Assembly (NCBI RefSeq): GCF_008919445.1
Contig: NZ_VSLG01000003.1
Location: forward strand, 62,001-126,000
Source of the DNA: Serinicoccus kebangsaanensis
GTDB lineage: Bacteria > Actinomycetota > Actinomycetes > Actinomycetales > Dermatophilaceae
Reading direction: 5' to 3'
DNA length: 64,000 nucleotides
Numbering within the stretch: position 1 is the stretch's first letter; each line of letters begins with the position of its first letter. This document shows, piece after piece, positions 1 through 64,000 of this stretch. Below the pieces are notes generated by a model. The model saw only the letters and a list, made by a program, of their open reading frames with translations, did not search any database and was not told where the DNA came from. Both the position numbers and the translations under genes were made by a program.

Positions 1-776
1 ATGACCATGATGGCCGTCTGGGTCGACTGGGTGGGCCCGCCCTGGGTGATGATGTAGGACTGGCCGAGCATGTTGGCGCTGGCCAGGACGGTGATGACGA
101 CGATGAAGACGAGCACCGGCCGCAGGCCCGGGAGCGTGACGTAGACGAACTTCTGCCACCAGTTGGCGCCGTCCAGCGAGGCCGCCTCGTAGTGCTCCAC
201 CGGGATGTCCCCCAGGCCGGCGAGGTAGATGATGGCGTTGAACCCCATGGTCCACCAGACCGTGACCGCCACCAGGCCGACCCAGGCCCACGGCTGCGAG
301 GTGGTCCACGCGATCTCGGTGCCGAGAGCTGAGTTCACCAGACCGAAGTTGGCGTCCAGCAGGTAGCGCCACATCAGGCCGATGACCGCCACCCCGAGGA
401 CGTAGGGGGCGAAGAACATCGCCCGGAAGAACGTCCGGCCAGGGAACTTCTGGTGCAGCAGCATGGCCAGCAGCAGGGGCAGCACGACGAGGAAGGGGAC
501 GCTGGCGAGGGTGAAGATCAGCGTGTTCTGCATCCCGTTCCAGAAGTCGGGATAGATCACCGACGTGGAGTCGAACAGGTCGGCGTAGTTCCCCAGGCCG
601 ACGAAGATCTGGGAGTCCAGCATGTAGTCCCAGTCGTGCAGGCTGATCCACAGGCCGAAGACGGCCGGCACGGCGACGAAGGTGACGAACAGCACCAGGT
701 AGGGCGCCAGGAAGAGGTAGGGCACGAGGGGCGAACCGGTGCGCCGGTCCGCCCCTCGTGGGGCACCACGCGGCAT
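1..776 (-). CDS. Sugar ABC transporter permease (3' end beyond window)
   Basis: Inner-membrane permease of a carbohydrate ABC importer (MalF/UgpA type). The reading frame runs off the left edge, so the C-terminus is missing. About 258 codons are visible, starting MPRGAPRGADRRTGSPLVP and followed at once by a hydrophobic segment (LFLAPYLVLFV). The cytoplasmic EAA loop that contacts the ATPase is clear (EAASLDGANWWQKF...LPGLRP), as is the family motif GQSYIITQGGPTQSTQ near the edge. The ATG lies 4 bases after the stop of the binding-protein gene, so the two are co-transcribed. The substrate is unknown; the neighbouring LacI regulator suggests a sugar. No ATPase gene is in the window; actinomycetes often share an MsiK-type ATPase among such importers. 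Confidence 0.9.
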   Translation of the reverse strand, partial: MPRGAPRGADRRTGSPLVPYLFLAPYLVLFVTFVAVPAVFGLWISLHDWDYMLDSQIFVGLGNYADLFDSTSVIYPDFWNGMQNTLIFTLASVPFLVVLPLLLAMLLHQKFPGRTFFRAMFFAPYVLGVAVIGLMWRYLLDANFGLVNSALGTEIAWTTSQPWAWVGLVAVTVWWTMGFNAIIYLAGLGDIPVEHYEAASLDGANWWQKFVYVTLPGLRPVLVFIVVITVLASANMLGQSYIITQGGPTQSTQTAIMV

Positions 777-780
777 CGAC

Positions 781-2139
781 TCAGCCGCCGTACTTCTTCG
801 CGTTGTCGTCCAGGATCTTCTGCGCCCGGCCGGCGGAGTCCGCGAGCGCCGTGGCGGGGTCGGTGCCGCCCAGCGTGGCCGCGTTGAGGGCCTTGTCGAA
901 CTCGCTCATCGAGTCGGCGATACCCGGCACGGTCGGCGGGAAGCGCAGCACGTCGATCTGCGCGGCCAGCGCCGACTGCTCCTCCAACGCGGTGAACTCC
1001 TCGGACTCGCGGGCGCTGTTGCGCGCCGGCACCTGGCCCGCCTCGGCCCAGGACTGGGACTGCTCGCTGATCCAGTTGAGGAAGACGCGGGACGCCTGCG
1101 CCTTGTTCTCGTCCGCCGACTTCTGCACTGGGAGCACGAACTGGTGCGAGCCGGCCCACGCCGCCGCGGAGCCGCCGATGTTCGGCAGCGGCGCCACGCC
1201 CCAGCCGATGTCGGTCTGCTTGAGGTCGTTGATCTGCCAGATGCCGTTCCAGTTGAAGGCCGACTTGCCGTTCTTCAGCGCGATGTAGTCCGCGTCCTGG
1301 TCGACCTTGGCCGGCGAGTACCCCTCGTTGATGAGGTCCACCCACCAGGTGAGGGCCTGCACCGCCGGGTCCTCACCCCAGGTGACGGAGGTGCCGTCCT
1401 CGTTGAACAGGCTCCCGCCGAACTGGTAGATCAGGCTCTGCAGCGAGAGCCCGCCGGTGAACGGGAAGGGACTGGCCCAGTGGCCCTCCACGCCGGCGCT
1501 CTTGAGGCTCTCCAGCGCGTCCATGTAGGACGCGGCGTCGGTCGGCGGGGCCTCCGGGTCCAGCCCGGCGCTCTCCATGACGTCCTTGTTGTAGTAGAAG
1601 CCGAGCGGGTGGACGTCCAGCGGGATCGCGAACCGCTTGCCGTCGTAGATGCCGGCCTGCCACGGGACGGGGGCGAAGTCGCCCTCGGCCAGCTCGAGGG
1701 CGGTCGCGACGTCGTCCAGCGGCTGGATGACGTTGCGGGCGGCGTTGGTGGCGACCGAGTCGACGTGCATGATCCCCACGTCGGGCCCGTTGCCGGAGGT
1801 GACGGCGGTCGGCAGCTTGGAGTAGTAGTCCGCCCACTGCATCGTCGTCATGGTGACCGCGATGTTGGCGTGCTCGGAGTTGAACTGGTCGACCAGGGCC
1901 TTCATCGTCGGGCCGTCGCCGCCGGTGAAGCCGTTCCAGAATTTCAGGTCGACCTCCGGCCCGTCGTAGCCGCCGGCACCCCCGTCGCCGGTCGCGGCCG
2001 CGGGCTCGCCCCCACCGGCGTCGCGCGGCGAGCTGCCGCTGCCGCACGCGGCCAGGGTCGCGGTCATGCCGCCGGCCGCGGCGAGCGACAGGAAGCTGCG
2101 GCGGGTGAAGGGGGAACGGTGCGCGTTCGGCTGGGTCAT
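781..2139 (-). CDS. Sugar ABC transporter substrate-binding lipoprotein (Tat)
   Basis: Extracellular solute-binding protein (family 1, MalE-like), 452 aa, delivering a carbohydrate to the downstream permease. The N-terminus has twin arginines (RRSFL, residues 13-17), a hydrophobic stretch and a lipobox LAAC with Cys32. This implies Tat export of a folded protein and lipid anchoring. I chose the ATG at 2139, not an in-frame ATG 12 codons upstream, because an AAGGA ribosome binding site lies 8 bases before it. The body has typical cluster features such as VDLKFWNGFTGGDGPTMKAL and WNGIWQI. It is the first gene of an operon with the permease, is divergent from a LacI regulator, and is transcribed from the promoter at 2191-2219. 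The ligand is not identifiable from sequence. Confidence 0.92.
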   Translation of the reverse strand: MTQPNAHRSPFTRRSFLSLAAAGGMTATLAACGSGSSPRDAGGGEPAAATGDGGAGGYDGPEVDLKFWNGFTGGDGPTMKALVDQFNSEHANIAVTMTTMQWADYYSKLPTAVTSGNGPDVGIMHVDSVATNAARNVIQPLDDVATALELAEGDFAPVPWQAGIYDGKRFAIPLDVHPLGFYYNKDVMESAGLDPEAPPTDAASYMDALESLKSAGVEGHWASPFPFTGGLSLQSLIYQFGGSLFNEDGTSVTWGEDPAVQALTWWVDLINEGYSPAKVDQDADYIALKNGKSAFNWNGIWQINDLKQTDIGWGVAPLPNIGGSAAAWAGSHQFVLPVQKSADENKAQASRVFLNWISEQSQSWAEAGQVPARNSARESEEFTALEEQSALAAQIDVLRFPPTVPGIADSMSEFDKALNAATLGGTDPATALADSAGRAQKILDDNAKKYGG

Positions 2140-2157
2140 GAGACGTCCTTGTCCTGG

Positions 2158-2219
2158 TTTACAACGGATAACCAACAGCGGTTGGGGCTGAGTATGCCGC
2201 GTCGGTTCACCGTTGTAAA
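2158..2219. promoter_or_regulatory. Paired LacI-type operator half-sites between binding-protein and regulator genes
   Basis: TTTACAACGG at 2158-2167 is repeated exactly in inverted orientation as CCGTTGTAAA at 2210-2219. Between them, CCAAC-AGCG-GTTGG (2172-2185) is a further small palindrome over the predicted start point. One arm covers the -35 box of the binding-protein promoter and the other lies in its leader, an arrangement suited to repression by the adjacent LacI-family protein. The assignment to that regulator is inference. Confidence 0.6.
2191..2219 (-). promoter_or_regulatory. Promoter of the sugar-binding-protein operon
   Basis: On the minus strand, TTTACA (2214-2219) and CATACT (2191-2196) are separated by exactly 17 bases, close to the sigma-70 consensus. 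The start point would be near 2184. The -35 box coincides with one arm of the inverted repeat, consistent with repressor control. Confidence 0.6.
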
Positions 2220-2257
2220 GGGCGTGGCACCGGCGTTTCCCCGACCGTGTCGTGCCC

Positions 2258-2263
2258 TACGAT
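2258..2263 (+). promoter_or_regulatory. -10 element TACGAT for leaderless lacI-family gene
   Basis: TACGAT sits 7 bases before the ATG at 2271 and there is no purine-rich ribosome binding site. Transcription would start at or next to the start codon. Confidence 0.5.
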
Positions 2264-2270
2264 GTGTCGC

Positions 2271-3278
2271 ATGCCGGTCAGACTCAAGGACGTCGCGCAG
2301 CACGCCGGCGTCTCGGTCAAGACCGTCTCCAACGTGGTCAACGACCACCCTCACGTCAGCCCCACGATGCGCGCCCGGGTCCAGGCGAGCCTCACCGAGC
2401 TGGGCTACCGCCCGAACCTCGCGGCGCGCCAGCTCAAGCACGGCCGCGGCGGGTTCATCACGCTGGCCGTGCCGGAGCTGGACTCCCCCTACTTCGCCGA
2501 GCTCGCCGCCCGGCTCTCGGACGAGGCCACCCGGCGCGGCTTCCTGCTGCTGCTCGACATCACCGGGGCCGACCCGGCCCAGGAGCGGCTCGTGCTGTCC
2601 GGGATGCGCGCCCACATGGTGGACGGCGTCATCTTCAGCCCGCTCGTCGTCACGGCGGAGGAGATCGCGGCGCGGACCGACGACATACCTCTCGTCCTGC
2701 TCGGCGAGCGCCGGACCCCCACGCAGTTCGACCACGTGGCCGTGGACTCCGTCGCCGCCTCCCGGGCGATGGGCGAGCACTTCGTGGACCGGGGGTGCCG
2801 CCGGCTGGCGGTCATCGGCCGGCAGACCCGGGTCGGCACGGCGTCGGTGCGCCTCGAGGGGTTCACCGCCGCGGTCCACGACGCCGGCCTGGACCTGCCG
2901 GACGAGCGGGTGGTGACCGTCGACGGCTTCGGCCGCGAGGAGGGCTACCGCGGCATGCAGCAGCTGCTGGCCCTCCCGCCGGAGCGCCGCCCGGACGCGG
3001 TCTTCGCGTTCAACGACCTGATGGCCGTGGGCGCCCTGCGGGCGTGCCACGAGGCGGGGGTGCGGGTGCCGCAGGAGGTCGCGGTCGGAGGATTCGACGA
3101 CAACACCGAGGGCCGTTTCCACACGCCCTCGCTCACCACGGTGTCGCCCGACCTCGGAGCGCTCACCGCCGCCGTCCTCGACCTGCTCGTCGCCCGGATC
3201 CACGGCTCCACCGCTCCGCCCGAGCACCCGGTCGTCCCGTGGCGGCTCACCGTCCGCGAGTCGTCGAACGCCGGGTAA
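2271..3278 (+). CDS. LacI-family transcriptional regulator
   Basis: Sugar-responsive repressor of 335 aa. The N-terminal helix-turn-helix reads VRLKDVAQHAGVSVKTVSNVVN (residues 3-24), followed by the hinge helix region (YRPNLAARQLK) and a periplasmic-binding-protein-like effector domain, with typical features such as FAFNDLMAVGALRA and VGGFDDN. The ATG at 2271 starts directly at the HTH; an upstream in-frame ATG would add 8 residues of no family character. It is divergent from the binding protein/permease genes and probably represses them through the inverted repeat at 2158-2219. A TACGAT box 7 bases upstream suggests a leaderless mRNA. The effector is unknown. Confidence 0.9.
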   Translation: MPVRLKDVAQHAGVSVKTVSNVVNDHPHVSPTMRARVQASLTELGYRPNLAARQLKHGRGGFITLAVPELDSPYFAELAARLSDEATRRGFLLLLDITGADPAQERLVLSGMRAHMVDGVIFSPLVVTAEEIAARTDDIPLVLLGERRTPTQFDHVAVDSVAASRAMGEHFVDRGCRRLAVIGRQTRVGTASVRLEGFTAAVHDAGLDLPDERVVTVDGFGREEGYRGMQQLLALPPERRPDAVFAFNDLMAVGALRACHEAGVRVPQEVAVGGFDDNTEGRFHTPSLTTVSPDLGALTAAVLDLLVARIHGSTAPPEHPVVPWRLTVRESSNAG

Positions 3279-3374
3279 AGGTGTCCCCAAGGTCTGTCCA
3301 AGATCAGGTCAAGACGCTGTTCACCGCCGACCCCGAGGACTAGCGTCGAGGGGGTCGCTATCGAACTCGTCGAA

Positions 3375-3388
3375 CCAACGGGGGTTGG
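3375..3388 (+). promoter_or_regulatory. Small hairpin enclosing the ribosome binding site of the LVIVD/DUF305 gene
   Basis: CCAAC (3375-3379) and GTTGG (3384-3388) can pair around GGGG, which is the only purine-rich stretch before the ATG at 3393. The fold would occlude ribosome access. It is only five base pairs, so its effect is uncertain. Confidence 0.3.
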
Positions 3389-3392
3389 CATC

Positions 3393-5402
3393 ATGAAGCG
3401 TCCTGCAGGATCCACTCGTCGACAGCTGCGCGGATGGGCCGCGGCGCTCCTCGCCCTCGTCATGGCGGTCGCCATGGTGCCCGGCACGGTCCAGGCCGAT
3501 CCGGACGACATCCAGATGAGCGGCAACATGCGCCACCTGGACAACACGCCGAAGCGCTCCCCGCTGGACGCCAGCTTCAACTCCGACATCGCCTTCTGGG
3601 GCGACTACGCCTTCCAGGGCAACTACGACGGCTTCACGATCTGGGACATCTCCCGGCCGCGGAACCCGCAGATCGTCAGCCAGGTCCTCTGCCCCGGCGG
3701 ACAGGGCGACATCTCCATCACCGAGGACGGATCCCTGCTGTTCTTCTCGGTGGACTACGCCCGCACCAGCGACTCCTGCGCCAGCGAGCCGACGGGCAGC
3801 GGCGACCCGGACGGCTGGGAGGGGATGCGGGTCTTCGACATCAGCAACCTGCGCAACCCCGACTACGTCACCGCCATCCCCACCGAGTGCGGTTCGCACA
3901 CGCACACCTACGTGCCTGACCCGGCCGGCGAGAACGCCTACCTCTACGTCTCGTCCTACGGGCCCAACGACGCCTTCCCGAACTGCCAGCCACCGCACGA
4001 CAGCATCTCGATCGTCGAGGTCCCGCTGGACGACCCCGGCGCCGCCGAGGTGGTCGCCGAGCCCGTGCTCTTCCCGGGCGGCGGTGCGGCGAACACCAGC
4101 GGCTGCCACGACATCACGGTGGCCCCCGAGCGTGAGCTGGCGGCCGGCGCCTGCATGGGCAACGGCATCCTCATGGACATCGGCGACCCGGTGGACCCGC
4201 AGGTCATCGACCGGGTGCAGGACCCCAACTTCGCCTTCTGGCACTCGGCGACCTTCAACAACCACGGCACCAAGGTCGTCTTCACCGACGAGCTCGGTGG
4301 CGGTGGCGCGGCCACGTGCAACGAGGAGGTCGGGCCGAACCGCGGCGCGAACGCGATCTTCGACATCGCCGGTGCCGGGAGCTCGCGCGACCTGATGTTC
4401 CGCAGCTACTACAAGATCCCGAGGCACCAGACCGACAACGAGAACTGCGTGGCCCACAACGGCTCGCTCGTCCCGGTCAAGGGCGGCGACGTGATGGTGC
4501 AGGCGTGGTACCAGGGCGGCGTCTCGGTCTTCGACTTCACCAACTCCTCGGAGCCGGAGGAGATCGGCTACTTCGACCGCGGCGCGCTCTCCGACGAGTT
4601 CCTCACCGTCGGCGGGTCGTGGTCGGCCTACTACTACAACGGCCACATCTACTCCAGCGACATCGAGCAGGGCCTGGACGTGCTGCGGATCAACGGCACC
4701 AAGGGTGACCGTCGGGTGAGCTTCGACGTGCTCAACGCGCAGACGCAGTACCAGTACGCCGAGGGCCGCTCCCGCGGCCGGATGCCGACCATGACGGCCC
4801 AGGGCGACACCGACAGCGCCCCGGTCATCGTCCCGGGGGCACCCGGCGAGAGCACCCGGTCACTCAGCGCCGGTCAGGCGGACCGGATGACCGCCCAGGG
4901 CGGGTCCATGACCACGGCCGTGGTGAACGACGCCGACGAGATGTTCATGCACATGATGGCCCCGCACCACCACCAGGCGGTCCTCATGAGCAGGATGGCC
5001 CCGTCGCGGGCGGACGACCCGCAGGTCAAGGCGCTCGCCGCCCGGATCCTGGTCGAGCAGGGCCTGGAGATCGACGCCATGCAGGGCTGGCAGGCCCGCA
5101 ACGGCCTCCCGGTGACGAACGAGAAGAAGGCCTACCGCGAGATGCTCGGCGACCCCGAGATGGTCGAGATGATGGGCATGGCGACCAGGCAGGAGATGCG
5201 CGCCCTGCGCGCCTCGGACGGAGCCGACTTCGACGCGCTCTTCCTGGACCTGATGATCCCCCACCACGAGGGTGCGGTGGACATGGCCGTGGACGTGAGC
5301 ATCAACGGCTCGGACTTCTTCGTCCGGCAGTTCGCCTCGGACCTGATCGTCACCCAGCAGGCCCAGATCCACCAGATGGAGGAGCTGCGCGAGGCGGTCT
5401 GA
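3393..5402 (+). CDS. Secreted LVIVD-repeat protein with C-terminal DUF305 domain
   Basis: A 669-aa exported protein. The signal peptide covers roughly residues 1-36 (twin Arg at 9-10, hydrophobic core, cleavage near VQA-DP). Residues about 40-450 carry LVIVD-type beta-propeller units (for example GDYAFQGNYDGFTIWDISRP and MRVFDISNLRNPDY). Residues about 525-669 form a DUF305 domain with its paired-histidine motifs (MAPHHHQAVLMS and MIPHHEGAVDMA), which in related proteins bind metal, including copper. The enzymatic role is unknown; a cell-surface or periplasm-equivalent metal-binding role is inferred. A TAGCGT box at 3341-3346 may be the -10. The gene ends inside the convergent gene at 5350-5721 (53-bp overlap). 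Confidence 0.85.
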   Translation: MKRPAGSTRRQLRGWAAALLALVMAVAMVPGTVQADPDDIQMSGNMRHLDNTPKRSPLDASFNSDIAFWGDYAFQGNYDGFTIWDISRPRNPQIVSQVLCPGGQGDISITEDGSLLFFSVDYARTSDSCASEPTGSGDPDGWEGMRVFDISNLRNPDYVTAIPTECGSHTHTYVPDPAGENAYLYVSSYGPNDAFPNCQPPHDSISIVEVPLDDPGAAEVVAEPVLFPGGGAANTSGCHDITVAPERELAAGACMGNGILMDIGDPVDPQVIDRVQDPNFAFWHSATFNNHGTKVVFTDELGGGGAATCNEEVGPNRGANAIFDIAGAGSSRDLMFRSYYKIPRHQTDNENCVAHNGSLVPVKGGDVMVQAWYQGGVSVFDFTNSSEPEEIGYFDRGALSDEFLTVGGSWSAYYYNGHIYSSDIEQGLDVLRINGTKGDRRVSFDVLNAQTQYQYAEGRSRGRMPTMTAQGDTDSAPVIVPGAPGESTRSLSAGQADRMTAQGGSMTTAVVNDADEMFMHMMAPHHHQAVLMSRMAPSRADDPQVKALAARILVEQGLEIDAMQGWQARNGLPVTNEKKAYREMLGDPEMVEMMGMATRQEMRALRASDGADFDALFLDLMIPHHEGAVDMAVDVSINGSDFFVRQFASDLIVTQQAQIHQMEELREAV

Positions 5403-5721
5403 CCGACTCGCCCTGGCGGTCCAGCTCGTCCAGGGCCGCCAGGGCCTCCTGCCACCGGACCCTGCGCTGGTCGGCGTCCTGCTCCCACCAGGGTGTGCCG
5501 CGCTCCCCCAGGCCGTGCTTGGCCAGGTCCACGCGGCGCCGGGCCGGGCTGGGATCCTGGCCCTCCCGGCGTCGCGACCGCACCGCAGCGCGCCCGCGCC
5601 CCAGGTGGGAGCGCAGACGTCGCGCGACGTCGTCGGGCAGGTCCGGATCCTGCCTGCGCCAGCGTCGCCCCCGCACGACCAGCCAGCGCTCGTCCTCCTC
5701 GGGCACCTCGACCCCCGTCAC
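5350..5721 (-). CDS. Conserved small basic protein (often labelled 'biopolymer transporter Tol')
   Basis: A 123-aa soluble, very basic protein beginning at a GTG. It has the conserved pattern WLVVRGRRWRRQDPDLP, then an Arg-rich helix and VDLAKHGLGERGTPWWEQ, a layout found in short actinobacterial proteins commonly mis-named after Tol. There is no membrane segment or signal peptide, so the transporter label is not supported by the sequence. It starts 21 bases after the stop of the von Willebrand lipoprotein gene and is probably co-transcribed with it. Its 3' end overlaps the convergent LVIVD/DUF305 gene by 53 bases. Function unknown; the charge suggests nucleic-acid or protein binding. Confidence 0.7.
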   Translation of the reverse strand: MTGVEVPEEDERWLVVRGRRWRRQDPDLPDDVARRLRSHLGRGRAAVRSRRREGQDPSPARRRVDLAKHGLGERGTPWWEQDADQRRVRWQEALAALDELDRQGESVRPPRAAPPSGGSGPAG

Positions 5722-5742
5722 GGGTCGGACCTCAGGTCGGGC

Positions 5743-7161
5743 TCAGTCGCCGACCTGCTTGCGGTAGTACTCCGACCACTTGTCGTTGCCCTTGTCGTAG
5801 ACGTCCCGCCAGTTGAGGTTCTTCTCGTCATAGGCCGCCCGCCAGTTCGAGTTCTTGCGGTCGTAGGCCCAGCGCCACATGTCGTTCTTGCGGTCATAGG
5901 CCCAGCGCCAGACGTCGTTGCCCGTGTCGTAGTCGACGACGTCCTCGTCGCCGAGGCGGCTCGCGAGGTCCATCGCGTGGTCGCCCTCGGCGTCCGCGCC
6001 CTCCATCAGGCGGCGCCCGACGTCCGAGGCCTCCTCCATGTTGTCCCGGCCCTCGTCCGAGATGCGCTGCATCTCCGCCTGCTGCCACTCGTTCCAGGCC
6101 TGCATCATCCGGTCGTACTCCTCCGCCCAGTACTCCTCCAGGTCGGCGCCGGAACCCACCGCGGTGAACTCACCACCGCCGGCCTCGGCCATCGCCCGCA
6201 GCGCCTGCTGGTCGGCGTCACCGACCTCGAAGCCGATGACGTTGACGATCGGCTCCACGCCGGACCCGGCCAGGTCCTGCGCCGCCTGCACCGGGTCCCC
6301 GCCGCACGACTCCAACCCGTCGGTCACGACATACACGATGCCGTCGGTGGCGTCCTCCGGTATGTCGTCGGCCGAGTCCCGCACCGCGCGCGCGAGCGGG
6401 GTCCAGCCCACCGACTCCACCTCGTCCAGCGCCTCACCCAGCCCCGAGCCGGCCGCGTCCCCCTCGAAGACGACCTCGCTGGACTCGCACGACTCGGCCT
6501 TGCCGGCATCGGTGTTGTCCCCCTCGTGGCCGTAGATCCGCAGGCTCACCGTCGACCCCTCCGGCAGCGTGTCGGCGAACTCGGCGATCGCCGCCTTGGC
6601 CTCGGCCATCCGGGTGCCGCTCCTGGCCTCCGCAGCCATCGAACCGCTGGCGTCGAGCACGATCGCGAAGTGGTTGCTGCCCACGGTCTCGGCCTGCGGC
6701 GCCTCGCCCTCGGTCGGCTCGGCCGCGCGGTCCGAGAGGCTGGGGTCGAAGAGGATCGCGGCCTTGACGTCCTCGGCGTAGTCGCCCTGCACCTGGGACT
6801 GGATCGCGCGCTGCCACTCCTGCGCGCTCTGCGGCTCCATCGCCAGGACCGCCTGGTAGGCCGCGTCCTCGTCGTAGGCATCGCCCGCGTAGGGGCCGGG
6901 GGCGTACATGAACTCCCGCTCGACGTCGGTCAGCTCGCGCGGGGCGTCCGCCCACTCGACCGGCACCAGCTCGGGGATCCCCGAGGCCGCCGGCGGGGCG
7001 GAGGTGGCGGCCGCGTCCTCCTCAGCGTCGGTGGACTCCTCCACCGCGTCACTCACCTGGGTGCCGCTGGGGGCGCTCTCCTCCGATCCGGAGGTGCCGT
7101 CGCAGCTGGCCAGTGCCAGCGCGAGCGCGAGCGCGGTCGTCGTAGCGGTCGTGGTCTTCAC
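5743..7161 (-). CDS. von Willebrand factor type A lipoprotein with C-terminal Trp/Tyr repeats
   Basis: A 472-aa surface lipoprotein. I place the start at the GTG at 7161, preceded by a GAGGGG site; this gives a clean lipoprotein signal with lipobox LASC (Cys20). A linker rich in Ser, Glu and Ala leads to a vWA domain (about residues 160-340) with the metal-ion site DASGSM. The C-terminal 58 residues are five near-identical 11-residue units of the form N-x-x-W-R-x-x-Y-D-x-K, which are unusual and probably a wall- or ligand-binding element. It is followed by the small basic protein gene. The promoter should lie in the 90-base divergent gap before the flavodoxin-like gene. The partner of the vWA domain is unknown. 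Confidence 0.85.
   Translation of the reverse strand: MKTTTATTTALALALALASCDGTSGSEESAPSGTQVSDAVEESTDAEEDAAATSAPPAASGIPELVPVEWADAPRELTDVEREFMYAPGPYAGDAYDEDAAYQAVLAMEPQSAQEWQRAIQSQVQGDYAEDVKAAILFDPSLSDRAAEPTEGEAPQAETVGSNHFAIVLDASGSMAAEARSGTRMAEAKAAIAEFADTLPEGSTVSLRIYGHEGDNTDAGKAESCESSEVVFEGDAAGSGLGEALDEVESVGWTPLARAVRDSADDIPEDATDGIVYVVTDGLESCGGDPVQAAQDLAGSGVEPIVNVIGFEVGDADQQALRAMAEAGGGEFTAVGSGADLEEYWAEEYDRMMQAWNEWQQAEMQRISDEGRDNMEEASDVGRRLMEGADAEGDHAMDLASRLGDEDVVDYDTGNDVWRWAYDRKNDMWRWAYDRKNSNWRAAYDEKNLNWRDVYDKGNDKWSEYYRKQVGD
5755..5919 (-). repeat. Five tandem 33-bp units encoding NxxWRxxYDxK repeats
   Basis: The units read in order NDVWRWAYDRK, NDMWRWAYDRK, NSNWRAAYDEK, NLNWRDVYDKG and NDKWSEYYRKQ, immediately before the last three residues of the vWA lipoprotein. 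The first two units are nearly identical and later ones are more diverged, which suggests recent expansion at one end. Confidence 0.9.
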
Positions 7162-7251
7162 GGTCGTCCCCTCGGTCCTGGCGATCCAGGCTCCCCAGGC
7201 TAACCCCACCGTGCCACGCTGGCACCCCACCCACTCTCCAGGAGGTCAGCC

Positions 7252-7986
7252 ATGGAGGCACCCCGCTACGAGCAGCTCACCGCGCTGCTCATCAACTGCT
7301 CGCTCACGCCCGAGCCCGCCCGGTCGCACACCGGGCGTCTGCTCGACGTCGTGGAGCACCTCATGTCCGGGGCCGGTGTGACCGTCGACCGGCTGCACGC
7401 CGTGGGCCACGACATCGCACCCGGGGTGCAGCCGGACATGCGCGAGCACGGCTGGGAGCAGGACGAGTGGCCCGACCTCTGGCCGAGGGTGCAGGCCGCC
7501 GACATCCTGGTCCTGGGCACCCCGCTGTGGCTGGGCGAGGAGTCCTCCGTGTGCCGCACCGTGATCGAGCGGCTCTACGCCATGTCCGGTGAGCTCAACG
7601 ACGCCGGTCAGTCGATCTACTACGGCAAGGTCGGGGGCGCCGTCATCACCGGCAACGAGGACGGCGTCAAGCACACCTCGATGTCCCTGCTCTTCGCGCT
7701 GCAGCACCTCGGGCTGGTCATCCCGCCGCAGGCGGACTGCGGCTGGATCGGGGAGATCGGCCCCGGACCGTCCTACGGCGACCCGCGCGAGGGCCAGGAC
7801 CCGGTCGGCTTCGACAGCGACTTCACCCGCCGCAACGCCACGATCATGAGCTGGAACCTCATGCACCTGGCCCACCTGCTGCGCTCCGCCGGGGGCCTGC
7901 CGACCTACGGCAACGACCGCAACGCGCTGGCCGACGGCGAGCTCTTCGGGTATGCCGCTCCCCGCCCGGTGGCGGACGAGGGCTGA
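7252..7986 (+). CDS. Flavodoxin-like NAD(P)H:FMN oxidoreductase family protein
   Basis: A 244-aa cytoplasmic protein with a flavodoxin fold. The N-terminal strand plus loop LLINCSLTPEPARSHTGRLLD is the expected FMN-phosphate loop, and ADILVLGTPLWLGEESSVCR is the typical second flavin-contacting segment. A likely role is FMN-dependent reduction of small molecules such as quinones or azo compounds; the natural substrate cannot be read from the sequence. An AGGAGG site lies 8 bases upstream of the ATG. It is divergent from the vWA lipoprotein and convergent with the lipid kinase, whose stop is 7 bases past its own. Confidence 0.8.
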   Translation: MEAPRYEQLTALLINCSLTPEPARSHTGRLLDVVEHLMSGAGVTVDRLHAVGHDIAPGVQPDMREHGWEQDEWPDLWPRVQAADILVLGTPLWLGEESSVCRTVIERLYAMSGELNDAGQSIYYGKVGGAVITGNEDGVKHTSMSLLFALQHLGLVIPPQADCGWIGEIGPGPSYGDPREGQDPVGFDSDFTRRNATIMSWNLMHLAHLLRSAGGLPTYGNDRNALADGELFGYAAPRPVADEG

Positions 7987-7993
7987 TCCACCC

Positions 7994-8953
7994 CTAGCGG
8001 CGCGCCCGCTCCTGCGGCACCCGCAACGTCCAGCCCTGGTCCAGCAGCCGCCCGGACCGCCGGGTCACCCGGTCCTGCTCGACCTCGCCGTCGGTGTTGA
8101 CCCGGAAGGCGTCCTGCTCGTCGGCGGCCTCCACGACGATCTCGTGCCCCGACGTGAGCGTGACGTCCTCGCGCCGGGTGTGCCGGCCCTTGCGCAGGTC
8201 CCGGGCGAAGCCCACCCGTGCCCACGGAGAGACACCGTGCGCCACGACCACCTCGACCTGGCCGTCGTCGGGCCGGGCATGCGGCGCGACGGGGGTCCCG
8301 CCCCCCACCGAATTGCCCAGCGCTAGGGACACCATCAGCTCGGGCCGGTCGTCGTCCGCCGTGCCCTCGCCGTCGACCCGCACCCGCAGGTGCCAGCCCT
8401 TCGAGGTCAGCCCGGCCGCCCGGAGCGCGCCCCAGGCGTAGGCCGCCTTGCCGAACGTCCCCTTGACCTCGCTGGCGTGCGCGGTGGCCTCCGCCGCGAC
8501 GCCGGCGTGCACGACGTTGACCACGACCGACCCGGTGTGGTCCACCATCAGTCCGCGCTGGAGCGGGCTGCCCTCGATCGCCACCGTGGCCGCCTCGCGG
8601 GGGTCGAGCGGCAGGCCGGCTCCCCTCGCGAGGTCGTTGCCGGTCCCGAGGGGCACGACGCCCACGGCGCCGATGCGCCCCAGCAGGTCCTGGTCGTGCA
8701 CGGCCTGCAGGAAGCGGTGGACCGACCCGTCCCCACCCATGACGACGACGTCCCGCCCGGCCGCCGAGGCGACCGCGGCGGCATACTCCTCGTCCGACCC
8801 CGGTGCGCGGACGTCGAGCTGCTGCACGGAGCAGGACTCGAGGTGGGCGCAGACCTGCTCCACGACGTCCCCCTCGGAGCTGCCTGCCGCGGAGTTGGAC
8901 AGCACGAGCACGCCCCGGTCGCCGGCCCCGTCGCGAGTCTCCTCGGCCGTCAT
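7994..8953 (-). CDS. Diacylglycerol/sphingosine kinase-family protein
   Basis: A 319-aa soluble lipid or polyisoprenoid kinase of the DAGK catalytic family. Signatures are GGDGSVHRFLQAV (nucleotide-binding GGDG, about residues 72-84) and PLGTGNDLARGAGLPL (about 100-115). The C-terminal part is the usual beta-sandwich with TSGHEIVVEA. Likely product: a phosphorylated lipid feeding membrane-lipid turnover. Start and stop overlap the upstream M20 hydrolase gene by four bases (ATGA), so the two are translationally coupled. The acceptor lipid is not deducible. Confidence 0.88.
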   Translation of the reverse strand: MTAEETRDGAGDRGVLVLSNSAAGSSEGDVVEQVCAHLESCSVQQLDVRAPGSDEEYAAAVASAAGRDVVVMGGDGSVHRFLQAVHDQDLLGRIGAVGVVPLGTGNDLARGAGLPLDPREAATVAIEGSPLQRGLMVDHTGSVVVNVVHAGVAAEATAHASEVKGTFGKAAYAWGALRAAGLTSKGWHLRVRVDGEGTADDDRPELMVSLALGNSVGGGTPVAPHARPDDGQVEVVVAHGVSPWARVGFARDLRKGRHTRREDVTLTSGHEIVVEAADEQDAFRVNTDGEVEQDRVTRRSGRLLDQGWTLRVPQERARR

Positions 8954-10182
8954 GCGCGCGCCAGCCGGTCGGTCAGGACCGCGTGCGCCGCGGTGACGCC
9001 CACACCGAGGGTGGGCTCGAGCTGCGGCGCGAAGAAGGGCGAGTGGTTGGTGACCGTCGGCTCCTCCCCCTCGACCTCGTCGCGGGTGAGACCGCCGAAG
9101 AACCAGTAGACGCCGGGCACCTCGATCGCGTCCGGGAGGGCACCGAAGTCCTCGCTGCCCATGACCGCCGGGATCTCGTCGACCTGCTCCTCGCCGATCG
9201 CCCCGCGCAGCACCTCCACGACGCGGGCCGTCTCGTCCTCGTCGTTGACCAGCAGCGGGAAGGTGTAGAGCTCCTCGATCTCCGGCTCCGGTGCGTCCGA
9301 GGCCATCGCCTCGGCGAGGATGACCCGGCGGAGCCCGTCGAGCAGGTGCTCGCGCACGTCGGCGTCCAGGTTGCGCATGTTGACGGTGAACTCGGCGGTG
9401 GCCGGGATGATGTTCTCCTTGAGCCCGGCGTGGATGGTCGCGATGGTGATCACCGCCGCCTTCTGGGCCGGCACCTCACGGCTCTTCAGACTCTGGATCC
9501 GCACGATCATGTGGGCGGCCAGGACCACCGGGTCGATCGTCGACTCCGGCTGCGAGCCGTGACCGCCACGACCTTTGACCGTGACCTTCCACGCGTCGGA
9601 GTAGGTCATCGCCGGACCGGGGGTGAGGTCGATCGTGCCGGTGACCCCCGGCCACACGTGCTGGCCGTAGATGACCTCCGGGCGCTCCGCCCGGTCCCAG
9701 AGCCCGTCGGCCAGCATCGACGCGGCCCCCTGGGCCGTCTCCTCCCCCGGCTGGAAGAGGAAGACCACGGTCCCCGACCAGGCGTCCCGGTCCTGCGCCA
9801 GCAGGGTCGCCGCGCCGATGGCGGCGGTGACGTGCATGTCGTGCCCGCAGGCGTGCATCACCGGCACCGCGGTCCCGTCCGGCAGCGTCCCGCGCGCCGT
9901 GGACGCGTAGTCCAGGCCGGTGTCCTCCTGCACCGGCAGCGCGTCCGTGTCCGCCCGGAAGCCGACCACCGGTCCCTCGCCGTTGCGCAGGGTCGCCACC
10001 ACCCCGGTCCCGCCGCACCGGAAGACGTCGTAGCCCAGCCCGCTCATCCGGTCCTCGATCAGCTCGGCCGTCGCCTCCTCCTGCATGGACAGCTCCGGGT
10101 GCGAGTGCAGGTGGCGGTAGAGATCGTGCAGCGAGGCGCGCAGATCGGGGTGGTCGTCGAGGATCGTGGCGGGATCAGACAT
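8950..10182 (-). CDS. M20-family amidohydrolase (aminoacylase/hippurate hydrolase-like)
   Basis: A 410-aa cytoplasmic zinc-dependent hydrolase that removes N-acyl groups from amino acids or similar amides. Landmarks are YRHLHSHPELSMQE near the N-terminus, the metal-binding MHACGHDMHVTAAIG (about residue 105-120), PGEETAQGA, and MGSEDFGALP towards the C-terminus. The start is the ATG at 10182: upstream in-frame codons encode low-complexity Arg/Gly sequence, and a TACCCT box sits 6 bases before this ATG. It is divergent from a second M20 enzyme whose ATG is only 11 bases away, and is followed by the lipid kinase with a 4-base overlap. The substrate is unknown. Confidence 0.88.
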   Translation of the reverse strand: MSDPATILDDHPDLRASLHDLYRHLHSHPELSMQEEATAELIEDRMSGLGYDVFRCGGTGVVATLRNGEGPVVGFRADTDALPVQEDTGLDYASTARGTLPDGTAVPVMHACGHDMHVTAAIGAATLLAQDRDAWSGTVVFLFQPGEETAQGAASMLADGLWDRAERPEVIYGQHVWPGVTGTIDLTPGPAMTYSDAWKVTVKGRGGHGSQPESTIDPVVLAAHMIVRIQSLKSREVPAQKAAVITIATIHAGLKENIIPATAEFTVNMRNLDADVREHLLDGLRRVILAEAMASDAPEPEIEELYTFPLLVNDEDETARVVEVLRGAIGEEQVDEIPAVMGSEDFGALPDAIEVPGVYWFFGGLTRDEVEGEEPTVTNHSPFFAPQLEPTLGVGVTAAHAVLTDRLARA

Positions 10183-10187
10183 ACGGT
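10182..10187 (+). promoter_or_regulatory. -10 element TACGGT for plus-strand M20 gene
   Basis: TACGGT followed by six bases and the ATG at 10194; no ribosome binding site. The first base of the hexamer is also the last template position of the divergent gene's start codon. Confidence 0.5.
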
Positions 10188-10188
10188 G

Positions 10189-10194
10189 AGGGTA
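10189..10194 (-). promoter_or_regulatory. -10 element TACCCT for minus-strand M20 gene
   Basis: On the minus strand TACCCT is followed by six bases and the ATG at 10182. It overlaps the first base of the plus-strand start codon, mirroring the element on the other strand. Confidence 0.5.
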
Positions 10195-11351
10195 TGCCGA
10201 CCACTCACGCGGCCGCGGCGCGGGACTACGTGACCGCCCACCTCGACGACGTCCTCGCCGACCTCGCGCTCCTCGTGGGCCTGGAGACGCCGAGCCAGCG
10301 CCGGGACCTGCTGCAGGCCGCACTGCCGCGGATCGAGGCATACCTCGTGGGGAGGCTGGGTGAGCCGTCCGGACGCACGCAGCACGACGGGGGTGAGCAC
10401 GGGGACGTGCTCGACCTGACGTGGACGGGCAGCGGCCCGGCCGGACACGTCCTCTCGCTCGCGCACTACGACACCGTGTGGCCGGAGGGGACGCTCGCGC
10501 AGTGGCCGCTGCGTCGGGACGGCGACCGGCTCACCGGCCCGGGGGTGCTCGACATGAAGGTGGGGATCGTCCAGACGGTGTGGATGGTCCTGGCGCTGCG
10601 CGAGCTGGGCCTGCCGCACCCCGACGTCCGCCTGCTGCTGACCGCGGACGAGGAGATCGGCTCTCGCGGCGGGCGCCCGCACCTGGAGGAGGCGGCCGGT
10701 GACGCCCTCGTCACGCTGATCGCCGAGCCCAGCGCGGCGGGTGCCGTCAAGACCCGGCGCAAGGGCATGGTGTTCGCCGACCTCACCGTGCACGGCGTCG
10801 AGTCGCACGCCGGGCTCGACCCGGACGCCGGCGCGAGCGCCGTCCACGAGCTCGCGCGACTGGTGCCCACGGTGCTCTCCCTCGCCGACAGGGAGCGGCA
10901 GACCACGGTGAACTGCGGGACGATCTCCGGAGGCACGGGGCGCAACGTGGTCGCCGGGCACGCGACGTGCGCTGTCGACGTGCGCATCCAGCACCCTGCC
11001 GAGGAGGACCGCGTGGTCGCGGCGCTGGAGGCCCTCCGGCCGACCGACGAGCGCTGCCGGCTCGAGGTCTCGATCGACCGGAACCGACCACCGATGAACC
11101 CGACGGCCCACACCGAGCGCCTCCTGGCCCTGGCCCGGTCCGCCGGCGCGGACCTCGGCGTCGAGGTGCGGGACGAGCCGGTGGGTGGCGCCAGCGACGG
11201 CAACTTCATCGCCGCACGGGGGCTGCCGGTGCTGGACGGGCTCGGCGGGATCGGCGCAGGCCCGCACGCCCGGCACGAGCACGTGCTGGTGAGCGGGCTG
11301 GCCCGGCAGACGGCTCTGATGGCCGGGATCGTCGAGCAAGTGGCGCGCTGA
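10194..11351 (+). CDS. M20-family metallopeptidase (glutamate carboxypeptidase-like)
   Basis: A 385-aa zinc peptidase of the carboxypeptidase G2 type. Metal ligands and the catalytic base are visible: His in SLAHYDTVWPEG, Asp in GPGVLDMKVG, the Glu pair in TADEEIGSRG, Glu in LIAEPSAAG, and the C-terminal His in GAGPHARHEHV. A dimerisation lid domain lies between about residues 185 and 300. It probably hydrolyses C-terminal glutamate or related amide bonds in the cytoplasm. It is unrelated in detail to the divergent M20 gene, which is amidohydrolase-like. No ribosome binding site is present; TACGGT six bases upstream suggests a leaderless mRNA. An alternative GTG lies 12 codons downstream. Confidence 0.88.
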   Translation: MPTTHAAAARDYVTAHLDDVLADLALLVGLETPSQRRDLLQAALPRIEAYLVGRLGEPSGRTQHDGGEHGDVLDLTWTGSGPAGHVLSLAHYDTVWPEGTLAQWPLRRDGDRLTGPGVLDMKVGIVQTVWMVLALRELGLPHPDVRLLLTADEEIGSRGGRPHLEEAAGDALVTLIAEPSAAGAVKTRRKGMVFADLTVHGVESHAGLDPDAGASAVHELARLVPTVLSLADRERQTTVNCGTISGGTGRNVVAGHATCAVDVRIQHPAEEDRVVAALEALRPTDERCRLEVSIDRNRPPMNPTAHTERLLALARSAGADLGVEVRDEPVGGASDGNFIAARGLPVLDGLGGIGAGPHARHEHVLVSGLARQTALMAGIVEQVAR

Positions 11352-11364
11352 CTTCCGGCTCTGG

Positions 11365-11949
11365 TCAGCTCGGGGAGAGCGTCACCCACTCCTCGTCCAC
11401 GACGTATCCCAGGGCGAGGTTCGAGGCGAGACCGGCACTGTTCTCCGCGGACCCTCCGGTGCGAAAGACCTCAACTCCCTCAGCACGGAGGGTAAGCACG
11501 GATGCCGCCTTGACAGCCGTGCCCAGGCCGAGGCCTCGACGCTCTCGCACCACCACCGTGAAGTCGGTCTCGGCGTGCTGCCCGTCGAGGTCGACGAAAG
11601 TGATCGCGATCGCCCGCCCGGCCTCGTCGAAAGCCCCGAAGCCTCGTCTCGCGGGCGTCGCCCAAGCGGTCGACCTGGTCAATGGAGTGTGCTGGGTCGC
11701 GATCCCACCCGGATAGTCGCCCAGGGTCGCCGAGTCCAGCGCCAGGACCGGCTCGACATCCCCGCCGTCGAGCTCGCGCAGGGTGCCGTGACGACGGCCA
11801 CGCCGGACGATGTCCGAGAGGGCATCGGCATCGATCCTCGCCGCGGTGAGCTGCGCGGCCCACGAGCGCGCGACCACGCGCCACCCGTCGCCCACGAACT
11901 CCGCAATCCTCACGTCGTCCGACCTCAGCACCAACTGCTCACCCTGCAC
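11365..11949 (-). CDS. GNAT-family N-acetyltransferase
   Basis: A 194-aa acetyl-CoA-dependent acyltransferase. The acetyl-CoA pyrophosphate loop reads VRERRGLGLGTAVKAAS (R-x-x-G-x-G/A), followed by the family's C-terminal Asn-containing strand-helix (GGSAENSAGLASNLALGYV). I prefer the GTG at 11949: a CACACT box lies 6 bases upstream, as for other leaderless genes here, and an upstream ATG (11985) adds residues without family character. It is convergent with the M20 peptidase, whose stop is 13 bases away. The acceptor molecule is unknown. Confidence 0.8.
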   Translation of the reverse strand: MQGEQLVLRSDDVRIAEFVGDGWRVVARSWAAQLTAARIDADALSDIVRRGRRHGTLRELDGGDVEPVLALDSATLGDYPGGIATQHTPLTRSTAWATPARRGFGAFDEAGRAIAITFVDLDGQHAETDFTVVVRERRGLGLGTAVKAASVLTLRAEGVEVFRTGGSAENSAGLASNLALGYVVDEEWVTLSPS

Positions 11950-11955
11950 CCGGCC

Positions 11956-11961
11956 AGTGTG
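11956..11961 (-). promoter_or_regulatory. -10 element CACACT for leaderless GNAT gene
   Basis: On the minus strand CACACT precedes the GTG at 11949 by six bases with no ribosome binding site. The first base departs from T, as in several other candidates here. Confidence 0.35.
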
Positions 11962-12059
11962 GCTGACTGGAGGGTTCGCAGCCATCCCGGACCTTGCTCG
12001 CCACCGGCGTCGGCGAAGTTTCTGGGCGCGAGGCTTCTGTGCGCGGGGCCTTCTGCTGT

Positions 12060-12079
12060 TCGAACATGTGTGCTAACAT
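12060..12079 (+). promoter_or_regulatory. LexA (SOS)-like box overlapping the -10 of the DUF222-HNH gene
   Basis: TCGAACATGTGTGCTA (12060-12075) matches the actinobacterial/Gram-positive LexA pattern CGAAC-N4-GTTCG at 8 of 10 fixed positions. The overlapping TAACAT (12074-12079) is a good -10. A repressor bound here would block the promoter. The start codon is 22 bases further on, with its own GGGAGGGA site. Confidence 0.55.
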
Positions 12080-12101
12080 CAACCCATCGAAGGGAGGGAC
12101 G

Positions 12102-14351
<2,250 letters not shown>

Positions 14352-14364
14352 GACCGATCAGTGA

Positions 14365-14370
14365 CACAGT
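14365..14370 (+). promoter_or_regulatory. -10 element CACAGT for leaderless PPOX gene
   Basis: CACAGT followed by six bases and the ATG at 14377; no ribosome binding site. Weak match at the first base. Confidence 0.35.
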
Positions 14371-14376
14371 GGCGTC

Positions 14377-14850
14377 ATGCCACGCACCATCGCTACCACG
14401 ACCGACGTCGACCGCGACGCCCTGCTCGACTTCGTCCGCCCGCGGCACAACCTCGTGCTCATCACCAGCCGCAAGGATGGCCACCCGCAGGCCTCCCCCG
14501 TCACCGGCGGCGTTGACCAGGAGGGCCGCATCGTCATCTCGACCTACCCGGACCGCGCCAAGACGCACAACGCCCGGCGTGAGCCCGAGGTCAGCATCCT
14601 CGTCACGTCGGACGACTTCGGCGACGCCTGGGTCCAGGTCGACGGCAGCTGCGAGGTGCTCGACGGCGAGGAGGCGATCGAGCCGCTCGTCGACTACTTC
14701 CGCTGCATCTCCGGCGAGCACCCGGACTGGGACGAGTACCGCCAGGCGATGCGGGACCAGGGCAAGTCGCTGCTGCGGATCACGCCCACCCGCTGGTCCC
14801 CGGTCGCGACCGGCGGCTTCCCCCCTCGGCTGGCCGACCAGGACGACTGA
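14377..14850 (+). CDS. PPOX-class (F420-dependent type) oxidoreductase
   Basis: A 157-aa split-barrel flavin/deazaflavin enzyme of the pyridoxamine-5'-phosphate-oxidase-like superfamily, close to the actinobacterial F420-dependent class. Typical elements are HNLVLITSRKDGHPQASPVTGGV near the N-terminus, the phosphate-contacting STYPDRAKTHNARREP, and the strand SILVTSDDFGDAWVQVDG. It probably reduces a small substrate with F420H2, acting as a dimer in the cytoplasm. The substrate is unknown, and FMN cannot be excluded as cofactor. It starts 25 bases after the DUF222-HNH gene and is convergent with the photolyase-like gene. Confidence 0.82.
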   Translation: MPRTIATTTDVDRDALLDFVRPRHNLVLITSRKDGHPQASPVTGGVDQEGRIVISTYPDRAKTHNARREPEVSILVTSDDFGDAWVQVDGSCEVLDGEEAIEPLVDYFRCISGEHPDWDEYRQAMRDQGKSLLRITPTRWSPVATGGFPPRLADQDD

Positions 14851-14859
14851 GGCACGGGG

Positions 14860-16350
14860 CTACCGGCCCAGCCAGGGCGCTGCGGCGTCCCGGTGGGACT
14901 GCCGCTTCTCCTGCGCCATCCCGTCCCAGGTGCGCACCGCGAAGCCGGCGCGGCTGTTGGCCTCGAAGACCTCACGGTGGTCCTCGACGAAGGTCCAGTA
15001 GAGCCCGTCCCACGCCTCCCGCCAGTCCCCCGCGGGCAGGTCGGACATCTTCCTCAGGTAGTTGCTTCCGGAGACGTACGGCTTGGTCGTGATCGCGTCG
15101 CCCGCGGCGAACTGGCTCATGGCATAGACGTTCGGCACCATGACCCAGTCGTAGGCGTCGACGAACAGCGACATGAACCACCGGTACACCTCGTCCGGGT
15201 GCACCCGCAGCAGGCACAGCGCGTTGCCCAGGACCATCAGCCGCTCGATGTGGTGGGCATACCCCCGCTCGAGCACGCGGCGGATCACGAGGTCGACCGG
15301 CTCCAGCCCCGTCTCCCCCGTCCACCACGACGTGTCCAGGCTCCGGCCGTGCTCGAGCACGTTGCTGGTGCGCATCCGTCGCCCCCACAGGCGGTAGGTC
15401 GCGCGCATGTACTCCCGCCACCCGATCAGCTGGCGCACGAAGCCCTCCAGGCTGGCGAGCTCCACGTCGTGCTCGTCCGCGGCCGCCAGGACCCGCTCCA
15501 GCACCTGCGCCGGGTCGATCAACCCGCAGTTGAGACCGGGTGTCAGGGCGGCGTGGAAGATCACCGGGTGCTCCCGGCTGATCGCGTCCTCGTACGGCCC
15601 GAACTGGGTGAACCGCTCGTCCAGGAAGCGGCGCAGCGCCGCATCCGCCTCCGCGGGTGAGGTCGGCCAGCAGAAGGTCCCGGGGTCGCCGGGGGCGTCC
15701 GGGAAGTGCTCGCCGACCCAGTCGACGGCCTCGGTGACGCGGGTATGCCGTCGCGCCGGCCCGAGCGACGGGTCCGGCACGGGGTGACCGGAAGGCAGCT
15801 TCTTGCGGTTCTCGGTGTCGAAGGACCACCGGCCCCCCACCGGCTGGTCGCCGTCCATGAGCACGTCCAGCCGTCGACGCTGCCAGGCGTAGAAGTGCTG
15901 CATCCGGGCCCCGCCGGACGCGAAGTGCTCCCTGACCTGCTCGCGGGTGGTGAGGAAGCCCGGCGTGTCCAGGACGTCCTCCGTGCGCAGCTCGTAGCCG
16001 CCCTCGCGCAGCTGGTCGCGGCAGTGCCGTCCCAGCCAGTCGTCGGCGACGTCGAGCACGGTGACCTGGCCGGGCCGCAGACGCTCCACCAGCTCCACCA
16101 GCCCACGGCCGCTCGTGCGGTCCGGCGAGGACTCGACGACCTCCACGTCCAGGCCCTGCTCCCTGGCCCGGTCCGCGAACCGCCGGGTGGCGGCCCGGTG
16201 CAGGACCAGCTTGTGCGCGTGGAAGGGGTACTGGCGGTAGAGGAGGTCCTCCTCCACCACGACCAGCACCGTCCCGGGCGGGACGTGCAGCTGCTCCGTG
16301 TGCAGCTGGTGCGGGTAGACCAGGCGCAGCCGGGTGGAGCGCCCGCTCAT
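14860..16350 (-). CDS. Cryptochrome/photolyase-family protein (FeS-BCP-like, without the C-terminal cysteine cluster)
   Basis: A 496-aa flavoprotein of the deoxyribodipyrimidine photolyase-related (PhrB/CryB-like) family, expected to repair or sense UV photoproducts using FAD. The N-terminal Rossmann part is LRLVYPHQLH...VEEDLLYRQYPFHAHKLVLHRAATRRF. The C-terminal FAD-binding part includes GWREYMRATYRLWGRR, ERGYAHHIERLMVLGNALCLL and KPYVSGSNYLRKMSDLP. In iron-sulfur members the last segment continues into a cysteine cluster; here it reads PAGDWREAWDGLYW with no cysteine, so the 4Fe-4S site looks absent. The start at 16350 overlaps the upstream 2H gene by four bases. It is the last gene of a three-gene operon. 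Confidence 0.85.
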   Translation of the reverse strand: MSGRSTRLRLVYPHQLHTEQLHVPPGTVLVVVEEDLLYRQYPFHAHKLVLHRAATRRFADRAREQGLDVEVVESSPDRTSGRGLVELVERLRPGQVTVLDVADDWLGRHCRDQLREGGYELRTEDVLDTPGFLTTREQVREHFASGGARMQHFYAWQRRRLDVLMDGDQPVGGRWSFDTENRKKLPSGHPVPDPSLGPARRHTRVTEAVDWVGEHFPDAPGDPGTFCWPTSPAEADAALRRFLDERFTQFGPYEDAISREHPVIFHAALTPGLNCGLIDPAQVLERVLAAADEHDVELASLEGFVRQLIGWREYMRATYRLWGRRMRTSNVLEHGRSLDTSWWTGETGLEPVDLVIRRVLERGYAHHIERLMVLGNALCLLRVHPDEVYRWFMSLFVDAYDWVMVPNVYAMSQFAAGDAITTKPYVSGSNYLRKMSDLPAGDWREAWDGLYWTFVEDHREVFEANSRAGFAVRTWDGMAQEKRQSHRDAAAPWLGR

Positions 16351-16889
16351 GCCGCCGCTCCGGCGACGTCCGACACGACCTCGTGCTCGGGATCCCACCA
16401 GCGCAGACCGCATGCGGTCAGCCCGGTGGGCGCCCGGACCGGCTCTCGAGGTGACGGTGCGCCGGACAGCACGGCCAGCGCAGCACCCACCTCGGGGACG
16501 CGCAGGCGGGTGCCGAGGGTGACGTGCGGGACCCACGGCCGCTCGTCCACGCCCGGCCACGCGCGCACCGTCCGGGCCCGGGCGTCCTGGACGGCCGGGG
16601 CCGGCACGATCAGCACGGCGAGGCTCAGCCGCCGTCGACCCAGCAGGACCAGCCCGCCCGTCCCCAGCCGCAGCGGCAGCAGCGGCGCCCACACCTCGCG
16701 CGCCCGGCGCAGCACGCTCTCGTCCGGGGCGGACGCCGATGACGCGACGGTCAGGTGGGGCCGGTGGGTGGGGCCGCGGTGCCGGGCGGACGAGCGGACC
16801 CCACCACGTTCCAACGTCTGCCAGGTCGACCGCACGCGCTCGTCGTCGTCGGGAGCGAGCACCAGCTCCAGGGCGTGCTCCCGGCTCAC
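16347..16889 (-). CDS. 2'-5' RNA ligase/2H phosphoesterase family protein
   Basis: A 180-aa cytoplasmic protein with the two H-x-T/S motifs that define the 2H superfamily: HLTVAS (about residue 40) and HVTLGT (about residue 130). Relatives act on 2',5'-linked or cyclic phosphates of RNA or nucleotides. It starts at a GTG overlapping the DUF2236 stop (GTGA) and ends overlapping the photolyase start (ATGA), so all three genes are translationally coupled. Direct coupling to a photolyase-like gene suggests a nucleic-acid repair role, but that is inference. The substrate is unknown. Confidence 0.82.
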   Translation of the reverse strand: MSREHALELVLAPDDDERVRSTWQTLERGGVRSSARHRGPTHRPHLTVASSASAPDESVLRRAREVWAPLLPLRLGTGGLVLLGRRRLSLAVLIVPAPAVQDARARTVRAWPGVDERPWVPHVTLGTRLRVPEVGAALAVLSGAPSPREPVRAPTGLTACGLRWWDPEHEVVSDVAGAAA

Positions 16890-17791
16890 GCGGCCGCGTC
16901 CTGCTCCCGGTCCCGTGCGACACCAGCCATCGCCCAGCGCACCGTCGACGTGCTGGCCCGGCCCAGAGGACGCAGCAGCGTGCGGGACAGCGCGGGCGAG
17001 GCCGGCAGGCCGAGCTCGACCCGCGCCCACCGTGGCAGCACGGCCAGGCCGCCGGCGGCGATGGCCCAGTAACCGGGCCGGGTAGCCACCGGCAACGGCG
17101 GCTCGGTCAGCAGGAAGCGCGCCGCATCCCGCGCCGCCTCGGTGGCCGCCAGCTCGCCGCGGTAGGCGAGCAGCTGTTCCTCCAGGGCGGCCACCGAGCC
17201 CGGGGGGTCGAGCACGCCGAGGTGCGCGGCCGAGACCCCGGCCTGCGCGACGTAGGTGTCCGCCTCGTCCTCGGTGAGCGGACGCCGGGCGAACGCCTGG
17301 TAGGCCTGCAGGAAGGATCGGACCTCAGCCACGTGGACCCACCGCAGCAGGTGCGGGTCCGAGGCGTGGTAGCTCCGGCCCAGGGCGTCCTTGCCGCGCA
17401 CCCGCTCGTGGATGTCGCGGACGTGCCCGATGGTCTCCAGCGCGTGCTCGACCGTGCCGAAGGTCGTGGCCGCCAGGTAGGTGCTGGTCCGCTGCAGCCG
17501 ACCCCACGGGTCCCCCCGGTAACCCGAGTGGCCTGCCACACCGGCCATCGCCATCGGGTGCAGCATCTGCAGGAGCAGGGCCGCCACGCCACCGGGGAAC
17601 ATCGCCGCGTCGGCGTGGACACGCCAGACCGGGTCGTCCTCGGTGAACCAGCGCTCGCCGGGGGTGTCCCAGATGCGCGCCGCACGGACGCTCGCGTCCT
17701 GCCCGGCCACGCGGGCTCGGAGGGCGCTGCCCAGGGCGGTCTGCAGCCGTCCGACGCTCACCGGCACCGGCACCTCCGACGTGATCGACAT
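16886..17791 (-). CDS. DUF2236 oxygenase (MpaB/latex-clearing-protein superfamily)
   Basis: A 301-aa all-helical protein. The motif DPHLLRWVHVAEVRSFLQAY (about residue 145-165) and the N-terminal MLHPMAMAGVAGHS segment are characteristic of DUF2236/MpaB proteins, whose known relatives are b-type haem proteins including rubber oxygenase. The conserved His residues here are candidate haem ligands. No signal peptide is evident. The start is taken at 17791, where the family sequence begins; longer in-frame extensions are low-complexity. First gene of the three-gene operon with the 2H phosphoesterase and photolyase-like protein. The reaction is unknown; mycofactocin- or polyprenyl-related oxidation are possibilities only. 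Confidence 0.83.
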   Translation of the reverse strand: MSITSEVPVPVSVGRLQTALGSALRARVAGQDASVRAARIWDTPGERWFTEDDPVWRVHADAAMFPGGVAALLLQMLHPMAMAGVAGHSGYRGDPWGRLQRTSTYLAATTFGTVEHALETIGHVRDIHERVRGKDALGRSYHASDPHLLRWVHVAEVRSFLQAYQAFARRPLTEDEADTYVAQAGVSAAHLGVLDPPGSVAALEEQLLAYRGELAATEAARDAARFLLTEPPLPVATRPGYWAIAAGGLAVLPRWARVELGLPASPALSRTLLRPLGRASTSTVRWAMAGVARDREQDAAA

Positions 17792-17870
17792 GTGGAACCC
17801 AGGATTGTCGATCCTCGCACCCCCGGTGCACCCCGTCCAGGCCAAGCGGACGGCGCGCGGTGCCGACGCG

Positions 17871-17876
17871 TACCGT
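17871..17876 (+). promoter_or_regulatory. -10 element TACCGT for leaderless aldo/keto reductase gene
   Basis: TACCGT followed by seven bases and the ATG at 17884; no ribosome binding site. Confidence 0.5.
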
Positions 17877-17883
17877 CGGCCCC

Positions 17884-18828
17884 ATGCAGACCCCCACCTT
17901 CCCCGGCACCGACCGTCCGTTCGCACCGATCAACCTCGGCGGCAACCCCTTCGGCTGGACCGCCTCCGCCGACGCCAGCTTCGCGGTGCTCGACGCCTTC
18001 CTCGACGCGGGCGGTGCCTTCGTGGACACCGCCGACGCCTACTCGGCCTGGGCCGACGGGCACGAGGGCGGCGAGTCCGAGGCGATCATCGGGCGGTGGA
18101 TGGCCGACCGGGGCAACCGCGACCAGGTGCTCGTGGCCACCAAGGTCGGCAAGAAGCCCGATCGTCAGGGGCTCGGGCGGGCGAGCGTCCTGGCCGCCCT
18201 GGACGAGTCGCTGGACCGGCTGGAGACCGACCACGTGGACCTCTACTACGCCCACGCCGACGACGAGAGCGTCGCCATCGCCGACCAGGTCGCCACCTTC
18301 GACGAGGTCGTGACCAGCGGCAGGGCCCGAGCACTCGGCCTGTCCAACTACACCCCGGCGCGGCTGCGCGAGTTCCTCGAGACCGCCGCGAGCCAGGACG
18401 CGACGCTGCCGACGGCGATCCAGCCGCGCTACAGCCTGGTCTCCCGGGGCGACTACGAGCGCACGCTGGCGCCGCTGGTCGCGGAGTTCGACCTCGCGGT
18501 CTTCTGCTACCCGGCCCTCGCCTCCGGCTTCCTCACCGGCAAGTACCGCACCGAGGCCGACTTCGACGGCAACGCCCGGGGAGGCGCCGCCCGACGGTAT
18601 GCCGAGGCCGGCGGGCTCGCCGTCGTGGACGCCCTGGTGCAGGTGGCCGACCGGCACGGCGTCGAGCCGGCCACGGTGGCCCTGGGCTGGCTGCTGGCCA
18701 AGGGCGTGACCGCTCCGATCGCCTCCGCCTCCCGGCCCGAGCAGCTGGCGCCGCTCATGGCGGCGACCGGGCTGCGGCTCACCGAGGACGACGTGGCCGA
18801 GCTGGACGAGGCGTCGGCGAGCTTCTGA
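17884..18828 (+). CDS. Aldo/keto reductase
   Basis: A 314-aa NAD(P)H-dependent TIM-barrel reductase. The catalytic tetrad is visible: Asp and Tyr in FVDTADAYSAW (about residues 44-54), Lys in VATKVGKKPD, and His in DLYYAHADD. The cofactor-binding C-terminus is present (SASRPEQLAPLM). Length and order are normal for the family. It would reduce aldehydes or ketones in the cytoplasm; the substrate is not predictable. It is monocistronic, divergent from the DUF2236 operon and convergent with the molybdenum hydroxylase gene. The 57-base gap holds a weak GC hairpin (18864-18879). Confidence 0.88.
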   Translation: MQTPTFPGTDRPFAPINLGGNPFGWTASADASFAVLDAFLDAGGAFVDTADAYSAWADGHEGGESEAIIGRWMADRGNRDQVLVATKVGKKPDRQGLGRASVLAALDESLDRLETDHVDLYYAHADDESVAIADQVATFDEVVTSGRARALGLSNYTPARLREFLETAASQDATLPTAIQPRYSLVSRGDYERTLAPLVAEFDLAVFCYPALASGFLTGKYRTEADFDGNARGGAARRYAEAGGLAVVDALVQVADRHGVEPATVALGWLLAKGVTAPIASASRPEQLAPLMAATGLRLTEDDVAELDEASASF

Positions 18829-18885
18829 CCGAGCCCGACCGGCCCGGCACCGGACCGTCAGCGGGCGCGACTCCGCGCCGCCGGC

Positions 18886-21282
18886 TCAGACCTCGACGTC
18901 GTCCACGGCATCGAGGTCAGGCAGGTCGTCGAAGACGGCGGGCGGCTCCCGCCAGGGGTGGTGCTCCCCCCGCTGCGCCTCGCGGATCGCGGTGAGCACC
19001 CGCTCCGGGGTGCACGGGATGTCGACGTGGCGTACGCCGAGGTGCGCGACCGCGTCGACGACCGCGTTCTGCACCGCCGGGGTGGACCCCACCGTGGCAG
19101 CCTCCCCGATCCCCTTGGCCCCCAGCGGGTTCCGGTCGGTCGGGGTGGTGGTCGAGGTGGTCTCCAGCTGCACCAGGTCCCCCGTCGAGGGCAGGGTGTA
19201 GTCCGCGAAGCTCGCCGTGACCGGGTTGCCCCACTCGTCGTAGCGGAACTCCTCCCAGAGCGCCTGCGAGATCCCCTGCACGCAGCCTCCCTGCTGCTGG
19301 CCACGCACCAGCAGCGGGTTGACGACGACGCCGCAGTCGTCGACCGCGACGTGCCGCAGCAGCCGGACCGCCCCGGTCTCCACGTCGACCTCCACCACGC
19401 TGACGTGGGTGCCGAACGGGAAGGTCGAGCCGTCCTGGGAGAAGTCGTGGTCCACCTGCAGACCGTCCGACTCGTCGTGCGCGTACCGGGCGACGTCGTC
19501 CCAGTCGACCGCTGCACCGGGGACGCCGCGCACGGAGAAGGTGCCGTCGACCAGCTCGATGTCCGCCTCGGCGACCTCGAGCAGGTCGGCCGCCACCCGG
19601 GTGGCCCGCTCGCGCAGCTCGACCGCCGCACCCAGCACGGCGCTCCCGCCGAGCTGGAGCGACCGGGCACCACCCGTGCCTCCCCCGGTGCGCACCTGCG
19701 CGGTGTCCGACTGCACGTAGGTCACCCGCTCCATCGGCAGCCCCAGCTGGTCCGCGACCAGCATCGAGAAGGCGGTCGCATGGCCCTGCCCGTGCGCGGA
19801 GGTCCCGGCCATGACCGTGAGCGAGCCGTCCCGGGCCACCCGGATGCCGGCATACTCCGACCCGCCGAACCCGGTGACCTCGACGTAGCTGGCGATCCCG
19901 ATGCCGAGCTGCCAGGACGCCCCCTGCTCACGCCGACGACGCTGCTCGGCCCGCAGACCCTCGACGCCCGCCCGCTCCAGCGCGACCTCGAGGGTGCCCG
20001 CGTAGTCACCGGTGTCGTAGCGCGCCCCGAACTTGGTCTCGTGCGGGAAGGCGTCGGCCGGCACGTAGTTGCGGCGCCGGAACTCCTCGGGGGTCAACCC
20101 GCTCTCCCGCGCGGCATGGTCGACGAGGCGCTCCACCATCGCGGCGGCCTCCGGTCGGCCGGCGCCACGGAAGGCACCCGTCGGGGCGGTGTTGGTCAGC
20201 ACCGAGACGGCGTCGTAGCGCAGCCGCGGGATCCGGTAGGCGCCCTCGGACATGGTGCGGGTGGAGCCGCTGGCGAAGGAGCCGCCGAAACCGGCGTAGG
20301 CGCCGCAGTCGCCCACCAGCCGCGCCCGCATCCCGGTGATGCGCCCCTCCTGGTCCACGCCGAGCTCGGCGTACTGCACCTGCCCGCGGCTGCTCATCGA
20401 CAGCATGCTCTCGCTGCGCGTCTCGACCCAGCGGACCGGCCGGCCCAGACGGCACGAGGCGCGAACCACCGCCGCGTGCTCGGGCACGATCCCGGCCTTG
20501 CCGCCGAACGCCCCTCCCACGTGCGGCGCACGCACCCGCACGTCGTCGGCCGGGAGCCCGGTCCAGCGGACCAGCAGCCGCTTGGCCAGGTGGGGGTGCT
20601 GCGTCCCGAGCGTCACGTCCAGCCCGGTCACCTCGCCGGCCTCACCGGACGCCGGGGCCAGCGGCGTCGGGCGGACCAGGATGCCGTGCCCCTCGATCGG
20701 GCTGGTGGCCATCCGGTTGTTCTCCATCCGCAGCCGCGCCACGTGGTGCGCCCCGGCCAGGACGTCCGGCTCGCCCTCCGGGTCCTTCACCGCCAGGGCC
20801 AGGTTGCTGCCCAGCTCCGGGAACTGCCGCGGCGCGTCCGGCCCGAGCGCCTCCTCCAGGTCGATGACGGCGTCGAGCTCCTCGTAGTCCACGTCGACGA
20901 GGTCACCGGCGTCGACGGCCGCCGCGCGGGAGGTCGCCACGACGAGCGCGACGGGCTCGCCGACGAAGCGGACCCGGTCGGTGGCGAGCGCGGTGCGCCC
21001 GATCCGGTCGTTGATCTGGGCGAACGGCGGCACCGGGTCGGAGCCGAGCTCCGCCGCGGTGAGGACCGCCACCACCCCCGGCGCGTCGCTCGCGGCGCCG
21101 GTCCCGATGCCCCGGACCAGCGCGTGCGGCACCGGGCTCCGGACGAAGGCGGCGTGCAGCACGGTCGGGTCCGCCAGGTCGACGTCGCCCACGAAGTCGC
21201 CCCGACCGCGCAGCAGGTCAGGGTCCTCCACCCGGCGCACCTCGGTGCCGAGGATCGAGGTCCCGCGCATCGGTTCGGTCAT
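18886..21282 (-). CDS. Xanthine dehydrogenase-family molybdopterin-binding subunit (solitary)
   Basis: A 798-aa large subunit of the molybdenum hydroxylase (XDH/CoxL/aldehyde oxidase) family. Landmarks are the N-terminal aldehyde oxidase a/b hammerhead domain (RRVEDPDLLRGRGDFVGDVDL), HVGGAFGGKAG, TGAFRGAGRPEAAAMVERL at the molybdopterin site, and KGIGEAATVGSTPAVQNAV with the catalytic Glu. The loop is GAFRGAGRPE-like, not the AYRCSFR of form I CO dehydrogenase, so an aldehyde, purine or similar substrate is likelier. Members normally work with FAD and 2Fe-2S subunits; neither is adjacent. A CAGGAT box 6 bases before the ATG suggests a leaderless mRNA. It is divergent from the acyl-CoA dehydrogenase. 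Confidence 0.9.
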   Translation of the reverse strand: MTEPMRGTSILGTEVRRVEDPDLLRGRGDFVGDVDLADPTVLHAAFVRSPVPHALVRGIGTGAASDAPGVVAVLTAAELGSDPVPPFAQINDRIGRTALATDRVRFVGEPVALVVATSRAAAVDAGDLVDVDYEELDAVIDLEEALGPDAPRQFPELGSNLALAVKDPEGEPDVLAGAHHVARLRMENNRMATSPIEGHGILVRPTPLAPASGEAGEVTGLDVTLGTQHPHLAKRLLVRWTGLPADDVRVRAPHVGGAFGGKAGIVPEHAAVVRASCRLGRPVRWVETRSESMLSMSSRGQVQYAELGVDQEGRITGMRARLVGDCGAYAGFGGSFASGSTRTMSEGAYRIPRLRYDAVSVLTNTAPTGAFRGAGRPEAAAMVERLVDHAARESGLTPEEFRRRNYVPADAFPHETKFGARYDTGDYAGTLEVALERAGVEGLRAEQRRRREQGASWQLGIGIASYVEVTGFGGSEYAGIRVARDGSLTVMAGTSAHGQGHATAFSMLVADQLGLPMERVTYVQSDTAQVRTGGGTGGARSLQLGGSAVLGAAVELRERATRVAADLLEVAEADIELVDGTFSVRGVPGAAVDWDDVARYAHDESDGLQVDHDFSQDGSTFPFGTHVSVVEVDVETGAVRLLRHVAVDDCGVVVNPLLVRGQQQGGCVQGISQALWEEFRYDEWGNPVTASFADYTLPSTGDLVQLETTSTTTPTDRNPLGAKGIGEAATVGSTPAVQNAVVDAVAHLGVRHVDIPCTPERVLTAIREAQRGEHHPWREPPAVFDDLPDLDAVDDVEV

Positions 21283-21288
21283 GAGCCC

Positions 21289-21294
21289 ATCCTG
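21289..21294 (-). promoter_or_regulatory. -10 element CAGGAT for leaderless Mo-hydroxylase gene
   Basis: On the minus strand CAGGAT precedes the ATG at 21282 by six bases; no ribosome binding site. Confidence 0.4.
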
Positions 21295-21321
21295 CCTCCC
21301 CGGGAGGCGACCGGCGACCGG

Positions 21322-21327
21322 CATGAT
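21322..21327 (+). promoter_or_regulatory. -10 element CATGAT for leaderless acyl-CoA dehydrogenase gene
   Basis: CATGAT followed by six bases and the ATG at 21334. The start codon also lies inside a GGTATGCC octamer (21331-21338). Confidence 0.4.
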
Positions 21328-21333
21328 GGTGGT

Positions 21334-22509
21334 ATGCCTGCTGCGACCCACGACCTGCTCGACCTGGACTCGCTGCTCACCGAGGACGAACGCGCGGTCC
21401 GGGCCAGCGTCCGCCAGGCCTGCGCCGACCTGGTGCTCCCGCACGTGGCGGGGTGGTACGAGAACGGCGACCTCCCTGCTGCGCAGGTGCGCGAGCTGGT
21501 CGGGGAGTTCGGCCGGCTCGGCCTGCTCGGGATGCACCTCGAGGGCTACGGCTGCGCCGGGATGGGCGCGGTCGACTACGGCCTGGCCTGCACCGAGCTG
21601 GAGGCCGCGGACTCCGGCATCCGCTCGATGGTCTCGGTGCAGGGCTCGCTCGCGATGCACGCCCTGCACACCTTCGGCAGCGAGGAGCAGAGGCAGGAGT
21701 GGCTGCCGGCGATGGCCGCCGGCGAGCGGATCGGCTGCTTCGGGCTCACCGAGCCGGACCACGGCTCGGACCCCGCCTCGATGACCACCCGCGCCCGCCA
21801 GGACGGGTCCGACTGGATCCTGGACGGCACCAAGACCTGGATCACCAACGCCCCGGTGGCCGATGTCGCGGTCGTCTGGGCCCGGACTGACGACGGCGTC
21901 CGGGGCTTCGTCGTGCCCACCGGCACCGCCGGTGTCCAGACCCCGACCATCAGCCACAAGCTGTCGCTGCGCGCCTCCGTGACCGGGCAGGTCGTCCTGG
22001 AGCAGGTGCGGCTGCCCGGGGACGCGGTGCTGCCGGGCGTGCGCGGCCTGAAGGGGCCGCTGTCCTGCCTGTCCGAGGCCCGCTACGGCATCGTGTGGGG
22101 CGCCATGGGTGCTGCCCGGACGGCGCTGCTGACGGCGTTGGAGTATGCCGGCACGCGCGAGCAGTTCGGTCGCCCGATCAGCGGCTTCCAGCTGACCCAG
22201 GCCAAGCTGGCCCGGATGCACCAGGCCTGGGCGACCGGCACCCTGCTCGCGCTGCACCTGGGCCGGCGCAAGGACGAGCACGGGCTGCGGCCCGAGCAGG
22301 TCAGCGTCGGCAAGCTCAACAACGTCACGGCCGCGCTGGAGATCTGCCGCACGGCGCGCACCGTCCTGGGCGCGAACGGCATCTCCGGCGACTACCCGCT
22401 CATGCGGCACGCGAACAACCTCGAGTCGGTGCTCACCTACGAGGGGACCGAGGAGATGCACACCCTCGTCGTCGGGCAGGCGCTCACCGGCGAGCCGGCC
22501 TACCGCTGA
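21334..22509 (+). CDS. Acyl-CoA dehydrogenase (glutaryl-CoA dehydrogenase-like)
   Basis: A 391-aa FAD enzyme introducing a double bond into acyl-CoA, transferring electrons to ETF. The flavin/substrate motif CFGLTEPDHGSDPASM (about residues 130-145), WITNAPVADV, and the C-terminal YEGTEEMHTLVVGQALTG with the catalytic Glu (about residue 370) match the glutaryl-CoA dehydrogenase branch. The decarboxylating activity itself cannot be proved from sequence. Leaderless-type start at 21334. Its last 10 bases overlap the convergent membrane-protein gene. It is divergent from the Mo-hydroxylase with about 50 bases between start codons. Confidence 0.9.
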   Translation: MPAATHDLLDLDSLLTEDERAVRASVRQACADLVLPHVAGWYENGDLPAAQVRELVGEFGRLGLLGMHLEGYGCAGMGAVDYGLACTELEAADSGIRSMVSVQGSLAMHALHTFGSEEQRQEWLPAMAAGERIGCFGLTEPDHGSDPASMTTRARQDGSDWILDGTKTWITNAPVADVAVVWARTDDGVRGFVVPTGTAGVQTPTISHKLSLRASVTGQVVLEQVRLPGDAVLPGVRGLKGPLSCLSEARYGIVWGAMGAARTALLTALEYAGTREQFGRPISGFQLTQAKLARMHQAWATGTLLALHLGRRKDEHGLRPEQVSVGKLNNVTAALEICRTARTVLGANGISGDYPLMRHANNLESVLTYEGTEEMHTLVVGQALTGEPAYR

Positions 22510-23192
22510 GGTCGGGCTCCCGGGAGCCGGCGGCTCACGGCATACCCCAGCCCGAAGAGGGCGACCGTGGCGGCCATCGACGCCAGCAGGTACCACGGCT
22601 GACCGAGCCAGGGCAGCAGCGGCCGCTCCCGCTGGTAGAAGTAGTTGCCGTCGAAGAGCGCGTTGGCGCCCACGGCCACGACGAGGTAGGCGGCGAACCA
22701 GGCGAGCGCCCACCTCAGCCCGCGCAGGCTGGGGCGCCAGTCCGTGGTCACCCAGGCGAGCACGGGCATGAGCAGGGTGACCGCGTGGTTGACGAAGAAG
22801 CTCCAGCCCAGGATGTTGGTGGGTGGCTGGATGTTCTGCGGGTAGGCGAAGCTCGCCCACGCCCACAGCCCGAAGTAGAAGAGGACGTCCATCACCCTGC
22901 GGTTGCCGGTGAGCAGGTAGACCAGGCCCAGCAGGGCGGACACCCGCGAGATGTGCAGCGGCAGCGTCTCCGCCGGGTCCCACCCGGTCATCGCGTAGAA
23001 GCCGTAGAGGGTGAGCTGCTGCAGGAGCACCACGACGGCGAGGACGCGTCGCACGCCGACCTGGTGCTCCCGGACCCAGCCTCGGGTGCCGAGCAGGGTG
23101 AGGGCCAGGAGCAGCAGGGCGAGGACGTAGCCGAGATGCTGGCCACCACCGATGGTGATCCACTCCGGATGGGGGTCCAGGAACGAGTCCAC
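22500..23192 (-). CDS. TIGR02206-family (YwaF-like) integral membrane protein
   Basis: A 230-aa protein with about six transmembrane helices, starting at a GTG preceded by CCGGAGGCG. The family hallmarks are FYAMTGWDPAETLPLHISRVSALLG and AYPQNIQPPTNILGWSFFVNH (His in helix-flanking loops). Homologues are annotated YwaF; their function is unknown. It lies between the convergent acyl-CoA dehydrogenase (10-base overlap) and the L,D-transpeptidase gene, whose stop is 17 bases upstream of its start, so the latter two may be co-transcribed. No signs of transfer or truncation. Confidence 0.85.
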   Translation of the reverse strand: MDSFLDPHPEWITIGGGQHLGYVLALLLLALTLLGTRGWVREHQVGVRRVLAVVVLLQQLTLYGFYAMTGWDPAETLPLHISRVSALLGLVYLLTGNRRVMDVLFYFGLWAWASFAYPQNIQPPTNILGWSFFVNHAVTLLMPVLAWVTTDWRPSLRGLRWALAWFAAYLVVAVGANALFDGNYFYQRERPLLPWLGQPWYLLASMAATVALFGLGYAVSRRLPGARPQR

Positions 23193-23209
23193 GACGCCTC
23201 CGGCCGGCC

Positions 23210-24073
23210 TCAGATCACGACGACCCGGTCACCCATGCCGAGCAGCCCCTGGGCCCAGATCATCTCCATCGCGGGGACCGACACGCGGGCGCACCCGTGC
23301 GAGGCCGGGAACGGCGGGATGGACTGCGAGCCGTGAACCGCGTAGTTGCCGTAATAGAACATCGGCCGGTACATCTTCCCGAGCTCACCGTCGCGCCAGC
23401 CCTTGCTGTGGGTCAGCCACACCGCGAAGTCGCCGGTGGGGGTGTTCGCGTCGTACCTGCGCTTCTCGAACTTGTAGGGCTCGCCGTTGCCGGTCGAGGT
23501 GTTGAGGATCATGCTCGCCCACCCGCCGCGGACCACGAGCAGCAGCTGGCTGGCGAGATGGACCTCGACGTGGTCTCCGCCGTAGGCCGCAGCCGGGCGG
23601 TAGCCGGTCGCGAGGGCCGCATAGGTGTTGGGGCCGACGATGCCGTCCCGACCCAGCCCGTGCGCCTTCTGCAGCGCCCACACCGCCTGCTGGGTCAGGT
23701 GCCCGAAGCCCCCGTCCGGCGCACCGCACCAGTAGCCGGAGGCGTTGAGCTGCTCCTGCAGCACCCAGACCTCATCCCCGGCGTTGCCCCGCTGCAGGAT
23801 CGACGGCGGAGCCGGCTCCGGCTCCGGCGGGGGCTCTGGTTCCGGCTCCGGCTCAGGTTCGGGTTCGGGCTCTGGTTCGGGTTCGGGCTCCGGTTCCGGC
23901 TCGGGTTCGGGCTCCGGCTCCGGTTCGGCGCGGACGAAGACGGCACCGTCGTCCTGCAGTCCCCCCACGATCGCGCCCACCATCAGACCCGCGCCGCCCT
24001 TGACGAGCGCGCGTCGCTGCAGCGGCTCGGCGAGCACGCGTCCTGCGTCTCGCACCAGTCGTTGCCTTCGCAT
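23210..24073 (-). CDS. L,D-transpeptidase with peptidoglycan-binding domain and Glu-Pro stalk
   Basis: A 287-aa cell-wall enzyme. The start at 24073 follows GAAGGGGAACC. The N-terminus has an Arg-Arg plus hydrophobic segment ([19 protein letters not shown]), a signal or anchor. About 16 consecutive Glu-Pro dipeptides then form a rigid stalk. A peptidoglycan-binding type 1 domain follows ([16 protein letters not shown]...[11 protein letters not shown]), then the YkuD catalytic domain with [20 protein letters not shown], containing the nucleophile Cys in SHGCxR. It would form 3-3 crosslinks or attach molecules to peptidoglycan outside the membrane. No beta-lactamase-like features. Confidence 0.9.
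23816..23930 (-). repeat. Hexanucleotide repeat encoding (Glu-Pro)n
   Basis: About sixteen consecutive 6-bp units (GAGCCG/GAACCG variants), interrupted once by Pro-Pro and followed by two more, encode the Glu-Pro stalk of the L,D-transpeptidase. Synonymous variation between units shows it is not a very recent expansion. Confidence 0.9.
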
Positions 24074-24202
24074 TCCGGTTCCCCTTCGTGAGTGTCGTCT
24101 CCAGTAGACGGGATCGGCACACCTCCACGTTGCCAGCACACTCGCACTGTTGCGCAATCGTGACCTCAGTCGTCCCACCCGTCACATCCGCGCGCGGCCG
24201 AA

Positions 24203-24208
24203 TATGCT
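24203..24208 (+). promoter_or_regulatory. Possible -10 element TATGCT of the second sugar ABC operon
   Basis: TATGCT lies about 44 bases before the ATG at 24252, leaving a short leader that carries the AGGAGG site. No convincing -35 was seen. The remaining sequence 24074-24202 shows no gene. Confidence 0.35.
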
Positions 24209-24251
24209 GCCTCCATCACGACCGCGCCCGTCCCGCACCAGGAGGTCCATG

Positions 24252-25559
24252 ATGGCTCGCCCACTGCGCCCCAGCTCGAGCCTGTCCCGCCGCCGCATGC
24301 TGGCGCTGACCGGGGCGGGAGCCCTGGGGGCCTCCCTGGCCGCGTGCGGTGACAACACCGGCCGCGGGACCTCGGCCAGCGACGACGCCGGTGCCGCCAG
24401 CGGTGGTGGAGGCCGTCCGACCATCGCGCAGTGGTACCACCAGTACGGCGAGGCGGGCACCCAGGAGGCCGTCGAGCGGTATGCCGCGGACTACCCCGAC
24501 GCCGACGTGACGGTCTCGTGGAAGCCCGGTGACTACGACCAGTCCACCGCCGCCTCGCTGCTCACGGATGCCGGACCCGACGTCTTCGAGTACGGCAACG
24601 GCCCCACCATCGACATGATCAAGGGTGGGCAGGTGGCGGACCTCACCGACCTCTTCGGCGACACCCTGGACGACTTCACCCCCTCGCTCATCGAGCGGAT
24701 GAGCTACGACGGCATGATCTGGGCGGTCCCGCAGGTCCTCGACATGCAGGTGCTGGTCTACCGGCCGAGCCTGCTGGAGCAGGCCGGGATCGAGCCGCCC
24801 CAGCAGATCCCCGACCTGGTGGCCGCCGCGCGCGAGCTGAGCCGCGGCGACGTCAAAGGTCTCTTCCTCGGCAACGACGGCGGCGCCGGCCTGCTGGGTG
24901 GCCCGATGCTGTGGTCGGCCGGGCTGGACTACCTCGACGAGGACCAGGTCGGGTTCGAGGCCGCCGGAGCGGCCGAGGCCCTCACCGTGCTGCGGACGCT
25001 GTGGACCGATGAGTCGCTGCTGCTCGGCGAGGCCCAGGACTGGTTCGACGCCACCGCCTTCACCTCCGGCCGCGCGGCCATGCAGTGGACCGGCCTGTGG
25101 ACCTTCCCCGCCATCAGCGAGGCGCTCGGTGACGACTTCGGAGCGATCCCCTGGCCCGCGATGGAGGGCGGGGCACCCTCGGTGCCGGTCGGCGCCTACG
25201 GCTCGTGCGTGTCGACCCGGGCCCAGGACGTCGAGGCGGCCAGGGAGTTCGTCCGCTGGCTGTGGATCGACCAGACCGACAAGCAGCTGGACTTCGCGAC
25301 GTCCTACGGGTTCCACGTGCCCTCGCGGGCCAGCCTGGTCCCCGAGGCGGACGTCCTGACCTCGGGTCCGGCGGCAGACGCAGCGGCCTACGTGACCGAG
25401 TACGGCCACGCCCAGACCCCCCTGCTGTGGACGCCGCGGTGCGCGACGGCGTGGAACGACATGATGAGCCGGGTGGTGCGGGACGGCGCCGACGCGCAGG
25501 CCGAGCTCGAGGCCCTGGTGCCGATCGTGGAGGACGAGTTGGAGCGGGTCACCGCCTGA
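24252..25559 (+). CDS. Sugar ABC transporter substrate-binding lipoprotein (Tat)
   Basis: Extracellular solute-binding protein of 435 aa. The signal has three arginines (SRRRMLAL, residues 12-19) and a lipobox LAAC with Cys32, so Tat export and lipidation are expected. ATG at 24252 is preferred over the adjacent ATG at 24249 because the AGGAGG site is then 6 bases away. The mature part shows family features (ADVTVSWKPGDYDQSTAASLLTDAGPDVFEYGNG). The stop overlaps the next permease ATG (TGATG), so translation is coupled. First gene of a three-gene importer operon without ATPase or local regulator. Ligand unknown, probably an oligosaccharide. Confidence 0.9.
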   Translation: MARPLRPSSSLSRRRMLALTGAGALGASLAACGDNTGRGTSASDDAGAASGGGGRPTIAQWYHQYGEAGTQEAVERYAADYPDADVTVSWKPGDYDQSTAASLLTDAGPDVFEYGNGPTIDMIKGGQVADLTDLFGDTLDDFTPSLIERMSYDGMIWAVPQVLDMQVLVYRPSLLEQAGIEPPQQIPDLVAAARELSRGDVKGLFLGNDGGAGLLGGPMLWSAGLDYLDEDQVGFEAAGAAEALTVLRTLWTDESLLLGEAQDWFDATAFTSGRAAMQWTGLWTFPAISEALGDDFGAIPWPAMEGGAPSVPVGAYGSCVSTRAQDVEAAREFVRWLWIDQTDKQLDFATSYGFHVPSRASLVPEADVLTSGPAADAAAYVTEYGHAQTPLLWTPRCATAWNDMMSRVVRDGADAQAELEALVPIVEDELERVTA

Positions 25560-26467
25560 TGCTGGGGCGCCTCCGGGGTCGCCAGGACGTCAACCTCTGG
25601 TTCTGGGTCTTCGTCGGTCCGTTCTTCGCCGGGCTGGTGCTGTTCATCTACGTCCCGATCGGCTGGAGCGTCTACCTCTCCTTCTTCGAGGCGTACAACA
25701 CCGTCACCCCCACCGAGTTCGTCGGTCTCGCCAACTACCGGGACATGCTGGCCGACCGCGCGTTCCGCGACTCGCTGCTCACCTTCGTCGTCTTCGCGGC
25801 CTTCATCGTCCCCACGACCTTCGCGCTGTCGCTGCTCACGGCGGTGCTCGTGGCGCGGACCCGGCTGATGCAGGCCTTCTTCCGGTCGGTGTTCTTCCTG
25901 CCGGTCGCCTGCTCCTACGTCGTGGCGGCGCTGATCTGGAAGATGTCGATCTTCTCGGGCATGCGGTCCGGTGTGGCGAACGCCGCGCTGGGCCTGGTCG
26001 GCGTCAGCCCCGTGCCCTGGCTCTCGATCACCGACCCGCCGTGGTACTGGCTGGTGATCGTCTCGGCGCGCCTGTGGCTGCAGGTGGGGTTCTACATGAT
26101 CCTGTTCCTCGCGGCGCTGCAGCGGGTCCCGGCCAACCTCTACGAGGCGGCCGCCATCGACGGGGCGGAGGGCTGGCAGGTGTTCCGGCACATCACCTGG
26201 CCGCAGCTGCTCCCCGCGTCCACGGCGGTGCTGCTGCTGCTCCTCATCAACGCCTTCCAGGCCTTCGACGAGTTCTACAACATCCTGTCCAGCTTCGGCA
26301 GCTACCCGCCCTACGCCCGACCCCCGCTGGTCTACCTCTACTACACGGCCCTCGGGTCGGGCCAGAACTTCGGCGACGGGAGCGCGGGCGCGGTGATCCT
26401 GACGGTGATGATCGCGGTGGTGGCCCTGGCCCAGACCCGGCTGCTCCGGCTCGGCGGGAGGGACTGA
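25559..26467 (+). CDS. Sugar ABC transporter permease (MalF-type)
   Basis: A 302-aa inner-membrane subunit with about six helices; the first begins at WFWVFVGPFFAGLVLFIY. The EAA loop reads YEAAAIDGAEGWQVFRHITWPQLLP and would dock onto the shared ATPase. The start codon overlaps the binding-protein stop by one base, so ribosomes can reinitiate. The stop is 2 bases before the next permease's GTG. The two permeases plus binding protein form a complete importer except for the nucleotide-binding subunit. Confidence 0.92.
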   Translation: MLGRLRGRQDVNLWFWVFVGPFFAGLVLFIYVPIGWSVYLSFFEAYNTVTPTEFVGLANYRDMLADRAFRDSLLTFVVFAAFIVPTTFALSLLTAVLVARTRLMQAFFRSVFFLPVACSYVVAALIWKMSIFSGMRSGVANAALGLVGVSPVPWLSITDPPWYWLVIVSARLWLQVGFYMILFLAALQRVPANLYEAAAIDGAEGWQVFRHITWPQLLPASTAVLLLLLINAFQAFDEFYNILSSFGSYPPYARPPLVYLYYTALGSGQNFGDGSAGAVILTVMIAVVALAQTRLLRLGGRD

Positions 26468-26469
26468 CG

Positions 26470-27303
26470 GTGCTGCACGAACGACGGCGCTACGCCCTCC
26501 TGCGTTGGGCCCTGCTGCTGGTGGGGACGGTGCTGTTCCTGCTGCCCTTCTACCTGCTCCTCCGGGGCGCCCTCAGCACCGAGGCCGACCTCGCCTCGGC
26601 CGAGTGGCACTGGCTGCCGCCCTCGTGGGAGTGGGGCAACCTGGCAGCCGTCTTCGGCGACCGGACCGTGCCGATGGGTCGGGCGCTGCTCAACAGCACC
26701 GTCATCGCGGTGACCCAGACGATCGGTGTGCTGGTGCTGTCCGGGATGGCCGGCTACGGGTTGGCACGCATCCCCTACCGCTGGTCGAACGCCGTGTTCT
26801 GGCTGATCACCATCACCCTGCTCATCCCGGCCGCCGTGACCTTCGTGCCCAGCTTCGTGCTGGTCAGCTCGCTGGGGTGGATCTCGACGCTGCGCGGGCT
26901 GATCATCCCCGGGCTCTTCCAGGCGTTGGCGACCTTCCTCTTCCGCCAGTTCTTCCTGTCCTTCCCGAAGGAGATCGAGGAGGCCGCGGCGTTGGACGGG
27001 CTGTCCTGGTGGGGGACGTTCTGGCGAGTCGTGGTCCCCAACTCCGGTGGCTTCGCCGCCGCGATCGGCACGATCACCTTCATCGGGAGCTGGAACGCCT
27101 TCCTGTGGCCGCTGGTCATCGGGCGCACGCCCGACTCGTGGACCGTGCAGATCGCGTTGTCCACCTACCTGACCGCCCAGACCTCGCAGATCAGCCAGCT
27201 CTTCATGGCGGCGCTGATCGCCATCCTCCCGCTGCTGCTGATGTTCCTCTTCCTCCAGCGGTGGATCGTCCAGGGCGTGGAGCGCACCGGCATCAGCGAC
27301 TGA
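26470..27303 (+). CDS. Sugar ABC transporter permease (MalG-type)
   Basis: A 277-aa second permease subunit with about six helices (LLRWALLLVGTVLFLLPFYLLL first). Its EAA loop is EEAAALDGLSWWGTFWRVVVPNSGG, with the usual SWNAFLWPLV following. GTG start at 26470 is preceded by GGGAGGGA within the end of the previous gene. A bulged GC-rich hairpin just after the stop (27312-27337) probably terminates the operon. Confidence 0.92.
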   Translation: MLHERRRYALLRWALLLVGTVLFLLPFYLLLRGALSTEADLASAEWHWLPPSWEWGNLAAVFGDRTVPMGRALLNSTVIAVTQTIGVLVLSGMAGYGLARIPYRWSNAVFWLITITLLIPAAVTFVPSFVLVSSLGWISTLRGLIIPGLFQALATFLFRQFFLSFPKEIEEAAALDGLSWWGTFWRVVVPNSGGFAAAIGTITFIGSWNAFLWPLVIGRTPDSWTVQIALSTYLTAQTSQISQLFMAALIAILPLLLMFLFLQRWIVQGVERTGISD

Positions 27304-27311
27304 CCTCCGGC

Positions 27312-27337
27312 GGGGCGTCGTGCCGACGACACGCCCC
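27312..27337 (+). terminator. Hairpin after the second sugar ABC operon
   Basis: Two 5-bp helices (27312-27316 with 33-37, and 27317-27321 with 26-30) around a GCCG loop and a 2-base bulge. No U-run follows, as is common in high-GC actinomycetes. The 3' arm lies within the 29-bp direct repeat. Confidence 0.5.
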
Positions 27338-27401
27338 ACCCCACCGGCTCACCCGTTCACGTGAACGCTGGAGCCGACGACACGCCCGACCCCGCCGGCT
27401 C
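27322..27401. repeat. 29-bp direct repeats flanking a 14-bp perfect palindrome
   Basis: Positions 27322-27350 and 27373-27401 are identical at 27 of 29 bases (both begin GCCGACGACACGCCC and end CCGGCTC). Between them lies CGTTCACGTGAACG (27354-27367), a perfect palindrome. The structure occupies the convergent gap between the ABC operon and the maleylpyruvate isomerase-like gene. Confidence 0.85.
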
Positions 27402-27421
27402 GGCCAGGCTCGGGCACGTCG

Positions 27422-28066
27422 TCAGCCCGCGGCAGCGCGCGCCTCCAGCTCGGCCAGGCCCGGACCGCGGAGCACGCCTGGGACGACGCGGCCGGAGACG
27501 ACGAGGAGCAGATCCAGGGCAGGCCCCTCGACCACCGGCCCCGAGCCGGAGGCGATCCCGGCATCCGTGGCGCGCACCGTGAGGCCCGCCACCCGCTCCC
27601 GGGCGCCACCGAGGCCCACGGCGGTGGCCAGCTGGTAGGTGAGGGCACGCTCGACCGCCTCCTGGACGTAGGCGTGCTCGAGGCCCAGCGGTCGACGGAT
27701 GTCCTCGCCGTGCACCACTTCCTCGACCAGCCTGCTGGCCCGCGGGGCAGGTGGTCCGGAGGTCCGGGTGACGACGGCCCGGAGACGGGCCAGGGTCTCC
27801 CGAGGGGTGTCACCACGCTCCCGCGCCACGCCGGCGGCGTTCTGGGCGTCGAAGTCGAAGCGGGCGCGCGCCATCGCCAGGAGCAGGCGCGGGGTCGTGG
27901 TCCGCGCGTTGTCGACCAGGTGCGCCGCCACGTCGTGGACCGTCCACCCGGGGCACAGGGACGCGTGCTCCCACAGCGGCTCCTCGAGCGCGGCGAGGTC
28001 CTCAACGAGGGCACGTCGCTCGGCCTGCACGAGATCCCAGGTCGGGCTGCCCCCGGTGGTGGTCAT
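27422..28066 (-). CDS. Maleylpyruvate isomerase-family (mycothiol-dependent, DinB-like) protein
   Basis: A 214-aa four-helix DinB/MDMPI-type protein. The metal-binding histidines are in WTVHDVAAHLVDNA (about residues 41-54) and EEVVHGEDIRRPLG (about 116-129). Relatives include mycothiol-dependent maleylpyruvate isomerase, and many act as thiol-dependent S-transferases in detoxification. The C-terminal sterol-carrier-like part is short. The start is 12 bases after the SNF2 helicase stop with GAGAGG upstream, so it is the second gene of that unit. The exact substrate is unknown. Confidence 0.82.
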   Translation of the reverse strand: MTTTGGSPTWDLVQAERRALVEDLAALEEPLWEHASLCPGWTVHDVAAHLVDNARTTTPRLLLAMARARFDFDAQNAAGVARERGDTPRETLARLRAVVTRTSGPPAPRASRLVEEVVHGEDIRRPLGLEHAYVQEAVERALTYQLATAVGLGGARERVAGLTVRATDAGIASGSGPVVEGPALDLLLVVSGRVVPGVLRGPGLAELEARAAAG

Positions 28067-28078
28067 GCGTTCAGCCTC

Positions 28079-31000
28079 TCACCCGTCGACGAGCCCGCGG
28101 ATGTCCTCCGCGGTCACCGTGCCGGTGGCGAACTCGCCGGAGTCGACGACGGTGGTGAAGAGGCGCCGCTTGCGATCCTGCAGCGCCACCACCTTCTCCT
28201 CGATCGTGCCCCGGGAGACCAGGCGGTAGACGTGCACCGGCCGGTGCTGGCCGATGCGGTGGGTGCGGTCGACGGCCTGGGCCTCGGCGGCAGGGTTCCA
28301 CCACGGGTCGAGGACGAAGACGTAGTCGGCCTCGGTCAGGGTCAGACCGACCCCGCCCGCCTTGAGGCTGATGAGGAAGGCCGGTTGCCGACCCTCCCGG
28401 AAGGACGAGATCCGCGCCGGGCGGTCCCGGGTGCGCCCGTCCAGGTAGACGTGGTCGATGCCCGCCCGTTCCAGCGCCTCCCGCACGAGGGCGAGGTATC
28501 CGGTGAAGCTGGAGAAGACCAGGGCACGGTGGCCCTCGGCCGCCACCTCGGTGAGCTGCTCCACCAGGGCGGTGACCTTGGCGGAGGTCGCGAGGCCGGC
28601 GTGGTCGGCGTCGACCAGGGCCGGGTCCAGCGAGAGCTGACGCAGCACGGTCAGGGCACGGAAGATCCGGATGCGGTTCTTGTCCATGTCCGCCAGGAGC
28701 CCGAGCACCCGCTGTCGTTCCCGCTGCAGGTGCTGGTCGTAGACGCGTCGGTGCGCGGGGTGCAGGTCGATGGTCAGGGTCTGCTCGATCTTGTCCGGCA
28801 GGTCGGCGGCCACCTCCGCCTTGGTGCGCCGGAGCATGAACGGGCGGATCCGCGCGCGCAGCCGATCCAGCTCCAGCGGGGCCGAGCCGGCCTCGATCGG
28901 CTTGCGATACCGCTCGGTGAAGACCTCGGGGCGGGGGAAGAGGCCTGGTGCTGCCAGCGAGGTCATCGACCACAGGTCCATCAGGGTGTTCTCCAACGGG
29001 GTGCCGGTCATCGCGAAGGTCCGACCGACATCCAACCGACGGACGGCCTGGTAGGTCGCCGAGCGGCGGTTCTTGACCACCTGGGCCTCGTCCAGGACGA
29101 CGCCGCTCCACGGCATCGAGTGGTACTCCGGCGCGTCCATCCGCAGCAGGGTGTAGGAGGTGATGACCAGGTCCGCGGCCCCGATGGCGGTCGCCAGGTC
29201 GGTGCCGCGACGGCGGCCGGTCGAGGTGATCGTCGCCGTCGCCAGGTGCGGGGCGAAGCGGGCGGCCTGCTCGGCCCAGGCCCCGACGACGCTGGTCGGC
29301 GCCACCACGAGGACGGGACCCTCCGCGAGGTCGGCGCGGTCCTCGGCGCGGACCACCATGGCCAGCGCCTGCAGCGTCTTGCCCAACCCCATGTCGTCGG
29401 CGAGGATGCCGCCGAGCCCGGCGTCCCAGAGGCCGGCCAGCCAGCGGAAGCCGTCCAGCTGGTAGGGGCGCAGCGTCGCCTCCAGCGCCGGCGGTGCCGG
29501 CACGACACCCCGGTCTCCCTCTCCGAGCGCGAGGAGGGCGTCGACCCGCTCGCGCCACCGGCCGTGCTGGTCGTGCACGACCCCGAGCTCGACCAGCTCC
29601 TCCCAGAGGCCGGCCTGGTAGGGGGTCAGCCGCAGCTGGGCCGGATCGTCCGCGGCGTCGGAGTCGACCAGCTCCCGGGCCTCCTCGATGAGGCGACGCA
29701 GGCTGAGCAGCTCGGGCTGGTCCAGGCGCAGCCAGAGGCCCGAGTCGAGCAGCAGCACCTCCTCGCCGCGGGCCAGCGCCTCGAAGAGCAGCTCGAACGG
29801 GATCTCGACGTCCCCCACGGTCACGCTGACGTGCAGGTCCAGCCAGTCACCCTCCTGGGCCTCGCTGGTGGTGAGGTGCACGACCGGACTCTGCGCGGCC
29901 TCCTCGTAGGTCGCCAGGTCCCCGTGCAGGACGACGTCCACGTCGTCGCAGTCCTGCAGGACGGGCAGCACCTCCTCGACGAACCGGGCCGTCTGCAGCC
30001 CGGTCAGGACGCACCTGGGTCGCAGGGCCTCCCCGCCGTGGGGCTCCCGAGCCACGCAGGCCGGTATGCCCTCCAGCAGCGGCAGCACCGCACCGGTCGC
30101 CCGGCGCTCGGCGTCGGCGTCCCGGGGTGGGTCGTCAGGTCCGGCCGACAGCCCCACGGTCGCGAGCTGCGGCTCCCCGTCGACGGTGGGCAGGGCATAC
30201 CCGAACGTCCACCGCAGGTGCAGCACGTGCCCCGGCTCCGGGGTGATCTCCAGCCGGAGCCGCGGGGGGGCGTCGGCCGGGGTGACGACGCTGCCGTCGC
30301 TGGAGGTGAGGCGGACCTGCCGGGCGAGCGCCGGGTAGTACTGCGTCAGGAACCGGCCCACGTCCTCGGGCGGGACGCGCATCACCCGGCCGGACTCGAC
30401 CAGGCCGACGACGACCTCGGGCACCGCGCCGCCCAGCGGCCAGAGGGTCAGCTCGCCCCCCTCGTCGACCCGGCCCAGCCCGTGCGGCGGGCGGCCGACC
30501 AGGAACACCCCGGTCGGTGACGCCGGCAGCCCGTCGGCACGGACCCCGGCCCGCAGGGCCAGCTGCCCGTCCTCCTCCCGGGTCAGGTCCAGGCCCACCT
30601 GCGCCTGTCCCTCCCCCAGCGCGACGCTGGTGACGTCCTCGCCCGCCACCAGCGGGACGCCCGCGTCCACCACCTGCCGCAGCACCGGCCAGGCGACGGC
30701 CCCGATCTCGCCGAGCGGCAGCTCCTTGGCCGAGCTGTAGAAGTATCCGAACCCGGAGCTCTTGCCGAGCGCCGCGAGCTGCCCCAGCAGGGACCGGTGC
30801 CGAGGGTCGACCTCAGTGGTCGACCAGCGGTTGGTGAGGTCGTCCCACCCGACCCCCTGGCCGACCCACGGCTTGCTGCGGCCCGGCCGGACGGGACGGA
30901 GCGCGACGCGCGTCCGCTCGTCCCGACCACCGGGACCCCGGCTCACCGAGACCTGCAGGCCGAGCCGGTGCGGCTGCCGGCCGAGCTGCTGCGCCGGGCG

Positions 31001-31363
31001 CACCAGGGGCGCCAGCACGCTCTCCCAGTCCGCGGCCCCGGAGCGTGACCGCAACCGCGACCGGGCGGTGATGAGCACGGCGACCGCGTGCTTGCAGTCC
31101 TGGCCCACGGGGCAGCTGCACTGCCCGCTCCAGACCAGCACCTCGCGGTCGTGGATCCGCACGACCGTCTGGTAGACGTGCCCCCGCCCGCCGGTCACGG
31201 TGCCGACCAGCGCCGCGCCGTCCGGCCCGGTGACGAGGGTCCGGACGTGCCCGGCCTCGGCATACCCCTGGGCGCGGGCGAAGGTCAGCTCCCCCACGTC
31301 CGCGCGCAGGGCACCGTCCTCGACGCGGAGCACCCAGTCCGCGGCGGCGAGGTCCGGTGGCAT
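28079..31363 (-). CDS. SNF2-family DEAD/DEAH helicase with N-terminal SWIM zinc finger
   Basis: A 1094-aa ATP-dependent DNA translocase (HepA/RapA-like). An N-terminal SWIM finger C-x-C-x5-C-x-H is seen as CSCPVGQDCKH (residues 82-92). About 100-600 is a bacterial SNF2-associated region. The ATPase core begins with RPYQLDGFRWLAGLWDAGLGG and the P-loop DDMGLGKT (about residue 655), has DEAQ (box II) and ends with the helicase C motif DPWWNPAAEAQAVDRTHRIGQ. It probably remodels nucleoprotein complexes or recycles RNA polymerase. TACGAT 6 bases before the ATG indicates a leaderless mRNA. The downstream partner is a maleylpyruvate isomerase-like gene. Confidence 0.92.
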   Translation of the reverse strand: MPPDLAAADWVLRVEDGALRADVGELTFARAQGYAEAGHVRTLVTGPDGAALVGTVTGGRGHVYQTVVRIHDREVLVWSGQCSCPVGQDCKHAVAVLITARSRLRSRSGAADWESVLAPLVRPAQQLGRQPHRLGLQVSVSRGPGGRDERTRVALRPVRPGRSKPWVGQGVGWDDLTNRWSTTEVDPRHRSLLGQLAALGKSSGFGYFYSSAKELPLGEIGAVAWPVLRQVVDAGVPLVAGEDVTSVALGEGQAQVGLDLTREEDGQLALRAGVRADGLPASPTGVFLVGRPPHGLGRVDEGGELTLWPLGGAVPEVVVGLVESGRVMRVPPEDVGRFLTQYYPALARQVRLTSSDGSVVTPADAPPRLRLEITPEPGHVLHLRWTFGYALPTVDGEPQLATVGLSAGPDDPPRDADAERRATGAVLPLLEGIPACVAREPHGGEALRPRCVLTGLQTARFVEEVLPVLQDCDDVDVVLHGDLATYEEAAQSPVVHLTTSEAQEGDWLDLHVSVTVGDVEIPFELLFEALARGEEVLLLDSGLWLRLDQPELLSLRRLIEEARELVDSDAADDPAQLRLTPYQAGLWEELVELGVVHDQHGRWRERVDALLALGEGDRGVVPAPPALEATLRPYQLDGFRWLAGLWDAGLGGILADDMGLGKTLQALAMVVRAEDRADLAEGPVLVVAPTSVVGAWAEQAARFAPHLATATITSTGRRRGTDLATAIGAADLVITSYTLLRMDAPEYHSMPWSGVVLDEAQVVKNRRSATYQAVRRLDVGRTFAMTGTPLENTLMDLWSMTSLAAPGLFPRPEVFTERYRKPIEAGSAPLELDRLRARIRPFMLRRTKAEVAADLPDKIEQTLTIDLHPAHRRVYDQHLQRERQRVLGLLADMDKNRIRIFRALTVLRQLSLDPALVDADHAGLATSAKVTALVEQLTEVAAEGHRALVFSSFTGYLALVREALERAGIDHVYLDGRTRDRPARISSFREGRQPAFLISLKAGGVGLTLTEADYVFVLDPWWNPAAEAQAVDRTHRIGQHRPVHVYRLVSRGTIEEKVVALQDRKRRLFTTVVDSGEFATGTVTAEDIRGLVDG

Positions 31364-31369
31364 GGACCG

Positions 31370-31375
31370 ATCGTA
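31370..31375 (-). promoter_or_regulatory. -10 element TACGAT for leaderless SNF2 helicase gene
   Basis: On the minus strand TACGAT precedes the ATG at 31363 by six bases. Confidence 0.5.
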
Positions 31376-31398
31376 GGTGCCGCCGCCGACAGACGCCG

Positions 31399-31412
31399 TG
31401 CCCTGTCCACAG
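31399..31412. promoter_or_regulatory. Palindrome CCCTGTCCACAGGG upstream of the SNF2 gene
   Basis: Six-base perfect arms around CC, about 25 bases upstream of the -10 of the SNF2 helicase and 18 bases past the hydrolase stop. It could be an operator or a short hairpin; nothing decides between them. Confidence 0.35.
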
Positions 31413-31430
31413 GGTCGGGTCGGGCGCGGG

Positions 31431-32276
31431 TCAGGCCTGCCCGCGGTGCCGGTGGACGCCGGTGAGCACGGCCTCCGCGACCACGTCCGGACGCTTCTCC
31501 GGCAGCCAGTGACCGGCCGCGAGCTCCTCGAAGCGGTAGTCGCCGGTGACGTGCCGGCCCGTCCGCTCGGCCGCGGACCGACCGAGGAAGGGGTCGCGCC
31601 GCCCCCAGAGGTAGGCCGTGGGCACCGTGACGCCGCCGACCGGGCGTGCGCCGCGTCCCGCCGCCGCGCGGTACCAGTTCACCGGACCGCGCAGGCTCCG
31701 CGCCGTCCCCAGCCTGGCGGCGTAGCGCGCGACGTCCTGCGCCGGCAGACCGGTGCGGGCCAGGCCGCCCCGGCGCAGGCTCCGCGCCATGACGTGCTCG
31801 GGCAGCCGGGGCACCTGGAAGGCCCCGATGTACCAGCTGCGCCGGGCCTGGTCGCCGTGCCGCACGGCCCACCGCAGCGCCGCGGGGTGCGGCGTGGACA
31901 GGACGGTCAGGGTCGAGACCCGGTCCGGGTGCCAGGCGGCCAGCGCCCAGCCCACCGCACCGCCCCAGTCGTGGCCGACGACGTGCGCCCGTGGCAGGCC
32001 GACGGTGTCCAACAGGGCGAGGACGTCTCCCACCAGGTGCTCCATCCGGTATGCCGTGACCGCCGGTGGGCGAGCACCCGCGGCGTATCCCCGTTGGTGC
32101 GGCGCCAGGGTGCGCAGGCCTGCGTCGTGGAGCAGCGGAGCGACCCGCCCCCACGCGGTCGCGTCCTGAGGGAAGCCGTGCAGCAGCACGACCGGCTCGC
32201 CGTCCCCCGGACCGGCCAGCAGCGCCTCGTGCCTCAGCCCGTCGTGCTCGTGGGTCAGCAGCTCGCCGGTCTCCAT
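31431..32276 (-). CDS. Alpha/beta hydrolase (epoxide hydrolase/dehalogenase-like)
   Basis: A 281-aa cytoplasmic hydrolase. The oxyanion motif HGFPQDATAWG (about residue 34-44) and the nucleophile elbow GHDWGGAVGWALA, with Asp instead of Ser, place it with epoxide hydrolases and haloalkane dehalogenases. The C-terminal catalytic His is in AAGHWLPEKRPD. The start at 32276 is preceded by CATGAT 6 bases upstream; a longer in-frame extension has no family character. It is divergent from the DEAD-box helicase. The substrate is unknown. Confidence 0.86.
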   Translation of the reverse strand: METGELLTHEHDGLRHEALLAGPGDGEPVVLLHGFPQDATAWGRVAPLLHDAGLRTLAPHQRGYAAGARPPAVTAYRMEHLVGDVLALLDTVGLPRAHVVGHDWGGAVGWALAAWHPDRVSTLTVLSTPHPAALRWAVRHGDQARRSWYIGAFQVPRLPEHVMARSLRRGGLARTGLPAQDVARYAARLGTARSLRGPVNWYRAAAGRGARPVGGVTVPTAYLWGRRDPFLGRSAAERTGRHVTGDYRFEELAAGHWLPEKRPDVVAEAVLTGVHRHRGQA

Positions 32277-32282
32277 CGCTCC

Positions 32283-32288
32283 ATCATG
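32283..32288 (-). promoter_or_regulatory. -10 element CATGAT for leaderless hydrolase gene
   Basis: On the minus strand CATGAT precedes the ATG at 32276 by six bases; no ribosome binding site. Confidence 0.4.
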
Positions 32289-32312
32289 CCGGTGCCGGGC
32301 CGCGCCGTGCGA

Positions 32313-32373
32313 TAGAATGAGGCGCACGGCGCTGCGCGCCGACCCGCCTCACCCCCTTTGCTGAAAGCCCCCC
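32313..32373 (+). promoter_or_regulatory. Promoter (-10 TAGAAT) and structured leader of DEAD-box helicase gene
   Basis: TAGAAT (32313-32318) is a strong -10. It leaves a leader of about 48 bases that can fold: GAGGCG (from 32319) with CGCCTC as the outer stem, and GGCGC-TGC-GCGCC inside. The start codon is a GTG with only TGAAAG as a weak ribosome site, so the leader may control translation. DEAD-box helicase genes are often cold-regulated through their leaders. Confidence 0.5.
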
Positions 32374-33903
32374 GTGACCTCTTCCTTCGCCGAGCTCGGC
32401 GTGCCCGCACCCCTGTCCGCGGTCCTCGCGACCCAGGACATCACCGTCCCCACCCCGATCCAGGCGGCGACGTTGCCCGACTCGCTCGCCGGACGCGACG
32501 TGCTCGGCCGGGGCCGCACCGGATCCGGCAAGACCTTCGCCTTCCTGCTGCCGGTGGTGTCGCGCCTGATGGCCGACCCGGCCGCCGCACGCCGGCGCGG
32601 ACGGCTGCCGCGCGCCCTCATCCTGGCCCCCACCCGCGAGCTCGCCGGTCAGATCGCCGCGTCCCTGGAGCCGCTGGCCGCCCGCGCCGGGCTGGCCCAC
32701 GTGACGATCTTCGGCGGGGTCGGGCAGAACCCGCAGGTGCGCGCCCTCCGGGCCGGGGTCGACGTGGTCGTCGCCTGCCCCGGCCGGCTCGAGGACCTCC
32801 TCGGGCAGGGACACGCCGACCTCTCCGGCGTCGAGGTGACCGTCCTGGACGAGGCGGACCACATGGCCGACCTGGGCTTCCTGCCCGTGGTCAAGCGCCT
32901 GCTCGACCGCACGCCGCGCCGCGGCCAGCGGATGCTCTTCTCCGCGACCCTGGACGCCGGCGTGGACGTCATCGCCCGCCGCTACCTCAGCGACCCGGTC
33001 ACCCACCACGCGGACTCGGCACAGTCGCCGGTGCAGGCGATGGACCACCACGTGCTGCACATCGACGCCGGGCAGCGGCTCGCCGTCCTCACCGACCTCG
33101 GGGCGGCCCCGGGCCGCACGGTGGTCTTCACCCGCACCAAGCACGGCGCCAGGAAGCTCGCCAAGCAGCTCAACGGGGCGGGCGTGCCCGCCGTCGAGCT
33201 GCACGGCAACCTCGCGCAGAACGCCCGCACCCGCAACCTGGACGCCTTCCACTCCGGCCGGGCCTCCACCCTCGTCGCCACCGACATCGCCGCCCGCGGG
33301 ATCCACGTGGACGACGTCTCCCTCGTGGTGCACGCCGACCCGCCCGTCGAGCACAAGGCCTACCTGCACCGCTCCGGGCGCACCGCCCGCGCGGGCGCGG
33401 CCGGCACCGTGGTGACGCTGATGACCGACGAGCAGGTCCGCGACGTCCGGTCGCTGACCCGGGCCGCGGGCATCCGGCCGACGACCACCCGGGCGGACGC
33501 GCGCCACCCGATCCTGGCCGAGCTGGCACCCGGCGAGCGGGTCCTGGTCCCCGGTGGTCTGGCTCCGCTGCAGGCACCGGCGACCGGTGGCGCCCAGCGC
33601 GGCCCGAAGCAGGGCCGTCCCGGCGGGCGCAGCGGCAGCCGCCAGGGTGGTCGTCGCCGGGCCGAGGGCCAGGGCGGGGACCGCCAGGGCCGGCAGGACC
33701 GGGGCCGGGGCCGGGGCGGGGACCGCCAGGGCCGGAAGGACCGGGGCGAGGGCACAGGCCGCCAGGGTCAGCGCCAGGGCGGCGGTGGCCGCCGGGGCAC
33801 CGCCCAGGGCGCCGGCCGCCGCACGGGAGGCCGCCGGGCAACCTCCTCGGGCGGGTCGATCGTCGCGTTCTCGACGTCGAGCGGCGGCGGCCGGCGCCGC
33901 TGA
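32374..33903 (+). CDS. DEAD-box RNA helicase with Arg/Gly-rich tail (RhlE-like)
   Basis: A 509-aa ATP-dependent RNA helicase. Motifs in order: Q-motif region (TVPTPIQAATLP), P-loop GRTGSGKT (residues about 47-54), PTRELAGQ, DEAD in VLDEADHMADLGF (about 160), SAT in MLFSATLDAG, TDIAARGIHVDDV, and HRSGRTARAG. From about residue 405 a tail of Gly/Arg/Gln repeats (RQGGRRR, GDRQGRQDRGRG and similar) would bind RNA non-specifically. Roles in ribosome assembly or RNA decay are likely. GTG start. Stop is adjacent to the convergent BCCT gene. A second DEAD-box protein is encoded at 57801-59816. Confidence 0.93.
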   Translation: MTSSFAELGVPAPLSAVLATQDITVPTPIQAATLPDSLAGRDVLGRGRTGSGKTFAFLLPVVSRLMADPAAARRRGRLPRALILAPTRELAGQIAASLEPLAARAGLAHVTIFGGVGQNPQVRALRAGVDVVVACPGRLEDLLGQGHADLSGVEVTVLDEADHMADLGFLPVVKRLLDRTPRRGQRMLFSATLDAGVDVIARRYLSDPVTHHADSAQSPVQAMDHHVLHIDAGQRLAVLTDLGAAPGRTVVFTRTKHGARKLAKQLNGAGVPAVELHGNLAQNARTRNLDAFHSGRASTLVATDIAARGIHVDDVSLVVHADPPVEHKAYLHRSGRTARAGAAGTVVTLMTDEQVRDVRSLTRAAGIRPTTTRADARHPILAELAPGERVLVPGGLAPLQAPATGGAQRGPKQGRPGGRSGSRQGGRRRAEGQGGDRQGRQDRGRGRGGDRQGRKDRGEGTGRQGQRQGGGGRRGTAQGAGRRTGGRRATSSGGSIVAFSTSSGGGRRR

Positions 33904-33904
33904 C

Positions 33905-35938
33905 CTAGAGCTCCCGCTGCTCGGCCACCCTCGCCGAGCTGGCCGCCCAGCGCTCGTACTGGTCCAGCACGTCGTGGCACACGTCCTCGACGTCGTAGGA
34001 CATGAGGTCGTACCCGCCGGCGATCGGCTGCGCGACCTGCAGCCGGGTCGTCCGGTCGTGCGCGAGGCGGCCCAGCCCGTAGGTCGGCGCCGGGCCCCGC
34101 CTGACCTGGACCGGGTAGGTGAAGCCCACCTCGTCTCCCTCGGCGGCCACCAGCAGCGTGGCCGACCGCACGACCCGCGCCTCCGGGTCGGCCTCGCTCA
34201 CCTCGACCCGGGCCGGCACGCCCTGCTCCTCGAGCGCGTCACGCACCGCGTGCAGCGCCGGGACGACGACGTCGTCCAGCCGCTCCTGGGCCTGGTCCAC
34301 CGTCACCGAGCCGAAGGACTGCGCCAGCCGCAGCCGCCACGGCACGCCGCTCGCCTCCCGGCCCACCAGGGAGGTCGTCACCGAGTCCTGGAAGGCCCAG
34401 GTGCGGGTCCGCTCGTGCTCCAGCGCACGGTGCAGACCGACCATGACGGCCACGATGACGAAGGCGAACGGCAACCCCATGATGATGGTCGCGCTCTGCA
34501 GCGCCGGGATCCCGCCCACGAGCAGCATCGCGATCGTCAGCACGCCGGTCGCCACCGACCAGACGATGCGCAGCCAGGGCCGGGCGTCGGCCTCCCCGCT
34601 CGGGAGCTCGGAGGACAGGTTGGCCATGACCAGCGCCCCGGAGTCGGCGGAGGTGACGTAGAACAACAGCCCGACGAAGGTCGCCAGCGCCACCACCGCG
34701 AGCCCCAGCGGGTACTGCTGCAGCAGCGTGAAGAAGCCCAGCTCCGGCGTGTTGACGGCCGCCTCGCCGAAGGCCTCGTCGCCGTCCCGGATCTGCTTGA
34801 CCGCGCTGTTGCCGAAGATCGACACCCACATGACGATGTAGCTGAACGGGATGGTCATCGTCCCGAGCACGAACTGCCCGATGGTCCGGCCCTTGGAGAT
34901 CCGGGCCAGGAACATCCCGACGAAGGATGCCCAGGCGATCCACCAGGCCCAGAAGAAGAGGGTCCAGAAGCCCATCCACTCGGCGGGGTAGTCGAAGGCC
35001 ATCGTGTCCAGGGTCATCCCGGGGAACATCGAGACGAAGTCGCCGACGTTCATCATCATCCCGCGGAGCAGGAAGGCCGTCTCACCGGTGACGAGCACCC
35101 AGCCGGCCAGGCCGATCGCCAGCAGCACGTTCAGCTGGCTGAGCAGCCGGATGCCCTTGTCCACGCCGGTGGTCGCCGAGATCGTCGCCACCAGGATGGC
35201 GAGGACGACCAGCCCGATCTGCGCGGGTATGCCCTGGGAGACGCCGAAGAGCACGTCCAGCCCCACGTTGAGCATGACGACGCCGATCCCGAGCGAGGTC
35301 GCGACCCCGAAGATGGTGCCGATCACGGTCGCGATGTCGACGGCGTCGCCGAGCGGACCCTTCACCCGCTTGCCGATCAGGGGGTAGAGGGTCGAGCGGA
35401 CCGCGAGCGGCAGGCCCATGCGGTGCGCGTAGTAGCCGAGGGCGATGCCCATGAGGGCATACATGCCCCACCCGGTGATGCCGTAGTGGAACAACGTCCA
35501 CACCGTCGCCTCACGGGCGGCCTCGAGGGTGCCGCCCTCCCCCTGCGGGGGGTAGAGGTACTGCGAGGCGGGCTCGGCGACGGCGTAGAACATCACGTCG
35601 GTGCCGATGCCCGCGGCGAAGAGCATCGAGGCCCAGGCGAAGGTCGAGAACTCGGGTCGGTCGTCGTCCTGGCCCAGCCGGACCCGGGAGTGCCGGACCC
35701 CGAGGTAGAGGACGAAGACGAGGATCACGGTGGCCAGGACGATGTAGAACCACCCGAACCACTCGGAGGTCCACCCGACCACGACACCGAGCACCTCGGA
35801 GGACTGGGTGGGGGCGATGAGCGCCCAGAGCGCCACCGCCGCGGTGATCGCGCCCGAGACCGCGAGCACGGTCCACTTGGTGCGGGGCTGGCCGGGTGGG
35901 GCGAGCGTCTCGGGCGCGGTGTCACGGGTCGTACTCAT
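33905..35938 (-). CDS. BCCT-family choline/betaine transporter (BetT-like)
   Basis: A 677-aa sodium- or proton-coupled uptake system with about 12 membrane helices and a long C-terminal cytoplasmic domain (from about residue 520), the BetT arrangement associated with osmotic regulation. The substrate-region signature is [29 protein letters not shown], and [16 protein letters not shown] lies earlier. Start codon overlaps the betA stop (ATGA), so it is the third gene of the betB-betA-transporter operon and probably imports choline for oxidation to glycine betaine. The stop lies 1 base from the convergent helicase stop. Confidence 0.88.
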
Positions 35939-37695
35939 GGGGTCTCCTCCTCGTGCGGCGCCATCGCGCGCACCGCGCTGGGCACCTCCTGACGGGTGTC
36001 CCACGCCTCGTTGCGGGGATCGCCCGGCGGGTACAGGGGCATACCGGCACCGGCGCGGAAGACCGGCGGGTGCTCCGGCGCCAGCGGGGTGTTGCCGGCG
36101 ATGAGGTCGGCAGCCTTCTCGGCCACCATCATCACGGGAGCGTAGATGTTGCCGTTGGTGATCGTGGGGAAGACGGAGGCGTCCACGACGCGCAGCCCCT
36201 CGGTCCCGTGCACGCGCATCGACCCCGGGTCCACGACCGCCGTCTCGTCCTGCGAGCTCCCCATCCTCGCCGAGCAGGACGGGTGCAGCGCGGTCTCGGC
36301 GTCCTGCGACACCCAGTCGATGATCTGCTGGTCGGTCTCGACCGCCGGCCCGGGTGAGATCTCCCCGCCGTCGAAGGCCGCGAACGCGGGCTGGGACAGG
36401 ATGTGCCGGGCGGCGCGGATCACCTCGACCCACTCGCGCCGGTCGTTCTCCGTGGAGAGGTAGTTGAACAGGATCGACGGGTGGTGGAAGGGGTCCGCGT
36501 CGGTGATCCGCACCCGTCCCCGCACGTCGGAGTTCATCGGCCCGATGTGCACCTGGAAGCCGTGCTTGCCCTCCGGGGCGGTCCCGTCGTAGCGCACCGC
36601 GATCGGGAGGAAGTGGAACATCAGGTTGGGGTAGGCCACCTCGTCGTTGGTGCGGATGAAGCCGCCGGCCTCGAAGTGGTTGCTGGCGCCCACGCCGCTG
36701 TCGAAGAACAACCACTGGGCCCCGATCCACGGGGCCTTCCACTTCTTCAGCCACGGGGCGATCGAGACCGGCTGCAGGCTGGTGTGCTGCAGGTAGACCT
36801 CGAGGTGGTCCTGCAGGTTCTCCCCCACCCCGGGCAGCTCGACCCGCGGGGTGACGCCCGCCGCCCGCAGCACCTCGGGGTCACCGACCCCGGACAGCTG
36901 CAGCAGCTGGGGCGAGTTGAAGGCGCCACCGCACAGGATCACCTCACCGGCCTCGACCGAGTGCTGGCGGCGAGGTGGCCGGACGAAATCGACACCGGTG
37001 ACCCGGTGGCCGGACCAGCGCAGCCCGGTGACCATGGCGAGGGTGGCGACGTCCAGGTTGGCGCGGTCACGGACGGGTCGCAGGTAGGCCCGCGACGCCG
37101 AGAGCCGGCTGCCCCGGTAGACGTTCCGGTCGAACGGCGCGAACCCCTCCTGGCGGTAGCCGTTGACGTCGTCGGTGCGGGAGTACCCCGCCTGGGTGGT
37201 GGCCTCGAAGAAGGCCTGGAACAGCGGCGTCGAGGCCGGGCCGCGCTCCATCTTCAGCGGACCGGACCCGCCGCGCCAGGCGTCGGCGCCCGCCAGGCAG
37301 GTCTCCATCCGCTTGAAGTAGGGCAGGCAGTGGGCGTAGTCCCAGTCCTGCATCCCGTCGAACTCGGCCCACTTGTCGTAGTCCCCGGCGTTGCCCCGCT
37401 GGAAGATCATGCCGTTGATGGACGAGGACCCGCCGAGGACCTTGCCGCGGGCGTGCGGCACCCGGCGCCCGTCCATGTGCGGCTCGGGGTCGGTCTGGTA
37501 TGCCCAGTCGTAGAGCGGGTTCCCGGACGGGAACATCAGCGCGGCCGGCATGTGGATGAGCGGGTCGACGAGGTAGTCCGCGCGCCCGGCCTCGAGCACG
37601 AGGACGGTGCTGCCCTCGTCGGCGGACAACCGGTTGGCCAGGGCCGAGCCGGCGGAGCCACCACCCACGATGACGTAGTCGTAGCGCTGCCTCAT
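35935..37695 (-). CDS. betA: Choline dehydrogenase (GMC oxidoreductase)
   Basis: A 586-aa FAD-dependent GMC oxidoreductase oxidising choline to betaine aldehyde. The Rossmann motif is [15 protein letters not shown] (residues about 10-24); GMC signature 1 is [13 protein letters not shown] and signature 2 [15 protein letters not shown]. The catalytic His region [11 protein letters not shown] and the C-terminal [20 protein letters not shown] are as in BetA. The C-terminal tail after this is about 35 residues longer than the minimal enzyme. Four-base overlaps on both sides couple it to the aldehyde dehydrogenase and the BCCT transporter, which fixes the pathway. Confidence 0.9.
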
Positions 37696-39212
37696 GCCTG
37701 CTCCTCGCTGCTCGTGCCCTGCTGCTCGTGCCGGTCGAACCAGTCCGCGACCGCGGGTCGGGTGTTGTGCCAGACGTGCTTGGTCTCGAGGTACTCGTGC
37801 AGCCCGGCCACGCCGAGCTCGCGCCCGATGCCGGACTGCTTCATCCCGCCCCACTCGGCCTGCGGCACGTAGGGGTGGTAGTCGTTGATCCAGATCGTGC
37901 CGTGCCGCAGCCGGCCGGCGACCCGCTCGGCCCGTCCCGCGTCCTGGGTCCAGACCGCACCCGCGAGGCCGTAGATGGTGTCGTTCGCGAGCGCGACGGC
38001 GGCGTCCTCGGCGGCATCCCGGTCCTCCCCCGAGAAGGTCTCCACGGTGAGGACCGGGCCGAAGGACTCGTCCTGGACGCAGGACATGTCGCTGGTGCAC
38101 CCGTCCAGGACGGTCGGCGGGTAGTAGGACCCGACCTCCAGCTCGCCGCCAGGCACCTCACCGCCGCAGCGGACGACGGCGCCCTCGGCGCGGGCGGCCG
38201 CGACGTAGGCCTCGACCTTGGCGCGGTGCTCGTCGCTGATGAGCGGACCGGTCTCGGCCCGCTCGTCGAAGGGTCCGCCCATCCGGATCCGCTCGGCCCG
38301 GCGGACCAGCTCGTCCACGACCTCGTCGTGCACCTCCTCCTCGACGATCAACCGGGCGCCGGCCGAGCACACCTGACCGGAGTCCAGGAAGATGGCGGTC
38401 AGCGCGTTGTCGATCGCCGCGGGCAGGTCCGCGTCGGCGAAGACCACGTTGGGGTTCTTGCCACCGAGCTCGAGGGCGATCCGCTTCACCGTGGGCGCGG
38501 CCGCCGCCATGATGGTCCGTCCCGTCACCACGCCACCGGTGAAGGAGACGAGATCGACGTCCGGGTGGGAGGTCATCGTCGGCCCCACGTCGGCGCCCGT
38601 GCCGGTGAGCAGGTTGCCCACGCCGGCGGGCAGGCCGGCGCGCTCCAGCGCCCCCATCAGCCAGATCGCGGTCTGCGGGGTCAGCTCGCTCGGCTTCAGC
38701 ACGAAGGTGTTGCCCGCCGCGAGCGCCGGCGCGACCTTCCAGGACGTCTGCAGCAGCGGGAAGTTCCACGGCGTGATGAGCGAGCAGACACCGACCGGCT
38801 CGTGCACGACGCGCGAGGAGACCCCCGGCATACCGGTGTCGACCACCCGGCCCGCCTCGCCCTGCACCAGGTCGGCGAAGTGCCGGAAGACGCCGATGAT
38901 GTCCTGCATGTCGATCCGGGACTCGGCCATCCGCTTCCCGGTGTCCAGCGACTCCAGCCGGGCGACCTCGTCCAGCTCGGCCTCCAGCAGGTCGGCGACG
39001 CGACGCACCACGCCGGCCCGCTCCGGGGTCGGTGTCTGCCGCCAGGCACCCTCGTCGAAGGCCGTCCGGGCGGCGGCGATCGCGGCCTCGGCGTCGGACG
39101 CGTCCGCCTCGGACACGGTGGTGACCACCTGGCGGTCGGCCGGGCAGGTGATCTCGCGCGTCCGCCCGGAGGCGGAGGCGCGCCACTCGCCGCCGATGTA
39201 GAGCGTGCGCAC
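37692..39212 (-). CDS. betB: Betaine-aldehyde dehydrogenase
   Basis: A 506-aa NAD(P)-dependent aldehyde dehydrogenase converting betaine aldehyde to the osmoprotectant glycine betaine. [17 protein letters not shown] (catalytic Glu, about residue 250) and [10 protein letters not shown] (catalytic Cys, about 283) are intact, and the C-terminal ETKHVWHN is of the family type. Start is the GTG at 39212, with AAGGAGGA 7 bases upstream. First gene of the betB-betA-BCCT operon, promoter TAGAGT at 39251-39256. No betI-type repressor is next to it. Confidence 0.88.
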
Positions 39213-39250
39213 GTGGGGCTCCTCCTTCGTCGTCGTCGTCGGGTGCGCCC

Positions 39251-39256
39251 ACTCTA
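39251..39256 (-). promoter_or_regulatory. -10 element TAGAGT of the bet operon
   Basis: Minus-strand TAGAGT about 39 bases before the GTG at 39212, leaving a leader of about 30 bases with an AAGGAGGA site and a GTC-triplet run. The gap is shared with the divergent BCCT promoter. Confidence 0.45.
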
Positions 39257-39289
39257 GCCAGCCCCGGGGGTCCTCGGCCGGGCTGTCGC

Positions 39290-39295
39290 TAGGGT
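39290..39295 (+). promoter_or_regulatory. -10 element TAGGGT for leaderless second BCCT gene
   Basis: TAGGGT followed by eight bases and the ATG at 39304; no ribosome binding site. Confidence 0.45.
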
Positions 39296-39303
39296 GGTCG
39301 GGC

Positions 39304-40836
39304 ATGGACCGTCCGGCCGTGGATGGCGCGAGGGACCGGCCTCGTCTGGGGGCCGTGTTCTGGGTCTCGCTGGTGCTCTCGCTCGGCTTCGTCCTCGCCG
39401 GGCTGCTCTCCCCCGGCCGGTTCACTGCGGTGCTCGAGGCGACCCGGGATCTCGTGGTGGGGCGGATCGGCCCGATCTACCCCGTCACGATGCTGCTCAT
39501 CCTGGTCTTCGTCGTGGTCCTGGCCACCTCCCGATACGGACGGATCCGGCTGGGCGAGGCGGGGTCGCGCCCGGAGTTCGGGTTCGTCTCCTGGATGGCG
39601 ATGCTGCTGAGCGCGGGGGTCGGCCTGAGCTTCCTCTTCTGGGGCACGGCGGAGCCGCTGATCCACTACGCCGAGCCTCCGCACGGGATGGCGCCGTCGG
39701 AGTCCGAGCAGGCGGCCCGGGACGGTCTGCGCTACTCCTTCCTCTTCTGGGGCTTCCACGCGTGGGCGCTCTACGCCGCCGTCGCGGTGGCGGTCGGCCA
39801 CGCCAGCCACCGGCACGGGCGCACGGTGCTCATCAGCGCGACGCTGCGCCCGTTGCTGCGGCGGCACGCGGACGGACCGGTCGGCACGGTCGTGGACCTC
39901 TGCTCCGTCTTCGCCATCCTCTTCGGGGTCGCGACCTCGCTCGGCCTGGGCACCCGGGAGCTCAACGCCGGGCTGGAGCACCTCGCCGGCGTGCCGGACG
40001 CCTACGGCCCCAAGATCGCGATCATCGTCGGCCTGATGACGGTGAGCACGATCTCGGCGATGACCGGTCTCGGGCGGGGCATCCGCATCCTCTCGCTGGC
40101 GAACCTGACGCTGTGCGGGATGCTGCTGCTGCTCGTCCTGGTCCTCGGCCCGACCCGGGTGATCCTGCAGACCCTGGGCACCGGGGTGGTCGACTACGTG
40201 CGGCACCTGGTGCCGATGAGCCTGGCGACCGAGGGTGGGTCGGACCGCCGCTGGGAGCAGGAGTGGGTCTACTTCTTCTGGGCCTGGTGGATCGCCTGGG
40301 CACCCTTCGTCGGCACCTTCATCGCCCGCATCTCGCGCGGCCGGACCATCCGCCAGGTCGTGACCGGGGTGGTGGGCACCTCCGGGACGGTGACGCTGGT
40401 GTGGTTCTCGGTCCTCGGTGGGACGGCGCTGGAGGCCGAGCGCAGCGGGGCGGTGGACGTCGCCGGGGTGGCCGCGGACAGCAAGTCCGTCGCCACCCTG
40501 GAGGTGCTGGGGACGCTGCCCTCGACGTCCCTGGCCCTGGTGCTGCTGGTGCCCGTCCTCGCGCTGCTGTTCATCACCTCGGCGGACTCGGCGTCCTTCA
40601 TGCTCGGCTCCGCCACCTCAGGGGGCTCGATGCGTCCACCGAGGCCGCTGCGGCTGATGTGGTCCTTCGCGGCCGCCTTCGCCGCGGTGCTGCTGCTGAC
40701 CGGCGGGGCGGACAGCCTCCGTCACGCCGCCGTCATCGCCGCGGTGCCGTTCACCCTCATCCTGGTGGCGCTGTGCGTCAGCCTCGTCCTCGACCTCCGG
40801 AGTGACCGGCCCGGTCACACGTTGCGGCGGTACTGA
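39304..40836 (+). CDS. BCCT-family transporter (second copy, short form)
   Basis: A 510-aa betaine/carnitine/choline-type transporter with about 12 helices. The signature [29 protein letters not shown] is well conserved, but the protein lacks the long regulatory C-terminal domain of its neighbour at 33905-35938. It is divergent from the bet operon with 91 bases between start codons. The likely substrate is glycine betaine or a related compatible solute, so the organism can either import or make betaine. The last 22 bases overlap the convergent icmF gene. Confidence 0.88.
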   Translation: MDRPAVDGARDRPRLGAVFWVSLVLSLGFVLAGLLSPGRFTAVLEATRDLVVGRIGPIYPVTMLLILVFVVVLATSRYGRIRLGEAGSRPEFGFVSWMAMLLSAGVGLSFLFWGTAEPLIHYAEPPHGMAPSESEQAARDGLRYSFLFWGFHAWALYAAVAVAVGHASHRHGRTVLISATLRPLLRRHADGPVGTVVDLCSVFAILFGVATSLGLGTRELNAGLEHLAGVPDAYGPKIAIIVGLMTVSTISAMTGLGRGIRILSLANLTLCGMLLLLVLVLGPTRVILQTLGTGVVDYVRHLVPMSLATEGGSDRRWEQEWVYFFWAWWIAWAPFVGTFIARISRGRTIRQVVTGVVGTSGTVTLVWFSVLGGTALEAERSGAVDVAGVAADSKSVATLEVLGTLPSTSLALVLLVPVLALLFITSADSASFMLGSATSGGSMRPPRPLRLMWSFAAAFAAVLLLTGGADSLRHAAVIAAVPFTLILVALCVSLVLDLRSDRPGHTLRRY

Positions 40837-43800
40837 CCCCCGACCTCGAAGAAGGCCTCGGTGATCTGGCCCAGGGAGCACACCCTCGCGGCGTCCATGA
40901 GCACGGAGAAGACGTTGTCGCCGGCCATCGCGGCCTCCTTGAGCCGGCCCAGGGCCGCCTGCGCCTCGTCGCGGTGCTCCTCCTGGTATGCCTCCACCCG
41001 CTGCAGCTGCGACTGCTTCTCGGCCTCGGTCGCCCGCGCCAGCTCGACCTCCACCTCCTCACGGTCGGCCTCGGGCCGGCGGAAGGTGTTGACCCCGATG
41101 ATCGGCAGGCTGCCGTCGTGCTTGCGGTGCTCGTAGAGCAGCGACTCGTCCTGGATCTTGCCGCGCTGGTAGCCGGTCTCCATCGCGCCCAGCACCCCGC
41201 CGCGCTCGCTGATCCGGTCGAACTCCGCGAGCACCGCCTCCTCGACGAGGTCGGTGAGCTGCTCGATGATGAACGACCCCTGGTTCGGGTTCTCGTTCAT
41301 CGCCAGGCCCCACTCCTTGTTGATGATGAGCTGGATCGCGAGCGCCCGGCGCACGGACTCCCCGCTCGGGGTGGTGACCGCCTCGTCGTAGGCGTTGGTG
41401 TGCAGGGAGTTGGCGTTGTCGTAGATCGCGATGAGCGCCTGCAGCGTGGTGCGGATGTCGTTGAAGTCCATCTCCTGGGCGTGCAGCGACCGGCCCGAGG
41501 TCTGCACGTGGTACTTCAGCTTCTGGCTGCGCTCGTTCGCGCCGTACCTGTCCCGCATGGCGACCGCCCAGATCCGTCGCGCGACGCGGCCGATGACGGA
41601 GTACTCGACGTCCATGCCGTTGGAGAAGAAGAAGGACAGGTTGGGCGCGAAGGCGTTGATGTCCATCCCGCGGGCGAGGTAGGACTCGACGTAGGTGAAC
41701 CCGTTGGCCAGGGTGAACGCCAGCTGGCTGATGGGGTTCGCCCCTGCCTCGGCGATGTGGTAGCCGGAGATCGAGACCGAGTAGAAGTTGCGCACGCCCT
41801 GCTCGATGAACCACTCCTGGACATCACCCATCATCCGCAGCGAGAACTCGGTGGTGAACAGGCAGGTGTTCTGCCCCTGGTCCTCCTTGAGGATGTCCGC
41901 CTGGACGGTGCCGCGGACGTTCTGCAGGGCGTAGGCGCGCAGCTCCTCCGCCTCCGCCCCGGACGGCTCACGGCCCTCACGCTCGCGGAAGGCGTCGACC
42001 TGCTGGTCGATCGCCGTGTTGAGGAAGAACGCCAGCACCGTCGGTGCCGGACCGTTGATCGTCATCGACACCGACGTCGTGGGGTCGACGAGGTCGAACC
42101 CGTCGTAGAGCGCCTTCATGTCGTCCAGCGTCGCGATCGACACGCCCGAGGTGCCGACCTTGCCGTAGATGTCGGGACGTGGCGCCGGGTCGTGCCCGTA
42201 GAGGGTGACCGAGTCGAAGGCGGTCGAGAGGCGGGTGGCCGGCTGTCCCTCGGACAGCAGCTTGAAGCGGCGGTTGGTGCGGAACGGGTCGCCCTCCCCG
42301 GCGAACATCCGGGCCGGGTCCTCGTTGTCGCGCTTGAAGGCGAAGACCCCGGCGGTGTAGGGGAAGGACCCCGGGAGGTTCTCGCTGCGCCAGTAGCGCA
42401 CGAGCGCTCCCGCCTCGTCGTAGGTCGGCAGCGCCACCCGCGGGATGCGGTTGCCGGAGAGCGACTCCTTGGTCAGCGTCGTGTGGATCTCACGGTCCCG
42501 GACCTTCACCACCTGCTCGTCGCCGGAGTATGCCTCGACCCGGGCGGGCCAGCCGGTGATCATCTCCTCGATCTCGGTGGGCAGCTCCCGACGCGCGTCG
42601 GCCAGGAGGTCGTCGACGCCGTGGTCGGTCTTCCCCGCGGCCGCCAGCTCGTCGTCCACGGCGGCGAGCCGCTCCACCCGGCGGGCGGCGAGGGCATACC
42701 GCTCCGTGTCGTCGTGGTAGCCGCGCACCGTGTCCGCGATCTCGGCGAGGTAGCGCACCCGCTTCGGCGGCACCACCTGGCGGATCATCGAGGAGTAGCG
42801 CACGTCCACGACGGGCAGGCTGCCCTCCTGCACGGTCAGCCCCTGCTCGCCCAGAGCGGAGCGCAGCTCCTGGTAGAGCGCCGTCACGCCGTCGTCGTTG
42901 AAGGTCGCCGCCGAGGTGCCGTAGACCGGCATGTCCTCCGGCTTGGCGCCGAAGGCCTCCCGGTTGCGGACCAGCTGGCGGCCCACGTCGCGCAGGGCAT
43001 CCATGGACCCGCGGCGCTCGAACTTGTTGATGGCCACCACGTCGGCGAAGTCGAGCATGTCGATCTTCTCCAGCTGGCTGGCCGCACCGAACTCCGGCGT
43101 CATGACGTAGAGCGAGGTGTCGACGTAGGGGACGATCCCGGCGTCGCCCTGCCCGATGCCCGGCGTCTCCACGACGACGAGGTCGAAACCGGCCGCCTTG
43201 AGCACGTCGATCGCCACCGGCAACGCCTCGGGCACCTCCGACTCGCCCCGGGTGGCCATCGACCGGAACATCACCTGGGCCCCGCCGATCGCGCCCATCC
43301 GGATCCGGTCGCCGAGCAGTGCGCCGCCACCCTTGCGCCGCGTGGGGTCGATGGCGATGACGCCGACGCGGAGCCGGTCGCCCTGGTCCACCCGGAAGCG
43401 TCGCACCAGCTCGTCGGTGAGGGAGCTCTTGCCCGACCCGCCGGTGCCGGTGATGCCCAGGACCGGCGTGGCGCGCTCCCGCGCCGCCGCGGCATACCGC
43501 TCCCGGTCCGCCGCGGGGAGGGACCCCAGCTCGGCACCGGTGATCGCCCGCGCGACCGCGGTCCGCTCCCCCGCCAGCACCGCCTCCACGTCGGCCGCAC
43601 CGACCTGCCACATGTCGTAGTCGGCGTCGGTGATGACCTGGTTGATCATCCCCGGGAGGCCGAGCCGCTGGCCGTCCTCCGGGGAGAAGATGGTCACACC
43701 CGCGTCCCGGAGCCGCGCGATCTCCTCGTCGACGATGACGCCCCCACCCCCGCCGACGACCTTCACGTGCCCGGCCCCGGCGTCGCGCAGCTGCTCCACG

Positions 43801-44096
43801 AGGTACTCGAAGTACTCGACGTGGCCGCCCTGGTAGGAGGACACGGCCACGGCGCTCGCGTCCTCGTCGAGCACCGCCTCGACCACCTCGGCGACCGACC
43901 GGTTGTGCCCCAGGTGGATCACCTCGGCCCCCTGGCTCTGCATGATCCGCCGCATGATGTTGATCGAGGCGTCGTGCCCGTCGAAGAGGCTGGCCGCCGT
44001 GACGACGCGGACCGGGTGCTCCGGTGCCCTGAGGGAGGGCTTCCCGCTCGCCTGACCCGCCCCTGCCGCGGTCCCTGCGCCCTGGTCGTTCTTCAC
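40815..44096 (-). CDS. icmF: Fused isobutyryl-CoA mutase (IcmF)
   Basis: A 1093-aa B12-dependent enzyme interconverting isobutyryl-CoA and n-butyryl-CoA, with its G-protein chaperone fused in. The order is: N-terminal B12-binding domain with DGHDASINIMRRIM (His at the cobalt, about residue 40); MeaB-like GTPase with P-loop GTGGSGKSSL (about 215); linker; mutase barrel with FAGEGDPFRTNRRFKLL and the substrate region to the C-terminus. Full length for the family. GTG start with GAGGAG 8 bases upstream. Promoter TACCAT lies in the divergent gap beside an 18-bp palindrome, a possible operator. Role: branched-chain amino acid and fatty acid metabolism. Confidence 0.93.
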   Translation of the reverse strand: MKNDQGAGTAAGAGQASGKPSLRAPEHPVRVVTAASLFDGHDASINIMRRIMQSQGAEVIHLGHNRSVAEVVEAVLDEDASAVAVSSYQGGHVEYFEYLVEQLRDAGAGHVKVVGGGGGVIVDEEIARLRDAGVTIFSPEDGQRLGLPGMINQVITDADYDMWQVGAADVEAVLAGERTAVARAITGAELGSLPAADRERYAAAARERATPVLGITGTGGSGKSSLTDELVRRFRVDQGDRLRVGVIAIDPTRRKGGGALLGDRIRMGAIGGAQVMFRSMATRGESEVPEALPVAIDVLKAAGFDLVVVETPGIGQGDAGIVPYVDTSLYVMTPEFGAASQLEKIDMLDFADVVAINKFERRGSMDALRDVGRQLVRNREAFGAKPEDMPVYGTSAATFNDDGVTALYQELRSALGEQGLTVQEGSLPVVDVRYSSMIRQVVPPKRVRYLAEIADTVRGYHDDTERYALAARRVERLAAVDDELAAAGKTDHGVDDLLADARRELPTEIEEMITGWPARVEAYSGDEQVVKVRDREIHTTLTKESLSGNRIPRVALPTYDEAGALVRYWRSENLPGSFPYTAGVFAFKRDNEDPARMFAGEGDPFRTNRRFKLLSEGQPATRLSTAFDSVTLYGHDPAPRPDIYGKVGTSGVSIATLDDMKALYDGFDLVDPTTSVSMTINGPAPTVLAFFLNTAIDQQVDAFREREGREPSGAEAEELRAYALQNVRGTVQADILKEDQGQNTCLFTTEFSLRMMGDVQEWFIEQGVRNFYSVSISGYHIAEAGANPISQLAFTLANGFTYVESYLARGMDINAFAPNLSFFFSNGMDVEYSVIGRVARRIWAVAMRDRYGANERSQKLKYHVQTSGRSLHAQEMDFNDIRTTLQALIAIYDNANSLHTNAYDEAVTTPSGESVRRALAIQLIINKEWGLAMNENPNQGSFIIEQLTDLVEEAVLAEFDRISERGGVLGAMETGYQRGKIQDESLLYEHRKHDGSLPIIGVNTFRRPEADREEVEVELARATEAEKQSQLQRVEAYQEEHRDEAQAALGRLKEAAMAGDNVFSVLMDAARVCSLGQITEAFFEVGGQYRRNV

Positions 44097-44131
44097 CGTG
44101 CATCTCCTCGTCGAGTGGGCCGTGCCCTTCG

Positions 44132-44137
44132 ATGGTA
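44132..44137 (-). promoter_or_regulatory. -10 element TACCAT of icmF
   Basis: Minus-strand TACCAT about 36 bases before the GTG at 44096. The leader contains the GAGGAG ribosome site. The -35 would fall around 44155-44160, at the edge of the palindrome. Confidence 0.4.
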
Positions 44138-44155
44138 GTGGACATCGAGGCCGGA

Positions 44156-44173
44156 GTTGACGTGCCCGTCAAC
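44156..44173. promoter_or_regulatory. Palindrome GTTGACG-TGCC-CGTCAAC, candidate operator
   Basis: Perfect 7-base arms around a 4-base centre, between the icmF promoter and the DUF1295 gene. It overlaps the expected -35 of icmF. Size and symmetry fit a TetR- or GntR-type dimer site; the regulator is not in the window. Confidence 0.5.
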
Positions 44174-44221
44174 AAGAGAGACATGGTGCCGGTCGATGGC
44201 GCGGCCCGGCTGCCGCGCACG

Positions 44222-44227
44222 TACGCT
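44222..44227 (+). promoter_or_regulatory. -10 element TACGCT for leaderless DUF1295 gene
   Basis: TACGCT followed by seven bases and the GTG at 44235. Confidence 0.45.
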
Positions 44228-44234
44228 CACCCGT

Positions 44235-45095
44235 GTGAAGAGTCTCGTGCTGGCCGCCCTCGCCACCGTCCTCGGTCTGCTGCTCGCCCTCGCCGGCTCC
44301 GACGGCGGGCAGCAGCTGTCCGGCGGCATGCCGGTCCTGCTGCTCCTGGTCCTCGTCGCCTTCGGGATCAACTGGGTGGTCTACGTCCCGTCGTTCCTCG
44401 CCCAGACCGAGCGGTACTTCGACCTCACCGGGTCGCTGACCTTCCAGCTCGTCGCCGTCCTCGCGCTGGTCCTGGCGGAGGAGCGGGACGCCCGCACCTG
44501 GATCCTCGCCGGCATGGTCCTGGTGTGGGCGCTGCGGCTCGGGATCTTCCTCTTCCGGCGGGTCGTCCGGGCCGGCAAGGACGGGCGCTTCGACGAGCTG
44601 AAGAAGAGCTGGTCCCGCTTCCTGCTGGTCTGGACCACGCAGGGGCTGTGGGTGACCTTCACCGCCGGCGCCGCGCTGGCCGCCATCACCTCGGCCACGA
44701 AGACGCCGCTGGGACTGCTCGGGTATGCCGGCATCCTGGTGTGGCTGGCCGGGATCACGGTGGAGTCGGTCGCCGACGCCCAGAAGTCGGCCTTCAAGGC
44801 CGACACCGCGAACGAGGGCGACTTCATCTCCTCCGGCCTGTGGTCCGTGTCGCGACACCCCAACTACGTCGGCGAGATCCTGCTGTGGACCGGCGTGGCC
44901 ATGCTGGCCGCCGCCGCCCTGTCGGGGTGGCAGCTGGTCACCCTCGTCTCCCCGGTGCTGATCTATCTGCTGCTGCGCTTCGGCAGCGGGGTCCCGGCCC
45001 TGGAGCGCCGCGCCGACGACAAGTGGGGCGGCCGGTCCGACTACGAGGCGTACAAGCAGCGCACCCCTGTGCTCTTCCCCGTCGGCAAGGGCTGA
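44235..45095 (+). CDS. DUF1295 membrane protein (steroid 5-alpha-reductase-like)
   Basis: A 286-aa integral membrane protein with about seven helices. The C-terminal signature SGLWSVSRHPNYVGEILLWTGV and the final ALERRADDKWGGRSDYEAYKQRTPVLFP are those of DUF1295/NnrU-like NADPH-dependent steroid-reductase-fold proteins. The GTG at 44235 places the first helix (SLVLAALATVLGLLLALAG) at the N-terminus and has TACGCT seven bases upstream. Substrate unknown, probably a lipid or isoprenoid double bond. It is followed 26 bases later by the UDP-sugar pyrophosphorylase gene, which has its own promoter-like box. Confidence 0.85.
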   Translation: MKSLVLAALATVLGLLLALAGSDGGQQLSGGMPVLLLLVLVAFGINWVVYVPSFLAQTERYFDLTGSLTFQLVAVLALVLAEERDARTWILAGMVLVWALRLGIFLFRRVVRAGKDGRFDELKKSWSRFLLVWTTQGLWVTFTAGAALAAITSATKTPLGLLGYAGILVWLAGITVESVADAQKSAFKADTANEGDFISSGLWSVSRHPNYVGEILLWTGVAMLAAAALSGWQLVTLVSPVLIYLLLRFGSGVPALERRADDKWGGRSDYEAYKQRTPVLFPVGKG

Positions 45096-45108
45096 CCTGG
45101 TCTGACGC

Positions 45109-45114
45109 TAGGTT
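45109..45114 (+). promoter_or_regulatory. -10 element TAGGTT for leaderless UDPGP gene
   Basis: TAGGTT followed by seven bases and the ATG at 45122; no ribosome binding site. Confidence 0.5.
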
Positions 45115-45121
45115 GGTCCCC

Positions 45122-46504
45122 ATGAGCGCATCGGGACGTCAGCAGGCCCTGGACCGTATGCAGCAGGCCGGCGTGAGCCAGCCCGCGCGCGACACCTTCG
45201 CCCGGCACTACGACAACCTGGCCGCCGGCGCGACCGGCCTGATCGCCGAGGCCGACGTGGAGCCGGCGCTGCCCGCGGCATACCTCCAGGAGGTCGCGGT
45301 GAGCGACGAGGAGGCGCGCGCGGCGCTCTCGGCCACCGCCGTCATCACCCTCAACGGGGGTCTCGGGACCTCCATGGGGCTGGCCGGTCCCAAGTCGCTG
45401 CTCCCGGTCCGGGACGAGCTGACCTTCCTCGACATCACGGTGCGTCAGGTCCTCGCGCTGCGCGAGCGCTACGACGTGCGGCTCCCCCTGACCTTCATGG
45501 ACAGCTTCTCCACCCAGGAGGCGACGCTGCAGGTGCTGGGCCGCTACCCGGACCTGCCCGTCGACGGCCTGCCGCTGGACTTCCTGCAGAGCCAGGAGCC
45601 GAAGCTGCGGGCCGACGACCTCGGGCCGGTGACCTGGGAGGCCGACCCGCGTCTGGAGTGGTGCCCCCCGGGGCACGGCGACCTCTACCCGTCGCTGCTC
45701 GCGAGCGGCCTGCTCGACCAGCTGCTCGACGCGGGCTTCCGGTATGCCTTCGTCTCCAACGTGGACAACCTCGGTGCGGTGGCGGACGGGCGGGTGGCGG
45801 CGTGGTTCGCCGCGAGCGGTGCCGGCTTCGCCGCGGAGGTCTGCCGACGCACCGAGATGGACAAGAAGGGTGGTCACCTGGTGCGGCGCCGGGCCGACGG
45901 GCGCCTGGTGCTGCGGGACACCGCCCAGACGGCCGAGGAGGAGATGGTGCACTTCATGGACGGGGACAAGCACCCGTTCGTCAACACCAACAACCTCTGG
46001 TTCGACCTCGCGCGGCTGCGCGCGATGCTGACCGAGCGGGACGGGGTCATGGAGCTGCCGCTGATCCGCAACGCCAAGACCGTCGACCCCACGGACAAGA
46101 GCTCCACCCCGGTCATCCAGATCGAGTCGGCCATGGGCAGCGCGGTCGAGCTCTTCGAGGACGCGGCGTCCGTCGCCGTCACCCGCGACCGGTTCGTGCC
46201 GGTCAAGACCACCAACGAGCTGGCCCTGCTGCGCTCCGACGTCTACCAGGTCGACGACAGCACCTACCGGCTGCGCCGGAGCGTCGACCCCGCGCCGGTG
46301 GTGGACCTGACCAAGGCGCACTACGGCATGATCGGCGACTTCGACCAGCGGTTCCCGGCCGGTGTGCCCTCGCTGGTGGACGCGACCCGGCTGCAGGTCG
46401 AGGGCGACTGGTCCTTCGGCAGCTCGGTGCGGGTCGTCGGTGCCGCGGTGCTGGGACCCGAGGGCGGCACCGTCGAGGACGGGGAGACGCTCGGTAGCCC
46501 ATGA
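45122..46504 (+). CDS. UTP-glucose-1-phosphate uridylyltransferase (eukaryote-like UDPGP family)
   Basis: A 460-aa nucleotidyltransferase making UDP-glucose (or a related UDP-sugar) from UTP and sugar-1-phosphate. The nucleotide-binding motif is TLNGGLGTSMGLAGPKS (about residues 76-92), characteristic of the UDPGP/AGX family and unlike bacterial GalU. GHGDLYPSL, FVSNVDNLGA and MDKKGGHLVRR follow in family order. The product would feed glycogen/trehalose, cell-wall or glycolipid synthesis. Its last four bases overlap the next gene's start (ATGA). Confidence 0.9.
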   Translation: MSASGRQQALDRMQQAGVSQPARDTFARHYDNLAAGATGLIAEADVEPALPAAYLQEVAVSDEEARAALSATAVITLNGGLGTSMGLAGPKSLLPVRDELTFLDITVRQVLALRERYDVRLPLTFMDSFSTQEATLQVLGRYPDLPVDGLPLDFLQSQEPKLRADDLGPVTWEADPRLEWCPPGHGDLYPSLLASGLLDQLLDAGFRYAFVSNVDNLGAVADGRVAAWFAASGAGFAAEVCRRTEMDKKGGHLVRRRADGRLVLRDTAQTAEEEMVHFMDGDKHPFVNTNNLWFDLARLRAMLTERDGVMELPLIRNAKTVDPTDKSSTPVIQIESAMGSAVELFEDAASVAVTRDRFVPVKTTNELALLRSDVYQVDDSTYRLRRSVDPAPVVDLTKAHYGMIGDFDQRFPAGVPSLVDATRLQVEGDWSFGSSVRVVGAAVLGPEGGTVEDGETLGSP

Positions 46505-47274
46505 GGGCCCTCGTCGACGACCTCGGCGGGGACCTCACCCTGCCGGACGGGCCGGTGCGGCGCGTGGTGTCCCTGGTGCCCTCGCTCACCGAGGCGCTCG
46601 CGGCGACCCGGCCGGAGGCGCTCGTGGGTGCCACCGACTGGTGCACCCACCCGGCCGACCTCGGCGTGACCCGGGTGCGCGGCACCAAGAACCCCGACCG
46701 GGCCGCGGTCGCGGCCCTCGAGCCCGAGCTGGTGGTGTGCGTCCAGGAGGAGAACCGCGAGCTGGACGTGCGGCGGATGCGGGACGCGGGCCTCCCGGTC
46801 TGGGTGGGCGTGGTGGAGTCGGTGGACGACGCGCTGCGGGTGCTGCGGACGATCGTCGTGGAGGTCCTCGGCTGGGAGGAGCCCGGGTGGCTGGTCGAGG
46901 TCGAGCGGCGCTGGGCGGCTCCCACCGACCCCGCGGCGGCCAGGGGCAGCGTGGCGGTCCCCATCTGGCGCGACCCGTGGATGGTCGTCGGCGCCCGCAC
47001 CTACACCACGGACCTGCTGCGGCGCGCCGGGCTGGTCAACGTCTACGGCGAGCACCAGGACCGCTACCCCGCCGTCGAGGTGGACGCGGTGGACGGTGCG
47101 GGCGCCGACGTGGTGCTGCTGCCGGACGAGCCCTACGTCTTCACCCCGGACGACGGCCCGGAGGCCTTCCGCCGGTCGCCGGTCCGGCTGGTGAGCGGCC
47201 GGGTGCTCACGTGGTACGGCCCCGCGATGCTCGAGGCCGCGGACCTGCTGGACGGGCTCCCGCCCGGCCGCTAG
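46501..47274 (+). CDS. Helical-backbone metal receptor-like protein (BtuF/TroA fold, no signal peptide)
   Basis: A 257-aa protein with the fold of periplasmic B12/iron-siderophore receptors: VVSLVPSLTEALAATRP at the N-terminus, then GATDWCTHPAD and RVRGTKNPDRAAVAALEPELVVCVQEENR, ending with VLTWYGPAMLEAADLL. No signal peptide or lipobox is present, so it should be cytoplasmic, unlike transport receptors. Possible roles are cytoplasmic cobalamin or metal handling; icmF nearby is B12-dependent, but the link is speculative. Translationally coupled to the UDPGP gene. Its TAG stop interlocks with the convergent LacI stop (CTAG). Confidence 0.78.
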   Translation: MRALVDDLGGDLTLPDGPVRRVVSLVPSLTEALAATRPEALVGATDWCTHPADLGVTRVRGTKNPDRAAVAALEPELVVCVQEENRELDVRRMRDAGLPVWVGVVESVDDALRVLRTIVVEVLGWEEPGWLVEVERRWAAPTDPAAARGSVAVPIWRDPWMVVGARTYTTDLLRRAGLVNVYGEHQDRYPAVEVDAVDGAGADVVLLPDEPYVFTPDDGPEAFRRSPVRLVSGRVLTWYGPAMLEAADLLDGLPPGR

Positions 47275-48332
47275 GCCGTCCCGCCCTCGACCAGGTGGGT
47301 GGGCAGCACGGTCGAGCGGACCTCCCGCCCGTCGAGCAGGTCGCGCAGCATCCTGGTCGCCTCGCCCGCGAGCAGCTCGCCCGAGTTGGCCACGGTCGTG
47401 AGGCGTGGATGGGTGAGCTGCGCCGCCGGCGAGTCGTCGTAGCCGACCACGGCCACGTCGCGCGGCACGACCCGCCCGCTGGCCTGCAGCTCGCTGACCC
47501 CGGCGGCGGCCATGAGGTCGGAGGCCACGAAGACCCCGTCCAGCTCCGGGTGCGCGGCCAGCAGGCGCCGCATGGCCACCCGCCCGCTCTCGGAGGAGAA
47601 GTCGCCGTGCTCCACCGCGTCGCCGGCCAGGCCCGCCGCCCGCACCGTCTCCCGCCAGCCCACCAACCGGTCCCGGCTGGCCGCCATGTCCTCCGGCCCG
47701 GCCACGGTGCCGATCCGGCGGCACCCGCGGTCCAGCAGCCGCTGGGTCGCCAGCCGGGCTCCGCTCACGTTGTCCAGGTCCACGAACGGCAGTCCCTGAC
47801 CCGACGGCGGGGGCCGGCCGATGACGACGGTCGGCAGACCGATCTCGCCGAGGACCGCGGTGACCCGGTCGTCCAGGTGGGCGCTGAGCACGATGGCGGC
47901 ATCGGTGTGGCCACCGCGCAGCCACCGCTCCAGCCGCTGGGTGTCCCGACCCGCGCGGGCGAGGACGAGCACCATCTGCAGGGGCGTCTCCTCCAGCCCG
48001 GTGCTGATCCCCCGCAGCATGCCCATGATGACCGGGTCGGCGAAGACCCTCTTCTCGCTCTCGGGCACGACGACCGCCACCGAGTCCGGCTCCGGCACCA
48101 CGAGCGCCCGGGCCGCCCGGTTCGGTCGGTATCCCATCTCGGAGACGGCCCGGGTGACGGACTCCCGCGCCTCCGCACGCACGCGTGGGTCGCCGTTGAC
48201 CACGCGCGACGCGGTGGCCCGGGACACGCCCGCCTGCGCGGCGACGTCCTCCAGGGTGGGGCGCCGGGACCGGGCCACCAGGCCCGCCCCGTCTCCTCGA
48301 CCGCCGCGTCGACGCTCTGCTCGCGCAACCAT
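47271..48332 (-). CDS. LacI-family regulator of the cellobiose-type operon
   Basis: A 353-aa repressor. The HTH is RPTLEDVAAQAGVSRATASRVVN (about residues 24-46) with hinge YRPNRAARAL; the effector domain ends with DSPAAQLTHPRLTTV. The start at 48332 follows an AGAGGATCGCC ribosome site. It is the last gene of the binding protein-permease-permease-beta-glucosidase operon, 17 bases after the glucosidase stop, so it would be autoregulated. By context it is CebR/BglR-like and its site is the GTGAGAGCGCTCTCAC palindrome at 52971-52986, which shares the GAGCGCTC core known for CebR boxes. Confidence 0.88.
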   Translation of the reverse strand: MVARAERRRGGRGDGAGLVARSRRPTLEDVAAQAGVSRATASRVVNGDPRVRAEARESVTRAVSEMGYRPNRAARALVVPEPDSVAVVVPESEKRVFADPVIMGMLRGISTGLEETPLQMVLVLARAGRDTQRLERWLRGGHTDAAIVLSAHLDDRVTAVLGEIGLPTVVIGRPPPSGQGLPFVDLDNVSGARLATQRLLDRGCRRIGTVAGPEDMAASRDRLVGWRETVRAAGLAGDAVEHGDFSSESGRVAMRRLLAAHPELDGVFVASDLMAAAGVSELQASGRVVPRDVAVVGYDDSPAAQLTHPRLTTVANSGELLAGEATRMLRDLLDGREVRSTVLPTHLVEGGTA

Positions 48333-48349
48333 GGCGATCCTCTCTCTCG

Positions 48350-49762
48350 CTACCCGACCGAGCCCGATCCTGCCACGTCGGCGAACCACTGCCCGCTCGC
48401 CTTGGGCGTGCGCCGCTGGGTGTCGTAGTCGACGCGCACGATGCCGAACCGCTTGGTGTAGCCGAAGGCCCACTCGTAGTTGTCCAGCAGGGACCAGACG
48501 AAGTATCCCCGCACGTCGGCGCCGTCCTCGACCGCCGCGTGCACGGCCCGCAGGTGGCCGTCCAGGTAGGCGATCCGGTCCTGGTCGTCGACGTAGCCCT
48601 CCTCGTCCGGCACGTCAGGCATCGCCGCACCGTTCTCGGTGACGTAGATCCGGGTCCCCGCCGGGCCGGTGTAGTCCCGCTGCAGCCGCAGCAGCAGTAG
48701 GCGCAGGGCGTCCGGCTGGATCTCCCAGCCCATGTCGCTGACCGGTATGCCGCGGCGCACCGTCCGGACGTGCTCGGACCCGACGTTCGGCGAGGGACCG
48801 TCGAAGGCGCGGGCCTGCCGCGCCGCCTCGGCCGCCCCGGACGGCTCCGGGCCGGTCACCATGGTGCCCGCGTAGAAGTTCACCCCGAGGACGTCGATCG
48901 GCGTCGAGATGGCCTCGAGGTCGCCGTCCTGCACCAGGTCCGCGGGCCACAGCTCCCCCAGGTCCTCGATGACGTCGGCGGGATAGGCGCCGCGGGTGAT
49001 CGGCTCGACGAAGAAGCGGTTGGCCAGGCCATCGATCCGCCGCGCCGCGTCGACGTCACCGGGCGAGGCGGGGTCCTGGGGCTGGGTGTCGGTGAAGTTC
49101 AGCGTCAGCCCGAGCTCCAGCTCCGGGTCGCGGCGGCGCAGCTCCTGGACCGCACGGCCGTGCGACAGCAGCAGGTGGTGCGCGGCCCGCAGCGCGTCGG
49201 ACGGCTCGGTGCGACCGGGCGCGTGCACGCCGGCGGCATACCCGAGGAAGGCCGAGCACCACGGCTCGTTGAGCGTGGTCAGGTGCCGGACCCGGTCGCC
49301 GAGCCGGTCGTGCACGGCCAGGGCGTGGTCGACGAACCGGTCCACGACACCACGGTCCGGCCAGCCCCCCGCCTCCTCCAGCGCCTGCGGCATGTCCCAG
49401 TGGTAGAGCGTCACCCAGGGCAGGATGTCCGCCTCGAGCAGCTGGTCCACGAGGCGGGAGTAGAAGTCCAGGCCCTGCTGGTTGAGGGTGCGCCCGTCCG
49501 GGAAGACGCGCGCCCAGGACACCGAGAAGCGGTAGGCCCCGAGCCGCAACGAGCGCATGAGAGCCACGTCGTCGGGCATCCGGTGGTAGTGGTCGCAGGC
49601 CACCGCCCCGGTGTGCCCGTGCAGGACCTTGCCGGGCGTGGCGGAGAACGGTCCCCAGATGCAGTCCGCCCGGCCGTCCTCGTGCACCGCACCCTCGATC
49701 TGGTAGGCCGCGGTGGCGGAGCCGAAGAGGAATCCGTCGGGGAAGGTGATCTGCGTGGTCAT
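48350..49762 (-). CDS. GH1 beta-glucosidase
   Basis: A 470-aa family-1 glycoside hydrolase, cytoplasmic (no signal peptide). It begins FPDGFLFGSATAAYQIEGA; the acid/base Glu is in TLNEPW (about residue 164) and the nucleophile Glu in YVTENGA (about 375), both intact, with YFVWSLLDNYEWAFGYTKRFG at the aglycone side. It would hydrolyse imported cellobiose or other beta-glucosides to glucose. Start overlaps the upstream permease stop (ATGA). The operon context with a CebR-like operator supports cello-oligosaccharide use. Confidence 0.93.
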   Translation of the reverse strand: MTTQITFPDGFLFGSATAAYQIEGAVHEDGRADCIWGPFSATPGKVLHGHTGAVACDHYHRMPDDVALMRSLRLGAYRFSVSWARVFPDGRTLNQQGLDFYSRLVDQLLEADILPWVTLYHWDMPQALEEAGGWPDRGVVDRFVDHALAVHDRLGDRVRHLTTLNEPWCSAFLGYAAGVHAPGRTEPSDALRAAHHLLLSHGRAVQELRRRDPELELGLTLNFTDTQPQDPASPGDVDAARRIDGLANRFFVEPITRGAYPADVIEDLGELWPADLVQDGDLEAISTPIDVLGVNFYAGTMVTGPEPSGAAEAARQARAFDGPSPNVGSEHVRTVRRGIPVSDMGWEIQPDALRLLLLRLQRDYTGPAGTRIYVTENGAAMPDVPDEEGYVDDQDRIAYLDGHLRAVHAAVEDGADVRGYFVWSLLDNYEWAFGYTKRFGIVRVDYDTQRRTPKASGQWFADVAGSGSVG

Positions 49763-50652
49763 TGCTTGACGGCTCCTTGCATGATGCCGGACACCAGCTG
49801 GCGCCCGGCGACGACGAACAGGACGAGCAGCGGGATCGTGGCGAGCACGGCACCGGCCAGGACCAGCGAGTAGTCGACGAAGTGGGCGGCCTGCAGCTGC
49901 TGCAGCGCCACCGGCAGCGTCGGGTTGGCCGGTCCCAGCACGATGAACGGCCAGAAGAAGTTGGTCCAGGTGGCGACGAAGGTGAACAACCCCAGCATGG
50001 CCGCGGCGGGCCGGGCGGCCGGGACTCCGACGTGCCAGAAGGTGCGGAACATGTTGGCGCCGTCGACCCGGGCCGCCTCGATGAGCTCGGTGGGCACGGC
50101 CTGCCGCAGGTACTGCGTCATCCAGAACACGCCGAACGCGGTGACCAGCCCCGGGACGATCACGGCCGTGAGCTCCCCGGTCCAGCCCAGCCTGGCCATG
50201 ACCTGGTAGAGCGGGACGACGCCGAGCTGGGTCGGCACCGCCATCGTCGCGATGACGAAGATCAGCAACGGCCCCGAGCCGCGGAAGCGGAGCTTGGCGA
50301 AGGCATACCCCGCGAGGGTGGAGAAGAAGACCACCGAGGCGGAGACCGTCGTCGACACGATGATCGAGTTGACCGTCGCCCGCCAGAACTCCACCGTGTC
50401 GAAGACGGTCGCCGCGTTGCGCAGGAAGTTGCCTCCCGGCACGAACGGGAACGGGTCGCGCGAGAGGACCGTGGAGTCGTGGCTGGCGATGAGGTAGGAC
50501 CACCACAGCGGGAACATGCTGCCGAGGACGACCGCGGCGAGCAGACCGTAGACGATCCAGCTCGGCCGTTCGCCGCGATGGCCGCGCCGGCGCTCGCGCC
50601 CGGCCTGCGCCTCGTCGGTCTCCGGCGGTGCCGGCACTGGCGTGGTGCTCAT
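49759..50652 (-). CDS. Sugar ABC transporter permease (CebG/MalG-like)
   Basis: A 297-aa permease with about six helices after a charged N-terminal tail (first helix WIVYGLLAAVVLGSMFPLWW). EAA loop: IEAARVDGANMFRTFWHVGVPAARP, then TFVATWTNFFWPFIVL. ATGA overlaps on both sides couple it to the other permease and the beta-glucosidase. Second membrane subunit of the cellobiose-type importer. Confidence 0.92.
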   Translation of the reverse strand: MSTTPVPAPPETDEAQAGRERRRGHRGERPSWIVYGLLAAVVLGSMFPLWWSYLIASHDSTVLSRDPFPFVPGGNFLRNAATVFDTVEFWRATVNSIIVSTTVSASVVFFSTLAGYAFAKLRFRGSGPLLIFVIATMAVPTQLGVVPLYQVMARLGWTGELTAVIVPGLVTAFGVFWMTQYLRQAVPTELIEAARVDGANMFRTFWHVGVPAARPAAAMLGLFTFVATWTNFFWPFIVLGPANPTLPVALQQLQAAHFVDYSLVLAGAVLATIPLLVLFVVAGRQLVSGIMQGAVKQ

Positions 50653-51635
50653 CGGCTCTCCTCGCTCGCGATGCGTCGGCTGAAGGCGAAGTTGACCAGC
50701 CCGATGGCCACGATGAGGAGGAAGAGCAGCACCGCGACCGCCGAGGCCCGGCCGAAGTCGGCGCGGGTCCACCCCAGCTCGTAGAGGTACAGGGTGAGGG
50801 TCTGCCACTGCCCGTCGGACCCGCCCCGGCCGTACTGGTCGTACATCTTCGCCTCGTCGAAGATCTGCAGGCCCCCGATCGTGGAGGTGATGATGACGAA
50901 GATCATGGTGGGCCGCAGCATCGGGATGGTGATCGAGACGAACCGGCGCAGCCCGCTGGCCCCGTCGATCGCCGCCGCCTCGTAGAGGTCGCGTGGGATC
51001 GCCTGCATCGCCGCCAGCAGGATGAGCGCGTTGTAGCCGGTCCAGCGGAAGTTGACCATGGTGGCGATGGCCACGTGGCTGGCCAGCCGGTCCGAGTGCC
51101 ATCGGACCGGCTCCACGCCGACGGTCTCGAGGAGGGTGTTGATCAGGCCGAAGCGGTCGGCGAAGAGGTTGGAGAAGATCAGCGCCACCGCGACCGGGGC
51201 GACGACGTAGGGCAGCAGCACCCCCATCCGCCAGAAGGTCGCGGCGCGCAGCTTGTGGTCCAGCAGCCCCGCGATCGCCAGGGCGGCGAGGACCTGCGGC
51301 ACCGAGGAGAGCACGAAGATGCTGACCGTGTTGACCAGGGCCGTCCAGAAGTCGTCTCCGGTGAGCACGTCGACGAAGTTCTGCGCCCCGACGAAGGCGC
51401 CCTGGCCCATGATCTGGTCCCAGTCGTGCAGGGCGACCCAGCCGGTGTAGATGAGCGGGAACAGCCCGGTGACGAAGAACAGGATGAAGAACGGGGCGAT
51501 GTAGGCGTAGGGCGAGACGGCGTGGTCCAGCCGTCCGAGACGGCCGCGACCAGGTCCGTCCCCGCCCCGCCGGCCCCGGCGACCGGCCCGCTGGGGGGCC
51601 GGTGCCGGGGCCTGCGTGGGGGTGGCGACCGTCAT
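50649..51635 (-). CDS. Sugar ABC transporter permease (CebF/MalF-like)
   Basis: A 328-aa permease. A Pro/Ala/Arg-rich cytoplasmic N-terminus of about 40 residues precedes the first helix (YAYIAPFFILFFVTGLFPLIY). EAA loop: YEAAAIDGASGLRRFVSITIPMLRP; the following IGGLQIFDEAKMYDQYGRGG is typical of this branch. It starts 2 bases after the binding-protein stop and overlaps the next permease by four bases. No ATPase gene accompanies the operon, as expected if an MsiK-type ATPase is shared. Confidence 0.92.
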   Translation of the reverse strand: MTVATPTQAPAPAPQRAGRRGRRGGDGPGRGRLGRLDHAVSPYAYIAPFFILFFVTGLFPLIYTGWVALHDWDQIMGQGAFVGAQNFVDVLTGDDFWTALVNTVSIFVLSSVPQVLAALAIAGLLDHKLRAATFWRMGVLLPYVVAPVAVALIFSNLFADRFGLINTLLETVGVEPVRWHSDRLASHVAIATMVNFRWTGYNALILLAAMQAIPRDLYEAAAIDGASGLRRFVSITIPMLRPTMIFVIITSTIGGLQIFDEAKMYDQYGRGGSDGQWQTLTLYLYELGWTRADFGRASAVAVLLFLLIVAIGLVNFAFSRRIASEESR

Positions 51636-51637
51636 GC

Positions 51638-52939
51638 TCAGCGCAGGTCGTCGACGGCGGAGACGAACTTCGCCCAGCTGCTCTCCGGGTCGTCGGTCTC
51701 GTCGACGTCGACCCGGCTGATGGCATCCTGCATCGCGGTGTTGACCTCGAAGTACTTCGGGCCCTTGAACGGGGTGACCGTCACCGCCTCGGCGCGCTCG
51801 GCGAAGATCTCGCCGGTCGGTGCGTCGTTGAAGAAGGCGTTGCTGGACTCGGCGAGCGTGTCGGAGTCCAGCGCCTCGGTCTGGCTCGGGAAGGTGCCCC
51901 GGGCCTCGAACGCCTTGATCTGCTGCTCCGGCGCGGTCAGCCAGGCGGCGAGCGCCGTGGCCTCCTCGATGTTGTCACCCTGCGCGGGGACGGTGAGGTA
52001 GGAGCCGCCCCAGTTGCCGCCACCACCGGGGAAGACGTTGGCGACGTCCCAGCCCTCGATGTCGGCGGCGTTGCCCTCGATGACTCCCATCATCCAGGCG
52101 GGGCAGAGCATCGTGGCGAACTCGTCGCCCTGGAAGGCGGCAGTCCAGTCGGCACTCCACTGACCCAGCCCGGCGGACAGGCCGTCGTCGACGGAGGCGG
52201 CCAGCACCTGGTCGTAGAGGTCACGGATCTCGGGGTTGTCGGTCGCGATGATCTCGCCGTCCGGCGTCTCGTAGGGCTGCTCGACCTGGTTGATCATGCC
52301 CTGCCAGAGCGCGCCGGCCGAGTCGTACCAGGCGATGTCGGTCTCGGCGACGAAGTCCCGGCCGACCTCGAAGTAGGTGTCCCAGTCACCCTCGAGGAGC
52401 GCGGCCACCTCCTCGCGGTCCGTGGGCAGACCTGCCTGCTCGAAGAGGTCCGCGCGGTAGCACAGGGCCTCCGGACCGATGTCGGTGCCGTAGCCGAGCA
52501 GCATGCCGTTCTCGAGGGTCACGGCCTCGGTCTTCCAGTCCAGCCACCGGCCCTCCACGTCCGGTGAGCTGAGGTCGGCGAACTTGTCGGGGTACTGCTG
52601 GAACTCGGTGACCCAGTCGACCTCGATCGCCTCGATGTCCGCCGCTCCCGAGTCCGCGCCCAGGCTGTTGCGCAGCGCCGCACGGGCGTTGTCGGCGGTG
52701 TCCGCCTTGACGTGCTGAACGGTGATGCCCGGGTTCATCTCCTCGTACTCGGTGAGCAGGTCCTCGTACCCGAACTCGTTGAAGGTGGCGACCGAGAGCG
52801 TGATGTCGCCGCCGCCCTCACCGCCGCCTGCGCTGCTGTCGCTGTCGTCTCCGTCACCGCTGCCCCCGCCGCACGCGCCGAGCGCCAGCGTGGCGGCGGC
52901 CGTGGTGGCGAGGAGCATCCTGCGTCGCGTGGTGTGCAT
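51638..52939 (-). CDS. Cellobiose-type ABC transporter substrate-binding lipoprotein (CebE-like)
   Basis: A 433-aa solute-binding lipoprotein. Start at 52939 is set by AAAGGAG. The signal has RRR at residues 5-7 and lipobox LGAC with Cys23; a Gly/Ser/Asp linker follows, so Tat export and anchoring are likely. The mature domain is an extracellular-binding protein family 1 member (NPGITVQHVKADTADNARAALRN near the N-terminus). First gene of a five-gene operon ending in a GH1 glucosidase and LacI regulator. The promoter and operator are at 52971-53017. Ligand by context: cellobiose or other beta-glucosides. Confidence 0.9.
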   Translation of the reverse strand: MHTTRRRMLLATTAAATLALGACGGGSGDGDDSDSSAGGGEGGGDITLSVATFNEFGYEDLLTEYEEMNPGITVQHVKADTADNARAALRNSLGADSGAADIEAIEVDWVTEFQQYPDKFADLSSPDVEGRWLDWKTEAVTLENGMLLGYGTDIGPEALCYRADLFEQAGLPTDREEVAALLEGDWDTYFEVGRDFVAETDIAWYDSAGALWQGMINQVEQPYETPDGEIIATDNPEIRDLYDQVLAASVDDGLSAGLGQWSADWTAAFQGDEFATMLCPAWMMGVIEGNAADIEGWDVANVFPGGGGNWGGSYLTVPAQGDNIEEATALAAWLTAPEQQIKAFEARGTFPSQTEALDSDTLAESSNAFFNDAPTGEIFAERAEAVTVTPFKGPKYFEVNTAMQDAISRVDVDETDDPESSWAKFVSAVDDLR

Positions 52940-52970
52940 GCCAACTCCTTTGGTGGTCTGCGCCTCAACT

Positions 52971-52986
52971 GTGAGAGCGCTCTCAC
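52971..52986. promoter_or_regulatory. Perfect LacI/CebR-type operator GTGAGAGCGCTCTCAC
   Basis: A 16-bp perfect palindrome with the GAGCGCTC core of CebR operators. It sits at the predicted transcription start (about 52982) of the five-gene operon, where a bound repressor would block RNA polymerase. Confidence 0.8.
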
Positions 52987-52988
52987 GA

Positions 52989-53017
52989 ATGCTGCACGGC
53001 GCGGACGCGAGTGTCAA
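52989..53017 (-). promoter_or_regulatory. Promoter of the cellobiose-type operon
   Basis: Minus strand: perfect -35 TTGACA (53012-53017), 17-base spacer, -10 CAGCAT (52989-52994). The resulting start point is inside the operator palindrome; the leader is about 43 bases and carries AAAGGAG. Confidence 0.65.
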
Positions 53018-53057
53018 GGGTTTGTGACCGAAACGAGACCGACGACATACGTAGCGT

Positions 53058-53124
53058 CATCTCGCCAGGCGCACGAGGCCCATCTCGCCCCCGCGCACGA
53101 GGCCCATCTCGCCCCGGCGCACCT
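53058..53124. repeat. Tandem 23-24-bp repeat, about 2.7 copies
   Basis: Units start CATCTCGCC and end GCGCACGAGGCC (53058-53080, 53081-53104, partial 53105-53121). On the minus strand they would encode GEMGLVR units in an open 40-codon frame (53057-53179) whose ATG is at the centre of the adjacent palindrome. No ribosome site supports translation. Confidence 0.8.
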
Positions 53125-53151
53125 GGCGCTTCCGGGCACCGCTGATCTTCC

Positions 53152-53205
53152 CGAATTCGACTGTTGGTTTCGTCGCCATGGCGACGAAATCAACAGTCGA
53201 ATTCG
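53152..53205. repeat. 54-bp near-perfect palindrome
   Basis: Two 27-base arms are exact reverse complements except one pair (53167 G opposite 53190 T). The arms start CGAATTCGACTGTTG and meet at a central CCATGG, so there is essentially no loop. Its GC content is about 52% against about 72% around it. It begins 6 bases past the stop of the nitronate monooxygenase gene (minus strand), so a transcription-terminator role is possible, though no U-run follows. The length, symmetry and composition are unlike the other hairpins here. Confidence 0.9.
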
Positions 53206-53210
53206 CAAGG

Positions 53211-54173
53211 TCAGCCGGTGGCGAGGGCCCTGCGCAGGACGCGCTGCGCCTCGTCGACGACCCGGCGGACCACGTCCCCGGCCGCCGGGACGTCATGGAT
53301 CAGCCCCTGCGACTGGCCGACCGACCAGATGCCGGCATCGAGGTCGCCCTCCTCGAAGACCCTGCGCCCGCGAGACCCGGCCACCAGCTCCCGCACGTCC
53401 TCGAACTCCCCTCCCTCGTCCAGGATGCGGACCACCTCGCGACTGACCTCGTTGGCCGCCACCCGGGCGGTGTTGCGCAGCGGCCGGAAGATCAGCACCG
53501 TGTCCAGCTCCCCCTGCTCGACGATCCCGCGCTTCACCTCGTCGGCGACGGGCGACTCGGTCGTGCACATGAAGCGGGTGCCCATGTTGATCCCGTGCGC
53601 CCCGAGCACGAGCGCGGCCGCGAGCCCGCGACCGTCGGCGAACCCGCCGGAGGCGATGAACGGGATGTCGAGCGCGTCGGCCGCAGCAGGGATGAGGATC
53701 AGGCCGGGGACGTCGTCCTCGCCGGGGTGACCGGCGCACTCGAAGCCGTCGATGCTGACGGCGTCCACGCCGATGCGCTGGGCCTTGACCGCGTGCCGGA
53801 CGCTGGTGCACTTGTGCAGCACCGTCAGGCCGGAGTCCTTGAGCAGGTCCATGAACGGCTCGGGGTTGGCTCCGGCCGTCTCGATCACCTGCACCCCCGA
53901 GTCGGCGATGGCACGGACGTAGTCCTCGTAGGGCGGCGGGTCGATGGTCGGCAGGATGGTGAGGTTGACGCCCAGCGGCTTGTCGGTCAGCGTCCGAGCC
54001 CTCTCCACCTCGGTCACCAGGTCGGCCGGGCTCGGCTGGGTGAGCGCGGTGATGATGCCCAGGCCACCGGCCTCGGAGACGGCTGCGGCGAGCTCGGCCC
54101 GGCCGACCCACATCATGCCGCCCTGGACCACGGGGTGTTCGATGCCGAGCAGGTCGGTGATGGGGGTGCGCAC
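53211..54173 (-). CDS. Nitronate monooxygenase-family flavoprotein
   Basis: A 320-aa FMN-dependent TIM-barrel enzyme. The N-terminal TDLLGIEHPVVQGGMMWVG, the FECAGHPGEDD segment with the candidate catalytic His, and the phosphate-binding IPFIASGGFADGRGLAAALVLGAHGINMGTRF match the NMO/enoyl reductase-like family. It would oxidise nitronates or related compounds; other members reduce enoyl groups, so the reaction is uncertain. GTG start at 54173. It is 28 bases downstream of the aldehyde dehydrogenase gene on the same strand and may be co-transcribed. The 54-bp palindrome follows its stop. Confidence 0.87.
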   Translation of the reverse strand: MRTPITDLLGIEHPVVQGGMMWVGRAELAAAVSEAGGLGIITALTQPSPADLVTEVERARTLTDKPLGVNLTILPTIDPPPYEDYVRAIADSGVQVIETAGANPEPFMDLLKDSGLTVLHKCTSVRHAVKAQRIGVDAVSIDGFECAGHPGEDDVPGLILIPAAADALDIPFIASGGFADGRGLAAALVLGAHGINMGTRFMCTTESPVADEVKRGIVEQGELDTVLIFRPLRNTARVAANEVSREVVRILDEGGEFEDVRELVAGSRGRRVFEEGDLDAGIWSVGQSQGLIHDVPAAGDVVRRVVDEAQRVLRRALATG

Positions 54174-54201
54174 CAGGTGACCCTCTCAGACGCCGCGTCG
54201 G

Positions 54202-55689
54202 TCAGCTCAGCCGCACGTTGATCTGCTGGATCTGGGTGAAGCCCTCCAGCATCCCCTCGAGGGAGAACTCCCGGCCCTGCCCGCTGGCCTTCATCCCGCC
54301 GTAGGACTGGCCGACCTGCTGCCCGCCACCCTGGTTCACCTGCACCCAACCGGACTCGATGCGCTGCGCCGTGCGCAGGGCCATCCCCAGGTCCCGGGCG
54401 AAGACGAAGGCGGCGAGTCCGTAGTGGCTGTCGTTGGCCATCGCGACCACCTCGTCCTCCTCGTGCCAGCGCAGCACGGACAGGACCGGGCCGAAGATCT
54501 CCTCCCGCGCGATCCGCCAGTCGTTGTCGACCTGGGTGAGGATCATCGGCGCGTGGTAGAACCCGGGCTCCCCGACCGTGAGCGTGTCCCGACCGTCGTA
54601 GGCTACCTGGACCCCCTCGGCCGCCAGACCCTCGTCGATGAACCCCTGGACCCGGTCCCACTGCCGCTGGTTGATGATGCAGCCGATGTCCGTCGCCTCC
54701 TCGCGCGGATCACCGACCCGCAGCTCACCCACCCGCCGCACCAGCTTCTCCAGGAAGCTGTCGTGGATCGCGTCGTGCAGGAACAGGCGCGAGCCGGAGG
54801 TGCAGCTCTGCCCCTGCCGGGCGAAGCGGGTCGCCAGCAGCACCTGCTCGACCACGTCGTCGGTGTCGGCGTCGGGAAAGACGATGCACGGGCTCTTGCC
54901 GCCGAGCTCCAGGCTCACGTGGGCGAGCCGCTCCCCTGCCCGCGCCGCGACGCCGGAGCCGGTCGCGGTCGAGCCGGTGAACGACACCTTGTCCACGCCC
55001 GGGTGCTCGACCAGGGCGTGGCCCACCTCGGGCCCGTAGCCGGTGACCACTCCCAGCACACCCGCGGGCAGGTGCCGGGCGCACACCCGCGCCAGCTCCA
55101 GGATCGTGGTGGGCGCGTCCTCCGCGGCCTTCAGCACCACGGCGTTCCCCGCGACCAGGGCGGCCGGGAGCTTGAAGGCGGCGATCATCAGCGGGCTGTT
55201 CCACGGCAGGATCCCCGCCACCACCCCGAGCGGGAGCCGCCGGCTGAGCGACAGCGCGTCGGTGCCCACGGGCAGGGTGACCCCCTTGAGCTCGCCGGCC
55301 AGCCCGGCGAAGTAGCGGAAGGCCGTCACCAGCAGCTGCGCCTCGGGCCTGGCCTGGGTGCGCAGCGCGTTGCCGGTGTCGAGCGCGGTGAGCGCGGCGA
55401 GGTCCTCGACCACCTCCTCCAGGTCGTCGGCGATCCGCAGCAGGGCTCGTTGCCGCTCGGTGAAGGTCAGGGCCGCCCACCCCGGCTGGGCGGCCGCCGC
55501 GGCTCGCACCGCCCGGTCGGCGTCCTCCGCCCGCCCGCGCGGCACGGTGGCGATCACGCGGTGCCGGTCGATCGGCGTGATCACGTCGATCGTCTCACCG
55601 GTGGCTGCGTCCACCCAGCTCCCGTCGATCAGCATCTGGTATGCCCTCGGCGCGGTCGCCTCGAAGCTCGGGAAGGTGCCGGTGCTCAT
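54202..55689 (-). CDS. Aldehyde dehydrogenase family protein
   Basis: A 495-aa NAD(P)-dependent dehydrogenase. LPWNSPLMIAAFK, SFTGSTATGSGVAARA, the catalytic Glu in SLELGGKSPCIVFPDAD (about residue 260) and the catalytic Cys in QGQSCTSGSRLF (about 295) are intact; the C-terminus SYGGMKASGQGREFSLEGM is typical. Start at 55689 with GAGGGAGC upstream. The substrate aldehyde is unknown. It is upstream of the nitronate monooxygenase gene and divergent from aroQ by 80 bases. Confidence 0.88.
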   Translation of the reverse strand: MSTGTFPSFEATAPRAYQMLIDGSWVDAATGETIDVITPIDRHRVIATVPRGRAEDADRAVRAAAAAQPGWAALTFTERQRALLRIADDLEEVVEDLAALTALDTGNALRTQARPEAQLLVTAFRYFAGLAGELKGVTLPVGTDALSLSRRLPLGVVAGILPWNSPLMIAAFKLPAALVAGNAVVLKAAEDAPTTILELARVCARHLPAGVLGVVTGYGPEVGHALVEHPGVDKVSFTGSTATGSGVAARAGERLAHVSLELGGKSPCIVFPDADTDDVVEQVLLATRFARQGQSCTSGSRLFLHDAIHDSFLEKLVRRVGELRVGDPREEATDIGCIINQRQWDRVQGFIDEGLAAEGVQVAYDGRDTLTVGEPGFYHAPMILTQVDNDWRIAREEIFGPVLSVLRWHEEDEVVAMANDSHYGLAAFVFARDLGMALRTAQRIESGWVQVNQGGGQQVGQSYGGMKASGQGREFSLEGMLEGFTQIQQINVRLS

Positions 55690-55769
55690 GGTGCTCCCTC
55701 GTGCGGTGGTGGCCACGAGCCTAGCCAGCACGCCACCGCGCCCGGTGGGCGTGTGAGAACGTAGCCCTC

Positions 55770-56207
55770 ATGGCGCGCCGCATCCTGGTCCTCAACGGAC
55801 CCAACCTCGACCTGCTGGGCACCCGGGAGCCGCACATCTACGGCACCGCCACCCTCGCCGACGTCGAGGCGCTGTGCGCCGAGCGGGCCGCCGCGCACGG
55901 GCTCGAGGTGAGCTGCCGGCAGAGCAACCACGAGGGCGAGCTGGTCGAGGCGCTGCACGAGGCGGGCGCGGACACCGAGTGCGTCGGTGTGGTGCTCAAC
56001 GCGGGTGCCTACACGCATACCTCCGTCGCGCTGCACGACGCGATCACGGCGACCGGCGTCCGCGTCGTCGAGGTGCACATCTCCAACCCGCACGCCCGCG
56101 AGCCGTTCCGGCACACGTCCTACCTGTCCTCCGTCGCGGAGATGGTGGTGGCCGGTGCCGGGGTGCGGGGCTACGGGTATGCCGTCGACCAGCTGGCGAC
56201 CGGCTGA
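55770..56207 (+). CDS. aroQ: Type II 3-dehydroquinate dehydratase
   Basis: A 145-aa dodecameric enzyme of the shikimate pathway, converting 3-dehydroquinate to 3-dehydroshikimate. Sequence landmarks are LNGPNLDLLGTREPHIYG (active-site Arg and Tyr24), QSNHEGELVEALHEA, LNAGAYTHTSVALHDAI, and the catalytic His and Arg in EVHISNPHAREPFRHTS (about residues 103-119). Full length. No strong ribosome site is seen. It stands alone, divergent from the aldehyde dehydrogenase and convergent (7 bases apart) with the FAD oxidoreductase; other aro genes are not nearby. Confidence 0.95.
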   Translation: MARRILVLNGPNLDLLGTREPHIYGTATLADVEALCAERAAAHGLEVSCRQSNHEGELVEALHEAGADTECVGVVLNAGAYTHTSVALHDAITATGVRVVEVHISNPHAREPFRHTSYLSSVAEMVVAGAGVRGYGYAVDQLATG

Positions 56208-56214
56208 GCCGTCG

Positions 56215-57777
56215 TCAGCTGCGCGCACCGTCCAGGACCGCGCGCGCCGCGTGGTAGCCACCCAGGCCGCTGACGCCTCCACCGCGCCGCGAACCGGCCC
56301 CGGCGAGCAGCACGCCGGGGTAGGCCGTGTCCACGCCCCACCGCTGCGCCGCCGTCTGCAGCGGCGCGTCGTCGTCGGCGAAGGGCCAGTCCAGCGGCGT
56401 GTGGAAGATGTTGCCGCCGGGCATCGCCAGGGCGTCCTGCAGGTCCCGGGTCGTCCGTGTCTCGACGCACGGCCGGCCCGAGGGATCGGTGAGCACGACG
56501 TCCTCGATCGGCTCGGCCAGCACCGACGAGAGCGAGTCCAGGACCGCTCGCTGCAGCTCCTCCCGGGCCTCGGGGCCGCGATCGTCGAGCAGCCGGTCGG
56601 GGGTCTGCAGGGTGAAGACCGTCATCGTCTGCGCGTCGGGGTGCTGCTCCCGCAGCTGCGGCGACAGGATGCTGGGGTCGGTGAGCGTGTGGCAGTAGAT
56701 CTCGGCCGGCATCGGGGCGGGGACCCGACCCTGCTCGGCTGACGCGGCGGCCTGCTGCAGCTGGGTGTAGGTCTCGTTGATGTGGAAGGTCCCGCCGAAG
56801 GCCGCCTCGGGGGCCACCCCGGTCTCCCGCAGCCGGGGCAGGCGGGACAGCAGCAGGTTGACCTTGACCTGCGCGCCCTCCACCCGCTCCCCGCGAGCCG
56901 CCCCGGCGACCTCGTCCAGCACCGCCGGCGCTGCCGCCCAGAGGATGTACCGAGCCGTGGCGCGGTGCGGCGTCCCCTCACCGTCCTCCCAGGTGAGCGC
57001 GCCCTCCTCCAGACCGGTGACGGTGGCGTCGGTGACCAGCTCGGCGCCGGCCGTCCTGGCGGCCTGCTCCAGCTGACCGGACACCTGCCCCATGCCACCG
57101 ATCGGCACGTCCCAGTCACCGGTGCCGCCACCGACGACGTGGTAGAGGAAGCAGATGTTGTGCCGCAGGTGCGCGGCGTGCGCGTCGGCGAAGGTGCTGA
57201 TGAGGCCGTCGGTGAGGATGACGCCGCGGACCAGGTCGTCCGCGACACTGGCCTCGATCACCTCACCGAGCGGCCGCTCCAGGAAGTCCCGGACCAGTCC
57301 GGCGTCACCGATGCGACGTGCCATCTCCCGGCGCCGCACCAGGGGCTCGGTCATGGTGGGCCAGACCGCCTGCGCCAGCTCGCCCACGCGCTCGTAGAAC
57401 CGCTCCCACCGCGGTGCGTCAGCAGCCGCCCCCACTGCCGCGAACGAGGAGGCCGTCGCCGCCGGGTCGCCGTTGTCGATGAGCAGGCCGGCGTCACCGC
57501 CCGGGACCGGGGTGTAGGACGAGTAGCGGCGCCGGGCCAGGGACAGGCTCAGGCCCAGGTCGTCCACGACGCGTCGCGGCATCAGGCTGACCAGGTAGGA
57601 GTAGCGCGAGAGCCGCGCACCCATGCCCGGGAAGGCCTCGGCCGAGACGGTGGCGCCGCCCAGCGCCGCCGAGCGCTCCAGCAGCAGGACCGAGTGTCCC
57701 GCCGAGGCCAGGTAGGCAGCCGCGGTGAGGCCGTTGTGCCCGCCACCGACCACCACGACGTCGTGGGTGGAAGTCAT
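56215..57777 (-). CDS. Phytoene dehydrogenase-like FAD oxidoreductase
   Basis: A 520-aa flavoprotein of the amine oxidase/CrtI-like superfamily. N-terminal dinucleotide fold VVVVGGGHNGLTAAAYLASAG, then LLLERSAALGG, and a C-terminal flavin-contacting LLAGAGSRRGGGVSGLGGYHAARAVL. Length and the PIGGMGQVSGQLEQAAR segment match bacterial NAD(P)/FAD-dependent proteins often called phytoene desaturase-like. No carotenoid cluster is adjacent, so a carotenoid role is not supported. TACCAT six bases before the ATG suggests a leaderless mRNA. Substrate unknown. Confidence 0.85.
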   Translation of the reverse strand: MTSTHDVVVVGGGHNGLTAAAYLASAGHSVLLLERSAALGGATVSAEAFPGMGARLSRYSYLVSLMPRRVVDDLGLSLSLARRRYSSYTPVPGGDAGLLIDNGDPAATASSFAAVGAAADAPRWERFYERVGELAQAVWPTMTEPLVRRREMARRIGDAGLVRDFLERPLGEVIEASVADDLVRGVILTDGLISTFADAHAAHLRHNICFLYHVVGGGTGDWDVPIGGMGQVSGQLEQAARTAGAELVTDATVTGLEEGALTWEDGEGTPHRATARYILWAAAPAVLDEVAGAARGERVEGAQVKVNLLLSRLPRLRETGVAPEAAFGGTFHINETYTQLQQAAASAEQGRVPAPMPAEIYCHTLTDPSILSPQLREQHPDAQTMTVFTLQTPDRLLDDRGPEAREELQRAVLDSLSSVLAEPIEDVVLTDPSGRPCVETRTTRDLQDALAMPGGNIFHTPLDWPFADDDAPLQTAAQRWGVDTAYPGVLLAGAGSRRGGGVSGLGGYHAARAVLDGARS

Positions 57778-57783
57778 GGACCG

Positions 57784-57789
57784 ATGGTA
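57784..57789 (-). promoter_or_regulatory. -10 element TACCAT for leaderless FAD oxidoreductase gene
   Basis: Minus-strand TACCAT precedes the ATG at 57777 by six bases; no ribosome binding site. Confidence 0.5.
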
Positions 57790-57800
57790 GGGGCTCGACC

Positions 57801-59816
57801 TCAGTCCCGGGGCCGCCAGTCCTGGCGGCGGCCACCGTCGCCGTCGGCGCCGCGCCGCCCGCGACCACGGTCATACCCACCGCGACCGGGACGCCGTCGC
57901 TGGTCCGGGCGTGGGCCGCCGTGGCCCCGACCACGGCCCGGACCCCCGCGGCGCGGTGCCCGCCGGGGCCGCATCACGTCGTCGAGGCGGCTCTGCGGCA
58001 CCGGCTCGCCCTCCGGCACCGCACCGCCCGCGGTCTCGATCACGGCGTGGTCCTCGGGCGCGACCGGGCGGGGCTCGGTCTCGACCCCGGCGGCGTCGAG
58101 CATCCGGGCGACCTGGCGCTTCTGGTGCGGCAGCGCCAGCGTCACCACCACGCCGTCCTCACCCGCGCGTGCGGTGCGTCCGGAGCGGTGGAGGTAGTCC
58201 TTGTGGTCCGCCGGCGGGTCCACCTGGAGCACCAGCGAGACGTCGTCGACGTGGATGCCACGAGCGGCCACATCGGTGGCGACCAGCACCGGCAGGGTGC
58301 CGGACTTGAAGGCGTCCAGCACACGCGTGCGCTGGGCCTGGTTCAGCCCGCCGTGCAGGGCCGCGGCGAAGACGCCGGACTCGCGCAGCTGCAGCGCGAC
58401 CCGGTCCGCGCCCAGCTTGGTGCGGCAGAAGACGACGGTGCGTCCGGACCGGTTGGCGATGGCGGCGGTGATCGGCTTCTTGTGGTGCGGGTGGACCAGG
58501 AAGATGTGGTGGGCCATCGTCGTCACGCTCGCCCGGGCGTCGTCGGTGGAGTGGGTGACCGGGTCCTTGAGGTAGGTCCGGGCGACGTCGTCCACGCCGT
58601 GGTCGAGCGTCGCGGAGAAGAGCAGCCGCTGCCCCTGCGCCGGGGTGAGGTCGAGGATCTGGCGGATGGCCTCGACGAAGCCCATCTCCGCCATGTGGTC
58701 CGCCTCGTCCAGGACCATGACCTCGACCTCGGAGAGGTCGGCGGCGCTGCGGTCGATCAGGTCGATCAGCCGACCCGGGGTGGCGACCAGGACGTCCACG
58801 CCCTTCTCCAGCGCGCGCAGCTGCGGCGTGTAGGGCATCCCTCCCGCCACGAGCACGAAGCGACGGTCGACCGCCCGGATCAGGGGCGCGAGCGCGTCGG
58901 AGATCTGCATCGCCAGCTCGCGGGTCGGTGTGAGGATCACCGCCCTCGGGCGGTGCGGGACCGCACGCGGCCGGGTCGCCAGCCGGTCCAGCAGCGGCAA
59001 CCCGAAGGCCATCGTCTTGCCGGAGCCGGTCTGCCCGCGGCCGAGCAGGTCACGGCCCGCCATGGCGTCCGGGATGGTCGCGGCCTGGATCGGGAAGGGT
59101 GCCGTGATGCCGGTCCGGGCGAGGGCGCCGACCAGCTCCTCGCGCAGCCCCAGCCCGGCGAAGCCGTTGTCCGCGGTGACGACCGCGGCCGAGTCCTCGG
59201 CGGCCGCCCCGGCGAGGCGCTGCTGATATGCCTGGTCCGCCTCGTCCCGGTCCGCCTCCGCGTCGTCGAAGGCGGCCCGCTCCACGGTGGGGCGGCGTCG
59301 CCGGTCGTCGCGCTCGTCCCACCCCCGGTCCCGACGGCGCTCCTCCCAGGGGCGTCCCTCGTGCCGACCCCGTCCAGGTCGGCCCTCGCGCTCCTCGCGG
59401 TGCGCCCGCCAGGTGTGCTCCTGGTAGCCCCTGCGGTCCTCGCGGCGGCCCCCTCGCTCGTCCCGGTCGTCCCGCCGACGCGGACGCTCGTCGTAGCGGT
59501 CGTCCCGCCGACGCGGACGCTCGTCGTAGCGGTCATCGCGCCGACGCGGACGCTCGTCGCCGTCGCGGCCACGGCTCCGGGACTCGGCACGGTCACCGCG
59601 ACCGCGGGGGTCACGCTCGTCACGGTCACGCCAGCGGTCCTTGCTGCCGCGCGGGGGGCGGTCGGACGAGCCGGCGCCGGACCGGCGGTCGCCGCGGCCA
59701 CCCTTCAGCTGGGCACGGGCCTGCTTCTCGCGCGCCTGCCGGGCGGCCTTCTTCTGGGCAGCGGTATGACGGGGCTTCTTCTTGCCGGACGCGCCGGCGC
59801 GGGCGGGCTTGGCCAT
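57801..59816 (-). CDS. DEAD-box RNA helicase with long charged N-terminal extension
   Basis: A 671-aa RNA helicase. Residues 1 to about 210 are a low-complexity Arg/Asp/Glu/Gly extension that includes three 11-residue RPRRRDDRYDE-type repeats. The core follows: TAPFPIQAATIP, GQTGSGKT (about residue 262), PTRELAMQ, DEAD in VLDEADHMAEMGF, SAT in LLFSATLDHG, TDVAARGIHVDDV and HRSGRTARAG. A short Arg/Gly-rich tail ends the protein. It resembles the helicase at 32374-33903 in its core but carries its basic tract at the other end. Start at 59816 with AGGTGAG upstream; leader of about 150 bases from a TAGAAT promoter. Confidence 0.92.
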   Translation of the reverse strand: MAKPARAGASGKKKPRHTAAQKKAARQAREKQARAQLKGGRGDRRSGAGSSDRPPRGSKDRWRDRDERDPRGRGDRAESRSRGRDGDERPRRRDDRYDERPRRRDDRYDERPRRRDDRDERGGRREDRRGYQEHTWRAHREEREGRPGRGRHEGRPWEERRRDRGWDERDDRRRRPTVERAAFDDAEADRDEADQAYQQRLAGAAAEDSAAVVTADNGFAGLGLREELVGALARTGITAPFPIQAATIPDAMAGRDLLGRGQTGSGKTMAFGLPLLDRLATRPRAVPHRPRAVILTPTRELAMQISDALAPLIRAVDRRFVLVAGGMPYTPQLRALEKGVDVLVATPGRLIDLIDRSAADLSEVEVMVLDEADHMAEMGFVEAIRQILDLTPAQGQRLLFSATLDHGVDDVARTYLKDPVTHSTDDARASVTTMAHHIFLVHPHHKKPITAAIANRSGRTVVFCRTKLGADRVALQLRESGVFAAALHGGLNQAQRTRVLDAFKSGTLPVLVATDVAARGIHVDDVSLVLQVDPPADHKDYLHRSGRTARAGEDGVVVTLALPHQKRQVARMLDAAGVETEPRPVAPEDHAVIETAGGAVPEGEPVPQSRLDDVMRPRRAPRRGGPGRGRGHGGPRPDQRRRPGRGGYDRGRGRRGADGDGGRRQDWRPRD
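59468..59559 (-). repeat. 33-bp tandem repeat encoding RPRRRDDRYDE units
   Basis: Two identical 33-bp units (59468-59500 and 59501-59533) and a diverged third (59534-59559) lie in the N-terminal extension of the DEAD-box helicase. Identity at synonymous positions indicates recent duplication. Confidence 0.88.
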
Positions 59817-59976
59817 GGGTGGCTCACCTTTTCGAGTGGGGTCGAGGTGGGTTCTCGCCTCGACGCCCTCAGGCGTGACCGGACCTACCTCCAGGCGCGT
59901 CGTGGCGCCCGATGTCGTCCTCAGGGCCGGATCGCCCGGAGGGTCCTCGCCGCAGCGGGCGAGCGCATCCATTCTA
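59817..59976 (-). promoter_or_regulatory. Promoter (-10 TAGAAT, 59971-59976) and about 150-base leader of DEAD-box helicase gene
   Basis: Minus-strand TAGAAT gives a start near 59964. The leader of about 148 bases has no open frame of note and contains inverted arms such as CGCCT/AGGCG, then AAAAGGTGAG before the ATG. A GGGACA 16 bases before the -10 is a fair -35. Long structured leaders are typical of cold-responsive helicase genes. Confidence 0.5.
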
Positions 59977-60022
59977 GCCGACCGGGGCGGGGTGTCCCGA
60001 CGCGCGGGACGTGCCCGGGCGC

Positions 60023-60028
60023 TAGGGT
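60023..60028 (+). promoter_or_regulatory. -10 element TAGGGT for leaderless ATP-grasp gene
   Basis: TAGGGT followed by seven bases and the ATG at 60036; no ribosome binding site. Confidence 0.5.
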
Positions 60029-60035
60029 CGGCGCC

Positions 60036-61151
60036 ATGGTGCCGGACCCCGACGCGGACCCCTTCCCCGGCTTCGTGAGCACCGTCCTTCCCGAGCTGGG
60101 CGGGTACCGCGACATCCGGCGTTCGTGGGGCACGCGCGGCACCATCAAGGCCGCGGCTGCCGCGCACGGCCTGGAGGTGGACGAGTACCCGGGCGGCATC
60201 CAGGTGCTCCGCCGGGACGGCCGGACCATCGGCATGATGCACAAGATGGTGAGCTCGCTCGTCCCGCTCCCCGTGGCCCCGCTGTGCCGGGACAAGGAGT
60301 CCACGAGCGCCGTGCTGCGGGGGGCCGGCCTCCCGGTGCCGGCCACCCGGTCCTTCCGGGCGGCGGAGCGGGCGGAGGCGGTCGAGTATGCGCTCGGCCT
60401 GGGCCGGGCCGTGGTCAAGCCGCGCGACGGACGCGCGGGTGCGGGGGTCGCCATCGACCTGACCGAGCGGGTCGAGGTCGAGGCCGCCTGGGACGCCGCG
60501 CAGCAGCTGGACCCCGCGGGCGTCGTCCTCGTCGAGGAGCACGTCGTCGGGATGGACGTGCGCGTCACCACCGTGGGTGCCCGCGCAGCCGGCGTGTGCG
60601 TGCGGCTGCCCCGGTTCGTGGTCGGTGACGGGGTCCGACCGATCCCGGAGCTGGTCCAGGAGCACCGCGCGCGCCGCCACGCGCACGCACACTTCCGCGA
60701 GGGGGAGTTCCCCCCGCTCGGCACGGTCCTCGAGGACCGGGTCCCCGCCCGCGGCGAGGTGGTGCTGCTGGGGCGTCGCGCCATCATGGCCAACGCCGAG
60801 ACGGCCGAGCTGCTCGGCACCGGCCGGGTCCACCAGGAGCACCTGGAGCTGGCGCTGCAGGTCGCCCGCGCCCTCGGCACCGGCATGTGCGGGGTCGACC
60901 TCATCGTCGCCGACCCGTCCCGGCCCGGAGGTGCGGTCATCAACGAGGTCAACACCTCACCGAACCTGCGGCTGCACCACTTCCCTGCCTACGGGGCCTC
61001 GTCCGACGTCGCCGGGGCGATCGTGGCGGAGATGATCTCGCGGGCCGAGCACGGCCTGCCGTCCGCCGGGTGGCTCGCCGACACCTCGCCCGAGGGCGGG
61101 CTCAGGCGTCGATTCGGTCTCGGTCGAGGTCGTGGGCGGAGTCGACGATGA
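60036..61151 (+). CDS. Solitary ATP-grasp ligase-like protein (cyanophycin synthetase/RimK-like)
   Basis: A 371-aa protein dominated by an ATP-grasp fold. After about 95 N-terminal residues (SWGTRGTIKAAAAAHGLEV) comes KESTSAVLRGAGLPVPATR, the Lys-containing AVVKPRDGRAGAGVAI, VLVEEHVVGMDVRVTTVG, and the metal-binding INEVNTSPNLRLHHFP (about residue 300). Such enzymes form amide or peptide bonds through acyl-phosphates. The substrate is unknown; neither a cyanophycin Mur-ligase domain nor a partner gene is present. Leaderless-type start. Its last 50 bases are antisense to the end of the topoisomerase gene, and its last residues (GRGRGRSRR) are read from that overlap. Confidence 0.8.
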   Translation: MVPDPDADPFPGFVSTVLPELGGYRDIRRSWGTRGTIKAAAAAHGLEVDEYPGGIQVLRRDGRTIGMMHKMVSSLVPLPVAPLCRDKESTSAVLRGAGLPVPATRSFRAAERAEAVEYALGLGRAVVKPRDGRAGAGVAIDLTERVEVEAAWDAAQQLDPAGVVLVEEHVVGMDVRVTTVGARAAGVCVRLPRFVVGDGVRPIPELVQEHRARRHAHAHFREGEFPPLGTVLEDRVPARGEVVLLGRRAIMANAETAELLGTGRVHQEHLELALQVARALGTGMCGVDLIVADPSRPGGAVINEVNTSPNLRLHHFPAYGASSDVAGAIVAEMISRAEHGLPSAGWLADTSPEGGLRRRFGLGRGRGRSRR

Positions 61152-63213
61152 AGTCCTTCCGCGGGGCGACCGAGGAGCCCATCAGCAGCTCGAAGACCTC
61201 GTCCGCCCGGGCGGCGTCGGCCAGGGTGATCCGCCGCAGCGTGCGGTGGCGCGGGTCCATCGTGGTCTCCGCCAGCTGGTCGGCGTCCATCTCCCCCAGG
61301 CCCTTGTAGCGCTGCATCGGCTGCTTGACGCTCCGCCCCTTCTTCTCCAGGGCCGCCACGGTGCGCCGCATCTCGGCCTCGGTGTAGGTGTAGACGAACT
61401 CCCGCTCGCGCCCCTTGCCCCGGCCACCGGACACCTCGATCCGGTGCAGCGGCGGCATGGCGGCATACACCCTCCCCGCCTCGACGAGGGGGCGCATGTA
61501 GCGGAAGAACAGGGTGAGCAGGAGGGTCCGGATGTGGGCGCCGTCCACGTCGGCGTCGGTCATGATGATGACCTTGCCGTAGCGCACCAGGTCGAGGTCG
61601 AAGGACCGTCCGGAGCCGGCCCCGATCACCTGGATGATCGCGGCGCACTCGGCGTTGGAGAGCATGTCCTGGACGGACGCCTTCTGCACGTTGAGGATCT
61701 TGCCGCGCAGCGGCAGCAACGCCTGGTAGTCACTGGTGCGGGCGAGCTTCGCGGTGCCCAGCGCGCTGTCGCCCTCCACGAGGAAGAGCTCGGAGCGGTC
61801 GGTGTCGTTGCTCCGGCAGTCCGCGAGCTTGGACGGCAACGAGCTGGACTCCAGCGCGTTCTTGCGACGCTGGGTCTCCTTGTGCAGCCGGGCCGAGATG
61901 CGTGACTTCATCTCGGCGACGACCTTCTCCAGGAGCAGCGAGGCCTGGGCCTTGTCCCCTCGGTGCGTGCTCGTGAGTCGCTCGGTCAGCGCCTTCTCCA
62001 CGGTCCGGGAGACGATGGAACGGACGGCGCTGGTGCCGAGCACCTCCTTGGTCTGTCCCTCGAACTGCGGCTCGGGCAGGCGCACCGTCACCACGGCCGT
62101 CAGCCCGGCCAGGATGTCGTCCTTCTCGACCTTGTCGTTGCCGACCTTGAGCTTGCGCGCGTTGGTCTCCAGCTGCTTGCGGAAGACCTTCATCAGCGCC
62201 TGCTCGAAGCCGGCGACGTGGGTGCCACCCTTGGGGGTGGTGATGATGTTGACGAAGCTGCGCACGGCGGTGTCGTAGCCGGTCCCCCACCGCAGCGCGA
62301 CATCCACCTCACACTCCCGCTCGGTCTCCCGCGACACCATGTGCCCCAGCTCGTCCAGCATCGGGACGGTCTCGGTGAAGCTCCCGGAGCCCTGCAGGCG
62401 CCACACGTCGGTGACCGCCGGGTCGGTCGCGAGGTACTCGGCATACTCGGCGATGCCCCCGGAGTAGGCGAACGTCTCCTCGGCCGGGCCGTCCGCGCCT
62501 GGTGTCCCGGGCAGCCGCCGCTCGTCGCGGACCACCATGGTCAGGCCGGGGACGAGGAACGCCGTCTGCCGGGCGCGGGCGACCAGCTCGTCGTAGGCGA
62601 ACTGGGCGTCGGCGAGGAAGATCTGCGGGTCGGCCCAGTAGCGCACCCTGGTGCCGGTCACACCTCGCCTGGCCTTGCCGACCACGGCGAGTTCGCTGCT
62701 GCGCTCGAACGGGGCGAAGGTGGCCGTGGGCTCGGGGCTGCCGCCCCGGTCGTCGAAGGTGCCCGGCTCGCCGCGCCGGAAGCTCATGCCGTAGGTCTTG
62801 CCGGCGCGGTCGACCTCGACGTCCAGCCGTGCCGACAGGGCGTTCACGACCGAGGCGCCGACCCCGTGCAGACCACCCGAGGCGGCGTAGGACCCGCCCC
62901 CGAACTTGCCTCCCGCGTGCAGCTTGGTGAAGACGACCTCGACCCCGGACAGCCCGGTGCGCGGCTCGATGTCGACCGGGATCCCCCGGGCGTGGTCGCG
63001 GACCTCGACCGATCCGTCCTCGTGGAGCAGCACCTCGATCCGGTCACCATGACCGCCCAGCGCCTCGTCCACGGCGTTGTCGATGATCTCCCAGAGACAG
63101 TGCATCAGCCCCCGGGCGTCGGTGGACCCGACATACATCCCCGGGCGCTTCCGGACCGCCTCCAGGCCTTCCAGGACCTGCAGGTGGCGGGCGGAGTAGT
63201 CCTGAGTGGTCAC
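61102..63213 (-). CDS. parE: DNA topoisomerase IV subunit B (ParE/GyrB-type)
   Basis: A 703-aa type IIA topoisomerase ATPase subunit. The GHKL ATPase is seen in WEIIDNAVDEALGG, DHARGIPVDI and GGLHGVGASVVNAL (about residue 110). The transducer domain follows, then the TOPRIM metal site FLVEGDSALGTA, PLRGKILNV and IIMTDADVDGAHIRTLLLT (about 555). Its length and adjacency to the DUF7455-like gene fit actinobacterial ParE rather than chromosomal GyrB near dnaA/recF. GTG at 63213 is preceded by TACCCT seven bases upstream. The ParC/GyrA partner is not in the window. Confidence 0.9.
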   Translation of the reverse strand: MTTQDYSARHLQVLEGLEAVRKRPGMYVGSTDARGLMHCLWEIIDNAVDEALGGHGDRIEVLLHEDGSVEVRDHARGIPVDIEPRTGLSGVEVVFTKLHAGGKFGGGSYAASGGLHGVGASVVNALSARLDVEVDRAGKTYGMSFRRGEPGTFDDRGGSPEPTATFAPFERSSELAVVGKARRGVTGTRVRYWADPQIFLADAQFAYDELVARARQTAFLVPGLTMVVRDERRLPGTPGADGPAEETFAYSGGIAEYAEYLATDPAVTDVWRLQGSGSFTETVPMLDELGHMVSRETERECEVDVALRWGTGYDTAVRSFVNIITTPKGGTHVAGFEQALMKVFRKQLETNARKLKVGNDKVEKDDILAGLTAVVTVRLPEPQFEGQTKEVLGTSAVRSIVSRTVEKALTERLTSTHRGDKAQASLLLEKVVAEMKSRISARLHKETQRRKNALESSSLPSKLADCRSNDTDRSELFLVEGDSALGTAKLARTSDYQALLPLRGKILNVQKASVQDMLSNAECAAIIQVIGAGSGRSFDLDLVRYGKVIIMTDADVDGAHIRTLLLTLFFRYMRPLVEAGRVYAAMPPLHRIEVSGGRGKGREREFVYTYTEAEMRRTVAALEKKGRSVKQPMQRYKGLGEMDADQLAETTMDPRHRTLRRITLADAARADEVFELLMGSSVAPRKDFIVDSAHDLDRDRIDA

Positions 63214-63220
63214 GCCCGGC

Positions 63221-63226
63221 AGGGTA
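63221..63226 (-). promoter_or_regulatory. -10 element TACCCT for leaderless parE
   Basis: Minus-strand TACCCT precedes the GTG at 63213 by seven bases; no ribosome binding site. Confidence 0.5.
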
Positions 63227-63343
63227 GCGCGCGCCACCGACAGGCCCCGGGAGGCGCGTCGGGAACCCCACCCCCGACGGCGCCGTCTTACGCGCACAGC
63301 GAAACGCGCTCGCTCCGGGGCACAAAGGCACGGTGCGGCGGCG

Positions 63344-63380
63344 TTGACATGTTTGACTGTGACGACCAACCGTCGGTTGG
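63344..63380 (+). promoter_or_regulatory. TTGACA -35-like box and CCAACCG-T-CGGTTGG palindrome before the zinc-ribbon gene
   Basis: TTGACA at 63344-63349 is a perfect -35, but no good -10 was found at 16-18 bases. The 15-bp palindrome at 63366-63380 lies about 20 bases before the GTG and could be an operator or leader hairpin. The rest of 63227-63343 shows nothing recognisable. Confidence 0.4.
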
Positions 63381-63400
63381 CCACTGGAGAGGAGACCGCC

Positions 63401-63616
63401 GTGAACGCCACTCTGACCCCTGAACTCAGCACCGCCGACCGCTGCGACCGCTGCGGGGCACAGGCCTACGTCCGGGCCCGGCTCGGGGACGGCCTCGAGC
63501 TGCACTTCTGCGCCCACCACGGGCGTGAGCACCTGGACAAGCTGCGCGCGGTCGACGACGTGCACATCCTGGACGAGACGCACCGGCTGGAGGAGGAGGA
63601 GACCCCCGCGGTCTGA
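63401..63616 (+). CDS. DUF7455-like small zinc-ribbon protein
   Basis: A 71-aa protein beginning at a GTG preceded by AGAGGAGA. Cysteine/histidine ligands are in DRCDRCGAQAYVRARL (C-x2-C) and LHFCAHHGREHLDKL (C-x2-H), a compact zinc ribbon. The C-terminal tail is acidic (LEEEETPAV). Actinobacterial genes of this kind commonly lie beside parE and the principal sigma-factor gene; the role is unknown. A strong hairpin terminator follows its stop. It is divergent from parE with 187 bases between starts. Confidence 0.85.
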   Translation: MNATLTPELSTADRCDRCGAQAYVRARLGDGLELHFCAHHGREHLDKLRAVDDVHILDETHRLEEEETPAV

Positions 63617-63632
63617 CCCCACCAGCACGACA

Positions 63633-63672
63633 CCCGACGCCCGCCCGGCTGCAGAGCCGGGCGGGCGTCGGG
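63633..63672. terminator. Strong intrinsic-type terminator hairpin
   Basis: 17-base perfectly complementary arms (63633-63649 and 63656-63672) around the loop TGCAGA, all GC-rich, 16 bases after the zinc-ribbon gene stop. No U-run follows, as is usual in high-GC actinomycetes. Confidence 0.85.
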
Positions 63673-63682
63673 CTGCGTCAGG

Positions 63683-63688
63683 CAGAAT
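63683..63688 (+). promoter_or_regulatory. -10 element CAGAAT for leaderless DUF456 gene
   Basis: CAGAAT followed by seven bases and the ATG at 63696; no ribosome binding site. Any -35 would lie in the terminator arm. Confidence 0.4.
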
Positions 63689-63695
63689 CTGACCC

Positions 63696-64000
63696 ATGGA
63701 GCCCGCCGAGATCCTCATCCTGGTGCTGATGGCGGTCGGGGTGGTGGGAGTCGTCATCCCCGTCCTGCCGGGCCTGCTCATCGTCCTGGTCGGCTCGCTG
63801 GTCTGGGCGCTGACCGAGCGGAGCGCGCTGGGGTGGGTGGTCTTCGGGCTGTCGACCCTGGTCTACCTGCTCGGGGTGGCGCTGCAGTGGGCCATCCCCG
63901 GCCAGCAGATGCGGCGGGCCGGGGTCCGGACCTCCACGCTGGTCATCGGCGTGCTGTGCGCGCTGGTCACCGGGGTGCTGATCCCCGTCGTCGGACTGTT
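63696..64000 (+). CDS. DUF456 membrane protein (3' end beyond window)
   Basis: The first 101 residues are visible. They are strongly hydrophobic: ILILVLMAVGVVGVVIPVLPGLLIVLVGSLVWAL is the characteristic N-terminal pair of helices (G-x-x-x-P-x-L-P-G) of DUF456 proteins, followed by GWVVFGLSTLVYLLGVALQW and a glycine-rich helix at the edge. DUF456 proteins are small integral membrane proteins of unknown function. The gene starts just after the terminator hairpin and is cut by the window edge. Confidence 0.82.
   Translation, partial: MEPAEILILVLMAVGVVGVVIPVLPGLLIVLVGSLVWALTERSALGWVVFGLSTLVYLLGVALQWAIPGQQMRRAGVRTSTLVIGVLCALVTGVLIPVVGL

What the first reader, a model, noticed from the sequence alone, without database searches (positions are those of the whole stretch)
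7949..56183. Over-represented asymmetric octamer GGTATGCC/GGCATACC across the window
I counted at least 28 exact copies. GGTATGCC on the plus strand starts at 7949, 10191, 15742, 18596, 21331, 24478, 30063, 32048, 35226, 37497, 40985, 44723, 45741, 48744, 55638 and 56176. Its complement starts at 10337, 15256, 22539, 30194, 31259, 36038, 38827, 42693, 43491, 45277, 49235 and 50302. At about 72% GC, independent bases predict about two. It appears in different reading frames (Tyr-Ala, His-Thr, Gly-Met-Pro), across start codons (10191, 21331) and in both orientations about equally, so codon or dipeptide bias does not explain it. Near-misses mostly keep TATGCC (2191, 8781, 19852, 22143, 42530, 62441). 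Candidate roles are a recombination (Chi-like), chromosome-organisation, methylation or DNA-uptake signal. I know of no described role.
Basis: partly seen in the sequence, partly recalled or inferred. Interest (0 to 1): 0.7.

Follow-up and report, generated by a model that had tools for sequence, protein, structure and literature searches.

The report
Genome-wide strand-read DNA self-tag in actinobacteria
An eight-letter DNA word repeated about 1,760 times in this actinobacterial genome is a real, lineage-specific signal that some relatives lack and one group has replaced by an unrelated word, and it looks most like the self-recognition tags that some Gram-negative bacteria use when taking up DNA.

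Summary
In detail: 28 exact GGTATGCC in the window against 0.7 expected, and 1,764 in the 3.5 Mb genome against 10 for the reversed word. It is a DNA-level signal. It sits in all six codon phases and between genes, exceeds synonymous-codon shuffles 10- to 13-fold in four genomes, and holds 29 of 50 ATA codons in the own genes sampled. The core is GTATGCC, with a weak pattern on its 3' side. Among 20 families of its order it is enriched only in its own, which includes Serinicoccus. It has dialects and a patchy pattern best read as repeated loss. Two sister genera that lack it carry 797-1,939 copies of an unrelated word, CGAAGGGGG. Copies in the same orientation avoid each other within about 1 kb; opposite ones do not. 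One complete relative shows no replication-arm bias. Best reading: a DNA-uptake-sequence-like self-tag, read on one strand and spread by biased transformation (about 0.5). A Chi-like recombination signal is the main rival (0.27); RecC does not track the word. No reader was found; neither uptake nor competence was tested.

The parts
7949..7956 (+). GGTATGCC copy, sense, xGG-TAT-GCC phase
10191..10198 (+). GGTATGCC copy, overlaps the ATG start of gene 10194-11351
10337..10344 (-). GGTATGCC copy, antisense (GCA-TAC phase)
15256..15263 (-). GGTATGCC copy, sense, TAT-GCC phase
15742..15749 (+). GGTATGCC copy, antisense (CAT-ACC phase)
18596..18603 (+). GGTATGCC copy, sense, TAT-GCC phase
21331..21338 (+). 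GGTATGCC copy, antisense (CAT-ACC phase)
22539..22546 (-). GGTATGCC copy, sense, TAT-GCC phase
24478..24485 (+). GGTATGCC copy, sense, TAT-GCC phase
30063..30070 (+). GGTATGCC copy, antisense (GGC-ATA-CC phase, rare Ile codon)
30194..30201 (-). GGTATGCC copy, sense, TAT-GCC phase
31259..31266 (-). GGTATGCC copy, sense, TAT-GCC phase
32048..32055 (+). GGTATGCC copy, antisense (GCA-TAC phase)
35226..35233 (+). GGTATGCC copy, antisense (GGC-ATA-CC phase)
36038..36045 (-). GGTATGCC copy, sense (GGT-ATG-CC phase)
37497..37504 (+). GGTATGCC copy, antisense (GCA-TAC phase)
38827..38834 (-). GGTATGCC copy, sense (GGT-ATG-CC phase)
40985..40992 (+). GGTATGCC copy in the fused methylmalonyl-CoA-type mutase gene, antisense (GCA-TAC phase); by its order in the gene it is the site shared by 3 of 24 aligned rows
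42693..42700 (-). GGTATGCC copy in the same mutase gene, sense, TAT-GCC phase; by its order in the gene it is the site shared by 7 of 24 aligned rows
43491..43498 (-). GGTATGCC copy in the same mutase gene, sense, TAT-GCC phase; by its order in the gene it is the site shared by 16 of 24 aligned rows
44722..44729 (+). GGTATGCC copy, sense, TAT-GCC phase (reader gave 44723)
45277..45284 (-). GGTATGCC copy, antisense (GCA-TAC phase)
45741..45748 (+). GGTATGCC copy, sense, TAT-GCC phase
48744..48751 (+). GGTATGCC copy, antisense (GGC-ATA-CC phase)
49235..49242 (-). GGTATGCC copy, sense, TAT-GCC phase
50302..50309 (-). GGTATGCC copy, sense, TAT-GCC phase
55638..55645 (+). GGTATGCC copy, antisense (GCA-TAC phase)
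56176..56183 (+). GGTATGCC copy, sense, TAT-GCC phase

Best explanation
GGTATGCC is the core of a genome-wide self-tag of the DNA-uptake-sequence kind. The working unit is GTATGCC with preferences for the bases next to it and a weak GC-patterned extension on the 3' side. Shown: it is a DNA-level word spread over both strands at about one per 2 kb; it comes in lineage dialects; its presence in the family is patchy and in one clade an unrelated word stands in its place; and same-orientation copies are half as frequent as expected within about 1 kb of each other. Inferred: word 1 is ancestral and was lost repeatedly. Inferred: a cell-surface or cytoplasmic reader of the natural-transformation pathway (Tad-type pilus, ComEA, ComEC, single-strand handling) prefers DNA strands that carry the word. 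Incoming self DNA that carries it is recombined more often, so the word accumulates by biased gene exchange until each strand has about one per tract. Because one strand enters the cytoplasm, a copy would serve only its own strand. That would explain why same-orientation neighbours are redundant within a tract length while opposite ones are not.
For: 28 of 28 sites confirmed, 1,764 genome-wide against 10 for the reversed word. All six codon phases plus intergenic; synonymous shuffles give 14.9 against 201 observed (own) and 22.1 against 274 (G117). 58-78% of ATA codons lie inside the word in four genomes (29/50, 58/81, 14/18, 11/16). A 3' pattern is also seen in intergenic sites; known uptake sequences have flanks beyond the core (recalled). 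Near-equal strands and no replication-arm bias: 25 stretches of G117, largest arm contrast 18, null mean 31.7, P 0.94. Restricted within the order: 83 of 186 family genomes at 10x or more of the reversed control; at most 136 copies in any of 273 genomes of 19 other families. Dialects GGTATGCCg against sGTATGCCGy. CGAAGGGGG at 797-1,939 copies in 19 of 19 genomes of two sister genera whose GGTATGCC count is 6-40, and at most 80 in the other 165. Same-orientation pairs under 1 kb: 188 against 354 expected, opposite 417, six genomes; none of three control words shows this. ComEC in 179 of 184 genomes; a Tad-type ATPase over the curated cut-off in 67 of 70.
Against: No uptake or transformation data. 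ComEC and the Tad-type ATPase are found in word-poor genomes as well, so nothing ties the word to competence genes. T4P PilM, part of the pilus system of the known DUS receptor, is nearly absent (7 of 184). Orientation has no effect on uptake in Haemophilus (PMC1939737, passages), so the strand-specific spacing is not what classical uptake sequences predict. Outside position 1 the single-mismatch forms as a whole are not in excess over an order-2 model in the own genome (289 against 310, summed), although biased gain and decay should leave some. I know of no uptake sequence in a Gram-positive, and none appeared in the listings. The 1 kb range has no independent anchor, and no uptake sequence or Chi was run through the same spacing test.
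Confidence: 0.5

Rival explanations
1. A Chi-like recombination or nuclease-control signal: a helicase-nuclease loading at double-strand ends (AdnAB or another AddAB/RecBCD-like enzyme) reads the word on one strand and switches to recombination. Selection keeps about one copy per strand per few kb.
For: 8-bp asymmetric core and strand-specific, same-orientation redundancy over about 1 kb. Chi is likewise recognised as a single strand (title of a reference listed in PMC1939737).
Against: RecC, the mark of RecBCD, is in 18 of 35 word-rich genomes and 22 of 35 GGTATGCC-poor ones (of these, 11 of 11 with the second word and 11 of 24 with neither). No replication-arm bias in G117, whereas Chi of E. 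coli is strongly biased (recalled). Repeated absence and a switch to an unrelated word are hard for an essential repair signal. Mycobacterial AdnAB works without Chi (recalled, not checked). AdnAB itself was not searched for here.
Confidence: 0.27
2. A binding or modification site for a chromosome-associated protein (nucleoid protein, asymmetric methyltransferase, HIP1-like element) kept by selection for genome organisation.
For: Genome-wide, strand-balanced distribution; patchy presence in the family, as for mobile modification systems (recalled).
Against: Orientation-specific spacing is not expected of a protein that only binds duplex DNA. HIP1 is a palindrome (title in the reference list of PMC1939737); this word is not. 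Enrichment of 20-fold or more is unusual for methylation sites (recalled). Not tested directly: no methylation data.
Confidence: 0.15
3. A by-product of codon, codon-pair or dipeptide usage, or of a mutation bias.
For: The commonest phase is TAT-GCC (85 of 214), and the Tyr-Ala dipeptide is slightly in excess (1.15). GCATGC and GTAC, which hold the transition neighbours of the core, are depleted.
Against: All phases, antisense and intergenic sites; synonymous-shuffle excess of about 10-fold or more in four genomes; GCATGC is depleted in the four GGTATGCC-poor genomes too; same-orientation exclusion, which three control words do not show.
Confidence: 0.02

Closest known systems
DNA uptake sequence (DUS) of Neisseriaceae and its dialects
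   Same: Short word, about 1 copy per 1-2 kb, no chromosome-wide orientation bias, coding and intergenic, dialects that follow the phylogeny (PMC3630211 passages; PMC1939737 passages).
   Different: Here a high-GC Gram-positive family mostly without PilM. One clade uses an unrelated word, whereas the eight DUS dialects share a CTG core. Same-orientation exclusion, not looked for in DUS here. No function shown.
Uptake signal sequence (USS) of Pasteurellaceae
   Same: 9-10 bp core, 1,471 copies in H. [quoted passage not shown] flanking positions matter as here (recalled).
   Different: USS orientation does not affect uptake. Overlapping inverted USS pairs serve as terminators in H. influenzae (PMC7811141); here close pairs are not in excess (13 of 323 gaps under 60 bp in G117, about 11 expected under 50 bp).
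Chi sites of RecBCD/AddAB
   Same: Asymmetric, 5-8 bp, acts on one strand (recalled; title).
   Different: No replication-arm bias here, RecC does not track the word, word switching.
HIP1 of cyanobacteria
   Same: A single over-represented octamer (title).
   Different: HIP1 is palindromic (title); this word is directional.
Tad/Flp-dependent transformation of Micrococcus luteus
   Same: Actinobacterium with comEA/comEC and a Tad-type pilus and no comG (PMC6370729 passages); the genomes here have ComEC and Tad-type ATPases, and comEA lies next to comEC in the own genome.
   Different: The passages read mention no sequence preference for M. luteus; competence is not shown in this family by anything I saw.

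Membership tests
DUS/USS uptake sequences | Strong genome-wide over-representation beyond composition and codon use | tested here: met
[quoted passage not shown]
   (arms tested in one complete genome)
DUS/USS uptake sequences | Occurs in and between genes, in several reading phases | tested here: met
DUS/USS uptake sequences | Lineage dialects within a family | tested here: met
   the second word is unrelated, unlike DUS dialects
DUS/USS uptake sequences | Many one-mismatch copies | tested here: inconclusive
   own genome: 386 one-mismatch copies against 226 exact, so raw counts resemble DUS; but outside position 1 they are not above an order-2 model (289 against 310)
DUS/USS uptake sequences | Natural-transformation genes present | tested here: met
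   ComEC 179 of 184; Tad-type ATPase over cut-off in 67 of 70; not specific to word-bearing genomes
DUS/USS uptake sequences | Sequence-specific receptor of a type IV filament (ComP-like) | tested here: inconclusive
   PilM in 7 of 184; Tad minor pilins not examined
DUS/USS uptake sequences | DNA with the word is taken up or recombined preferentially | not testable with these tools
   needs an uptake experiment
DUS/USS uptake sequences | Orientation irrelevant to function | tested here: inconclusive
   function not tested; indirectly against: same-orientation copies avoid each other, opposite ones do not
Chi sites | Skewed to one replication strand | tested here: not met
   one complete genome, 25 stretches of 20 kb
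Chi sites | Cognate helicase-nuclease tracks the word | tested here: inconclusive
   RecC does not track it; AdnAB not tested
KOPS/SRS chromosome-segregation motifs | Strong orientation skew towards the terminus (recalled) | tested here: not met
HIP1-type iterated palindromes | Palindrome | tested here: not met
   GGTATGCC and its complement GGCATACC differ
Methylation-site words | Base modification at the word | not testable with these tools
   no long-read signal available

The most novel reading that the evidence does not exclude
This is a new kind of genome-wide self-signal: a switchable word read on single strands in Gram-positive actinobacteria. Each chromosome strand is stocked independently to about one copy per kilobase-scale tract, and one lineage has exchanged its word for another that shares nothing with it. 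It would extend sequence-marked DNA exchange (or another strand-specific self-recognition step) beyond the two Gram-negative families where it is known, with a mechanism unlike either.
Probability: 0.35. Interest if true: 0.93.

Novelty: new variant of a known kind. Interest (0 to 1): 0.82.

Why it matters
Self-DNA tags are described for two Gram-negative families in the passages read here (PMC5031613, PMC13192263). The strand-specific 1 kb exclusion gives a measurable handle on the length and polarity of the process that stocks the genome. It also offers a practical hint for making such environmental strains transformable: put the word on the donor DNA.

Tried and rejected
Codon or dipeptide explanation: rejected. 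Mutational T/C redistribution between GGCATGCC, GGTACGCC and GGTATGCC: GCATGC is depleted in GGTATGCC-poor genomes too, and the gain of GGTATGCC far exceeds the deficit of the two neighbours, so not the cause. Transcription-terminator role: no excess of close pairs. RecBCD-Chi: RecC does not track the word. T4P receptor: PilM nearly absent. ComEC and Tad presence: near universal, so uninformative; the Tad model also rings in 13 of 14 control genomes (over its cut-off in 1), so only matches over the cut-off count (67 of 70). Other words in GGTATGCC-poor genomes: a clear one in g27/g36; a candidate CGATGCGG in G083 only, without the spacing signature; none that I judged clear in G114, G084, G160. 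LeuS placed G093 (g36) beside G164 (17 of 28 loci used, 11 dropped because LeuS was not found in them) and suggested two origins of the second word; RpoB puts g27 and g36 together at 100/100 and ComEC/ComEA agree, so I take one origin. One search used an antisense open frame by mistake and is superseded; crashed. In one search the ComEC row of G083 was evidently a wrong protein (very long branch), and ComEA was not found in 6 of 20 loci. In one search, of the loci I used L224-L244 and left out the partial L245 and the distant paralogues L246-L253. A Neisseria yardstick for the spacing test could not be fetched. An E. coli Chi yardstick was not run. Literature: search listings only (no paper); passages only of PMC1939737, PMC2346458, PMC7811141, PMC6370729, PMC5031613, PMC13192263, PMC5217627, PMC3630211. 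The octamer search matched 968 papers; 25 were listed, none with a title about an over-represented genome word, and I opened none.


Full report
What was checked. The window holds 28 exact GGTATGCC (16 plus, 12 minus); shuffles give 0.71. It is the top 8-mer of the window under an order-2 Markov model, 28 against 0.88; a maximal-order model trained on the same window gives 26.8, because the core 6- and 7-mers occur mostly inside the word. The window is bases 62001-126000 of contig 24 of a 3,503,838-base genome in 37 contigs, which holds 894 + 870 copies; the reversed word has 4 + 6. The nearest named relative found by the mutase protein is Serinicoccus chungangensis (91% identity; NCBI family Ornithinimicrobiaceae); records very near the own genome may be left out of that listing.

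It is a DNA-level word. In 464 kb of the own genome (214 sites) the six coding phases hold 85, 50, 26, 15, 9 and 4 sites, 21 are intergenic and 4 straddle gene ends; in 500 kb of the complete relative G117 (344 sites) the phases hold 90, 66, 55, 26, 19 and 8, with 70 intergenic and 10 straddling. Genes were called by my own simple codon-model script. Synonymous shuffling within genes predicts 14.9 +/- 3.4 against 201 (own), 22.1 +/- 3.7 against 274 (G117), 10.4 +/- 3.0 against 140 (G141) and 9.6 +/- 3.0 against 101 (G164), 60 shuffles each; for G141 and G164 the word tested is GTATGCCG. The word forces rare codons: 29 of 50, 58 of 81, 14 of 18 and 11 of 16 ATA codons lie inside it in these four genomes. 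Genes in the top fifth of codon bias and in the lowest fifth of GC carry fewer copies.

Anatomy. In three genomes of genus g1 the preferred form is GGTATGCC followed by any base but A (0-2%); in G141, G164 and G039 it is GTATGCCG, mostly with C or T next and G or C before, the G after GTATGCC being there in 97-99%. Beyond the core there is a weak pattern over roughly the next 10 bp on the 3' side, with fainter scattered deviations on both sides up to about 40 bp and one at +59. The near pattern is seen in intergenic sites as well, so reading frame alone does not cause it. Of two control octamers with about 100 sites each, one deviates at position +8 only, the other nowhere; they have less power than the 625 and 387 word sites. 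In the own genome there are 386 one-mismatch copies against 226 exact ones; outside position 1 they are not above an order-2 expectation (289 against 310, summed). Single forms that do exceed it are at position 1 and, in g1, at positions 7 and 8.

Spacing. In six genomes (1,016 sites) same-orientation pairs closer than 1 kb number 188 against 354 expected from uniform placement, while opposite-orientation pairs number 417. Beyond 1 kb both are close to expectation. Of 500 orientation shuffles none was as low in own, G117, G141 and G164; P is 0.002 in G039 and 0.098 in G120, which has only 47 sites. Convergent and divergent pairs hardly differ (g1 107 and 102; others 112 and 96; counted). Three control words show no such exclusion (251:222, 38:20 and 7:4 same:opposite). 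Variants of the word avoid the main word in the same orientation too: 115 same against 206 opposite for HGTATGCC, 26:49 for GGTATGCG, 13:27 for GGTATGTC; HGTATGCC against itself does not (33:22). In five genomes the exclusion holds within genes (65 against 168 expected, opposite 171) and across gene boundaries (120 against 174, opposite 238). The edge near 1 kb is noisy: some 100-bp bins beyond it are also low, such as 1.2-1.3 kb at 0.56. In G117, 25 stretches show no arm bias for any half-circle split (P 0.94), and forward and reverse counts are more balanced than chance (11.7 on 25 df).

Distribution. In the family, 83 of 186 genomes (in 23 of 53 genera) have at least ten times the reversed control, 26 have five to ten times and 77 less; 32 have 1,000 or more copies, at most 2,228. 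In the order, 273 genomes of 19 other families have at most 136 copies; that genome has 33 of the reversed word. Other orders were not searched. Of 39 named loci checked, three reach 4 copies of any form: Serinicoccus chungangensis with 9 GGTATGCC in 23 kb, Janibacter sp. HTCC2649 with 16 and Nostocoides jenkinsii with 8 GTATGCCG in 23 kb each. In 24 rows of the mutase gene (23 genomes, as G109 and the named S. chungangensis record appear to be the same), one site is shared by 16 rows, another by 7 and a third by 3.

A second word. GGTATGCC-poor genome G057 (g27) has an outlier, GAAGGGGG, in all phases and between genes, above synonymous shuffles (67 against 14). The 9-mer CGAAGGGGG has 797-1,939 copies in 16 of 16 g27 and 3 of 3 g36 genomes and at most 80 in the other 165 of 184; these 19 genomes have 6-40 GGTATGCC. 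In 200 kb (160 kb of G057, 20 kb each of G064 and G093) the second word shows the same exclusion (9 same, 24 opposite, P 0.0045). RpoB of 26 chosen genomes makes g27 + g36 one clade (100/100); on this tree word 1 needs 6 changes, and 'no word' 5, with 5 forced in each case by well-supported branches. I read this as word 1 ancestral in the family, replaced once and lost several times; the tree is unrooted, so that is inference. A third candidate, CGATGCGG, is in excess in G083 alone (2,007 against 583 in its genus-mate G082, 61 genomes searched) but lacks the spacing signature.

Mechanism. What is shown is a directional, strand-specific, lineage-restricted word with a stand-in in one clade. Uptake sequences share its over-representation, balance around the chromosome, coding and intergenic placement and dialects (passages of PMC1939737, PMC3630211, PMC5031613). 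Accumulation by biased uptake also explains patchy loss and a word switch, which an essential repair signal would not easily allow. ComEC (179 of 184) and a Tad-type ATPase (67 of 70 over the cut-off) are present almost throughout, as in Micrococcus luteus, whose transformation needs Flp pili (PMC6370729 passages). Strand-specific exclusion is not expected of classical uptake, where orientation does not matter. I explain it by single-strand entry, which is an inference. Chi-like control by a helicase-nuclease predicts strand-specific action too and remains the main rival. RecC is in 18 of 35 word-rich genomes, 11 of 11 second-word genomes and 11 of 24 with neither, which speaks against RecBCD only.

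Limits. Samples are 100-520 kb per genome (44 kb for G151, 20 kb for several others); gene calls are home-made; the 186-genome counts use one exact form, so genera with another dialect are undercounted; no experiment supports any function. That such a word has not been described for Actinobacteria rests on the searches in an open-licence library, of which I saw listings and some passages, and on recall.

Noticed in passing
G083 (L183, L254-L257): CGATGCGG has 2,007 copies in this 2.8 Mb genome against 583 in its genus-mate G082: a possible third word, without the same-orientation exclusion.
   Followed up: partly
own (window included), G117, G141, G164, G039 samples: GTAC is depleted more in the five word-1 samples (0.42-0.60 of order-2 expectation) than in the four GGTATGCC-poor ones (0.73-0.85); GCATGC is depleted in all nine. 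Unexplained, possibly restriction.
   Followed up: no
L182 (G093) and L170 (G164), leuS: LeuS groups G093 with G164 (99/99), in conflict with RpoB and ComEC: possible transfer of leuS.
   Followed up: no
window 1-7948 and 56184-64000: Both window ends lack the word for about 8 kb each; the left one holds a LacI-type regulator and a DUF305 protein.
   Followed up: no
L204-L210, L176 (G084): GTACGGCG/CGCCGTAC is in excess (57 against 17 in genes) in this GGTATGCC-poor genome.
   Followed up: no
L140 against L139 and L146 (G117): Site density varies from 3 and 4 to 28 per 20 kb; the sparse stretches were not identified as islands.
   Followed up: partly
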